Source of the DNA: a virus
IMG/VR virus record: IMGVR_UViG_3300031673_000216
Span: 1 to 37,804 of that record
Direction: 5' to 3' (one strand)
Length of the DNA: 37,804 nt
Positions 1 to 37,804 of this stretch are shown in pieces; the first letter of the stretch is position 1; the number at the start of each line of letters is the position of its first letter. The notes beneath the pieces are model-generated. The model ran no database searches. It was not told where the DNA came from and was given only the letters and a program-made list of their open reading frames with translations. The position numbers were made by a program, and so were the translations under genes.

Positions 1-120
1 TTCCTCGAGTATCTGATCACTTAGTCCATTGGAGTTTTTACTTTTGAGGTAAGAAAAAAATTCACGGATGGCCGCTAGAAAGAGAATCCCTATTGCGCCT
101 AATTCGATATAGTCATTCAT
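1..120 (-). CDS. 5' part of holin-like membrane protein (cut by contig end)
   Basis: The first 40 codons of the 86-aa protein that is complete at 37518-37778, present here only because the contig end is duplicated. It starts with ATG at 118-120, which overlaps the TGA of the LamG-like gene in an ATGA arrangement. This fixes the start and shows translational coupling across the circular junction. A single hydrophobic segment follows the start. Confidence 0.8.
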   Translation of the reverse strand, partial: MNDYIELGAIGILFLAAIREFFSYLKSKNSNGLSDQILEE

Positions 121-146
121 TGTAGCTTCCCCCTGCTCCAGGCATA
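1..146. repeat. left terminal direct repeat
   Basis: Bases 1-146 match 37659-37804 except at two positions (127 t versus 37785 c; 141 g versus 37799 c). A direct repeat at both contig ends is what a circular or terminally redundant phage genome gives on assembly. Both differences fall in the 3' end of the LamG-like gene: one is synonymous (Ala) and one is Lys/Arg. They look like natural strain variation rather than random error. Confidence 0.9.
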
Positions 147-749
147 CCACTTTCTGATTTCTTGGGCTGACAAGGCTCGGTTGAGGATGACAAACTCGTC
201 CACCTGGCCATTGGCCTGGTCACCTAACCTCAGTAGCTTAGCTCCTTTTGTAAAGGTGGTTGTCTTCCCCGACGCCGAGTGGATCAGGTTGCCGTTCCTG
301 TAGACCTTCATATTCGATCCGTCCCCTTGCAACACCCACCACGCCCAGGCATTATTCCAATTGCTGTCCCACGCAAACGAGGTTCTTCCGCTTCCCGACT
401 CAGCGTTTCCGAAATCCCAAAAGACTGTATTACTATAAGGAAAGTGGATATTTAGTCTGTCAGGTATGTCATCTGACATCAAGTTCATTAAGCTGTTGTT
501 CGCCCCATTGACCTTTGCCCAGAAGCATACGGACAGAACAGTCACTGTTGTTGGAAAGCCGTTGAAGGGTATGTTGTTAATGCTCTGTGAACCGCCAAAT
601 CCTGCCCCTTGCCTGAGTTTGCCATTGGCAAGTGAAAAGACCGCTCCGTTATTGGTTCCGTGGTTGCCGTTGCCCGACTCATCATTGGCGTTTCCCTCAA
701 AGTGAAAGAGATGGGTCAGATTAGCCTGTGGCCAAAACTCCCCTATCAT
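117..749 (-). CDS. LamG/concanavalin-like lectin-fold virion protein
   Basis: A 210-aa protein resembling the LamG-like jelly-roll family, which binds sugars or surfaces in phage fibres and secreted proteins. Features seen are an early FHFEGNANDESGNGNHG segment, a central FWAKVNG strand, a Trp-rich AWAWWVLQGD stretch, VYRNGNLIHSASG, and the family-like end VDEFVILNRALSAQEI followed by KWY. The domain fills almost the whole chain, so this is probably a single-domain adhesion or fibre-tip protein. Its ATG overlaps the stop of the 250-aa fibre gene (ATGA), and its own stop overlaps the next start, placing it in the fibre-lysis operon. No signal peptide is visible. The LamG call is strong; the receptor-binding role is inferred from context. 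Confidence 0.75.
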   Translation of the reverse strand: MIGEFWPQANLTHLFHFEGNANDESGNGNHGTNNGAVFSLANGKLRQGAGFGGSQSINNIPFNGFPTTVTVLSVCFWAKVNGANNSLMNLMSDDIPDRLNIHFPYSNTVFWDFGNAESGSGRTSFAWDSNWNNAWAWWVLQGDGSNMKVYRNGNLIHSASGKTTTFTKGAKLLRLGDQANGQVDEFVILNRALSAQEIRKWYAWSRGKLQ

Positions 750-1498
750 CGATATCTCCAGCTAGTCGGGTAGTAGTAAACGTCCACGTAGGTCTCGACG
801 GGCGGGGTCGAGGTGACGCTATCCACATCCACGGTTACGGCCGAATCTTTGGCAACAGGGGTAGAGGGGTTGTCGGCCACATTGTCCAAGTCAGAGGCAT
901 CAGTGCCTGTGATTGTCGGCTTGGTGGTGAACTTGGTTGTGCCGTCATCGTTAATATCCACGATGGTTGAGCCTGTCCCTGAGCCTGCGATTTTCAGCCT
1001 CAGGTCAGCCGAAAGAGGATAAATATCCTCCTCCGGGAACCAAGTCTTGGCAATATCAGTGGCCGCCCCCAGAGTGCCAGGAATGATAAAGGTCTCTTTC
1101 TTGGCCATAGGAATGGCGTATTTCATCTCTGAGAAGCCAGCTGTCAGGGAGTCGCCCACGATATTGATGGTTACAACGTCTGAGTCGTAAGAGCTTGAGA
1201 TGACCATCGCTGTCTGGAAGGTTTCCGACTCCAGCCACTTGAGGATGACACCTTTCTTGAAGAGCAAATCATACTTGTTGGCGTTGCCCGCGTCGGCAAT
1301 GGTGAATTGAGTATCAGATACCCTTGTGGGGGTACCGGGAACATCAGCCCAAAACTTCGAGGCGATAAAGTCCCCTAACTGTTGAAGAGCCATCTTTTTC
1401 GTTTCCGGACTTCCCGAAGGGTCATCGACGACAACCACCAAATCCTCGCCGGCAGGCGTAGTAAGAAGAGTTAATTCACTAATTTTTTTATCAGCCAT
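746..1498 (-). CDS. tail fibre-like protein
   Basis: A 250-aa protein. The N-terminus (MADKKISELTLLTTPAGEDL, then VVVVDDPSG) is the pattern common at the start of phage fibre and appendage proteins, where it usually precedes a virion-attachment domain. The rest is beta-rich and Thr/Ser/Asp-rich (TKPTITGTDASDLDNVADNP), and the C-terminus is aromatic (YVDVYYYPTSWRYR). Its ATG has no Shine-Dalgarno. The -10 box of a 30-bp late promoter ends seven bases upstream, so the message is predicted to be leaderless. It leads an operon with the LamG-like, holin-like and amidase genes. The fibre role is inferred from the N-terminal pattern and neighbours. Confidence 0.6.
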   Translation of the reverse strand: MADKKISELTLLTTPAGEDLVVVVDDPSGSPETKKMALQQLGDFIASKFWADVPGTPTRVSDTQFTIADAGNANKYDLLFKKGVILKWLESETFQTAMVISSSYDSDVVTINIVGDSLTAGFSEMKYAIPMAKKETFIIPGTLGAATDIAKTWFPEEDIYPLSADLRLKIAGSGTGSTIVDINDDGTTKFTTKPTITGTDASDLDNVADNPSTPVAKDSAVTVDVDSVTSTPPVETYVDVYYYPTSWRYR

Positions 1499-1505
1499 AT
1501 TATTT

Positions 1506-1535
1506 ACGCTAGTTTCCGTTTTGGGGTCAAGTCAA
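1506..1535 (-). promoter_or_regulatory. late promoter element, copy F
   Basis: On the minus strand it reads TTGACT, 18 bases containing TGACCCCAAAACGG, then TAGCGT. The -10 box ends seven bases before the ATG of the fibre-like gene (1498), predicting transcription from, or next to, the start codon. It is one of six aligned copies with identical 18-base spacing. Confidence 0.75.
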
Positions 1536-1542
1536 CAAACTA

Positions 1543-4173
1543 TTAGGGATACTTTTCTTCGTAGTCTGTGTCTTGGGGTGGATATTTTTCGTTGTAACTG
1601 GTTTCCTGCCCAGGATATTTCTCCTCATAAGTGGTGTTCTGCGGGGCATGCTTTTCGTTATATTCGGTTTCCTGGGCGCCGTACTTTTCCTGGTATTCGG
1701 TATTTTGTGGATTATAAATGTCCACATAGCCGCCAATAAGAAGATGGTAGGCAAGGCGCTTAGTAAGGGGTGGGGCGGGCGATTGGATTGCATACCTTAG
1801 TGGTTTCGTGATTGCCAATGATGGTTTGACTGCGTAAATGAGAGTTTTTGTTATAGCGGCCGGCGTAGTTATTATCCGGTAAGTAAGTGCTTTTGTTATG
1901 GCCGCGATGGAGACTTTGACCGCATATTTGAGCGGCTTAATGATACCAGCAGGAACACTCAAAATCGTATATTTAAGGGATTTCGTTTTCGTTGCCGGTG
2001 TAGTACGAATTGTGTATTTTGTTGACTTTGTGATTGGAGTTACAGCAATAATTTTGTAAGTCAATCCTTTTGAAATTGCCGAAGGGGCAGCGACGATACA
2101 ATAGGTGAGCGATTTCGTTTTTGCTGATGGAGTGGTTCTAAGAGCATATCTGAGATATTTAACCAGCGTCGTAATCCCAATTTCGTACCGCAAAGCCTTA
2201 GTGATGGCTGACGGAGTGGAGGGCACACAATACCTGAGGTTTTTGGTGATTGAGTGCGGTGAGACGACAATATAGGCGAGGGTTTTAGTTATAGCCGCAG
2301 GAGTTTGCCTAACTTTATACAATAGATTTTTGGTAATCTCGGCGATGGTCCTAGCGATTCGATACTCTAAAGCCTTTGTGATAGCCGTTGGGGTGGTTTC
2401 AACTGTATATTTGAGAGATTTATCGATTGCCCCGGGCAGGAGGATAGCATATGCCAACCCCTTGGTAATCGTCCCCCGCACCGCATATAAAATCTTGTCG
2501 CCGTTTTCCTGAAGAAGAAAATCACCGCTCTCTTGCAGTATTTTGATAGTGGTACCGATAATGCGGACCGCATATTTAAGAGATTTGTTGATCTCAAAAC
2601 CTAAGAGCTCCGATAAAATCTTGTCGCCGTTTTCCTGAAGAAGAAAATCACCATTTTCCTGAAGGATTTTAATAGAGGTACCGGTAGTGACCTTATAAGT
2701 CAAACTCTTTGAGAGGCTGGCAGGGAAGTTCAGGATTGTATATCGCAGAGGTTTTTGGATCGTGACGGCTGTGACCACATATTGCAGTGTTTTTTGGATC
2801 GCTGAGGGAGTAGCAGCCACTCTATAATTGAGTGTTTTCGTAATTGTGTCAGGCGTTGTCAGGATTTTATAGGCAAGAGATTTTGTAACCGCCGCCGCAG
2901 GAGCAATCACTTTATAGGCAAGGCTCTTTTGGATGGCGCTTACGCTTCGCTTAATGGCATAGATAAGGCTTTTGGTGATGGCAGAGGGGGTAATCTTCAC
3001 CCGGTAGGTCACGGACTTCTGGATAGCCGTTGCGGCAGCCTCGACTGTATATTTGAGACTCTTGGTTTTTGTTGATGGAGTGGCTTTAACTGTATATTTG
3101 AGGGATTTTTGGATAGTTTGTGCCCCTTCTCCTGCTATGTAGTTAACTGTCAAAACTGCATAGGGAGAAGTAGTTGGATAATTGTTTGCAGCAATAAATT
3201 GACCACTGGGACAACCATTATCTTCTATAACTAATCCAATATAATTATTCGCAGTCCACCCCGCCCTATTAACTATGGCTTGGATAATTGTTTTAATTTC
3301 TGGAGAATCATAGGTATCTTCTTTATGAAAATATCCATTTGCGTTCCAGGGAACGGTGGTAGCAATCTTGGCGTCATAGCAGGGAGGATGGTCGGGAGCC
3401 CACTGGCCGCAGTTGTCCGAGTCAACCGCTTTTATCAAGAGAGGGCAATTGTCATTGACGAAATCGCTCGGGTTATACCGAAGCGTTATCTTTGCAGAAG
3501 TTATCGTGGCGCCCTTAGGAACATTTAACTGGAACCGCAAGCCCATATCACAAACATCTATATTGTCAATCCCATAATAACCAGCAATTAACATATCCCC
3601 AGAGTAGATATTTTCGTTTGTAATATCCTCGAAAACATCATCCCAATCTGCTGCAATAGTCGGTGATACTACATCATCTTTATAGACATAGAAGATAGCA
3701 TCTACTTCGCTTTGAGCGTGCCAACTCCCGTAATAGTACAAACAATTATTTCCTGGTGCTGTTGGAGAACTCGAATCATATCCAACTTCAGGACAGTTTA
3801 AGCTATCGCCTCCAAGATATTCGAAAACAACAACATAATACGCCCCATTAGTTAAAGTAATTTTATTTGCCCCAGAAAAAGTAAGGGTAATAAGTGCCCT
3901 TTCGGTGGGAATTGCGGAGACATCAAGGGCATCAGAAACTGCTAGAGGAGAACCGGTGGCTATGCTCGAGCTGCCAAATGTTCCAGAGTGGGCGTAAATT
4001 TTTGCATAAACATTTCCTGTGGGAAGACCACGTTTTCTAACGTAAAACTGACAACTATTAAGAATCCCACCATCTGCAAGAAACGATTGGCCGTCTTGTT
4101 GGGTGGCGTCTCCGTGAACGCTTTGTTCACCATAGTAATTGCTTTCGCTATAACTATCTACAATTTGTGCCAT
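1543..4173 (-). CDS. repeat-rich fibre/adhesin protein with about 28 short repeats
   Basis: An 876-aa protein. Residues about 1-170 are beta-rich and of unknown family. Residues about 175-350 resemble DNRLRE-like beta-sandwich modules (GATITSAKITLRY; AIVNRAGWTANNYIGLVIED) and parallel the N-terminus of the 344-aa protein at 20309-21343. Residues about 353-810 carry some 28 units of roughly 17 residues with consensus ITKxLxYxV, interrupted by two ILQENGDFLLQENGDKIL segments. The C-terminus is five 11-residue units of the type PQNTEYQEKYG. A strong Shine-Dalgarno (AGGAG, six bases before the ATG) marks the start, and the upstream 33-aa ORF ends in TAAATG. No signal peptide is seen. A long virion fibre or host-adhesion protein is likely; the receptor is unknown. 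Confidence 0.65.
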   Translation of the reverse strand: MAQIVDSYSESNYYGEQSVHGDATQQDGQSFLADGGILNSCQFYVRKRGLPTGNVYAKIYAHSGTFGSSSIATGSPLAVSDALDVSAIPTERALITLTFSGANKITLTNGAYYVVVFEYLGGDSLNCPEVGYDSSSPTAPGNNCLYYYGSWHAQSEVDAIFYVYKDDVVSPTIAADWDDVFEDITNENIYSGDMLIAGYYGIDNIDVCDMGLRFQLNVPKGATITSAKITLRYNPSDFVNDNCPLLIKAVDSDNCGQWAPDHPPCYDAKIATTVPWNANGYFHKEDTYDSPEIKTIIQAIVNRAGWTANNYIGLVIEDNGCPSGQFIAANNYPTTSPYAVLTVNYIAGEGAQTIQKSLKYTVKATPSTKTKSLKYTVEAAATAIQKSVTYRVKITPSAITKSLIYAIKRSVSAIQKSLAYKVIAPAAAVTKSLAYKILTTPDTITKTLNYRVAATPSAIQKTLQYVVTAVTIQKPLRYTILNFPASLSKSLTYKVTTGTSIKILQENGDFLLQENGDKILSELLGFEINKSLKYAVRIIGTTIKILQESGDFLLQENGDKILYAVRGTITKGLAYAILLPGAIDKSLKYTVETTPTAITKALEYRIARTIAEITKNLLYKVRQTPAAITKTLAYIVVSPHSITKNLRYCVPSTPSAITKALRYEIGITTLVKYLRYALRTTPSAKTKSLTYCIVAAPSAISKGLTYKIIAVTPITKSTKYTIRTTPATKTKSLKYTILSVPAGIIKPLKYAVKVSIAAITKALTYRIITTPAAITKTLIYAVKPSLAITKPLRYAIQSPAPPLTKRLAYHLLIGGYVDIYNPQNTEYQEKYGAQETEYNEKHAPQNTTYEEKYPGQETSYNEKYPPQDTDYEEKYP
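1546..1710 (-). repeat. five tandem 33-bp coding repeats
   Basis: Five in-frame 33-bp units encode the 11-residue motif [PAG]Q[NED]TxYxEK[YH] at the extreme C-terminus of the 876-aa protein. Units differ at many third positions while keeping Gln, Thr, Tyr, Glu-Lys and mostly Tyr. This argues for selection on the peptide rather than recent slippage. Confidence 0.85.
1735..3120 (-). repeat. array of about 28 short protein repeats (ITKxLxYxV)
   Basis: In-frame repeats of about 51 bp encode units such as ITKSLIYAI, IQKSLAYKV and ITKPLRYAI, separated by linkers often of the form xxTPxA. Lys at position 3, a small or polar residue at 4, Leu at 5 and Tyr at 7 are nearly constant. DNA identity between units is low, so this is an old array. 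Confidence 0.85.
2487..2652 (-). repeat. 40-bp direct repeat inside the fibre gene
   Basis: Bases 2487-2526 and 2613-2652 are identical over 40 bp, 126 bp apart. They encode the two FLLQENGDKIL segments. Perfect DNA identity contrasts with the diverged short repeats around it, suggesting recent duplication or gene conversion. Confidence 0.85.
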
Positions 4174-4275
4174 TTATTCTCCTATCTCCATTCTCCCAAG
4201 GAAGGCATTATTTAAGACGGTATAGGCGCGCTTTACTTCATCTGAAAGTTGGTCTGGCAGTAAAGGTCTTTGCAT
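4174..4275 (-). CDS. 33-aa small ORF upstream of the fibre gene
   Basis: A small ORF beginning MQRPLLPDQLSDEVKRAYTV. It is supported by a strong Shine-Dalgarno (AGGAGG, eight bases before ATG 4275) and by its TAA abutting the ATG of the 876-aa gene (TAAATG), so translation is probably coupled. No family is recognised. It may be a short structural or leader peptide. Confidence 0.55.
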   Translation of the reverse strand: MQRPLLPDQLSDEVKRAYTVLNNAFLGRMEIGE

Positions 4276-4289
4276 GGTATTGCCTCCTG

Positions 4290-4308
4290 AAGCGCATTGT
4301 ATTGCGGT
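4290..4308. repeat. 19-bp direct repeat, copy 1
   Basis: The sequence AAGCGCATTGTATTGCGGT is repeated exactly at 4769-4787. This copy lies just before the Shine-Dalgarno of the 33-aa ORF, in the gap after the 144-aa gene. It contains a small dyad (CGCA...TGCG). Confidence 0.85.
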
Positions 4309-4321
4309 CTAAGCGGCTAAT

Positions 4322-4756
4322 TTAGGAAACAGGTGGCTCCGGTCCCCCTAGCCTTAGCTTGTTCAAATCATCAGTCACAATAAGCTCATCATTGGGCAAA
4401 ATCGCCATAATGACTTTATGAACAATGCCGTTAATGTTGGTCTCGTAACCAAAACAATAAAGAGTTATTCTTTGTTCTGCCGGAGTACCGACATTAAGGC
4501 GTGTCCTTCGATAAAAATGGATTAACTTCATCTTTTGGGGGTCAAAAAAGAGGGTATAAGGGCTTCTGCCCTCTATGGAAACCATTTTGAAAAGCATTAG
4601 CTTGTTTTGGTCTATTTCCTTAAATTGGTGGAAGGTGCCATCATCACCAAATTGTTTCAGGACCGTCCCATCAAAGAAATGGGCTTCCCATTGCCACTTT
4701 TCAGGGACGACTTCTTCGAACTTCTTGGTGTCTTTGTCAAAAAAGAGATATTTCAT
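4322..4756 (-). CDS. hypothetical virion-region protein (144 aa)
   Basis: Not recognised. It is a soluble, aromatic-rich, mixed alpha/beta-looking protein starting MKYLFFDKDTKKFEEVVPEKW, with an SPYTLFFDPQKMKLIHFYRR strand-rich centre and a C-terminal VIMAILPNDELIVTDDLNKL. ATG 4756 is preferred over an in-frame TTG at 4768; neither has a clear Shine-Dalgarno. It lies between the capsid-associated genes and the fibre gene and is flanked by the two copies of a 19-bp repeat. An FDPxK segment is faintly reminiscent of the 93-aa protein at 24121-24402, but homology is not established. Likely structural by position. Confidence 0.6.
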   Translation of the reverse strand: MKYLFFDKDTKKFEEVVPEKWQWEAHFFDGTVLKQFGDDGTFHQFKEIDQNKLMLFKMVSIEGRSPYTLFFDPQKMKLIHFYRRTRLNVGTPAEQRITLYCFGYETNINGIVHKVIMAILPNDELIVTDDLNKLRLGGPEPPVS

Positions 4757-4768
4757 TGTATTGATCAA

Positions 4769-4787
4769 AAGCGCATTGTATTGCGGT
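4769..4787. repeat. 19-bp direct repeat, copy 2
   Basis: An exact copy of 4290-4308, here just upstream of the start of the 144-aa gene and downstream of the zinc-finger gene stop. The pair brackets one gene, which could reflect insertion or duplication of that gene, or a shared regulatory site. Confidence 0.85.
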
Positions 4788-4798
4788 AGAGTCTATGC

Positions 4799-5062
4799 CT
4801 ACCGCACGACGGCGTACTTTTTATTCACAATTTCCCGTGCTTTTTGTTGGGCCTTCTCTGGACTCATTCCAGATTTTTCGAGCTTTACCCGTTCTGCGCC
4901 ACGCTCAACTGCTATCTGTGAAACCCGGGCAAATTTTTCCCCTAAGTGTTCTGGCTCTTTCGGTGTAAATCCCGTTTCGGGGCACAGATGGTCGATGTAC
5001 TCCTGCTCGGAAGCAAATTCTCCGTTACATCGGCCACAAATATGTTTTTGTTTGTCTGCCAT
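4799..5062 (-). CDS. small zinc-finger protein
   Basis: An 87-aa protein with an N-terminal C9-x2-C12-x12-H25-x-C27 arrangement (ICGRCNGEF...DHLC), which looks like a single zinc-finger knuckle. A charged helical C-terminus follows (SGMSPEKAQQKAREIVNKKY). It sits six bases after the 166-aa gene in the capsid cluster. The function is unknown; the finger may bind nucleic acid or simply stabilise a small structural protein. Confidence 0.65.
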   Translation of the reverse strand: MADKQKHICGRCNGEFASEQEYIDHLCPETGFTPKEPEHLGEKFARVSQIAVERGAERVKLEKSGMSPEKAQQKAREIVNKKYAVVR

Positions 5063-5067
5063 AAGTT

Positions 5068-5568
5068 TTAGGCCGTCTCATCATATTGATAATTCTTCGT
5101 GCTGGTTGAGCCGGCCGTATCTCCGGCATCAGTTTGAATCTGATCGATAAGATAATCAGAATAACCTATGGCCACTAAGCTACCAGTTAATGAGCCGCCA
5201 ATACCAAGATTGGCTGCTCCCGGATCAGCGGTTGGCATAGCCTCGGTTGCCTGGGTGCTAGTAGTGGCAACCGGAGTGGCGTAAGTTTTTTGAACATAAT
5301 CTGTCGCTCTCGCATTTGTTTTATGGACCGCGGACCCGCCCAAGGCGCCTGTCCGCCAGACTTGGAGATTATCAACCTTCGAAGAACCCCCCATCGCCGT
5401 CACATGGATCCTTTGGTATTTTTCGTAGGTATTGTTCCCTGGGGTAACAGGATAGGCTACGGGGTCTAAGTTGGCCGCATCAACATTCCCCATGTTTGAG
5501 TTGGTAATGTTGTGGGTGATTGTTTCCCCAGCGCCATTTGATTCACAAATTTCGACTGTTGCTGCCAT
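5068..5568 (-). CDS. capsid-associated protein (possible decoration or structural)
   Basis: A 166-aa protein rich in Thr, Ala, Gly and Asn (VEICESNGAGETITHNITN; IHVTAMGGSSKVDNLQVWRTGAL), with beta-strand-like spacing and no Cys pair, signal peptide or membrane helix. It lies directly downstream of the major capsid gene, the usual place for a head decoration or neck protein. A moderate ribosome site (AAGGA) lies about 12 bases before the ATG. A virion role is inferred from position and composition only. Confidence 0.55.
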   Translation of the reverse strand: MAATVEICESNGAGETITHNITNSNMGNVDAANLDPVAYPVTPGNNTYEKYQRIHVTAMGGSSKVDNLQVWRTGALGGSAVHKTNARATDYVQKTYATPVATTSTQATEAMPTADPGAANLGIGGSLTGSLVAIGYSDYLIDQIQTDAGDTAGSTSTKNYQYDETA

Positions 5569-5626
5569 GTTAGTTTTATTCCTTAACTACACCTGCTGGG
5601 ATTGTGGAAAGAGGGAGCGCAAAGGT

Positions 5627-6715
5627 TTAGAGCTTAAAGTACCCTTCAGCGAGTGCTGGGCGCCGCTCGTCCACAACCTTTGCACCGTAGACATTTAATC
5701 CTTTATAGGCTTTACCAAAGTTCCCTCGAAGGAACGGTTCGATCTCGGATTGGGTCATTGCCATTCCGAAAGTAATACCGCTCTTGTGTCCTGCCAAGAC
5801 ATGCCAACCAGTGACGGAATTACCGGCATACTGCACGCTCTCGTAAAGAGCAAACCCGGCCATCATGCTGATGAAAGCGCGCTTGACCACTTCTTCAATC
5901 TGCTTTTCAACAGCCGGGATATATTGAGGCGCTTGTCGGACTAAGGAAGCGATAGCTGGAGGAAGGGCCACCCAGCGATTGTCGCGCGGGACTTTCCTCT
6001 CATTCAGCTTGACAGCCAGTTGCTCAAGGAAGGAATAGATCGTGTCCTTAGTGACTTGAATCGCTGTCACCGCTTCGATGACAAAGGTTGCGCCTGCGGT
6101 AATAGCTCCGCCGGTATAGGCAGAAGCAACATCATCATAGTCATCCTCAATCGTAATATGGGTAGTATCGGTAAATGCTTTAATTCTGTAAAACTTAGTA
6201 TGGCCCGCTGCCTTAAAGCCTCGGCCAACCATTCCGGCGGTAAAGGTCGTGCCACTTCCCACGACTGCGCCGGTAGTGACAGTAACCTCGACCGTGCCGG
6301 TAATATAATCACTTCCAACTCTGTTTCCTGCGGCAACGTCGGGATAGAAACCCAAGATAAAGGCATCGCTGGCTTCCTGCAATTTCCCTTTAACTTGGTC
6401 AAGCAGGCTCCCCTCGGGATTCTTGATAAAGGACTTTAGTTTATCGTAATTCTTGACTTTGAAATAGAAACCTTTGGCTTGATCGGTCTTGAGTTGGCCG
6501 ACGGACTCATCCAAATCTTCGGGAGACATATCGGCACCGGTAAAGTTTTGAAGGTTTAATCCACCGACGGTAGGAATGTTGCAAATGGTGGCTTGGTCTT
6601 TAATTTCACCCTCATACTCATCGTTAGTGATAAGAGGGGTAATCATCCGATCGAAGTAGATCTGGACGATGCGGGCGGCGAAGGCTTCGGCTAATTTTGT
6701 TGCGTATGGGTCCAT
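5627..6715 (-). CDS. major capsid protein
   Basis: A 362-aa HK97-fold-type major capsid candidate, the shell subunit. Evidence is size, position after the scaffold-like gene, and a layout with an N-terminal helix (YATKLAEAFAARIVQIYFDRM), a mid-chain QVTKDTIYSFLEQLAVKLNERKVP segment typical of capsid spine helix regions, then NRWVALPPAIASLV, and a C-terminal VYGAKVVDERRPALAEGYFKL. Residues about 139-215 form a Gly/Thr-rich beta segment (TVEVTVTTGAVVGSGTTFTAG; HITIEDDYDD) that looks like an inserted domain. Unlike the other promoter-linked genes it has a 67-base leader with a hairpin directly before the ATG. It has only a weak purine-rich site in place of a clear Shine-Dalgarno. Confidence 0.82.
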   Translation of the reverse strand: MDPYATKLAEAFAARIVQIYFDRMITPLITNDEYEGEIKDQATICNIPTVGGLNLQNFTGADMSPEDLDESVGQLKTDQAKGFYFKVKNYDKLKSFIKNPEGSLLDQVKGKLQEASDAFILGFYPDVAAGNRVGSDYITGTVEVTVTTGAVVGSGTTFTAGMVGRGFKAAGHTKFYRIKAFTDTTHITIEDDYDDVASAYTGGAITAGATFVIEAVTAIQVTKDTIYSFLEQLAVKLNERKVPRDNRWVALPPAIASLVRQAPQYIPAVEKQIEEVVKRAFISMMAGFALYESVQYAGNSVTGWHVLAGHKSGITFGMAMTQSEIEPFLRGNFGKAYKGLNVYGAKVVDERRPALAEGYFKL

Positions 6716-6716
6716 A

Positions 6717-6751
6717 ATCGGGATTTTTCAACTTTCTTCTTCTGTCCCGAT
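6717..6751 (-). promoter_or_regulatory. 5' leader hairpin of the capsid gene
   Basis: Perfect 7-bp arms (6717-6723 atcggga and 6745-6751 tcccgat) enclose a 21-base purine-rich loop. The foot of the stem is one base from the capsid ATG. Leader hairpins of this sort can stabilise abundant structural mRNAs or present the ribosome site; that role is inferred. Confidence 0.6.
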
Positions 6752-6782
6752 CATTGGGGTAAGAGAAGTTTAACTAACTTAA

Positions 6783-6812
6783 ATCCTATTTACCGTTTTG
6801 GGGGGATGTCAA
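6783..6812 (-). promoter_or_regulatory. late promoter element, copy E (capsid)
   Basis: On the minus strand it reads TTGACA, 18 bases with CCCCCCAAAACGG, then TAGGAT. The -35 is a perfect consensus. Unlike the other copies it lies 67 bases before the start codon (6715), giving the capsid mRNA a structured leader. Confidence 0.75.
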
Positions 6813-6827
6813 GTAGTATCTTTGAGG

Positions 6828-7127
6828 CTAATTTTTCTTTGGGTCCGGTTCTTTTTTGGGTTCTGGCTTAAGAAAAACAAAAACTTTTCCGGCGTCCGCG
6901 TCATAGGTCATCTGTTGCTCCCGGTCAATTCCAAGCCTTTTTCGAATGTTCGTGTTGAGAAAAATAAAAGTGTCGCGTTCGATCAGAGTGGCAATGTATT
7001 CGTGTTGCGATCTGAGGTTCGCCTGGTTGCGGACGAGATCGTGTTCCTCCGTGGTCATGCTGAATTCTTTTGGTTTCGGCGGTGCCGGTGGCGCTTGTGG
7101 TGTTTGTGGTGCTTTTTGGTCGCTCAT
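6828..7127 (-). CDS. small head-region protein (99 aa)
   Basis: The N-terminus is Pro/Ala-rich (APQTPQAPPAPPKPKEFS). A helical middle follows (TTEEHDLVRNQANLRSQHEYIATLIERDTFIFLNTNIRKRLGI), and the charged tail is PKKEPDPKKN. No family is recognised. Its ATG overlaps the TGA of the scaffold-like gene (ATGA), and it is directly followed by the capsid promoter. The position between scaffold and capsid suggests a head-assembly accessory or minor capsid protein. Confidence 0.6.
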   Translation of the reverse strand: MSDQKAPQTPQAPPAPPKPKEFSMTTEEHDLVRNQANLRSQHEYIATLIERDTFIFLNTNIRKRLGIDREQQMTYDADAGKVFVFLKPEPKKEPDPKKN

Positions 7128-8146
7128 ATTTGAATTTTGATTTTTCCTGCCTTGACTAGGCGTTGATAGAGTTTGTGGTTCTTAGTACGAAGTTCGGCCG
7201 CCTGTTTTTCGTCGATAAAGCCGCCTTCCGGCGCTCTCTGACCGCCACTTCCGCTTCCAGACTCTAAGAGTGAGCCTCTCTTGCGTGGTGCCGGTGTTTC
7301 GGTGACAATGTTAAGAAACGCATTGGCTAAGTCCTCAAGATCAACCCCTCGGCGGGTTGGCTTCATGCAAAAAGCCTTAAATTCTTCTTCTTTGCCAGCT
7401 AATTTCCCAAATTCGGGTTTGGTAAGAGCAGTGGTAATAAAACTATCGACTCTTCCTGCCCATTCTTCGAGTTGCTTACCCTCTTGAGTGGCTTGGTGGA
7501 CCATATCGAATTTGCGTTTATTCATTAGATTGTCCTTAGCCAGTCGTTTTTCTGTCTCAGTCATCATATCCCAGTCCGGATACTCGGCTTTGAGTTCTTC
7601 CTCTTTCGGCTCCGGCAGATTGGCAGCGTTTTCGACCGTTTCGCCGAATTTCTTTATCTTGGCGTCTTGAATCTGGGCCTCAACTCGTTGGTGTTTATAG
7701 CGTTCCTCTACTGGTGGAAGTGGGGTTGCCGGCGGCGGGGCAGGCGGCGTCGGCTGGGCAGGCAATTCAATAGCAAATCTTCCGCGCTCATTGTCCGTCA
7801 ATTCTCCGGCGTGTTCCTCAAGAAACTCATACTCCCCTTCTTCAAGGTCACTAATCTCTTTTTGGCGTGACTCATCTAAATTGAATTTGCCTTCATCGGC
7901 AGGTGGCGTTGCTGCCGGAGGAGCGGTGGCAATACCAAGATTGGTCTTTTCCTCATCGCTGAACTCATCCGCGTGCTCTTGGACAAAGGTTTTCTCCGGT
8001 TCGGATAATTCATCGACCTTTTTAGACCGGACGTCCTCAATCTTAACTTCGGGGTTAGCAGGAGGGGTAGACTCGGCCGGGGGAGCATTGAGAGCGGCGT
8101 CTTTCTTTTCTTGGAGTTCTTCTGGTGTTGATTTATTTCCTGGCAT
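7124..8146 (-). CDS. scaffold-like protein
   Basis: A 340-aa highly charged, Pro/Ala/Glu-rich protein immediately upstream of the capsid gene, where scaffolding proteins normally sit. The N-terminal third has a degenerate internal repeat: DELSEPEKTFVQEHADEFSD resembles SDLEEGEYEFLEEHAGELTD. Pro-rich linkers separate it from a helical centre (EERYKHQRVEAQIQDAKIKK; AKDNLMNKRKFDMVHQATQE). The basic C-terminus (AAELRTKNHKLYQRLVKAGK) resembles the capsid-binding ends of scaffolds. No protease domain was seen. The call rests on composition and position. Confidence 0.65.
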   Translation of the reverse strand: MPGNKSTPEELQEKKDAALNAPPAESTPPANPEVKIEDVRSKKVDELSEPEKTFVQEHADEFSDEEKTNLGIATAPPAATPPADEGKFNLDESRQKEISDLEEGEYEFLEEHAGELTDNERGRFAIELPAQPTPPAPPPATPLPPVEERYKHQRVEAQIQDAKIKKFGETVENAANLPEPKEEELKAEYPDWDMMTETEKRLAKDNLMNKRKFDMVHQATQEGKQLEEWAGRVDSFITTALTKPEFGKLAGKEEEFKAFCMKPTRRGVDLEDLANAFLNIVTETPAPRKRGSLLESGSGSGGQRAPEGGFIDEKQAAELRTKNHKLYQRLVKAGKIKIQI

Positions 8147-8193
8147 ATGTACTGTCCGAAACTTCGGGTAAGTATCGCCGGTTATTAACCTAA

Positions 8194-8646
8194 TTACTCG
8201 TTATTTGCTTTGGCTTCGGCTTCCGCAACTGACTTTTCAAGGTCTTTCCTGGGAACGCCAACAGCCTTAACTCCAAGCTCCTTTGCCCGGGTTTGAAGAT
8301 CTTTATAGGGAAGTTTCGAGAGTTCGCTTTCTTTACCTTTACCTTCGTCGCTGGTTTTTCCGCCTTCCTCTTTCGCTTTTCTCTCTTCCTCAGCTTTTCT
8401 CTCTTCCTCAGCTTTTCTCTCGGCTTCTTCCTCGGCTGGCGCTGGCGTGGCGGACTTTTTCTTCAAAACAGCAGCCCACATTTCTCTCTGGTCGGCATTG
8501 AGATAAATTTTGCGGGCTCGGATAAATTTCTCATCGTCGGGGCTTAGTGAAGCACCAAGTTTGGCAATACGATTGAGTTCTTCTTGGATTTCGTTGAGAG
8601 TTTGCTGTTCGCGCTTACTGATTTTTTCCTGGTCTTTCGCGTCCAT
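8194..8646 (-). CDS. Rho-N/SAP-like domain protein (150 aa)
   Basis: ATG 8646 is chosen because a late promoter's -10 box ends six bases upstream and no Shine-Dalgarno exists, predicting a leaderless message. Residues about 1-65 are helical. The middle is a low-complexity Glu/Lys/Ala coiled stretch with KAEEERKAEEERK repeats. The C-terminal about 40 residues (LSKLPYKDLQTRAKELGVKA...RKDLEKSVAEAE) match the pattern of SAP/Rho N-terminal-like helix-extended-helix motifs, which often bind nucleic acid. Its place in the head cluster suggests a virion or assembly protein that touches DNA. The domain call is by pattern only. Confidence 0.6.
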   Translation of the reverse strand: MDAKDQEKISKREQQTLNEIQEELNRIAKLGASLSPDDEKFIRARKIYLNADQREMWAAVLKKKSATPAPAEEEAERKAEEERKAEEERKAKEEGGKTSDEGKGKESELSKLPYKDLQTRAKELGVKAVGVPRKDLEKSVAEAEAKANNE

Positions 8647-8652
8647 AATCAA

Positions 8653-8682
8653 AGGCTATCTGCCGTTTTTGGGTCATGTCAA
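8653..8682 (-). promoter_or_regulatory. late promoter element, copy D
   Basis: On the minus strand it reads TTGACA, 18 bases with TGACCCAAAAACGG, then TAGCCT. The box ends six bases before ATG 8646. It lies in the short gap after the 55-aa ORF stop (8698). Confidence 0.75.
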
Positions 8683-8697
8683 TAGGTAGTTTTGGCC

Positions 8698-8865
8698 TTA
8701 TTTTTTTCTTCGGCGTCTAGTCGGTTTCCATCCGTATCTGGCACCGTTCCGGGCGTTTGCCGACGCCTGTGCTTTCGCGCGAGTGGTAGAGTGTCCAACA
8801 ACATGCCCCGTGCTCTTTTCAACGATGACATAACCTTTTTTTGCTTTCCTGACAGTTACTGGCAT
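8698..8865 (-). CDS. 55-aa basic small protein
   Basis: A short ORF starting MPVTVRKAKKGYVIVEKSTG and ending in a run of Arg and Lys (PTRRRRKK). A very strong Shine-Dalgarno (AGGAGG, nine bases before ATG 8865) supports translation. It lies in the gap between the 126-aa gene and a late promoter. The beta-hairpin-like start and basic tail suggest a small nucleic-acid-binding or head protein, but no family is recognised. Confidence 0.7.
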   Translation of the reverse strand: MPVTVRKAKKGYVIVEKSTGHVVGHSTTRAKAQASANARNGARYGWKPTRRRRKK

Positions 8866-8884
8866 AGGTTTTCACCTCCTTTTA

Positions 8885-9265
8885 TCACATTATCGGGGTT
8901 GTTTTCTTCCGCATGCGCATTTTGGTTAACTTATCGAGACTCGCCTCGATCATCTGCTTCTTACGCGCCTCCGATTCTAGGAATAACTCGAGGAAAAGAT
9001 AGTTCTTGAGTTGGGCCTTCAAAACAAGGTGCTTCCGGTTGGCCCGTCGGAATACGCCGAAGAAGAACGCCTCAAATTCATCGGTATCGGCGAGTTCCAA
9101 TTCAATCTTGGTTTTCTGCTCACTAATGCACTTCCTGACGTCCTCAATGGTAATCGGTTTTTCGTCCAAGAGGTTGAGCCACTCGAAATAGTTGTCCTGT
9201 TCCTCGCCCTCAAGGTCCTCAAATTTAAGATCTCGAGCGTTTAATAGTTCATCAAGTTTGTTCAT
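8885..9265 (-). CDS. hypothetical head-region protein (126 aa)
   Basis: Predominantly helical and charged. The N-terminus is acidic (NKLDELLNARDLKFEDLEGEEQ), with a long central helix region (QKTKIELELADTDEFEAFFFGVF) and a basic tail (LDKLTKMRMRKKTTPIM). It follows the portal by six bases with no clear ribosome site. No family is recognised. The location just downstream of the portal suggests an assembly accessory role. Confidence 0.6.
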   Translation of the reverse strand: MNKLDELLNARDLKFEDLEGEEQDNYFEWLNLLDEKPITIEDVRKCISEQKTKIELELADTDEFEAFFFGVFRRANRKHLVLKAQLKNYLFLELFLESEARKKQMIEASLDKLTKMRMRKKTTPIM

Positions 9266-9271
9266 AATTTT

Positions 9272-11068
9272 TTAGGGTATCATAGCTGGCAACATCGGCC
9301 TTGCTTGTGGCAAGGTGGGTGGAGCCGTTAGCGTTGGTTGGCCAGTTAGTTCACCCCCTCCCATTGGCAGTGTATTTAGTCTTTGCCTTTCAAAATCGAG
9401 AATCTGCTTAATCTCATCCGGCGTAAACTTCCCGAACTCCAAGAGTCTCTTGCGGTAGATTTCAATTAGAGGTATGTTATCCGGCATGTCTGCGCGCGCG
9501 CCCTGCATCCTTTGAAGGACATTACTATCCTCATCGTCTTTTTCGCTTCGGGAGAGCACCTTGCAGGTGTAACCCGCCTTGGAGCGCCAATCTTTCGACT
9601 CCACATCGCGCGGGTACATTTCGTCGTTCCATAAACCCTTCTTGTAGAGTGTTACTTTGTCCAAAAGATCGCCGGCCGCCTCAAGCATCTTGGCGTATTT
9701 GAGCCCAAACTCCTTCCAGTTATCGACGTAGAAAACAGATAGCGACTTGATTCGCTCCTGGGCGTTGGCCATAAGAATCTCTACCTCACCAAGGGTAATC
9801 TTCCGCGGCTCGGACACACCCTGTTGAATGGAGGTGGCCGCCGTGGCTTTCTCGGCCAGTTGCATGACAAAAGCCATATCCTCAATCGACCCTGTGAGTG
9901 CTGGGATATCGACTCTTTGATAAACGTCGGCCGGCTTGCCGGGGAGCGGGTACCAGCCAAATGCCTCTGGCTCGTAGACCTGGGGAACAAACTCTTTGTT
10001 GGCAGTTACGTCATAGAAGTTCATGCCGAAACTGCGAAGCGTCCGGTTTTCGATCATTTGTGAAAGCCAGGAATTGAGGATTTTATTCGGTGTCCGGATG
10101 GTATCGGCCATACCATCGGACCAAAAATCGGTTCGCTCAACATCATCACCCCACGAAGTAAAAGGCAGGTGGTAGCGCCAGAAATGGTCAACCGTCTTGC
10201 CGATAACAGTTTCCAACTTTTCTTCCAATAGAATCTCGCGTCCCTCGGCCGTCACAATCAACCAGTATTGATCCTCTTTTTCTTTGTCATCCCAACGCTT
10301 AAGATAATGCTCGTTAAGTTCGGCGTAAGTTTCACCAAGTTGCGGATTGTCAACGTCCGGGACTCCCATCCGGCGCATGCGGTCGTTCCTGTCTTGAACG
10401 GTTTGCAGATTCTCATCGGCTTTGAGAAGGCCAGCTTGCGTGGCCATGTACTCTTTGAGCTTTTTGACTGCTGCCTGATCATAATTTTCGTTTTCCTCAA
10501 GGGAAGAAACGGGCCGGAAAATGTGCTGGTGGCACAAATACCGCGCTGAATCGAGGTTAGATGGATCCACATAGCGGTCAACTAAAACGTCCTGCGGGTC
10601 CAGGATTTCAAAGAAAAAGCGGCCGTTGACGATATTAAGTTTTTTGAAGGACCGGCCGTAGAGAAAGACCTGTTTTTTATCGACAATATCTTTGATGACG
10701 AGTTTGTTATATTCAGCACAGTACTCGAAGTATTCGTTATAGAAAATTTCTTTGTCTTTGTTGTTATCAAGATTATCAAAGTAAAGCATTGGCGGATCGT
10801 CGATGTCTTTCAAAGCGGTCCGGATTGACATTTTCATCAGGGGAACATTGACACTTTGACGCTGGGTGAGGCGGTTGATTATCACCTTATCGCGATAAAG
10901 CATGTAGTTCTCAGTCCACTCATCGTGCCGGCGGTATTGCCAATTGAAGGCGGATTCCTTATGGTTCCCAAGAACTAAAAGTGTTGGGTTAACTACTTCC
11001 TCTTCTTCGCTCTCACTCGGAACCGGCAAAGTCTGAGCCCCTACTGAAGAAGGCAACTGATCGTCCAT
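9272..11068 (-). CDS. portal protein (probable)
   Basis: A 598-aa protein of the right size for a phage portal, the dodecameric ring through which DNA enters and leaves the head. After a disordered acidic start comes a typical portal-like core (WQYRRHDEWTENYMLYRDKV), DIDDPPMLYFDNLDNNKDKE, a strand-rich wing (KKQVFLYGRSFKKLNIVNG; ILDPQDVLVDRYVDP), DHFWRYHLPFTSWGDDVERT and a long helical segment (SGSIEDMAF-type region leading to FGLKYAKMLEAAGDLLDKV). The Pro-rich tail is disordered. ATG 11068 lacks a Shine-Dalgarno and lies seven bases from a late promoter -10 box. The portal is separated from terminase by the tail genes, an unusual order. The call is by pattern and context. Confidence 0.72.
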   Translation of the reverse strand: MDDQLPSSVGAQTLPVPSESEEEEVVNPTLLVLGNHKESAFNWQYRRHDEWTENYMLYRDKVIINRLTQRQSVNVPLMKMSIRTALKDIDDPPMLYFDNLDNNKDKEIFYNEYFEYCAEYNKLVIKDIVDKKQVFLYGRSFKKLNIVNGRFFFEILDPQDVLVDRYVDPSNLDSARYLCHQHIFRPVSSLEENENYDQAAVKKLKEYMATQAGLLKADENLQTVQDRNDRMRRMGVPDVDNPQLGETYAELNEHYLKRWDDKEKEDQYWLIVTAEGREILLEEKLETVIGKTVDHFWRYHLPFTSWGDDVERTDFWSDGMADTIRTPNKILNSWLSQMIENRTLRSFGMNFYDVTANKEFVPQVYEPEAFGWYPLPGKPADVYQRVDIPALTGSIEDMAFVMQLAEKATAATSIQQGVSEPRKITLGEVEILMANAQERIKSLSVFYVDNWKEFGLKYAKMLEAAGDLLDKVTLYKKGLWNDEMYPRDVESKDWRSKAGYTCKVLSRSEKDDEDSNVLQRMQGARADMPDNIPLIEIYRKRLLEFGKFTPDEIKQILDFERQRLNTLPMGGGELTGQPTLTAPPTLPQARPMLPAMIP

Positions 11069-11075
11069 GAGTCAG

Positions 11076-11105
11076 ACGCTAGTTGCTGTTTTGGGGTCAT
11101 GGCAA
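11076..11105 (-). promoter_or_regulatory. late promoter element, copy C (portal/head operon)
   Basis: On the minus strand it reads TTGCCA, 18 bases with TGACCCCAAAACAG, then TAGCGT. It ends seven bases before the portal ATG at 11068, which has no Shine-Dalgarno. Confidence 0.75.
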
Positions 11106-11161
11106 GTGGAATCTTTACTTGTGGAATATGATAGAATAAAGAAAATCTGCCCTAATAAAAA

Positions 11162-11410
11162 ATGATCGAGTTTATAGCGGAACATCAGTGGTTAATGGCA
11201 TTAGTACTTGTGTCTTTTTTTCCCTTTCTATGGCTCATAAGTTATGTTGTCGATGCCGAACTGGACAATCAATGGCTGTACGCTCCGAAGTGGTATAAAA
11301 AGGTAAGAGACTCAAAAATCGGGCAGATAGCGATTGCAATTATTCTGATACTCTTTCTTTTGTGGGCGCTTAACGCCATTCCCTATACTCCGGCATTCTA
11401 TAATCCTTAA
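11162..11410 (+). CDS. two-helix membrane protein on the opposite strand (moron-like)
   Basis: An 82-aa protein with two clear hydrophobic segments (about residues 10-29, WLMALVLVSFFPFLWLISYV, and about 54-70, IAIAIILILFLLWALNA) around a polar Trp/Tyr-rich loop. It is read against the surrounding late genes. Its TAA shares the palindrome TTAA (11407-11410) with the stop of the 2344-aa gene, so the two convergent genes end on the same bases. AT-rich upstream DNA with a TAGAAT box could supply its own promoter; no Shine-Dalgarno is present. An independently expressed accessory gene, for example in lysogens or superinfection exclusion, is inferred from layout only. Confidence 0.65.
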   Translation: MIEFIAEHQWLMALVLVSFFPFLWLISYVVDAELDNQWLYAPKWYKKVRDSKIGQIAIAIILILFLLWALNAIPYTPAFYNP

Positions 11411-14400
11411 GGGTTTCGAAGTTTCCGAATCACATCTTTGGAGATAATCTTCTCCTTGAGCATTTGGCGTTCAAAGTCCGCGTAACCAGTACCATATTTA
11501 TCTTTTGCTTCCCGAAGTAACAAGACTTTTTCATCGTTTGAAGTCGCGTAAATAAGCGCGCTGGTCAAAGGATCGGCCGTACCTTTAATTATACCTATTC
11601 GAAATGTCTTGATGAGATTGGTACGCGCTGTTTTATCTTGCGAATTTTTTACTTGCCCGATAACCTCACTCACCAACTTATTCTCGATACCTTTCCTATC
11701 ATCGAGTGTTTTATTTGTTGCCTGGTATTCTTTTATCGCTTTATCAACGGCGCGGCGACGGTTGAGACTTTCTTGCGCTCTCTGCGCTTCTTCTTGTTGA
11801 GAGATTTTTTCTAACCTTTCTGTCTCTCCGTAATCGGACACCTTAAGCCAGCGTCCCAAGATGTTTGAAATTACCGGAAGATTCAGGAGTTTTTGTAGGC
11901 CGGTGGCGTTTTCTTCCAGTTTATATTGCGGAAGGATGATACCCGCTCCCTGCTGGTTTGCTAACCACTTAAGAAGGATGGGGAATGACTCTTTTGGTCC
12001 GGCTTTGAACTCTGTGTCAGGTATAATATACCTGCCCCTAAAACTATCGTATGGATTTTTTCCCGAAAGATAGGTCACAATCGCGCCTATGCCTTCAAAA
12101 GAAGGCGACAACATCGGCAGTTGCCCCGAAGTGAAAGCAAATATATCCTGAAGATCTCGCAAGAGCCTATCGGTACTTTTTTCGCCTTTATTAAGATTAA
12201 GTGCCTTCCAGAATATCCCGCCTGAAAGTCGGCCGGTTTCGTCTTGAGGCATCCGGAAATAAATTGCCTTACCGTTCTCGTCTAGGCCAACGGGAACAAT
12301 TGTATAATTCGTTTTATCGTATTCAGTTGCCTTGTCCATAATCTCTTTTAACTTTTCCCCGAAGTAGCCAACGGCAATCGCGGCCATAATCGCCTTTGGC
12401 AAGAGGTTGGCAACAAGAGTTTTCCAAAAATGCCCTGCTTGAGAATACTTGCCACCGGCGGATTTTCCTCTTAAAACGAGGGCGTCTGTTTTTAATCCCT
12501 CTTTGATGGCATTAGAAAAGAGAAATACGCTATTCGAAATCGGCGTAAATGTTCCATAGGTTCGAAAGTCTGGCGAGCCAACACAAGTCCGGATAAAATG
12601 AGCCATTTCCTCTTGAGACATTTTTCCCTGGCCCTTTAACTCAATATAACCTGCCACTTTCGGCAAGGCTTCGAGAAAGTCGCCAATCGAACCGACTGCC
12701 TCAAGCAATTTTACGCCAGGGTCATACCACCGTTTTTTTCTATCGAGTAGGCCCATCTTTTGAAGGATCCGCTCCATTTGCGTTGTATCCGGATCAAGTT
12801 CGTAATTGTAAAAGGTGTTATACTTTAAGCCGACTATCTTTGCTTCCTGCATTTCTCGTATCAATTGGTTCTTTATACCTCGAGCGTATTTAATAGTAGA
12901 AGGGGTCGCTTGCGCATACCGGACCATCGCCCGCGGGAGAGAAGTAAGGGCTTGGCCGAGTGTGTAATCGGGTACATTCTTCCAATAGCGCATGAAGTCA
13001 CGACGGATATTAAATGTTTGAAAGCCAGGGTTAAAAGTGGTAAATGTCGGCCGGTAAAATCGGCTAATCGATAGCGTTCGCGCAATCCGCGCGGCCGCTT
13101 TAATAGTGGAATTTGGCGTATAGTTGAGCATTTCCGCCACATCTCGGTCAATATAGTATCCCTGGGGTTTGCCACCCTCGATAAGAATGACCAACCCTTC
13201 GCCGGGATCCCGCGTACCCATAATCTCCATGTTCCGGCCGTTCCACCTGGTTTTAGCTGCTTCAATATCCTGCGGGAAGTATTGCTTATAAAATTTGATA
13301 TGGAGTTTTTTAATGTTATTTCGCTCGATTGCCTTGTGAACACTCATCAACTTCATCACCGTTGCCGTCGCCGGATTCGCAATATCTTTGAGGGTTCCTA
13401 CCGATTGGTATGCGCGCGGAGAAATATAGGTGTCCAAATAATCAATCACCTGATAGGTGGCATAGGCAGGGTTCATTTTCATTTGTTTGAGAAGCTCGGG
13501 CGTGTAGTATTCGTTTTTCGCGGCGAGATCCACCACTTTTTGCACCGCCGCCCTGAATTTCTCTTTTGCCTCTTGAAGTTTGGTCCAATCCTCGGCGTTA
13601 AACAGTTTCTCCATCATTTCCAATTGCTTTGCCGCGGTTGCAGGATTATAACCTTGCGGGTTGGCCAGTTCTCCTCGCTCATTGATTACCCGTTCATAGA
13701 AAAGGATTTTCCCTAACTGATTCCAACCATCCGGCACTTCCTGGGACTTGGCAAAAATAGGTTGGATATTGTCATTTACCCAATTGGCCAGTTTTCCTTC
13801 CGAATATCGATGGCCGGCAAGCGCATATTCGAGGTTAAGTTCAGGGGGTATGGCTTTTCCTTCCTTCCTCAACTTATTCATCTTCTCAATGCTTGGCTGG
13901 TCCTTAGTATCAAAAAGCAACTTAACTTGATACCAAATACTGCTTCTCCGCTTTTGTTTCTCGAGTTCCTTAACGACATAGGTTTCTTCCGCTTTCTGGT
14001 AGGTTTTTGATAATTCTTCATCGCGAGCCTTAAAGATTTCTTCCTCGCCTTTATTGAGTAAATCCCAAGTCTCAAAGAAATTCTTTTTGACCTCCGGTTT
14101 TTGATCAAGATAATCGAAAAACCCTTTCCAGAAATTAGGAGCAGTCAGTTTTAACCTTTCCGGGTCATTGAAAAGGACGCTGATGGCGTCGGCGTAAAGT
14201 TCTTTTGAAGAATAACGGTAAGCGGTATAGTCTTTTGACTCACTCTCGTCAAACGGTTTCCATATCTGGGTTAGATCCTTTAGTTCGTTTCTGATGACAG
14301 GGTTCTTTAGATCTCCATATATGAATTTCAGATAGTAATTGAGGCTGGCAATCCGGCCGACGAGATTACCCCTCCCGAGAGTTCCTTCCGGTAAAAAGTC

Positions 14401-17400
14401 GGCCAAATGACCTATTTCGTGGCCCAAAACTTTAGCGGCGGTTTCCGGATCCTTGAAAATCTCTCTATCAAGTCTGACGGTCTTGGTTCCTGGGCTAAAC
14501 CGGCCCCTGGCTTCCCCTCTTAGGTTCCCCACAAGAGGAACTCCCCCGGAAAGCTCGCGGGCAATTCTCACCAGTTCAGGAAATTCGACGACTTTGATTT
14601 TGTCGGGTCTAAGTGAAAGATTTTCGAGTTTAGCGTATTCTCCCTTGTCTGCGTAGCCTTTTGGAGCTAAGACGGCTTTTGTGGGTTCTGCTTGTTTTGT
14701 CTCCCCAATTGCTCTTTCTTCTCTCTCAAGGCCGCCACGAATAGGTTTTTGACCCTCTCTAGCCTTGATTGCTTCTGTGGAGGGTTTTGGGAGTTCATAT
14801 GCCTTCATTATATCAGCCCGAATAGTGCTGGTGTCAATTCCCGCCCTATCGTCAACTTCGGATAAAATCGCGTCGTAAAGTTCCCGCAACTTTGGCGTCG
14901 CCGGGTATTTCGGGTTATCCAGGACAGTCACCAATTCGGCCATTACTTTGTTAAATAGCTCTCTCTGCCTTAATTCTTCCGGGACCCATTTAGGGAAAGT
15001 CGACTTTATCCCTATAATTGTCGGCTCGCTGCTTTCTGGATCCTCCACTCTTATCCTTTGACCCGCTTCCGCAACATCGAGTTCCATCCAGACTTGCGAA
15101 AGCGCTTCTTCAACCGCCTGCTGTTTTTCCAATAATTTTTCTTTCAGTTGGGATTCTAACTTGGTGACTTTGGCTTTTATCTCCTCCGGTGTCGCCGCGG
15201 GAACTTTAATCTCCTGGGGGATAATTTGGACCAATGCCTCGTTTTCAGTGCCGCCAACCAAAACCTTAATGTTTTCCGGTTTAATCTTAAGCTCGGTAAT
15301 TGGCCTTTCCTTGCCGGTAATGCTGGCTTGGCTCATAAATTGCTCTGCTGAAACTCTATCCAAAGAGACGCTTATCATTTTTGGCTCTTGAGGAACGGTC
15401 CCTACCCGATAGACCGTAATCGTTCCGTCTTTGTCCAATTTAATCTCTCCGGAATCAATTGCCTTTTTGACTCTTTCCTTAGTTATTCTTTGCGCCTCGG
15501 GAGTTTTGGCAATCTCCGTAAGCTCAATTCTCGCCGGTGTCAACCTGACTGTCCCATCCGGAAGGGTATAAACGGCTTGGTCGGAAATATATGCGCTAAC
15601 CGCTTTATCTAACTTTTCCCCCTCTGCCTTAAAAGGAAGGTCCTTTAATATCAATTCCCTAATTTTTTCTTCTTCCGGTTTATTGATAATCTTTCCCAAA
15701 TCCACATTATATTTGTCCGCCCAATCGCTAACAGCTTTAGGAACTAAATTGAGCCGGCCTCCTAATTTTTCGACAATCTCAGCTTTTATTGCTAGATTAT
15801 AAAAATCTTCCAAAGTGGCAATTCCGTGTTTATTTATCTCGCTTATGGTATCGAAAAGCTTTTTCTGCGGTTTTATGCTATCAGCAAAGTCTTTAGAGCT
15901 CTCATACTTTCTTGCCTCTACTGCTAGAGATTCTAACTCCTTTGGTATCTCTCCCCCTGCCTGAGGTGGTGAGGTTTTAACGAAATCGTCTGGCTTTACT
16001 TTAGGAAAGGGAAAGGCCAATGTTTCCCCGGTAGTATCACTTTTATCAATCAGCCCTAACTTGCCAGGGTGTAACTTCGCGAATTCCTCAAGCATTTTAT
16101 TGTCCGGGATCTTGCCGATGTTATCTTTTACGAAGGTATTAAATTCCATAAAATCAGCGAACTTGCTCTCGTCAAAGGGGATTTTTACAATCTTTTCTCC
16201 GTAATTTTTTGCCATTTCCGGATTATCGGTGAACCAACTTTTAATCGGTAAATCAGTCGACTTTTCTGGTGGAGCAAAACCTTCCTTTAGGATCTTCTCG
16301 TAGTTTTCCGGTGAAGTCCCATGGTAGAGGTACTTTTCTTTCATCTTGGGTGATGGTTTTACCGGGACCTTGCCACCATATTCCTCAATCATTTCTGCCA
16401 GGATTTCTTCAACCGGCGTTTGCCAATTAGTCTCAATGTATGGCCGCTCAGTAAGTCTGGTTAAAAAATCATCCCTGAACTCTCCCCATTCCTCACTAAT
16501 TCCCTCTAGCCCGTCACCAATTTCCCCTAAATCAATCTCCGCCTTTTTTGCTTGTTCCATCGCTGATACCGCCAGTTTGCTTGAAAATTCTATCGCTACC
16601 CATTCTGCTTGCGCCTGGGCGTCTTTTATTTTTTGTTTAAGTTGCTCGATTCCTGCCCGCAGTTCCTTTTTCCTGGCCACCGCTTCTTTTTTCCTATCGC
16701 TTTTGATTTTTTCCAATTCAGTCTCAACCGTCTTAATTCTGTCCTGCAAAGGCTTTGCGAATTCCTCGGCCTTCAAAGTAGCGGCATCCCACCTCTCGGC
16801 ATAGTCAGCCGGCGTTTCCCTAAAAACTTTCTCTATTTCGGCGAGGGAAAATTCAGGGAACTCTAACGACTTTAATTTTTCGATATCTATTGGTGGAGCT
16901 TTTATCGCACCTTCACTTGGTACGGCCGCTCCCTCTCCAACCCCGCTAATTTTGATATTTTTCCCTTGCTGTTGGGCCTCCACCGCGGTCTTGAGGATTT
17001 CCTTGCCTAATTTCGTCCCTTCAAGCGGTGAATCAATCACGGTCTGGATAGCCTCTTGGGGGGTCATCTCTCCCGAGGGTAAGAGTCCTGCTATATTGGT
17101 GATTACCTTGTCTCCGACAGTAACCTTTGTGATCGGTTTCGATTCAGCAATACCAAAAAGACCTTTAATCTTCTTCCAATATGGCCGGTCCACCATCTCC
17201 ACGACTTTATCGGCCGTAATATCAATCTTGATACCTTTTTGGACTGCCTCTCTCCATTCAGCCGAAGTAAGCCCGGCTTTAGACAAAATATCTTTTGCCA
17301 TTCCCTGATTTTTGCCGATGACGACATCCTGCACCTCTGAAGCGCTGAGAATATAGGTTTGCGGCAAGCCATACTTTTCTACCGTTCTTCTGGTCAACAC

Positions 17401-18441
17401 ATTTTTAATATCAGGCGCCACTTTATCCAGACCGTGAGTCGCGTAAATTTTCCCGAGTAATTCGAGGCCATCAATGGCAATTTGTACCTGCTGCGGTGTC
17501 CCTTCAGGCAGGAGTTCCGAGATATACCGCTTCCCGGTAAGTTTCTGAAAGGCGGCGTCAAAGGCCATAGAAACGGCTGTAAATTTTCCTAGCGCTTTTA
17601 GTTGACTGATTGCGCTTATCTGCTTGCCGCCAACCATAATGATCCCTTCTGCGCCGGCTGCCAGAGAGATAGGAAGCGAAAGCGCCAGCATAAGGTCAAC
17701 AAATTCCTTGTTTGTAAGATCGGTCCTAATTCCTAGTTCTTTGGTAATATCTTCAATCGGTGCCTGTTGAAATGGACTGCCACCTGGCCGCGCCAATTCA
17801 GTCAAACCTAACCCGACGAAATCATATTTGCTTTGGCCAGTAGCTTTTGCTTGTGCCTGAATGTTTTGGTCCACCTTTTCAGGCGTAGTTTTCATCTCTT
17901 TGGCAATACTCTCAATACGCGTTTGATAGAGCTTTTCACCAGATACTTTTTGGAGTGCATAAGCGTTCATCGCTCGAGCAATGGCATCGGCGTCGCCTTC
18001 ACCTAAAATGCTGCCTAAAAGATTTTGAATTTTGTTCCAGACCGTCGGTTTTGGTGCGGCGGCCCACGTAGTTTCGGTGGGGGTCGGCGTGACGATTGGC
18101 TGTTTTTCCGGCCCTTTCAGTTGCGCAGATGGCATTGCGACTCTTGGTTCAACCAAGTCGATTTTGACCCCATTTGGAAGTTGCCGGATTTTTGAAATCT
18201 CAATCTGCGGCGTAGGGGCCGTCGGAGTAAAAGTCGGTTTCTTAAAGAGATCGCTTATTTTTTGAGTAATTCCTTCGAGGAAATTGGTTTTTTTCGTTGG
18301 CGTTGGGGTAGGTTGAGGAGGTCCTATTTCTCCACGAGCTTCTTGAACCGCCTGCAATAAAGAACCGCTACCGGATGGTCCGGGCGAATAAGTTGTTGAA
18401 GTTTCGCCTCTGGCACTTTGAACCGCATTTAATAATGACAT
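11407..18441 (-). CDS. large polyvalent protein with two ART-like domains, zincin and LPD38-like C-terminus
   Basis: A 2344-aa protein, about 19% of the genome. After a disordered Pro-rich start, an ADP-ribosyltransferase-like segment begins about residue 704 (YHGTS with H707, later WFTDNPEMAKNYG). A second ART-like segment has R1012 (VYRVG), an SVS strand at about 1024-1026 and E1066-x-E1068, fitting the R-S-ExE pattern. A metallopeptidase motif HEIGH (H1341, E1342, H1345) is followed by a possible third ligand E1414 (SKELYADA). From about 1790 on, NPGFQTFNIRRDFMRYW and downstream segments resemble LPD38 of large polyvalent proteins. Such phage proteins are thought to be packaged and ejected with DNA to modify host targets. 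It follows the 367-aa gene by five bases. Domain calls are by motif; activity is inferred. Confidence 0.78.
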   Translation of the reverse strand: MSLLNAVQSARGETSTTYSPGPSGSGSLLQAVQEARGEIGPPQPTPTPTKKTNFLEGITQKISDLFKKPTFTPTAPTPQIEISKIRQLPNGVKIDLVEPRVAMPSAQLKGPEKQPIVTPTPTETTWAAAPKPTVWNKIQNLLGSILGEGDADAIARAMNAYALQKVSGEKLYQTRIESIAKEMKTTPEKVDQNIQAQAKATGQSKYDFVGLGLTELARPGGSPFQQAPIEDITKELGIRTDLTNKEFVDLMLALSLPISLAAGAEGIIMVGGKQISAISQLKALGKFTAVSMAFDAAFQKLTGKRYISELLPEGTPQQVQIAIDGLELLGKIYATHGLDKVAPDIKNVLTRRTVEKYGLPQTYILSASEVQDVVIGKNQGMAKDILSKAGLTSAEWREAVQKGIKIDITADKVVEMVDRPYWKKIKGLFGIAESKPITKVTVGDKVITNIAGLLPSGEMTPQEAIQTVIDSPLEGTKLGKEILKTAVEAQQQGKNIKISGVGEGAAVPSEGAIKAPPIDIEKLKSLEFPEFSLAEIEKVFRETPADYAERWDAATLKAEEFAKPLQDRIKTVETELEKIKSDRKKEAVARKKELRAGIEQLKQKIKDAQAQAEWVAIEFSSKLAVSAMEQAKKAEIDLGEIGDGLEGISEEWGEFRDDFLTRLTERPYIETNWQTPVEEILAEMIEEYGGKVPVKPSPKMKEKYLYHGTSPENYEKILKEGFAPPEKSTDLPIKSWFTDNPEMAKNYGEKIVKIPFDESKFADFMEFNTFVKDNIGKIPDNKMLEEFAKLHPGKLGLIDKSDTTGETLAFPFPKVKPDDFVKTSPPQAGGEIPKELESLAVEARKYESSKDFADSIKPQKKLFDTISEINKHGIATLEDFYNLAIKAEIVEKLGGRLNLVPKAVSDWADKYNVDLGKIINKPEEEKIRELILKDLPFKAEGEKLDKAVSAYISDQAVYTLPDGTVRLTPARIELTEIAKTPEAQRITKERVKKAIDSGEIKLDKDGTITVYRVGTVPQEPKMISVSLDRVSAEQFMSQASITGKERPITELKIKPENIKVLVGGTENEALVQIIPQEIKVPAATPEEIKAKVTKLESQLKEKLLEKQQAVEEALSQVWMELDVAEAGQRIRVEDPESSEPTIIGIKSTFPKWVPEELRQRELFNKVMAELVTVLDNPKYPATPKLRELYDAILSEVDDRAGIDTSTIRADIMKAYELPKPSTEAIKAREGQKPIRGGLEREERAIGETKQAEPTKAVLAPKGYADKGEYAKLENLSLRPDKIKVVEFPELVRIARELSGGVPLVGNLRGEARGRFSPGTKTVRLDREIFKDPETAAKVLGHEIGHLADFLPEGTLGRGNLVGRIASLNYYLKFIYGDLKNPVIRNELKDLTQIWKPFDESESKDYTAYRYSSKELYADAISVLFNDPERLKLTAPNFWKGFFDYLDQKPEVKKNFFETWDLLNKGEEEIFKARDEELSKTYQKAEETYVVKELEKQKRRSSIWYQVKLLFDTKDQPSIEKMNKLRKEGKAIPPELNLEYALAGHRYSEGKLANWVNDNIQPIFAKSQEVPDGWNQLGKILFYERVINERGELANPQGYNPATAAKQLEMMEKLFNAEDWTKLQEAKEKFRAAVQKVVDLAAKNEYYTPELLKQMKMNPAYATYQVIDYLDTYISPRAYQSVGTLKDIANPATATVMKLMSVHKAIERNNIKKLHIKFYKQYFPQDIEAAKTRWNGRNMEIMGTRDPGEGLVILIEGGKPQGYYIDRDVAEMLNYTPNSTIKAAARIARTLSISRFYRPTFTTFNPGFQTFNIRRDFMRYWKNVPDYTLGQALTSLPRAMVRYAQATPSTIKYARGIKNQLIREMQEAKIVGLKYNTFYNYELDPDTTQMERILQKMGLLDRKKRWYDPGVKLLEAVGSIGDFLEALPKVAGYIELKGQGKMSQEEMAHFIRTCVGSPDFRTYGTFTPISNSVFLFSNAIKEGLKTDALVLRGKSAGGKYSQAGHFWKTLVANLLPKAIMAAIAVGYFGEKLKEIMDKATEYDKTNYTIVPVGLDENGKAIYFRMPQDETGRLSGGIFWKALNLNKGEKSTDRLLRDLQDIFAFTSGQLPMLSPSFEGIGAIVTYLSGKNPYDSFRGRYIIPDTEFKAGPKESFPILLKWLANQQGAGIILPQYKLEENATGLQKLLNLPVISNILGRWLKVSDYGETERLEKISQQEEAQRAQESLNRRRAVDKAIKEYQATNKTLDDRKGIENKLVSEVIGQVKNSQDKTARTNLIKTFRIGIIKGTADPLTSALIYATSNDEKVLLLREAKDKYGTGYADFERQMLKEKIISKDVIRKLRNP

Positions 18442-18446
18442 AACTG

Positions 18447-19550
18447 TTATAAATTGCCTCGATAAGTGTCATAGATTTCCTGAATATCTGACGCTTTTTC
18501 CGCGGGAGCGCCATATCTCTTCCCCAAATCACTTTCCATGTAGAGCTTATAAATATCCTGCAAACTCATAAACGGCGCATATTGAGCCACCAAAAGCGGG
18601 AATTGTCCTACCCAGCCGGCCGATGTTTGTTTACCCTGAACCGTTATCGCGCTTTCTAAAAATTGTGCCTCTATATTCTTAGTGGTAGTGGTTGTGGTCG
18701 GCTTGCTTTTTCCAATGAGAGTCTTTTTGGTCACGTTTCCTTCTTCATCAAGGGCAACCACATAAACATTTGTCCCGTCATCGTAAGTCTGCAAGGTCAA
18801 GGCTTTCTTTTGGGCGGTTTTTACCATGCTGTCAATGACGCTGGTTGATAAACCGGTCGTGGATGACCATTGGGCAATATCGGATCCGGAAGCCTTATCG
18901 AATGCTCCAAGTGATAGCAATTTATTAAATTGGTCGAGATTATCCTGATAGGCTTGCCGGTCAAGCGTATATTGATTCGTTTGAACGTTATATTGAATCT
19001 GGGCATCTGCTTGCAATCTTGCCAATTCGTCACCGACGCGGGTTAATTCCCGTTCTGCGTCCGACTTAATACCGGCAATCTTTCCGGCCCTGGTTGCCTG
19101 GCCGAACCATGGGTTACTTTGAGTCCCGGATATAGCCGCATCGCGTTCCTTCTCTAATTTAGCGATTTCTTCTCCCTTAGCTTTTATCTCCGGGGTTTGA
19201 AAGAGCTTACCGTATAAATCGGTCAAATTAGGCACTTGTGGAGCGACAGAAGGGGAAGTAGTTCCGGTGGGGGCGCCTGGAATGCCCGCAGAAGGCGCGG
19301 GAGGAGCGGAAGCCGACGGTAACGCCGGTGAAAGCCCCGCTTTTCTTCTCTGTTCCTCAATATAGGCCGGATTGTTAGGGTCCGTTTGGGCGGCCACTTC
19401 TTTGGAGACTACTTTTCCTGGTTCATATTCGCCTGGATTAAGAAGTACGCCTCCCACTAAACGCCGAGAATCGTACCATCCGTACTCCTCCCCTTGAACA
19501 ATCTGGCCGCTATCTAATTTAATTTTATTTCCTGCAAGTACTTGTGTCAT
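18447..19550 (-). CDS. putative internal/ejection virion protein (367 aa)
   Basis: The N-terminal domain is small and beta-like (LAGNKIKLDSGQIVQGEEYG). A Pro/Ala/Ser-rich linker at about residues 75-110 follows, then a long charged helical region (KAKGEEIAKLEKERDAAISG; DAERELTRVGDELARLQADA) suited to coiled coil. The tail is helical and ends SDIQEIYDTYRGNL. It sits between the adaptor-like gene and the giant polyvalent gene. In short-tailed phages this place usually holds internal core or ejection proteins. No specific family is recognised; the role is inferred from position and coiled-coil content. Confidence 0.55.
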   Translation of the reverse strand: MTQVLAGNKIKLDSGQIVQGEEYGWYDSRRLVGGVLLNPGEYEPGKVVSKEVAAQTDPNNPAYIEEQRRKAGLSPALPSASAPPAPSAGIPGAPTGTTSPSVAPQVPNLTDLYGKLFQTPEIKAKGEEIAKLEKERDAAISGTQSNPWFGQATRAGKIAGIKSDAERELTRVGDELARLQADAQIQYNVQTNQYTLDRQAYQDNLDQFNKLLSLGAFDKASGSDIAQWSSTTGLSTSVIDSMVKTAQKKALTLQTYDDGTNVYVVALDEEGNVTKKTLIGKSKPTTTTTTKNIEAQFLESAITVQGKQTSAGWVGQFPLLVAQYAPFMSLQDIYKLYMESDLGKRYGAPAEKASDIQEIYDTYRGNL

Positions 19551-19552
19551 GG

Positions 19553-20263
19553 TTAATCCTCGTCTAAGCCGAGATCAACGCCAAAATTGCCTGCCTGGAA
19601 TCCGGCATTGCTGCCCGGAAAGAAATTCGGCACATTAAACATCGGCCTATTCATAGTTTGGGCGGTTTGTTGCCGCTTTTGTACTTTGTCCCAGATAATC
19701 GAAAGCAGCGTCACGGCGCCTTTTTCTTCCGAGTCGGACAGATCTCTGTCAATCCGCTTAATAAGATCTGAAAGTGCTTTCCTAACTATTGCCTCATTGC
19801 CAGTGTCATCGTGCAGAGAAAAGATAGTCTTGTCGGTGGGATTGACAATCTGCGGCGCCTGAATTTGTCCCCATAAATCAATGGGGGCAACGACCATCGG
19901 GATCGGGAAAATGAAATACTGCCGGCCATAATCGGCGAAAATCCGCTTGGTGCTTGAAGGGTTTTTGCGCTGATGTTCAAGATAATCGTTCCATGCCTTG
20001 CGCCGGTAGGGTACACCGTTGAAATATAAAAATTCGCCGAGCGTGTCGGTCCGAAAGTCGGCAGGATAGTCATAATACTCATGCGCAATGATTGAGTTGG
20101 CTCGGCGTCCCCGGCGGAGTTCTGTCCAAGAGTAAAGCCCGGTTGCCCAGAGATGGGCATATTGGATTGCTTTTTTCTTACGATCGGCAGTATAGAGAGT
20201 GCTTGAAGCCGCGGCCATTAGGTCATCGGTGAGCTTCTCGGTCATATCATCTAGCGTCTGCAT
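19553..20263 (-). CDS. head-tail adaptor-like protein
   Basis: A 236-aa helical protein. Its start (MQTLDDMTEKLTDDLMAAAS) and the following segments (KKAIQYAHLWATGLYSWTEL; YYDYPADFRTDTLGEFLYFN; GVPYRRKAWNDYLEHQRKN) resemble phage head-tail connector/adaptor proteins, in which an N-terminal helical bundle leads to a tyrosine-rich strand region. ATG 20263 lacks a Shine-Dalgarno and is six bases from a late promoter -10 box, so it is predicted leaderless and first in an operon with the internal and polyvalent genes. The function is proposed from pattern and position. Confidence 0.5.
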   Translation of the reverse strand: MQTLDDMTEKLTDDLMAAASSTLYTADRKKKAIQYAHLWATGLYSWTELRRGRRANSIIAHEYYDYPADFRTDTLGEFLYFNGVPYRRKAWNDYLEHQRKNPSSTKRIFADYGRQYFIFPIPMVVAPIDLWGQIQAPQIVNPTDKTIFSLHDDTGNEAIVRKALSDLIKRIDRDLSDSEEKGAVTLLSIIWDKVQKRQQTAQTMNRPMFNVPNFFPGSNAGFQAGNFGVDLGLDED

Positions 20264-20269
20264 GATTCG

Positions 20270-20299
20270 ACCCTAATTGCCATTTTGGGGTCAACGCAA
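20270..20299 (-). promoter_or_regulatory. late promoter element, copy B
   Basis: On the minus strand it reads TTGCGT, 18 bases with TGACCCCAAAATGG, then TAGGGT. It ends six bases before ATG 20263 and drives the adaptor-internal-polyvalent gene group. Confidence 0.75.
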
Positions 20300-20308
20300 G
20301 AAGTATCT

Positions 20309-21343
20309 CTAAAGATTCAAATTGTTCTTGAAAATTTTATAATAAAAGTCAACATAATAATCCTCATCTTCCTCGTTCCACCCCTTAACCACGAAGTAAA
20401 GTCTTGTCGTTGTCATATAGTAGCCAAACTGCCGATAACCGCCTGAGCCGGCGTGGTACCTTCCTAGTGGTTGAAAGTTGTCCATAAGATCATCTTTGGC
20501 GTAGACATCCGTAAAAGGGTAGTAGTCTAAATTATGAGTGATGTATCCGACGACGGTATACTCTGTCTCCGCCGGGCTCACGACATGAAGTTGGTGGTAT
20601 CCGGCCAAATCATATTTGAGAGTATTGAATTGTGACGAGACTTTGAGGTGCCTTGGGTTATTGGTGTTCATAACATTGATTCTGTCTCTGGCGGCTTTCA
20701 AACCGAAAAACGCCACCGGATCGGGACCAATGTAATCAATTACATAAGCAAGTGGCTTTGAAATCGTCACCAGTCGCTCAATAGCATATTTGAGGTCTTT
20801 ATTGATTAGGTGAGTGGGTAGACCATATTCGACCGTGAGGAGAGCCGCATAAGAAGGGTTATCGGCGTAATCATAAAAATTTGCTTGACTGTTCGAAGGG
20901 GAGCCATCGTACTCAATTAGAAATCCCATGTCGTTGCCGGCAACCCAACCGGGCCGCTCGACTATCTCTTGGACGATGGCGGCTAAACCCGTAATGTCAT
21001 ATTCCACTTCATCATCAAAATTGATTTGGTCCCAATCGGCGGAAGCGCTTGTTTTGGGCCTACCGGTAGGATCTGAAGAAAAATCCGCAGTATCATCTTC
21101 ATCGATACCATGAACCTTGTTGTTCCAAGTATTTTCAAATATAGCAGTCGATCTGACGGTAATCTTTGCGGAAGTGATAATTGAACCGGGTGGAATAGTT
21201 ACATTGTTAAACCTAAGCGCCGCAGTTAGGTTGCCGAAGTAGGTATCGCCACCCACGTAAACCGCCCCTGTCTGCCACGAGAGACTAGCCTTTTTATACC
21301 CATCGTCATTGGTACTGGCAACCCGTTTGGTAAATGTAGACAT
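20309..21343 (-). CDS. fibre-like protein with DNRLRE-like domain and two ITK-type repeats
   Basis: A 344-aa protein. Residues about 1-175 resemble a DNRLRE-like beta-sandwich (TAALRFNNVTIPPGSIITSA; IVQEIVERPGWVAGNDMGFL), matching the middle of the 876-aa protein in order and motifs. Two copies of the short repeat follow (INKDLKYAI and ISKPLAYVI). The C-terminal domain is aromatic and strand-rich (TVVGYITHNLDYYPFTDVYA; YYVDFYYKIFKNNLNL) and shares its general pattern with the 261-aa neighbour. It lies three bases after the 261-aa gene. A tail-fibre or appendage paralogue of the 876-aa protein is the best explanation. Confidence 0.65.
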   Translation of the reverse strand: MSTFTKRVASTNDDGYKKASLSWQTGAVYVGGDTYFGNLTAALRFNNVTIPPGSIITSAKITVRSTAIFENTWNNKVHGIDEDDTADFSSDPTGRPKTSASADWDQINFDDEVEYDITGLAAIVQEIVERPGWVAGNDMGFLIEYDGSPSNSQANFYDYADNPSYAALLTVEYGLPTHLINKDLKYAIERLVTISKPLAYVIDYIGPDPVAFFGLKAARDRINVMNTNNPRHLKVSSQFNTLKYDLAGYHQLHVVSPAETEYTVVGYITHNLDYYPFTDVYAKDDLMDNFQPLGRYHAGSGGYRQFGYYMTTTRLYFVVKGWNEEDEDYYVDFYYKIFKNNLNL

Positions 21344-21346
21344 AAA

Positions 21347-22132
21347 TTAAACCACAATAAGCCACCGAATATGTGCGACGATATCGTTCGTCGGATGGCT
21401 GTTAGCAATACGAAATATCATATTTGTTTGATCCGCCCCAGAGCTGCTAAATTTTAGATGAGAGTCAGTGTTGGGAGATTGGTTGCTTGCCAAAACTGCT
21501 TCGGTCAACGATCCTTCGCGCATAAAGGCAATGACATGAGGAGCGTACGGCCAGTCGTGGGCGAGCAGGTAATCGGTTGCCGGTGTACTATGCGGAACAG
21601 TCGGCTCGAACAGACCCGTAACCACAATCTTGAAGGTGTTATAGTCAGAATGGTAAATAAAATCGTTTGGGTCCCTCGTTAGTTTTGCATTGATGCCATT
21701 CTTAGCGACGGCGATCACCGGATGGCTGTCATCAGGCTCTCCCACCACTCGATACCTCAAACTTTTCCTTAAAAGATTCGGCGCCACAATCTGATCGTAA
21801 AAGATATGATACTCAACCAGCCGCGGCGTCCCCCAATTCCATATCTTCAATTCCGAAGCATTGACCTCGATGTTCATAGGTAGATCTTCGGAGTCACCCT
21901 GTAAAAGAGCCCATCTTTGGCCCTCAATTCGCCCAAAAACTTTGACTAATGGCACATATCCCAAGTCATGAGTGATTACAGTACAAGTGCCTGCTGGGGC
22001 AACGATAGTGTCGTGGAGCTTCTCCTTAATCAGTACCCAATCCTCATCGCCATAAATGGCGAAGTGGTCCGGGTTGTTATCGGTATCTGCTCGATACCCT
22101 GGCAATGCGACGCGAATAGTTGGTGATGGCAT
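21347..22132 (-). CDS. fibre-like tail protein (261 aa)
   Basis: A 261-aa strand-rich protein with a THDLGYVPLVKVFGRIEGQR segment typical of phage fibre and appendage domains. A single LLRKSLRYRVV copy of the short repeat lies mid-chain, and a second similar domain follows (LLAHDWPYAPHVIAFMREGS). The two halves and the end of the 344-aa protein share a pattern: His-Asp/Asn-hydrophobic, aromatic-Pro-h-V/T. It is the second fibre-like gene after the tail beta-propeller gene and is separated from the next gene by three bases. No catalytic motif is seen. Confidence 0.6.
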   Translation of the reverse strand: MPSPTIRVALPGYRADTDNNPDHFAIYGDEDWVLIKEKLHDTIVAPAGTCTVITHDLGYVPLVKVFGRIEGQRWALLQGDSEDLPMNIEVNASELKIWNWGTPRLVEYHIFYDQIVAPNLLRKSLRYRVVGEPDDSHPVIAVAKNGINAKLTRDPNDFIYHSDYNTFKIVVTGLFEPTVPHSTPATDYLLAHDWPYAPHVIAFMREGSLTEAVLASNQSPNTDSHLKFSSSGADQTNMIFRIANSHPTNDIVAHIRWLIVV

Positions 22133-22135
22133 AGG

Positions 22136-22642
22136 TTAGACATATCCTAAAAGTATGGATGGGATTAGGTTCGAATCAAAAAACACCATGCGGCCACCGC
22201 TAGGACTTCCTTCGATGACCACCTTGGAGTCGCCAGCAATAAGACTTCCTGCCTGAAGCGCTCCTTTGAAGATGGCATCTCCCGTCGCCACATCGATGGC
22301 AACGGTATAGTCGCCATTGACGTTTCTAGCCGCCATCCCGTTTGGGGTAAAAGCAATCTCTCCCGATACGCCAAACTCATACTCGCCGATTTTCAAAGCG
22401 CCGCTTTTACCAAAAGTAAATTCTGCTTTGATTTTTCTGGTCCGGGTATCGAGTGCCTTGCTGATGGTTTCATGGGCAATGATTTTTTCAGGAAAGTGTT
22501 TTGGGATCTCGGCCGTGGGCCGGATTACTTCCTGTCCCATTGGGTTTGACCCTTGTTGAGTTACTGGTACAGCTTCTTGGCCAGTTCCCGGAAGTGGTTG
22601 GTCCTCGATGGTTTCTGGATAATAGACTTCATTTTCTGCCAT
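22136..22642 (-). CDS. short fibre/tail-tip protein (168 aa)
   Basis: The first 45 residues are Pro/Gln/Glu-rich and look disordered. The rest is a regular beta array (RTRKIKAEFTFGKSGALKIG; NGDYTVAIDVATGDAIFKGA; LIAGDSKVVIEGSPSGGRMV). The motif sequence GALKIGEYEF, GDAIFKGAL and GSLIAGD is typical of triple-stranded beta-helix fibre or tail-tip modules in many phages. The gene starts two bases after the stop of the beta-propeller gene. It probably forms a trimeric short fibre at the tail tip; that is inferred. Confidence 0.6.
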   Translation of the reverse strand: MAENEVYYPETIEDQPLPGTGQEAVPVTQQGSNPMGQEVIRPTAEIPKHFPEKIIAHETISKALDTRTRKIKAEFTFGKSGALKIGEYEFGVSGEIAFTPNGMAARNVNGDYTVAIDVATGDAIFKGALQAGSLIAGDSKVVIEGSPSGGRMVFFDSNLIPSILLGYV

Positions 22643-22644
22643 GG

Positions 22645-24066
22645 TTAATACTCAAAATACGGCTCAATCCGGTAAATTTCGGGGGTATCATTGCCCGACG
22701 GAGTGAGCGTAACCTGCAATTCCTCGACTTTTCCTAAATCACCAACGAAAAAGACTGCTTCCTGAGCGCCTTCGGTATCAAACGCTGTTTCACCATCGCG
22801 CAGATTGGAAACTTTGAATTCACCATTCTTATTTAGTTTGTATTTCACCGAGATAGAGCAATCAGCAGGGAGCGGGGCGGTAGTCAGAACGATAGAGTTC
22901 CACTTGACAGTTTTCTGAAAGCCAGTCTTGGCCGGTTGCCAGAGGTCAATGGTTTCATAAACGGCCTCGGCCTTGTTATTTTGGTCAATGTCTTTGACGC
23001 CATAATTAGCACCGGATTTATAGGAGATAAGAAGATGGTCGCCAACTTTAATAACGCCGCCTATTTCATCGCAATCGAACTGGTACTCAAGGTTCGGGAC
23101 AATCGAGGCGTTCTTGAACTTGCGGCCGTAGGAGTAAATGCCGCTTTTCTCCGCGCCGTTACCCCAAACTCCGAAAAGCGCCAGATATTCCTCACTGGTG
23201 ACGCCGCCCGGATTGACCTTGCCATTGTCAGGAAAGGTAAAGATGGGCAGGCCGTTCAAAAAATCTGCATTGAATACCTGCCCTTTGCCATCAACTAAAA
23301 GGCTCACTTCGGTATCAATTATGGCCGCTATATCCTGCAAGGGAATAGGCTTTGAGTCATCCCAGCCAAAGGCTTCTTCGGTATCCATACCATCCCAAAG
23401 GAAAAGCGCTGATTGTACCAATTGATTTTTGGCCACGGTCCCGATAACGACGTTTTTATCGCGCTGCAATAGAACTTTGGCATAATTGCCAGGGGTAAAG
23501 CGGAGGATCTCGTTAGTGTAGCTGTCATCGTAACCAACCAGCGCTAAAGTCTCATCATTGCAAATCACCAGCGCTCCTATACCACCGCCAATGCCGCGCA
23601 TCATGTGAGAAAGGCTTGAGGTGAGATTAGTTTTTGGCCATCCGGCGTCGGCGTCAATATCGGACCAATCGATCTCGCCAGGGATTTCTTTTCGGTGAAG
23701 TTTGGTGGCCGTTGCCCAAAAAAGATATTTCTTGCCACTTGAGACACCCCACTCCCAGGCGCCCAAAATCGCCCCGTCGGTATCGGTATAAACAAGGGTA
23801 CAAGTTAAATCAGGAGTGAATTTATAGATCCTTCCGTTTCTTGAAAATGCGTAGTAATTCCCATCAGATGAAGGAACCCACCAATCGGCAAGAGTGTTAA
23901 ATCCTTGGGCCGGCGGGGTAAGATCAAGAAGCGCTTGGTTGCAGGAAAGCGTATCGGCTTTTTTTCTGATATTGAGGTTCTTTCCGGATTTGAAGGCACC
24001 CTCAACCCCTTTGTCCTCATAGTCCGAGAATCCACCCTTGAACGATTTGAGAATGAAGTTGGCCAT
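22645..24066 (-). CDS. beta-propeller-like tail (nozzle/stabilisation) protein
   Basis: A 473-aa protein from ATG 24066 (an in-frame TTG lies two codons upstream). It opens with FILKSFKGGFSDYEDKGVEG, then has repeated strand blocks of propeller character (NYYAFSRNGRIYKFTPD; KYLFWATATKLHRKEIPGE; YLALFGVWGNGAEKSGIYSYG). It ends in a strand domain finishing PEIYRIEPYFEY. This layout is like phage tail nozzle/stabilisation proteins that close short tails. The start is six bases from a late promoter -10 box with no Shine-Dalgarno, so a leaderless message is predicted. It leads the tail operon with three fibre-like genes. The family call is by pattern. Confidence 0.55.
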   Translation of the reverse strand: MANFILKSFKGGFSDYEDKGVEGAFKSGKNLNIRKKADTLSCNQALLDLTPPAQGFNTLADWWVPSSDGNYYAFSRNGRIYKFTPDLTCTLVYTDTDGAILGAWEWGVSSGKKYLFWATATKLHRKEIPGEIDWSDIDADAGWPKTNLTSSLSHMMRGIGGGIGALVICNDETLALVGYDDSYTNEILRFTPGNYAKVLLQRDKNVVIGTVAKNQLVQSALFLWDGMDTEEAFGWDDSKPIPLQDIAAIIDTEVSLLVDGKGQVFNADFLNGLPIFTFPDNGKVNPGGVTSEEYLALFGVWGNGAEKSGIYSYGRKFKNASIVPNLEYQFDCDEIGGVIKVGDHLLISYKSGANYGVKDIDQNNKAEAVYETIDLWQPAKTGFQKTVKWNSIVLTTAPLPADCSISVKYKLNKNGEFKVSNLRDGETAFDTEGAQEAVFFVGDLGKVEELQVTLTPSGNDTPEIYRIEPYFEY

Positions 24067-24072
24067 GACCAA

Positions 24073-24102
24073 ACGCTAACCGCCGATTTGGGGTCAAGAC
24101 AA
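24073..24102 (-). promoter_or_regulatory. late promoter element, copy A (tail operon)
   Basis: On the minus strand it reads TTGTCT, 18 bases with TGACCCCAAATCGG, then TAGCGT. It ends six bases before ATG 24066. The conserved -10 plus spacer core is shared with the other five copies. Confidence 0.75.
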
Positions 24103-24120
24103 GAAGGTGTTAGAGGACAT

Positions 24121-24402
24121 TTAGGCTGGTATAGTTCCTTCTTCTTTTATCGACACTGCTTCTTCTCGAAAAACCTTGTAGTGAAATCTGAACTTTTTGG
24201 GGTCAAAATACTCATGGAAAATTGTAAATCCTTCTCTCGTAATGGTATACGATGGAATCCTGAAAACAGGGAGGGGATCATCTCCCTTGAGTCGCTCAAC
24301 ATAAACATTTACATTAGGAGCGATATAATAATTTCTCTTGAAAACTACAACCGTTGGCAGAAGTTCTATTGGTAACTTGGGAGATGTTGCCAGAAAATTC
24401 AT
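24121..24402 (-). CDS. hypothetical protein after terminase (93 aa)
   Basis: Not recognised. It is a small basic/aromatic protein (LLPTVVVFKRNYYIAPNVNV; REGFTIFHEYFDPKKFRFHY). It starts 15 bases after the terminase stop and ends just before late promoter A. An FDPKK segment faintly resembles FDPQK in the 144-aa protein at 4322-4756. It is likely a minor structural or packaging accessory, by position only. Confidence 0.55.
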   Translation of the reverse strand: MNFLATSPKLPIELLPTVVVFKRNYYIAPNVNVYVERLKGDDPLPVFRIPSYTITREGFTIFHEYFDPKKFRFHYKVFREEAVSIKEEGTIPA

Positions 24403-24416
24403 ATACTTATAATACC

Positions 24417-25847
24417 CTATCCGGGCATTCCGGGATATAAAGGTTTAACCCCGCCGACGCTCTCGGGCATGTGGAACTGCCCTGCCGGCGCTTCAAGATC
24501 AAAATAGAGCCGCATCATTATCATATCCGCAAAATCCGGGGACCGGCCGAGCGCCTCTTTAATATCATCTTTGTCAATCAAAGCCAGCGGCGCCTCGCGT
24601 GGCATTATCTTCCGCTTGAGTGCCTGTAATTCCTCAATTATCATTTCCTTTGTCGCTTCATCGATCTCGGCGGAAATGGCCATCTGGTGATTATTAACCT
24701 TCTCGGCCAGCATATAGGCTGCCTGGGAGCGCAGATTGGCATAGTTCTCTTTCGGATTGTCCTTTTGGTCTTTCCGCTTCATCGCCGGCGAATTGCCCAC
24801 AAAACCCTTGACGCCGTGCAAATTGTCAACGACTCCGCGGCCAATGCCGTCGTTATCTAAAATCGTATGCGAATAGGGTATCTGCTCATGCGAAAGGAGA
24901 GTGCGGATGTCGGTCGTGGTTACATCAAGTCCCTGTTTTTGTTTCCATTGAATACTATAAAGGTCAAAATCCAGCCAAGAGCCATAGACAATTTTATCGC
25001 TCCCATATTGAGCAATATCCCCGGAAAAGAATTTTCGGTCCTCCGGTTCAATCGAGTTGGTGAAAAGGTCCAGAATGTAGTCATATTTCATTAGAACCGT
25101 GTCGTCGCCGTACTCCCAATCGCCGTTTTTAAGTCGCGCTCGAAGAATGGGGTCGGTGATAGTGGCCAACTGTTGCCCGTAGATTTCAGCCGTCACCGGA
25201 TTGTCAGTGTAAAGCGCTCGGATAAAGGCATAATCCGGGGGAAGCATTTTTTGCTTATACGGCTTGTAAAAGATGCGGTAGAGCCAATTTTGCGTCGGAT
25301 TGCAAGTCAAAAGCATTTTCGGGGGTATCAGTCCAAACTCCTCATTCATCCAGCGCCCGATACGGCTTTTTAAGACGTCGAAGGCGAGGAAATGGACTTC
25401 TCCTGCTTCCTCAATCCAGCCACCGGTATATTCTAGGGATCCGAAACGCTCAAAAAAAGGATCTCGAGGGAGATATTTGAGGTCAAGGAAGTCGATGCGC
25501 GACCCAGAGCCGTCAAATTCATTAGTGTCGGGATTGCGAAACTCAATGTAGTGGTACTGGCCATTAAAGCGCCAATCCTCCGGCGGAATATCGTGATATT
25601 TGCACGCTTTTCGAAAGGTCTGAAAAACCGATCCCATCAGCCGCGTCAATTCATTTCTACCCAAAAACCACTTGGACCCTGGATAGCGATAACAGTTAAG
25701 AAGCAACCACTCGCACCCAAGCCAGGTCTTGCCGCCGCCCGCAGCGCCGCCGTAGAGAATAAAGCGGGTAACTTTGTCCCAGAGCTTTTGAAGCGCTTGG
25801 TACTGCTTTGGGAATGGTTTAAGTTGCGGACGGATCGGTATCGCCAT
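24417..25847 (-). CDS. terL: terminase large subunit
   Basis: A 476-aa packaging motor with ATPase and nuclease parts. Walker A is GGAAGGGKT at 33-41. Walker B with catalytic Glu is WIEEAGE at 144-150. A coupling-type motif is TCNPTQNW near 181. The nuclease domain shows FFSGDIAQYGSDK (D277), an acidic DNDGIGRGVVD (from D331) and a C-terminal SPDFADMIMMRLYFDLE acidic cluster. It translocates phage DNA into the prohead through the portal and cuts it. It overlaps the end of the small-subunit gene by 29 bases, with a GGAG ribosome site. Motifs are complete and the length is normal. Confidence 0.95.
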   Translation of the reverse strand: MAIPIRPQLKPFPKQYQALQKLWDKVTRFILYGGAAGGGKTWLGCEWLLLNCYRYPGSKWFLGRNELTRLMGSVFQTFRKACKYHDIPPEDWRFNGQYHYIEFRNPDTNEFDGSGSRIDFLDLKYLPRDPFFERFGSLEYTGGWIEEAGEVHFLAFDVLKSRIGRWMNEEFGLIPPKMLLTCNPTQNWLYRIFYKPYKQKMLPPDYAFIRALYTDNPVTAEIYGQQLATITDPILRARLKNGDWEYGDDTVLMKYDYILDLFTNSIEPEDRKFFSGDIAQYGSDKIVYGSWLDFDLYSIQWKQKQGLDVTTTDIRTLLSHEQIPYSHTILDNDGIGRGVVDNLHGVKGFVGNSPAMKRKDQKDNPKENYANLRSQAAYMLAEKVNNHQMAISAEIDEATKEMIIEELQALKRKIMPREAPLALIDKDDIKEALGRSPDFADMIMMRLYFDLEAPAGQFHMPESVGGVKPLYPGMPG

Positions 25848-26331
25848 TGTTGTTTTCTCCTTCTACTTCCTCTTTCGGTGCTATCACGGTAAAACTGACC
25901 ACCTGTTTTAGTGGCCTACCCTTGGTGGAATGATCGACAAAACGGCGAAGATTCCAGTCATCGAATTTACGCTCAATAATCCAAGCATACCGTTGCCAGG
26001 CTTTCTCGTCGTTTTGCAATTTCTCAAATAATGTTTTCTTTTGGGCCAGCAACGCCCTTTTTATTAAGAGGACAAAACTCTCTCCGCGCGCGTCTAATTT
26101 CTTACCGTCTTTTTGCCTCGCCTTCCACCGTCGAAAAGTCCGATTATCTATTTGATCTTTCTTTTTGAGCTTTTCGTTTATTGAGAGCACCAATTCTTCA
26201 TCGGTAAGGATAATCGCATCGATGTCCTCATTAACGACTTCCTTTGCCGCTTCAAGAAAGGTTTTATTTAATTTTGTCGGCCGGCCGCCTTTGTTTTTCG
26301 GTTTCACCGGTTTTTTGTTATCGTTTTCCAT
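25819..26331 (-). CDS. terS: terminase small subunit-like protein
   Basis: A 170-aa basic protein directly upstream of, and overlapping, the large subunit. It opens with a Lys-rich tail and GGRPTKLNKTFLEAAKEVV, the usual start of small terminases before an HTH. The middle has IDNRTFRRWKARQKDGKKLD. Near the end is AWQRYAWIIERKFDDWNLRR, a pattern typical of small terminases (W-x-x-E-R-x-F-x-x-W). It binds the packaging site and delivers DNA to the motor. Its start overlaps the previous gene by 14 bases, with AGAGGA upstream. Confidence 0.82.
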   Translation of the reverse strand: MENDNKKPVKPKNKGGRPTKLNKTFLEAAKEVVNEDIDAIILTDEELVLSINEKLKKKDQIDNRTFRRWKARQKDGKKLDARGESFVLLIKRALLAQKKTLFEKLQNDEKAWQRYAWIIERKFDDWNLRRFVDHSTKGRPLKQVVSFTVIAPKEEVEGENNNGDTDPSAT

Positions 26332-26656
26332 CGTTCCTCTTAATCAAACCACAAGAAAGTAGAGCATCTAAAAGCTTAATTGCCAAGTCCTCAAGATACT
26401 CATGGTCAAAAACAAAAAGATAGCTTGTTTCTTCGTTGTTCTTCTCCACCTTGTACCTTTTTACATCAACGACCAAAACAGCTTCTAATATCTCATGAAG
26501 AAGTACTTGGTGTCTAAACTCTGGTTTCTTCCATTTAGTGCCGATGGTAATGGTTCCCTTGCCGTCGGGATAATAAGTGTTAAACTCCCCCCCTGTCATT
26601 TTAGGGTCTAGTTTAAGATCCCATTCCCTAGAACAAATCCTAATTGTTTTTTTCAT
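26318..26656 (-). CDS. small HExxE-motif protein (112 aa)
   Basis: A 112-aa protein with a helix VLLHEILEAVLVVDVKRY bearing H-E-x-x-E. A second segment (FVFDHEYLEDLAIKLLDALL) has an extra His-Glu pair, an arrangement seen in small phage proteins that look like minimal metallopeptidases. A strand-rich N-terminus carries YYPDGKGTITIGTKWKK. Whether it is active is unknown; it could simply bind metal. Its ATG overlaps the TGA of the 70-aa gene. It lies just before the terminase genes. Confidence 0.6.
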   Translation of the reverse strand: MKKTIRICSREWDLKLDPKMTGGEFNTYYPDGKGTITIGTKWKKPEFRHQVLLHEILEAVLVVDVKRYKVEKNNEETSYLFVFDHEYLEDLAIKLLDALLSCGLIKRNDGKR

Positions 26657-26865
26657 TTTTTCGTCATAAGATTTTGGCGCGTCTTAGTTAGTAAAGACGA
26701 CATAATAAACAACTCGGTGAATCTGTTCACTTTCTGTTGCAATGTCCGGAAGAGGCTATAATCCGATTTTCTCGGCCTACCTCTCCCTGATCGTCCCTTC
26801 GCTCGATAAAGCGTATGGTCCAAGTATTTTTCTTCAAACAGGCTTTTCGAATAAAAATCGTTCAT
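26653..26865 (-). CDS. small basic protein (70 aa)
   Basis: A basic Arg/Lys-rich protein (LYRAKGRSGRGRPRKSDYSL, then RTLQQKVNRFTELFIM). The AT-hook-like GRGRPRK core suggests DNA contact in the minor groove, but this is a pattern only. It has a strong Shine-Dalgarno (GGGAGG, ten bases before ATG). It overlaps the next gene by ATGA. Confidence 0.6.
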   Translation of the reverse strand: MNDFYSKSLFEEKYLDHTLYRAKGRSGRGRPRKSDYSLFRTLQQKVNRFTELFIMSSLLTKTRQNLMTKK

Positions 26866-26872
26866 AACTTTA

Positions 26873-27115
26873 TCACCTCCCGCCTTCTAAAATTTTAGCA
26901 ATTTCTTCTTCGGTCAGTTCATTAACTCTCCTTCGAGCTGCCGGGTGTTTTTTATCCCAACATTTATAAACCGCGTAATAGCGTGGCCCTATATTTTCGA
27001 CTTTTTTGAAGTCTGCCACATGACGGAAATTGCCACACTGAACAAAATCAGGAATTTCAATTTCCCGCTCCCCAAGCGGTTTATTCCGGTAATAAAAAGG
27101 TATTTTGAATTTCAT
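26873..27115 (-). CDS. hypothetical basic protein (80 aa)
   Basis: Starts MKFKIPFYYRNKPLGEREIE and ends LTEEEIAKILEGGR. A TTG at 27157 would add 14 basic residues but is less likely; ATG 27115 has GAAGA close upstream. It overlaps the 114-aa gene by 35 bases. It is strand-rich at first, then a helix. No family is recognised. Confidence 0.5.
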   Translation of the reverse strand: MKFKIPFYYRNKPLGEREIEIPDFVQCGNFRHVADFKKVENIGPRYYAVYKCWDKKHPAARRRVNELTEEEIAKILEGGR

Positions 27116-27425
27116 TCTTCGATCTTGTTTTCTTCTTTTCTTCTTGCTCCTTGACAACTTTTGCGATAAATCTGGTAGCCAAAGTGGTCATACCAACCAA
27201 TCTTCTAACTTCGTCTTGATATTCGTGAAACCACTTTGCCTGCGAAAATCTTTCCCAGATTAAATCCAAAACGAGATGGTAGTCTCTATTCCACTCTGCA
27301 TAGTCAATTGGGTATTTAAGTTTAGAATATGGTTCGTCTGGTAACATACGACACAAAACTTCGTCAAGATAATCTTCAAAATCCTTTTTAGAAACCACAA
27401 ACTTTAATTTGTTAGAGTTTTCCAC
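27081..27425 (-). CDS. hypothetical helical protein (114 aa)
   Basis: A GTG start (27425) with a strong Shine-Dalgarno (AGGAGG, six bases before). It is helical, acidic then basic (KKDFEDYLDEVLCRMLPDEP; YHLVLDLIWERFSQAKWFHE; MTTLATRFIAKVVKEQEEKK). No family is recognised. It is translationally coupled to the 42-aa membrane ORF, whose stop lies inside the ribosome site region. Confidence 0.6.
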   Translation of the reverse strand: MENSNKLKFVVSKKDFEDYLDEVLCRMLPDEPYSKLKYPIDYAEWNRDYHLVLDLIWERFSQAKWFHEYQDEVRRLVGMTTLATRFIAKVVKEQEEKKKTRSKNEIQNTFLLPE

Positions 27426-27428
27426 TTC

Positions 27429-27557
27429 TCACCTCCTTTCCTTCCACCACCAAATTATCAAAAAAGGGACCGTAATTATTACAGCAACAATAATCCCATC
27501 GATGGCCGTCATTTCGTAATAAGGCTTGGTAAATGCTTCAATTATTTTTTCTGTCAT
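27429..27557 (-). CDS. 42-aa single-helix membrane ORF
   Basis: A short ORF beginning MTEKIIEAFTKPYYEMTAID with one membrane segment (GIIVAVIITVPFLIIWWW) and a basic end (KERR). The stop (TGA 27429-27431) overlaps the Shine-Dalgarno region of the following 114-aa gene, typical of packed phage operons. A GGAG lies too far upstream to be a good ribosome site, so expression may depend on coupling. The function is unknown. Confidence 0.5.
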   Translation of the reverse strand: MTEKIIEAFTKPYYEMTAIDGIIVAVIITVPFLIIWWWKERR

Positions 27558-27558
27558 G

Positions 27559-27648
27559 TTATTTTTTTGCAATCAGCTCCCACCTTCTGATTACTGCTGG
27601 ATATTCCGTATATGCCGCTATACGCTCCCCTAATTTTCCAGCGCCCAC
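27559..27648 (-). CDS. 29-aa candidate ORF
   Basis: A GTG-started ORF, MGAGKLGERIAAYTEYPAVI followed by RRWELIAKK, lies five bases after the stop of the Acb2-like gene and one base before the 42-aa ORF start. It looks like an amphipathic helix. There is no Shine-Dalgarno beyond AAAG, so it needs coupling to be expressed. It may be spurious. Confidence 0.3.
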   Translation of the reverse strand: MGAGKLGERIAAYTEYPAVIRRWELIAKK

Positions 27649-27653
27649 CTTTG

Positions 27654-27872
27654 TTACGCTTTATCGGCGAATTGTGCCGGTAATTCACTTCCGTTTTCCT
27701 CAAGCGCTTTACCAAGCCACATCTTCGCTTGTTGCAATGCTCTGAAAGATAGAGTGATTTCAGCGCCGCCTTTTTCCGGGCGCTTATCAGCTTCCGCTCT
27801 TACTTTTTGAGTAATTGCGTCGATTCCTTTTCTCAAAGCGTGCAGCCGTTCTTCAAACGATTCTGGTCCCAT
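27654..27872 (-). CDS. Acb2/Tad1-hairpin-like small protein
   Basis: A 72-aa protein from ATG 27872, chosen over an upstream GTG because AGGAGG sits eight bases before the ATG. Two helices are evident: FEERLHALRKGIDAITQKVR and the diagnostic C-terminal ITLSFRALQQAKMWLGKALE. The latter matches the family pattern E-x-[ST]-L-x5-L-x2-A-x-MW-x3-AL. Members of this family form oligomers that sequester cyclic oligonucleotide signals and so block CBASS-type immunity. It lies in the early block. The family call is by motif from memory and the sponge role is inferred. Confidence 0.55.
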   Translation of the reverse strand: MGPESFEERLHALRKGIDAITQKVRAEADKRPEKGGAEITLSFRALQQAKMWLGKALEENGSELPAQFADKA

Positions 27873-27887
27873 AGTGCTCACCTCCTT

Positions 27888-28088
27888 TCATTTCTTTTTT
27901 AATAGCTGGGGTTTTCCATTTACTAGGTATTCAAGAAACTTCATTAATTGTTCGAGCTTTGCCCAAGCCGCAGATGGGACGAGATACCATTCATTCTCGC
28001 CCTCACAATCTTTGAACTCCTTTAGAACTTCCAAAGCTATTCGCAATTCTTCTTTAGGTCTTTTAGTTTCAAGAAAGTCAATTATCAT
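27888..28088 (-). CDS. hypothetical early protein (66 aa)
   Basis: A small helical protein (IIDFLETKRPKEELRIALEV; SAAWAKLEQLMKFLEYLVNG). A very strong Shine-Dalgarno (AGGAGGGAGG) precedes the ATG. It is directly upstream of the Acb2-like gene. No family is recognised; it may be another small host-interaction protein. Confidence 0.6.
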   Translation of the reverse strand: MIIDFLETKRPKEELRIALEVLKEFKDCEGENEWYLVPSAAWAKLEQLMKFLEYLVNGKPQLLKKK

Positions 28089-28100
28089 CTTTCCTCCCTC

Positions 28101-28427
28101 CTATTCCAGCCAAACAATGTTTGATTTATTCATCGGGTGCGCGTCGATATGGATCGCCTTGAAATGATCGAAACTATCATAAACGCAAACCGATGAAACC
28201 CGGGTCCGCCAACAAACTACCACAATGCCGGTATGGAAAATAACTCCATCGAGCACTCTACCGGCCCCGGATACTCCTGACTCGTCGTTTTTCCGGAACA
28301 TAGTAAAAAACTTCGGCTTGGCCATCCGCTTCTGCCAATAGTTCAGGGCATGGCCGAACTGCCCGGTAGGCCGGACTTCGATCTCTCCGTTTGATCTTTT
28401 GAATACTTGGTCCATTTTTATACCCAC
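28101..28427 (-). CDS. hypothetical early protein (108 aa)
   Basis: A soluble strand-rich protein (FKRSNGEIEVRPTGQFGHAL; AGRVLDGVIFHTGIVVVCWR; VYDSFDHFKAIHIDAHPMNK). A GTG at 28427 and an ATG at 28415 are both possible, and neither has a good ribosome site. It overlaps the wHTH gene by ten bases. The repeated His/Asp pairs near the end could bind metal, but no family is recognised. Confidence 0.55.
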   Translation of the reverse strand: MGIKMDQVFKRSNGEIEVRPTGQFGHALNYWQKRMAKPKFFTMFRKNDESGVSGAGRVLDGVIFHTGIVVVCWRTRVSSVCVYDSFDHFKAIHIDAHPMNKSNIVWLE

Positions 28428-28735
28428 TTTAATAAAACATAAAAGGTTTGGTTTGATACTGCCACTGCCCGCCGGATATACCCGTTTTTAACCAGCGCTT
28501 CAATCGCTTTTCTAGCCGTTGATTCAGACATATCGGCCAGGACCAGCGCTTTGAACAATTCTTTTTTCGGCATGGGCGTTTTTTTAGTGTTAGCCCATTT
28601 TCTGATAGCCGTTAGCGCTTCCTTTTGTGTAGCCGAGATTTTGCCCTCACCGAGCTTTGATATTTTCTCTATAATCACTTTTGCTTTATACAAATAAATT
28701 TTCTGATGCTTTAATTCCTTCCCCGTTGCCTTCAA
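28418..28735 (-). CDS. winged-helix DNA-binding protein (105 aa)
   Basis: Helices KISATQKEALTAIRKWANTK and MPKKELFKALVLADMSESTA, then RKAIEALVKNGYIRRAV, end in a wing (NQTFYVLLKWV). The arrangement LADMSESTARKAIEALVKNGYI is a standard winged-helix recognition helix. The annotated start is TTG within the end of the HerA-like gene (50-base overlap), so the true start may be a little downstream. It resembles the winged helices at the end of the preceding ATPase and may regulate transcription or aid replication. Confidence 0.65.
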   Translation of the reverse strand: MKATGKELKHQKIYLYKAKVIIEKISKLGEGKISATQKEALTAIRKWANTKKTPMPKKELFKALVLADMSESTARKAIEALVKNGYIRRAVAVSNQTFYVLLKWV

Positions 28736-30383
28736 TCAGACCATTGCCTCGCAATTTACTCATATAAGTCCCGAATGTTCCGCTAATTACCGACAAATCG
28801 GCAGCGGCAGCAAGTTCCTCTTTGCTCATGCGGTCCGGATAACGCTCAATTAAAGCGTCAAACATTCTCCTGGCTCCACCGTTCAAATTATTTCGCCACA
28901 TTGAGACGGTATCCTGAGGGTCTTTTGGTGGATCGCCGGCAATCTCTATCCCTTTTTGGGTAATAGCAAATAAGTCACCTTCTTGCACAATGCAGCCAGT
29001 CGTTTTCAGAAGCGACAAATAAGTTCCGTAGGTTCCGCTTCGGGGTGAGAGAATAGCAAGAGAGGCCAATTGCGATCGGGTAAATTTCACCGGGTATCTG
29101 CGAGCTAATACCTGCAACATTCTCATCGCGCCGCCGGTTATCTTCCCTTCACCATTAGAGGGATCCGGTTCTCCGAAGGGATCCGGTTCTCCGAGTTGAG
29201 GTTCTACGACCTGACAAGGGATGAATGCGCCAGGTTTCAGATTTTCCAAAAGTTCCGGTTTAGAAGGAATAAAAATCCGCTGTGATGGGAGTTCCAGTAA
29301 TTTCGATCCTTCAGCAATAAACTTCTTGATAAACAACTCCATCCGGTTTTGAGAACCAGCCCATTTCTTCAACTCTTGATCAAAAAATGCTTGTTGTTTA
29401 TTAAGGGCAACGGCCACCGCTCTTTTTATCTGTTCTTCCGATGGCGCCGCCACCACCGGCCTTACTTGCATGGTAAGTTGCCGCCTAAGTTGGACTATCT
29501 GTGCCTTTAATTCCTGCACTGTTTTGGCTTCTTCGGCCGCTTCTTTGGGAAGATCGGTCAGCCTTTGCAGAATAGACTTAATTTTCTCCGTCGGGGCCGT
29601 TGGCTGGCTGGCAAGGATCCGGGAGCCGGCTTTCGGATGGGTCGTCTCGACGCCACCGATTTTCACCCTAGTTACTTCGGTGGAGATTGCCGGACCAAAA
29701 GCAAAAAACTCTCCTGCTTCAAGGGCGCGAAGCGATAGGTATTGTTCCCGGGAAGTAAAGCCGAGTTCTTCGGCCGCGCGCTTCATATCCACATCTAGTC
29801 CAGTCCGGCCAATGAGTTTATTGTTACACTCGGCCGCCGCATCTTTGTGGAGCTTTGAGAGCCGTTGAGTCGCCAGGACCGCGCTGTATCCGCGCTTCCT
29901 TCCCCTGGTGCAAAGCTCGATAACCGCGCTCATTGCCTCTGATTGGCCTTTTTCCGGACAGAAAACATGCGCCTCATCAACCACTACCAGGCAGGAATGC
30001 CATAATTCCTTCGGCGCGTCAATCATCGCTTCCAAAAACCGCTTCACAAAAATCTTTCGCTCATAATGAGGTAATTCGTAGAGGTCAACAATTGCCGATA
30101 CATTCAACTCCAAAAGTCGTTTTGCCAGAAGCGGCGCGCTTTGAATGTTGGTCGGTATGTCCCCGCCTTTGCCGGCAAGGATATAATCGTATTTTTCGCG
30201 CAGAGTGGCGAATTCTCCCTCAAGATCAATGACAATTTGCTGCACCTTGCCATGAGATTGCTCAAGGATCCGCCGGATACACCAGGATTTTCCGCCGCCG
30301 CTGTTGGCCTGGACGAGAAGCCGCGTGTCGATGAGTGACGCTAAATCTGCTTTAGTGGTGTTGTTTAGACTAATGGTCGACAT
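28686..30383 (-). CDS. HerA/FtsK-like ATPase with duplicated winged-helix C-terminus
   Basis: A 565-aa protein. The N-terminal P-loop ATPase has Walker A ANSGGGKS (26-33), Walker B VVVDEAH (133-139), and the GRKRGYSAVLATQR stretch (about 161-174) of HerA-like hexameric motors. A coiled-coil-like middle (about 285-345) leads to two tandem copies of a winged-helix unit (about 425-490 and 500-565). Each has GGAxRM at the start, Lys/Arg-rich helices and SGTYGTY or SGTFGTYMSKL in the recognition area. HerA-family motors translocate along DNA in repair or segregation; here it is probably a replication or partition helper. No phage helicase of another family is seen. Confidence 0.75.
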   Translation of the reverse strand: MSTISLNNTTKADLASLIDTRLLVQANSGGGKSWCIRRILEQSHGKVQQIVIDLEGEFATLREKYDYILAGKGGDIPTNIQSAPLLAKRLLELNVSAIVDLYELPHYERKIFVKRFLEAMIDAPKELWHSCLVVVDEAHVFCPEKGQSEAMSAVIELCTRGRKRGYSAVLATQRLSKLHKDAAAECNNKLIGRTGLDVDMKRAAEELGFTSREQYLSLRALEAGEFFAFGPAISTEVTRVKIGGVETTHPKAGSRILASQPTAPTEKIKSILQRLTDLPKEAAEEAKTVQELKAQIVQLRRQLTMQVRPVVAAPSEEQIKRAVAVALNKQQAFFDQELKKWAGSQNRMELFIKKFIAEGSKLLELPSQRIFIPSKPELLENLKPGAFIPCQVVEPQLGEPDPFGEPDPSNGEGKITGGAMRMLQVLARRYPVKFTRSQLASLAILSPRSGTYGTYLSLLKTTGCIVQEGDLFAITQKGIEIAGDPPKDPQDTVSMWRNNLNGGARRMFDALIERYPDRMSKEELAAAADLSVISGTFGTYMSKLRGNGLIEGNGEGIKASENLFV

Positions 30384-30517
30384 ATAGATTTTTCTTTGGC
30401 CTTCAATTTGCCCACCGGGCAGGGCACGGGCAAATCGCGGCGTACAAGTAATAACTTTACTAACCGTTTCTTTTTATCGAGCGTTTCCAATTCGAGAAAT
30501 TTCGGCAAATACTTCAT
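30365..30517 (-). CDS. 50-aa small ORF coupled to its neighbours
   Basis: A basic ORF (MKYLPKFLELETLDKKKRLV, then KLLLVRRDLP and VPCPVGKLKA). Its ATG (30517) overlaps the TGA of the 103-aa gene in an ATGA pair, and its end overlaps the start of the HerA-like gene by 19 bases. This coupling is the same as for other genes of the block, which supports it. Two Cys occur near the end but no metal motif is clear. The function is unknown. Confidence 0.5.
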   Translation of the reverse strand: MKYLPKFLELETLDKKKRLVKLLLVRRDLPVPCPVGKLKAKEKSICRPLV

Positions 30518-30825
30518 AAGCATTGACCGGTCCGCATTTGGATATAATCCTTTCGGATTAACTCCCTAATTAACTCTGCTTGCTTCGGACAATCAACGGC
30601 TGGCGCAGGAACCTCGATAGTGATACGCATTTCTCGGCAGGTAAGTATTAGACCACCCTTCATCTTCTCTATAAAGAGAACCCCGCCTTGCTCGTAGCAC
30701 GCCTCGGCCGCGTCCCCGATCTGCCGGCTTTTGAGAGCCGATCCGCGACGCTCAAAATATCTTGCTCCGGCAATTAGTAAGCCGACAATCGAGACAATCA
30801 AAACGATCCGTTTGATATATTTCAT
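30514..30825 (-). CDS. single-pass membrane protein (103 aa)
   Basis: The N-terminal membrane anchor is IVLIVSIVGLLIAGARYF (about residues 7-24). A soluble domain with four Cys follows (C43, C63, C79, C102; ACYEQGGVLF, LTCREMRIT, DCPKQAEL, GQCL). The paired spacing suggests disulfides if the domain is external. Its ATG overlaps the stop of the 127-aa gene (ATGA). No family is recognised. Confidence 0.6.
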   Translation of the reverse strand: MKYIKRIVLIVSIVGLLIAGARYFERRGSALKSRQIGDAAEACYEQGGVLFIEKMKGGLILTCREMRITIEVPAPAVDCPKQAELIRELIRKDYIQMRTGQCL

Positions 30826-31205
30826 ATTTTTAGTAAATTATTCTCCTTCAGGTAGATAAGCATTTTGGCGAGGGCGTTGGGTAAGGTATCTGCCTCCATC
30901 GCTCTTGAATTCTTCATTGACCTCATCAGTGGACCCTTTCCCCAGAAGATAACCTCCCAACCCCTTGGTGTTTTCCGGCACTGAATATCCACTGGTAATT
31001 CTCTCCCCAGCTCTGAAGCAAGGAAGGCGGAATAAACATACTCCAGCGTATCTATGTCTCTTTTTCCCAAATTCTCCTTGTCAACAACAAATGCTTTTTG
31101 GGCAGACGATGGCTTAATCCAGTAAAACTCACTTACTTGTGGCTCTCCCAATTCCTCAAGCTTCTTTGAGAGTTCTAAGTTGGTAACGTGGTTTTTCGGT
31201 ATCAT
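30822..31205 (-). CDS. hypothetical early protein (127 aa)
   Basis: A mixed alpha/beta protein that looks like a common small phage protein of unknown role (LEELGEPQVSEFYWIKPSSA; GWEVIFWGKGPLMRSMKNSR; ADTLPNALAKMLIYLKENNL). The C-terminal LPNALAKMLIYLKENNLL helix is typical of that kind. It is coupled by ATGA at both ends (to the 222-aa gene upstream and the 103-aa gene downstream). No function can be assigned. Confidence 0.6.
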   Translation of the reverse strand: MIPKNHVTNLELSKKLEELGEPQVSEFYWIKPSSAQKAFVVDKENLGKRDIDTLEYVYSAFLASELGRELPVDIQCRKTPRGWEVIFWGKGPLMRSMKNSRAMEADTLPNALAKMLIYLKENNLLKI

Positions 31206-31870
31206 ATTGTCCGGTGCGCTAGAGCGTACCGCTTCATTTTGAAACTAAATAACTTCGCCGGATGGCGCGCGCCATCGACTCGGATTTCCGAGAGGGCTTT
31301 GAAGATAACGGTTTTCGGAACCTTCAAAGCTACCAATGAATAAAATCTTTCGGAGTGGTTGTCTTTGAGTTGGCGGAGGATCTCACCTTTCAGGTAATCG
31401 CGTTCTTCCGTGGTGATAGGTTGGGTGGGTAATTTCTTAATGATTCCATTACCGTTAACGGTATTATTAGATCTTCTTATTAAATCTATATTATTCTGGT
31501 GGACAATTGTGCGTGGGGGGGTGGACAAATCAGCAGGGGGAGATGGACATTTGTCTACCTCTATTATGCGTGTATTTTCAAAAGTAATAAGCGGAATTAT
31601 CTCTTTGCGAAGCGTTTTTTTCTCATCTTCAAAAACTACTTGGATATAACCCTTTTGAGACATTCTTCGTAATCCATATTGCACCGCGCTCTCCGAGATC
31701 CCGAGTAAATCCATGAAGCCCTTGTTACTCAAAATGCACTTCTCTAGCTTCAATCGTGAGTACCAATAAACGACGCCGTAGATCAAATGGTCAGTTGGCC
31801 GCAGATCCTCATCCACAACCAGGATAGATGGAATAATAAGGAAATCCGGCAATTTTAGTTCTTCACTCAT
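31202..31870 (-). CDS. HTH replication/regulatory protein (222 aa)
   Basis: From ATG 31870; an in-frame TTG at 31885 would add five residues. The N-terminal winged-helix-like domain (DHLIYGVVYWYSRLKLEKCI; SNKGFMDLLGISESAVQYGL; RRMSQKGYIQVVFEDEKKTL) is typical of phage replication-initiator or helicase-loader-type proteins, in which LGIS.SAV..GLRRM..KGYI is the recognition helix. A Pro/Asn-rich linker leads to a helical C-terminus (ILRQLKDNHSERFYSLVALK). It overlaps the 161-aa gene by eight bases. A replication role is the most likely, given the RecA-like and HerA-like neighbours, but it could be a regulator. Confidence 0.55.
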   Translation of the reverse strand: MSEELKLPDFLIIPSILVVDEDLRPTDHLIYGVVYWYSRLKLEKCILSNKGFMDLLGISESAVQYGLRRMSQKGYIQVVFEDEKKTLRKEIIPLITFENTRIIEVDKCPSPPADLSTPPRTIVHQNNIDLIRRSNNTVNGNGIIKKLPTQPITTEERDYLKGEILRQLKDNHSERFYSLVALKVPKTVIFKALSEIRVDGARHPAKLFSFKMKRYALAHRTI

Positions 31871-32348
31871 ATTGAATATCGTCAATCGTCTCGAAATAGG
31901 GCGTCGAGCCGATAACGTCTTTAATAAAAACTCTTTCTTCGCTGTGATCGACGACGTGGTTTCGGAAAACTTTGACCTTGACGGGAATATCTGCTTCGCC
32001 GCGGAGAAAAGCGGCGCCTCTTGAGGTTAAAAGCCAGTAACCGGCTTCGTGCTCTCCGTTCTCTTTGAATTTGGCAACGAGGGCATGGAAGCGGAGTCTT
32101 GAAAAATTATTCCACTCGTGCGGCGTCAATTCGTATTCCCGGTCTACCATATCATCGAGAAGGTGAATTTTGTTTATTTGTTTGGCCGCCAGCGCTTGTC
32201 TGAATTTGATCAGCGCGCGGATAATGCCCGGAGTGAGTGTTACCCAATAAGCGCCGAGGTTGGCGCCGCAAGCGGAGCAAATGGTAGGTCCAAGACCGGT
32301 ATCACGCGGTCTTTCAAATAGTCCTGGTTGGGCAGTTTGGGCAGTCAT
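31863..32348 (-). CDS. Cys-pair, helical phage protein (161 aa)
   Basis: After a 20-residue leader comes an ICSACGANLG Cys-x2-Cys knuckle. A helical body follows (TPGIIRALIKFRQALAAKQI; LTPHEWNNFSRLRFHALVAK), then WLLTSRGAAFLRGEADIPVK and a strand-rich end (KVFRNHVVDHSEERVFIKDV). The layout of Cys knuckle, helices, then 'LTSRGAAFLRG' is like small winged-helix-type phage proteins of unknown function. It lies after a 235-base gap and before the replication-like gene. Confidence 0.55.
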   Translation of the reverse strand: MTAQTAQPGLFERPRDTGLGPTICSACGANLGAYWVTLTPGIIRALIKFRQALAAKQINKIHLLDDMVDREYELTPHEWNNFSRLRFHALVAKFKENGEHEAGYWLLTSRGAAFLRGEADIPVKVKVFRNHVVDHSEERVFIKDVIGSTPYFETIDDIQYE

Positions 32349-32476
32349 ATTTCCTGGCCATTTAATAGTGCTAGGTTAGTAACGATGGACTGAAAGGAGA
32401 GGACAAGGTTTGACTTGCAGGGATTCAGTTTTTTCTCTTGCGAGTTTGGCGCCAAGTCGGAATCCCAAAACGCCAT
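32345..32476 (-). CDS. 43-aa candidate ORF in the gap
   Basis: A short ORF (MAFWDSDLAPNSQEKKLNPC onward) whose TGA overlaps the ATG of the 161-aa gene. An in-frame GTG five codons upstream is an alternative start. The overlap is suggestive, but amino-acid make-up is not clearly protein-like and the ribosome site is weak. The gap 32349-32583 otherwise holds only the hairpin at 32551-32574. Confidence 0.25.
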   Translation of the reverse strand: MAFWDSDLAPNSQEKKLNPCKSNLVLSFQSIVTNLALLNGQEI

Positions 32477-32550
32477 TGCCTGACGGCTCACTGTCCGCCA
32501 CCTCTCCTCTCAATCCACCTTTTGAATGTGCTGAATTTGCTTCCCTATTG

Positions 32551-32574
32551 CTGCGCGCGATCGCTCACGCGCAG
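32551..32574 (-). other. GC-rich hairpin after the RecA-like gene
   Basis: Perfect 7-bp arms (ctgcgcg at 32551-32557, cgcgcag at 32568-32574) surround a 10-base loop holding GCGATCGC. It starts nine bases past the stop of the ATPase gene. No U-run follows, so it is not a clear intrinsic terminator. It may limit read-through, protect the mRNA 3' end or be a protein site. Confidence 0.5.
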
Positions 32575-32583
32575 GGTAGAGAC

Positions 32584-33687
32584 TCAAGCGGCCGCCGCTA
32601 CTTGAGCGGACGTGGACTTTCCATCTCCGGGTGCCTTCTCGGAGGCTATCTGCTCCTGAACGAAAGCCACAATTATTTTGTAGCCTTCTTTTAACTGTTC
32701 AGGTCGTAGCTCCTCAACGGCAGTCCATGATCGGGTCCCGAATGCAGCAAAAACCGCATCGGATTTGAGCTTTTTCTCTTTGGCCGATTGGCCGGGCCAA
32801 ATAGAAACCAGGTACCCTTCAATCTCCTCGAGAGCTTTTTGTTTCTCGCGTACCCATTCCCTCTTTTCTTCTTCGGTTTTGAAGAGTGCCGCGCTATCCG
32901 CTTCGGCCCGGGTAAGGGGCTTAATAGCGTTAGCCAGCATGACTTTGACACAAGGCGCAAAGTCGGAGAAAGCCGGGTTCTTGAAGGTTTCGCCATCAAG
33001 AACGGCGGAGCGGTCCTTAATAACAGTCGCCTCACGCCACACCTGTTTGTCTCTCCCCAAAATCTCTTCAAACCGCTCCATCAATACAAGCAGGTCCGGC
33101 TCGTAGGCGGTTTCACCCTCAACCTTCATTTTTATTCCGGTCTTGTGGAGCTCTTTTTTGCCGGTATCCTCATTCCGCTCGTAATCGTATTCATAACCGG
33201 CCCGTCCAGTCATAATGACGTGGTACGGGTCCATCACAAACGGATCCGAGAACTGCTTTTTCCAGGTGGGTTTGATAATGCCCCAATCCTGGAATTGGAG
33301 ACTCTGCCGGTTGACTTTGCGTTTATAGCTTTCTATAAAGTCCTCCCAGACATGAGAAATGGAGTCGATAAGAAGAATATCCGCCATCCCTCCCTCGCGG
33401 ATTTTCTGCATGGTAATTGCTAGGTCCGCCATTGAGCGGGACTCGCGCACCAGAACCGGTATCTTGTGATCAGCAAAAAGCGGTTTTAAGAACTTGGACG
33501 CTTTTTCGGTGTCAAAGATAACCACCGGCTTTTTGGAGCGGATCATCTGGTGCAAACCCAACACGACCAAAGCGGCCGTATAGGTCTTTCCGGATCCAGC
33601 AAATCCCTGAAATGCAGCCTTGAAATAGGGCTTGGTATTTTCAAGAGGAGAAAAGAAATTATCTGCTTCTTTGTTTGGTTTGTTCAT
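32584..33687 (-). CDS. RecA/Sak4-like ATPase (single-strand annealing/recombinase type)
   Basis: A 367-aa protein with a RecA-fold P-loop GFAGSGKT at 28-35, a catalytic-type Glu after strand 2 (VVIFDTEKASK, about 56-65), Walker B ILLIDSIS (about 104-111) and a C-terminal helical tail. The pattern PYFKAAFQGFAGSGKTYTAA is that of phage AAA_24/Sak4-type ATPases, which load on single-stranded DNA and promote recombination during replication. A strong Shine-Dalgarno (AGGAGG, nine bases before ATG) precedes it. It opens the replication part of the block. No annealing protein such as Beta or Erf was seen nearby. Confidence 0.72.
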   Translation of the reverse strand: MNKPNKEADNFFSPLENTKPYFKAAFQGFAGSGKTYTAALVVLGLHQMIRSKKPVVIFDTEKASKFLKPLFADHKIPVLVRESRSMADLAITMQKIREGGMADILLIDSISHVWEDFIESYKRKVNRQSLQFQDWGIIKPTWKKQFSDPFVMDPYHVIMTGRAGYEYDYERNEDTGKKELHKTGIKMKVEGETAYEPDLLVLMERFEEILGRDKQVWREATVIKDRSAVLDGETFKNPAFSDFAPCVKVMLANAIKPLTRAEADSAALFKTEEEKREWVREKQKALEEIEGYLVSIWPGQSAKEKKLKSDAVFAAFGTRSWTAVEELRPEQLKEGYKIIVAFVQEQIASEKAPGDGKSTSAQVAAAA

Positions 33688-33689
33688 AT

Positions 33690-33935
33690 TTATTCACCTC
33701 CTTTCGCCTTTGAATCATCAATTAGGAATTTTCCGCGTGTGTCACTCCCCACTTCGCCGCCAAATATATCGCGTTGACCTGACCCCACCATGGGATTTCG
33801 GTGTTTTCGGCAAAGCCCCATACGGGCAAAGCGATAATGTAAAGTAGACGCCGGATGATTGCCCACTTTGCAGGTAAATTGAAAAAGGTGTCGCTCGCGA
33901 TATGGTTTCGTTGTTGGTCTTAATTTGCGCCTCAT
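33690..33935 (-). CDS. small basic protein (81 aa)
   Basis: A basic protein (MRRKLRPTTKPYRERHLFQF) with FTCKVGNHPAS and YRFARMGLCRKHRNPMVGSG. The C-x-x-x-x-H and C-x-x-H pairs could form a metal knuckle. Its ATG overlaps the stop of the lysozyme-like gene (ATGA). It ends two bases before the RecA-like start. No family is recognised. Confidence 0.55.
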   Translation of the reverse strand: MRRKLRPTTKPYRERHLFQFTCKVGNHPASTLHYRFARMGLCRKHRNPMVGSGQRDIFGGEVGSDTRGKFLIDDSKAKGGE

Positions 33936-34465
33936 AAGTTTTTAAGAGCTAGGGTATAATCGGCATAATCACAACTGTCCAAAAACCGGCCGGTATTGTA
34001 ATAGCAAAGCGCTTGCGAGACAGTCATCCCTTCAATATCAAGCCGTTTGACAAACCATCGCGAAACTTTGCTGGCAACTTCCTCTAAAGAAGAAAAGCAC
34101 TGGTAGCCGGACTTATGTTGCGCATAGCCAAAACCGTTAAAAAGCCTCTTGTTTCGGCAGGAGTCAAACTTTCCCCAGGTGCTCTCGTGACCGTAGACTT
34201 TCCAAATCAATTCGCCATAGGAGAGAGACTTTATTATTCCCTCATCCGTCGGTGGGATTGGCGTCGGCGTTGCCGTCGGGGACAGGGTAGCGCTCGGGGC
34301 CGGGGAAACAAACTCAACCCGGACATTGGCGCGATAAAAATAAGCAACCAGCCGCAGTGCGCCAAAAATCAGACCAAAAAGGAGAATTACTTTTAAGATC
34401 TGTTTTGCAATCCTTATTTTCCTATGGAGCCGGCGCTTGAACGCCGACCATTGATACGGCTTCAT
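33932..34465 (-). CDS. membrane-anchored lysozyme/transglycosylase-like protein
   Basis: A 177-aa protein from ATG 34465, chosen because AGGAG lies just upstream and the codon overlaps the HTH gene's stop (ATGA). A longer 206-aa frame exists. The N-terminus is basic, with one membrane helix (about 24-44, KVILLFGLIFGALRLVAYFY), then a Pro/Thr-rich linker (54-74). The lysozyme-fold-like domain has catalytic-type E94 in YGHESTWGKFDSCRN, then NGFGYAQHKSGYQCFSSLEE and CYYNTG. Such enzymes open peptidoglycan. Its place in the early block, away from the lysis genes, suggests a role in DNA entry or wall remodelling rather than final lysis; that is inferred. Confidence 0.65.
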   Translation of the reverse strand: MKPYQWSAFKRRLHRKIRIAKQILKVILLFGLIFGALRLVAYFYRANVRVEFVSPAPSATLSPTATPTPIPPTDEGIIKSLSYGELIWKVYGHESTWGKFDSCRNKRLFNGFGYAQHKSGYQCFSSLEEVASKVSRWFVKRLDIEGMTVSQALCYYNTGRFLDSCDYADYTLALKNL

Positions 34466-34656
34466 TTGCTCCTTTCGTTTCTTTTTTCGATGTGTTCGTT
34501 CAGGGATTGGTGGGTAATGCCGATAGCTCTTGCCATGCGCTTCGGCTTCCACTTGCGAGCAAAAACGGCAACATCGACTGCTAATTCAAGAAGTTCCGGA
34601 TGTTCTCGAGAAGGGTGATAAGCGCTTCTTTTCTGGTTTGTATTTTGTTTGGGCAT
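34462..34656 (-). CDS. small HTH protein (64 aa)
   Basis: A basic protein with a helix-turn-helix at about residues 38-58 (KRMARAIGITHQSLNEHIEK), as in Cro/XRE or HTH-type phage regulators. It is the first gene of the leftward block and lies back to back with the tRNA and integrase region, the usual place for an early or lysogeny regulator. No separate CI-like repressor was found, so it may be that regulator. The sequence upstream is short, and no reliable -35/-10 pair is seen for it. Confidence 0.65.
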   Translation of the reverse strand: MPKQNTNQKRSAYHPSREHPELLELAVDVAVFARKWKPKRMARAIGITHQSLNEHIEKRNERSK

Positions 34657-34665
34657 AGTGTATAT

Positions 34666-34697
34666 TTGTTATGTCTGCCCAAACGCCGAACTAGATT
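34666..34697 (+). promoter_or_regulatory. divergent promoter-like element before the tRNA
   Basis: It reads TTGTTA, 20 bases with GCCCAAACGCCGAAC, then TAGATT, rightward. It resembles the six late elements with small indels and a longer spacer, and its -10 ends 24 bases before the tRNA. It may drive the tRNA. The match is partial. Confidence 0.35.
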
Positions 34698-34721
34698 CGA
34701 TCGAGTTCTTTAACTTATTTT

Positions 34722-34793
34722 GCGGGCGTAGCTTAGAGGTAGAGCGTCTGCTTCCCAAGCAGGAGGTCGAGGGTCCAAATCCCTTCGCCCGCT
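34722..34793 (+). tRNA. tRNA-Gly (anticodon CCC)
   Basis: A 72-nt cloverleaf. The acceptor stem pairs GCGGGCG with CGCCCGC, the D arm is GCTT/GAGC, the anticodon stem TCTGC/GCAGG holds loop TTCCCAA (CCC at 34754-34756), and the T stem GAGGG/CCCTT has loop TCCAAAT. The discriminator is U, usual for tRNA-Gly, and no CCA is encoded. The T loop has C at the second base where U is normal, a possible loss of pseudouridine 55. It sits next to the integrase, so it may mark the attachment site as well as supply a tRNA. Confidence 0.9.
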
Positions 34794-34814
34794 CTGATTA
34801 GGGAAGGCCAGAAA

Positions 34815-34839
34815 GCGTTATACTTTATCGGTATAACGC
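34815..34839. other. perfect 9-bp inverted repeat, candidate recombinase core
   Basis: GCGTTATAC (34815-34823), seven bases, then GTATAACGC (34831-34839). Inverted arms around a 6-8 base centre are the form of tyrosine recombinase crossover sites, and this lies between the tRNA and the integrase. It could instead be an operator or a hairpin for read-through control. Confidence 0.5.
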
Positions 34840-34843
34840 CACC

Positions 34844-34884
34844 TTACCGAGGAAGTTTGAAAAATCAAACATCCTCCTCGGTAA
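34844..34884. other. long imperfect inverted repeat
   Basis: Arms TTACCGAGGA plus AGTTTGA (34844-34860) and their complement (34865-34884) are separated by four A bases, with a three-base bulge in the right arm. It could form a stable hairpin or bind a protein; no U-run follows on either strand to make a classical terminator. Confidence 0.6.
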
Positions 34885-34887
34885 TAT

Positions 34888-34903
34888 GTCTGCTTACCAA
34901 GCA
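34888..34903 (+). other. near-copy of the tRNA-Gly anticodon arm (candidate attP core)
   Basis: GTCTGCTTACCAAGCA matches tRNA positions 34746-34761 at 15 of 16 bases; the change is C to A in the first anticodon base. No full tRNA surrounds it. Integrases often cross over in the anticodon arm of tRNA genes, so this may be an attachment core or a remnant of a former tRNA. Confidence 0.5.
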
Positions 34904-35045
34904 ACCACCCTTCAAATAAGAAGTTTGGAACAGATTGTTAATGGTTCGCTTTATCACCGTGAGGCGGTAAAAAGAACCTGCTGTATCTAGTAAATCAAAT
35001 AAAACTGCTCCTGTCAATAGGTAGTTAGACCTGCCCCTATTTACA

Positions 35046-35051
35046 TATAAT
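35046..35051 (+). promoter_or_regulatory. -10 box upstream of the integrase
   Basis: A perfect TATAAT, 29 bases before the GTG start (35080). The -35 region is weak (GTTAGA-like). It lies inside a small dyad TAGACC (35026-35031)/GGTCTA (35055-35060), which could be an operator. Confidence 0.5.
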
Positions 35052-35079
35052 ATGGGTCTAGCGAGGCAACATAGAAAGC

Positions 35080-36144
35080 GTGCCGATAATGCTAGATTCA
35101 TTAAAAGTATTCTTACAACGAGACAAAGGACTACAACCGGCAACCGTCAATTTCAATTTGAAGTTGATGAGAAGGATCTTAAAAGACTGCATTCCCTTTA
35201 ATCACGATACCTTCAGCAAGCTGGTTCTTGACCTCATTGACCGGGGACGCGACCGAAGTTATATAAACCAACATATTGTTGTCATCCACTATTGGGGACA
35301 AATCCATAATATCCCGGAGTTTAAGGATTACCCGTTTTACAAGGGAAAAGTAAGAGAACGGTTGGGCGAGGATGAGTACGTGCGTACAACCATGGCGGAT
35401 GAAGAAGTCGAGGCGTTTTTGGCGCTTCCGAATCCTTGGTCAAAAGGCGGTTTATACTGGCGCCGCTTTGAAATGTGGACGGTCTTTTGGTATATTTGCG
35501 CCTACCACGGCTGTCGCATGGGCGAAGCCGCCGCCCTCCGCAAACTGCCTACTAAACAAGAACCGGGCCATGTTGACTTTGGCCGAAACCTAATTGTCTT
35601 TTTTGGCAAAACAGGTGCGCGTGAAGTTCCGCTTTCATTTGTCGCCAGAGAAAAATTACTTGATTATGTTAATAATTTAGTCGACGGCGATTATCTTTTT
35701 CCCAGCATCCGCAAATCAGCTAAACCCTATGTTGGTGATGTTGCCTGGGGTGGGGATTTTCGCAAAAGGATCAGGCGCCTCAACGGGCAATTTTCCGGCA
35801 TTAAGGACCGGCTTAATCTTGAACCATATTCACTTCGTCACAGTTTCGGGACTCGGCAGGCGGACGAGAACTGGGCCTTGCCAAAAATCCAAAAAGCGAT
35901 GGGGCACCGCAAGCTCGATACTACGGCAAAATATATCCACATGAGCCTCAAGGCGGTTGCTGATATGATTGACAATGACCGGCTGGCACTCCCCCACAAA
36001 AGCGGAGCAGATATAAACCAGCATTTCTTAGACTTTTTCCGAGAAGCGGAGAAGCGGTATAGAAGGAAAGTGCTTATTAACATCACTAAATCCAGAGGTG
36101 GTAAAAAAATCGTTATTAAAAGTGAGGCGATCGACGGCGAGTGA
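35080..36144 (+). CDS. int: tyrosine integrase
   Basis: A 354-aa phage integrase. The SAM-like N-terminal domain (about 1-100) leads to a catalytic domain with R146 (HGCRMGE), K177 (FGKTGAR), R253 in YSLRHSF, H276 (MGHRKLD) and nucleophile Y285 (TTAKYIH). The usual His of the HxxR box is Tyr250. A GTG start at 35080 is annotated; the ATG at 35089 is also possible, and neither has a good Shine-Dalgarno. It is the only large rightward gene and lies next to a tRNA and dyads, so it likely recombines attP with a host site. It overlaps the convergent 75-aa ORF by 29 bases. Confidence 0.92.
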   Translation: MPIMLDSLKVFLQRDKGLQPATVNFNLKLMRRILKDCIPFNHDTFSKLVLDLIDRGRDRSYINQHIVVIHYWGQIHNIPEFKDYPFYKGKVRERLGEDEYVRTTMADEEVEAFLALPNPWSKGGLYWRRFEMWTVFWYICAYHGCRMGEAAALRKLPTKQEPGHVDFGRNLIVFFGKTGAREVPLSFVAREKLLDYVNNLVDGDYLFPSIRKSAKPYVGDVAWGGDFRKRIRRLNGQFSGIKDRLNLEPYSLRHSFGTRQADENWALPKIQKAMGHRKLDTTAKYIHMSLKAVADMIDNDRLALPHKSGADINQHFLDFFREAEKRYRRKVLINITKSRGGKKIVIKSEAIDGE

Positions 36145-36343
36145 TCTCTTGTGAGTGGCCATCGATCGTATAGGCGTCGGTTTTGGCGATAAAGATATCG
36201 GCGGAGACGTGCATCGACCGTCTTAGCCCTTTCCAGAAGTCGCTACGCTGTTTATGGGAGCCTTTGTCACTATAATGTTGTCCCTCATTTGTTTTGAGAT
36301 AGACGGCCGGATCCTCGGGAGTGATGGGCAGGCCCTCTTTCAT
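36116..36343 (-). CDS. hypothetical protein after the holin (75 aa)
   Basis: A charged ORF (EDPAVYLKTNEGQHYSDKGS; MHVSADIFIAKTDAYTIDGH) whose ATG overlaps the holin-like TAA by one base (TAATG), with a G-run as ribosome site. It ends inside the integrase 3' end (29 bases, convergent). Not recognised; coupling supports it, but it could be minor. Confidence 0.45.
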   Translation of the reverse strand: MKEGLPITPEDPAVYLKTNEGQHYSDKGSHKQRSDFWKGLRRSMHVSADIFIAKTDAYTIDGHSQEITRRRSPHF

Positions 36344-36573
36344 TATTCCCCCCCGACGGTGACTTTCGCCGCGCGATACAACCCGGCGGCGGCAAGTCCC
36401 AATATCAGACCGGTGGCAATGGCAGTCTTTGGTTCAGGAAAGAGGAAAAGACCTGCTCCAACCCCAAGCGCCAAGTCGCAAACAGGGAGCAAGCGGTTCG
36501 GCACTCCGAGTCCTTTCAAGAGTTCCACGGCCGCAATGATGACCGGGACAGCGGTAACAACAGTAAGTTCCAT
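36343..36573 (-). CDS. holin-like membrane protein (76 aa)
   Basis: A mostly hydrophobic chain with segments VVTAVPVIIAAVELLKGLGV, LLPVCDLALGVGAGLFLF and AIATGLILGLAAAGLYRAAK. The end, ATGLILGLAAAGLYRAAK, is typical of small phage holins of Gram-positive-type phages. A strong Shine-Dalgarno (AGGAGG) lies before the ATG, which shares a base with the amidase stop (TAATG). The holin would open the membrane so that the amidase reaches the wall. Three helices fit a class I or similar topology. Confidence 0.75.
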   Translation of the reverse strand: MELTVVTAVPVIIAAVELLKGLGVPNRLLPVCDLALGVGAGLFLFPEPKTAIATGLILGLAAAGLYRAAKVTVGGE

Positions 36574-37514
36574 TATTTTTCACCTCCTTTAGAACGAACG
36601 AATAGTTCTTTCAAATTTATAAATCGTTTTTTCAACTTACTGAGAATAGTCCAAACCAACTCTAATTCCGTGAGTTTACCGGCACTTTTGCTTAAAGCTT
36701 CTTCATACCATTTTTTGTAGTTTGCGCGTTCTTTGGTTAGATCTACAATTTTTTGGTCCAATTCAGCGTTGTTTTCTGTAAGGTTTGAAATCGTTTGGTT
36801 GGCAGCCTTCAGTTGCCTTTGCCATTCTTCCTCATTAGTGAGAAATGACTGGATTTGTCGCTCTAACTTTTCGACTTTTTCCTGCAAATTTTTTAGAATT
36901 TCCTGATTTTCGCCTTGATTTTCTCCTTTATTCTCTGATTCTTCGGTGGAGTAAGGTACACCAAAAGCTTTGCAAATTGCCCTAGTGAGTCCCTCAACGA
37001 CCTTGCTTCTCTCATGGTGGAGGATCTGCCAGTCGTCCGGAACATGCATTCCGACCCCACACTCAATTAACACGCATGGGGTTTTTGGGGAAAGATATTT
37101 CCACATATAGTAATAGCGGGTTTTATCATTTGATCTTTCGGGACGGTTCACAATTCCGGTTACTTTTCCGTATTCTTCAGTTAGAACTCCGCAAATTCTC
37201 TGGCTCTCGCTTGTCGCGCCGTCAGTGGATGGTTCAGGGAAATCGGCAAAAAATCCCCCTTTACCATAAATATCAGCATCATAATGAATAGCTAAAAATA
37301 AATCCCAGTCCTGAGAGGTAATGGTTTTATCATCATTGGCATTAGCATCGGTTTGTTTGGCTTCAAAGCCCCGCTTGCGAAGTTCGGCGGAAACCTGATT
37401 AGCCACATCTACATTGAAGTCCATCTCATTAGGTGCTCCAGTTGAGCCGCGAAGCAAGGTTATTGAATTATATTGGCAATTTTGGTGTCCAGCCTGAAGA
37501 CAAATTTTTTTCAT
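36573..37514 (-). CDS. N-acetylmuramoyl-L-alanine amidase (endolysin) with coiled-coil tail
   Basis: A 313-aa protein. The Amidase_3-type catalytic domain fills about residues 1-190: zinc ligands H10 (LQAGH), E30 (PNEMDFN) and H77 (LAIHYDA), and catalytic-type E151 (VLIECGVG). It cuts the bond between muramic acid and the stem peptide. The second half (about 200-285) is a Glu/Lys/Gln/Asn coiled coil (ILKNLQEKVEKLERQIQSFL; TISNLTENNAELDQKIVDLT) rather than a known wall-binding domain, which is unusual. There is no signal peptide, so release depends on the neighbouring holin. It starts four bases after the 86-aa gene's stop. Confidence 0.9.
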   Translation of the reverse strand: MKKICLQAGHQNCQYNSITLLRGSTGAPNEMDFNVDVANQVSAELRKRGFEAKQTDANANDDKTITSQDWDLFLAIHYDADIYGKGGFFADFPEPSTDGATSESQRICGVLTEEYGKVTGIVNRPERSNDKTRYYYMWKYLSPKTPCVLIECGVGMHVPDDWQILHHERSKVVEGLTRAICKAFGVPYSTEESENKGENQGENQEILKNLQEKVEKLERQIQSFLTNEEEWQRQLKAANQTISNLTENNAELDQKIVDLTKERANYKKWYEEALSKSAGKLTELELVWTILSKLKKRFINLKELFVRSKGGEK

Positions 37515-37517
37515 TAT

Positions 37518-37778
37518 TTATTTGAGTTGGCCCTTAATTTCTCCGAGCAATTCGATGATTCTTATATTGTCTTGGTGCTGCGAGTCGATGAGTCGCCTAT
37601 TTCCACTCTCAATCGCTTCTTTCAAGCATTGGAGATGATTGGTGTTCATACTTTTGAGTTCCTCGAGTATCTGATCACTTAGTCCATTGGAGTTTTTACT
37701 TTTGAGGTAAGAAAAAAATTCACGGATGGCCGCTAGAAAGAGAATCCCTATTGCGCCTAATTCGATATAGTCATTCAT
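37518..37778 (-). CDS. small membrane protein of the lysis cluster (86 aa)
   Basis: From ATG 37778 (an upstream reading of seven more codons is less likely, since the ATGA overlap with the LamG-like gene fixes this start). One hydrophobic segment (about 6-17, ELGAIGILFLAA) precedes a charged helical tail (LSDQILEELKSMNTNHLQCL; NIRIIELLGEIKGQLK). A membrane helix plus coiled tail beside an amidase fits a holin-like or spanin-like accessory. Two holin-like proteins flank the amidase; which one is the holin is not settled. Confidence 0.65.
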   Translation of the reverse strand: MNDYIELGAIGILFLAAIREFFSYLKSKNSNGLSDQILEELKSMNTNHLQCLKEAIESGNRRLIDSQHQDNIRIIELLGEIKGQLK

Positions 37779-37804
37779 TGTAGCCTCCCCCTGCTCCACG
37801 CATA
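37659..37804. repeat. right terminal direct repeat
   Basis: Matches bases 1-146 apart from two substitutions. It extends past the start of the 86-aa gene into the last ten codons of a LamG-like gene copy, confirming that the LamG-like gene lies directly upstream across the junction. Confidence 0.9.

Follow-up and report, generated by a model that had tools for sequence, protein, structure and literature searches.

Gram-positive phages have late activators of the RinA/ArpU type, whose small DNA-binding protein gene lies at the early/late junction just upstream of terminase. The middle promoters of T4 combine a MotA box centred at -30 with a host -10 box by sigma appropriation; they have no -35 box and need an excellent -10 (PMC2988021). 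In cluster K mycobacteriophages, start-associated sequences carry an AGGAG core in the position of the ribosome site (PMC3203893). In Actinobacteria and Deinococcus-Thermus, genes are described whose TANNNT -10 box adjoins the open reading frame and whose messages are leaderless (PMC3160421, PMC12340547). Patescibacteria are missing from the phylum list of PMC3160421 and go unmentioned in the main text of PMC12340547, and a literature search found no report of a leaderless signature in this group. The literature on leaderless messages, Patescibacteria and phage promoters gave nothing on late-gene control in Patescibacteria phages, of which little seems to be known.

The DNA analysed here, referred to as the window, is a 37,804-base IMG/VR virus record (IMGVR_UViG_3300031673_000216) with integrase, terminase, capsid and lysis genes, probably of a phage infecting ultra-small bacteria (Patescibacteria). 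Six 30-bp elements reported in a first-pass annotation are found at their annotated places, all on the minus strand, align without gaps and precede structural operons downstream of terminase (Table 1). Their consensus is TTGnCn-N18-TAGnnT with the spacer core TGACCCCAAAACGG; no element departs from TTG, TAG or the final T. A 30-column matrix built from the elements scores each of them at 39.5–46.4 bits, the next best of about 75,000 positions reaching 10.1 bits; when each is left out in turn, it is recovered at 28–41 bits, compared with at most about 12 for any non-site. With up to three mismatches, the consensus has 7 matches in the window (0.14 expected from dinucleotide shuffles; 0 of 100 shuffles reach 7). 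The seventh, a three-mismatch site at 20934 on the plus strand, was judged to be a chance match. At five genes the -10 box ends 6 or 7 nt before the ATG, exactly as annotated. The capsid gene is the exception, its element being too far from the ATG for a leaderless message. The five genes do lack a Shine-Dalgarno sequence, but this is not specific to them, as most late genes lack one (SD-like sites in 4/21 late and 7/18 early genes).

Table 1. Late promoter elements and other features of the window
Feature	Position	Strand	Remarks
Element 1	24073..24102	-	TTGTCT-N18-TAGCGT; 6 nt before propeller ATG; prophage orthologue has its own element
Element 2	20270..20299	-	TTGCGT-N18-TAGGGT; 6 nt before adaptor-like gene ATG; none found before prophage orthologue
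Element 3	11076..11105	-	TTGCCA-N18-TAGCGT; 7 nt before portal-position ATG; orthologues with elements in prophage, L007, L168, L172
Element 4	8653..8682	-	TTGACA-N18-TAGCCT; 6 nt before ATG at 8646; orthologues with elements in prophage, L007, L168, L173
Element 5	6783..6812	-	TTGACA-N18-TAGGAT; 67 nt before capsid ATG; aligned promoter in every relative examined
Element 6	1506..1535	-	TTGACT-N18-TAGCGT; 7 nt before fibre-like gene ATG
Fibre-like gene	746..1498	-	start at 1498
Major capsid protein	5627..6715	-	start at 6715; phrog_267 match, E 1.5e-18
Capsid mRNA leader with hairpin	~6716..6776	-	hairpin ATCGGGA...TCCCGAT abuts start codon
Gene 8194-8646	8194..8646	-	start at 8646
Portal-position protein	9272..11068	-	start at 11068; directly after TerL in relatives
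Adaptor-like gene	19553..20263	-	start at 20263
Propeller gene	22645..24066	-	start at 24066
Terminase large subunit (TerL)	24417..25847	-	no late element in front
Winged-helix protein	28418..28678	-	86 aa, GTG start; candidate late regulator reading spacer core
tRNA-Gly (CCC)	34722..34794	+	adjoins integrase gene, same strand
Tyrosine integrase	35080..36144	+	marks temperate phage
Putative holin and endolysin	117..749 and 36573..37778	-	likely; right end of the record, the fibre operon being at the left end

We read the six elements as activator-helped, leaderless late promoters of a temperate phage, presumably of Patescibacteria, with the winged-helix protein as the factor (probability about 0.6). 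The host RNA polymerase would need a phage-encoded DNA-binding protein to use the TTGAC -35 with so poor a -10 (TAGnnT); this protein would contact the conserved core, located in the 18-bp spacer immediately after the -35. At five genes, transcription would start about 7 nt past the -10, which puts the first base of the message on the A of the ATG or on the base preceding it; these five messages would thus be leaderless and translated by a route that serves a large part of the host genome. The capsid message would instead have a short leader with a hairpin at the start codon. The late promoter and the leaderless start are well supported by sequence comparison, and a phage-encoded factor reading the spacer is likely. 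As in the TANNNT leaderless genes, the -10 is about 6 nt from the ATG, a Shine-Dalgarno is absent and a leaderless message is predicted; here, however, the setting is a phage family and a lineage with genomes of about 1 Mb (apparently Patescibacteria), and the phage promoters differ in their weaker -10 boxes and in having a conserved core in the spacer. The likeness to T4 middle promoters lies in a proposed phage DNA-binding protein, a phage-specific box near -30 to -20 and a -10 kept by the host sigma. Unlike in T4, no activator box replaces the -35, TTGAC being present both in the window and in the prophage described below, the -10 is poor, and the core lies inside the spacer.

A terminase scan of named genomes found a related prophage in JAJYDJ010000003.1 (G001), with identities to the window of 62% (TerL), 50% (portal), 48% (capsid) and 43% (propeller). 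The prophage has seven elements, all on the late strand, of the form TTGACAnGGTATAAAAATTGTTGC-TAnnnT; the spacer is again 18 bp, the ATG mostly follows after 6 nt, and the core, GGTATAAAAATTGTTG, is different from that of the window. The TTG is missing from one copy, and the -10 box does not always fit TAnnnT. No copy occurs elsewhere in the host genome. Both phages have an element at four orthologous genes (portal-position, 8194, capsid and propeller), and among these only the capsid gene has a long leader, in both phages. Two genes have an element in one phage but not in the other: a 126-aa gene in the prophage and the adaptor gene in the window. The portal–capsid and propeller–adaptor blocks after terminase are in swapped order in the two phages, and the promoters travel with their genes.

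An exact scan of IMG/VR for the window core gave no match. A relaxed scan returned 14 single matches, considered chance, none of them with family genes; with only chance matches in IMG/VR, no close relative there has the window core. The occurrence of the motif in related phages had been named beforehand as a test, and its outcome is divided: the exact sequence is absent, but the architecture is kept at orthologous late genes, which fits a co-diverging regulator. All family capsid genes examined have a TTGAC promoter aligned with that of the window, followed by a conserved leader, and this alignment identifies TTGAC as the -35 and TAGGAT as the -10 box. In the relatives, the portal, propeller and adaptor genes have a -10 near the ATG (about 6 nt) of the types TATATT, TAGAAT and TATACT, several following a TG. 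L007 has TnGACA-AGTRACAAA...-TAnnnT-6-ATG before two genes that also bear elements in the window, and elsewhere among the relatives the same genes are preceded by yet other cores or by plain host-type promoters. The annotation of the elements as late promoters thus gains from promoters of the same geometry in the same places, before orthologous structural genes in the prophage and several IMG/VR phages. Other searches were less productive. A shared upstream motif search within each of G002, G004 and G009–G011 found nothing core-like. Querying IMG/VR and 380 genomes of the phylum for the portal, with a single protein or an alignment of two, gave nothing new; TerL and the winged helix were the better baits. 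The portal-position protein itself matched no known portal in the databases. More distant TerL relatives (beyond about 50% identity; chiefly phages of Bacteroidetes) were set aside, having no comparable element, as was a second TerL match in the class (G369), a short fragment with a different portal.

The predicted leaderless starts have a counterpart in the host of the prophage. About 560 kb of its genome (about 1 Mb) was surveyed at the first ATG of ORFs of at least 150 aa. TAnnnT lies exactly 6 nt before the ATG in 110 of 460 ORFs (24%), against a background of 13 per position (p ~3e-66), with the consensus TGnTATAAT and an SD-like site in 7%. This excess, with so few SD sites, indicates that leaderless starts are the norm in this host. 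The spacing check proposed for the host genome is therefore borne out in the host of the related prophage rather than the window's own, and the leaderless reading is strengthened by this and by the -10 boxes about 6 nt before the same genes in the relatives. In other genomes, pooled, TAnnnT at gap 6 occurs in 16/87 (background 3.6) for the phylum and 19/150 (background 4.1) for the class. The TGnTATAAT-N6-ATG signature is strong in the G001 genome (L112–L140) and is seen in the pools L141–L160. Genome sizes of 0.5–2 Mb in the group and a bacterial 16S point to Patescibacteria as the G001 host; one TerL relative is named Candidatus Kaiserbacteria.

Against this background the phage promoters look deficient. 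Their -10 boxes match TATAAT at 3.2 of 6 positions in the window and 2.9 of 6 in the prophage, compared with 4.9 of 6 in the host leaderless promoters. The first-pass annotation had proposed a phage-specific regulator, and the comparison favours one: copies within one phage share the core, other phages have other cores, and the pairing of a poor -10 with a fixed spacer core peculiar to the phage is suggestive of a cognate phage protein. Spacer identity is 0.67 within and 0.37 between phages (0/5000 permutations); when the two discovery phages, window and G001, are removed, the difference is modest (0.48 within, 0.42 between; 61/5000 permutations). At the capsid gene, an 18-bp spacer fits best in 6 of 7 phages with the winged helix and a 17-bp spacer in most others, several being ambiguous; this contrast is a hint only, because host promoters use both lengths (18 bp in 11/110 and 17 bp in 18/110 of the host leaderless promoters).

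Where no obvious regulator beyond small HTH proteins had been noticed, there is now a concrete candidate, the winged-helix gene, which would bind the core. The protein (86–92 aa) is 35% identical between the window and G001 and, besides a distant integrase match, is the clearest non-structural protein common to both. A profile search of IMG/VR found it in 14 contigs, 12 of which have the family portal gene, and late genes of these contigs have promoters of the TTG-N18-TAnnnT type. The gene usually precedes terminase, a few kb ahead of the portal gene; in the G001 prophage it is in a separate early arm instead. A gene at the early/late junction upstream of terminase recalls RinA/ArpU, but the candidate has no profile match to such families, and the G001 gene is located elsewhere. 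In a presence/absence comparison of phages other than L007, the near-complete G002 and G004 lack the winged helix and have host-type late promoters. Conservation beside a conserved module does not in itself make a gene the regulator of that module. The AlphaFold2 model is a winged helix (pLDDT ~90 in the core). In the alignment the exposed positions of the recognition helix are variable and the scaffold and wing nearly invariant, which would be the expected look of a DNA-binding protein diversifying in specificity and is not proof of function.

Foldseek and PDB searches placed the protein no closer than the general MarR/Fur/LexA fold, and such general matches do not decide between activator and repressor. 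Its database relatives are mostly repressors of the LexA, MecI and MarR types, and repressors classically bind between -35 and -10. The core could thus be the operator of a phage repressor, with late promoters that are silent in the lysogen, fire on its removal and are still leaderless. Such an arrangement would suit the integrases of both phages, the position of the core and the good -10 boxes of several relatives. L168, L174 and L180, which have the winged helix, combine good -10 boxes with loosely shared spacers, so that dependence on an activator is not obvious in these phages. We nevertheless think repression unlikely, as the core is not palindromic, the sites are confined to late operons, and -10 boxes in the window and prophage far weaker than those of the host suggest that help is needed.

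The elements might also be ordinary host-type promoters whose shared core was spread recently through each phage genome by duplication or gene conversion, with no special factor reading it. Cores that vary by phage and fade in some relatives (the spacers of L171 are just 30% identical) would be expected from this; however, the flanks of the copies are unrelated with the 30 bp kept, conservation ends at the promoter boundaries in two independent phages, the window and G001, the -10 boxes are poor and the copies stand before late genes only, which makes duplication improbable. A phage alternative sigma or RNA polymerase reading the whole 30-bp element, in place of the host sigma, would account for conservation that exceeds the needs of sigma-70 and includes the spacer. 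We hold this to be quite improbable: a Pfam/PHROG scan of early proteins of the window and prophage found no sigma or polymerase domain, the TTGAC -35 is common to relatives with plain host-like promoters, and the -10 box is loose in the prophage. That the core acts in RNA, as a translation or stability signal on messages begun upstream, is very hard to credit: like the cluster K sequences, it is a short phage-specific repeat that immediately precedes the start codon in some of the genes, but it has no Shine-Dalgarno-like content, -35 and -10 boxes flank it at promoter spacing, and the capsid element is about 70 nt from the ATG in both phages and aligned with the promoter of the relatives.

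The activator-helped promoters may extend to a whole family of Patescibacteria phages, in which leaderless late messages would be controlled by a small winged-helix activator reading the spacer, activator and core co-diverging while the -35/-10/start-codon geometry stays fixed, to give mutually orthogonal switches. This wider proposal, built on comparison of sequences, is tentative and has somewhat less than even odds. If true, it would provide a promoter rule for finding late genes, and for placing start codons correctly, in these phages and their hosts, where the leaderless signature marks about a quarter of the long ORFs of one genome, and a natural series of matched regulator/promoter pairs of one geometry and different cores.

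In most of the family, the hairpin of the capsid leader pairs with or abuts the start codon. Its arms are CATAATCGG/CCGATTATG, CATATCGG/CCGATATG or ATCGGGA/TCCCGAT; these differences look compensatory and suggest translational control of the capsid gene. In L009, L014, L096 and L104, the leader of the orthologue of gene 7124-8146 has a CCCCG(A)...CGGGAC hairpin like that of the capsid.

The tRNA-Gly of the window is likely an attachment-site remnant or a phage tRNA. It is 92% identical to a tRNA in a genome of the class of the G001 host, which may lend weak support to a similar host for the window phage. If the genome is circularly contiguous, the likely lysis genes would come immediately after the fibre operon and so fall under the sixth late promoter. 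Long repeats encoding serine-rich (SPS-type) stretches lie beside structural genes in the relatives L009 (9993-10480), L014 (8814-9250) and L046 (8699-9800).
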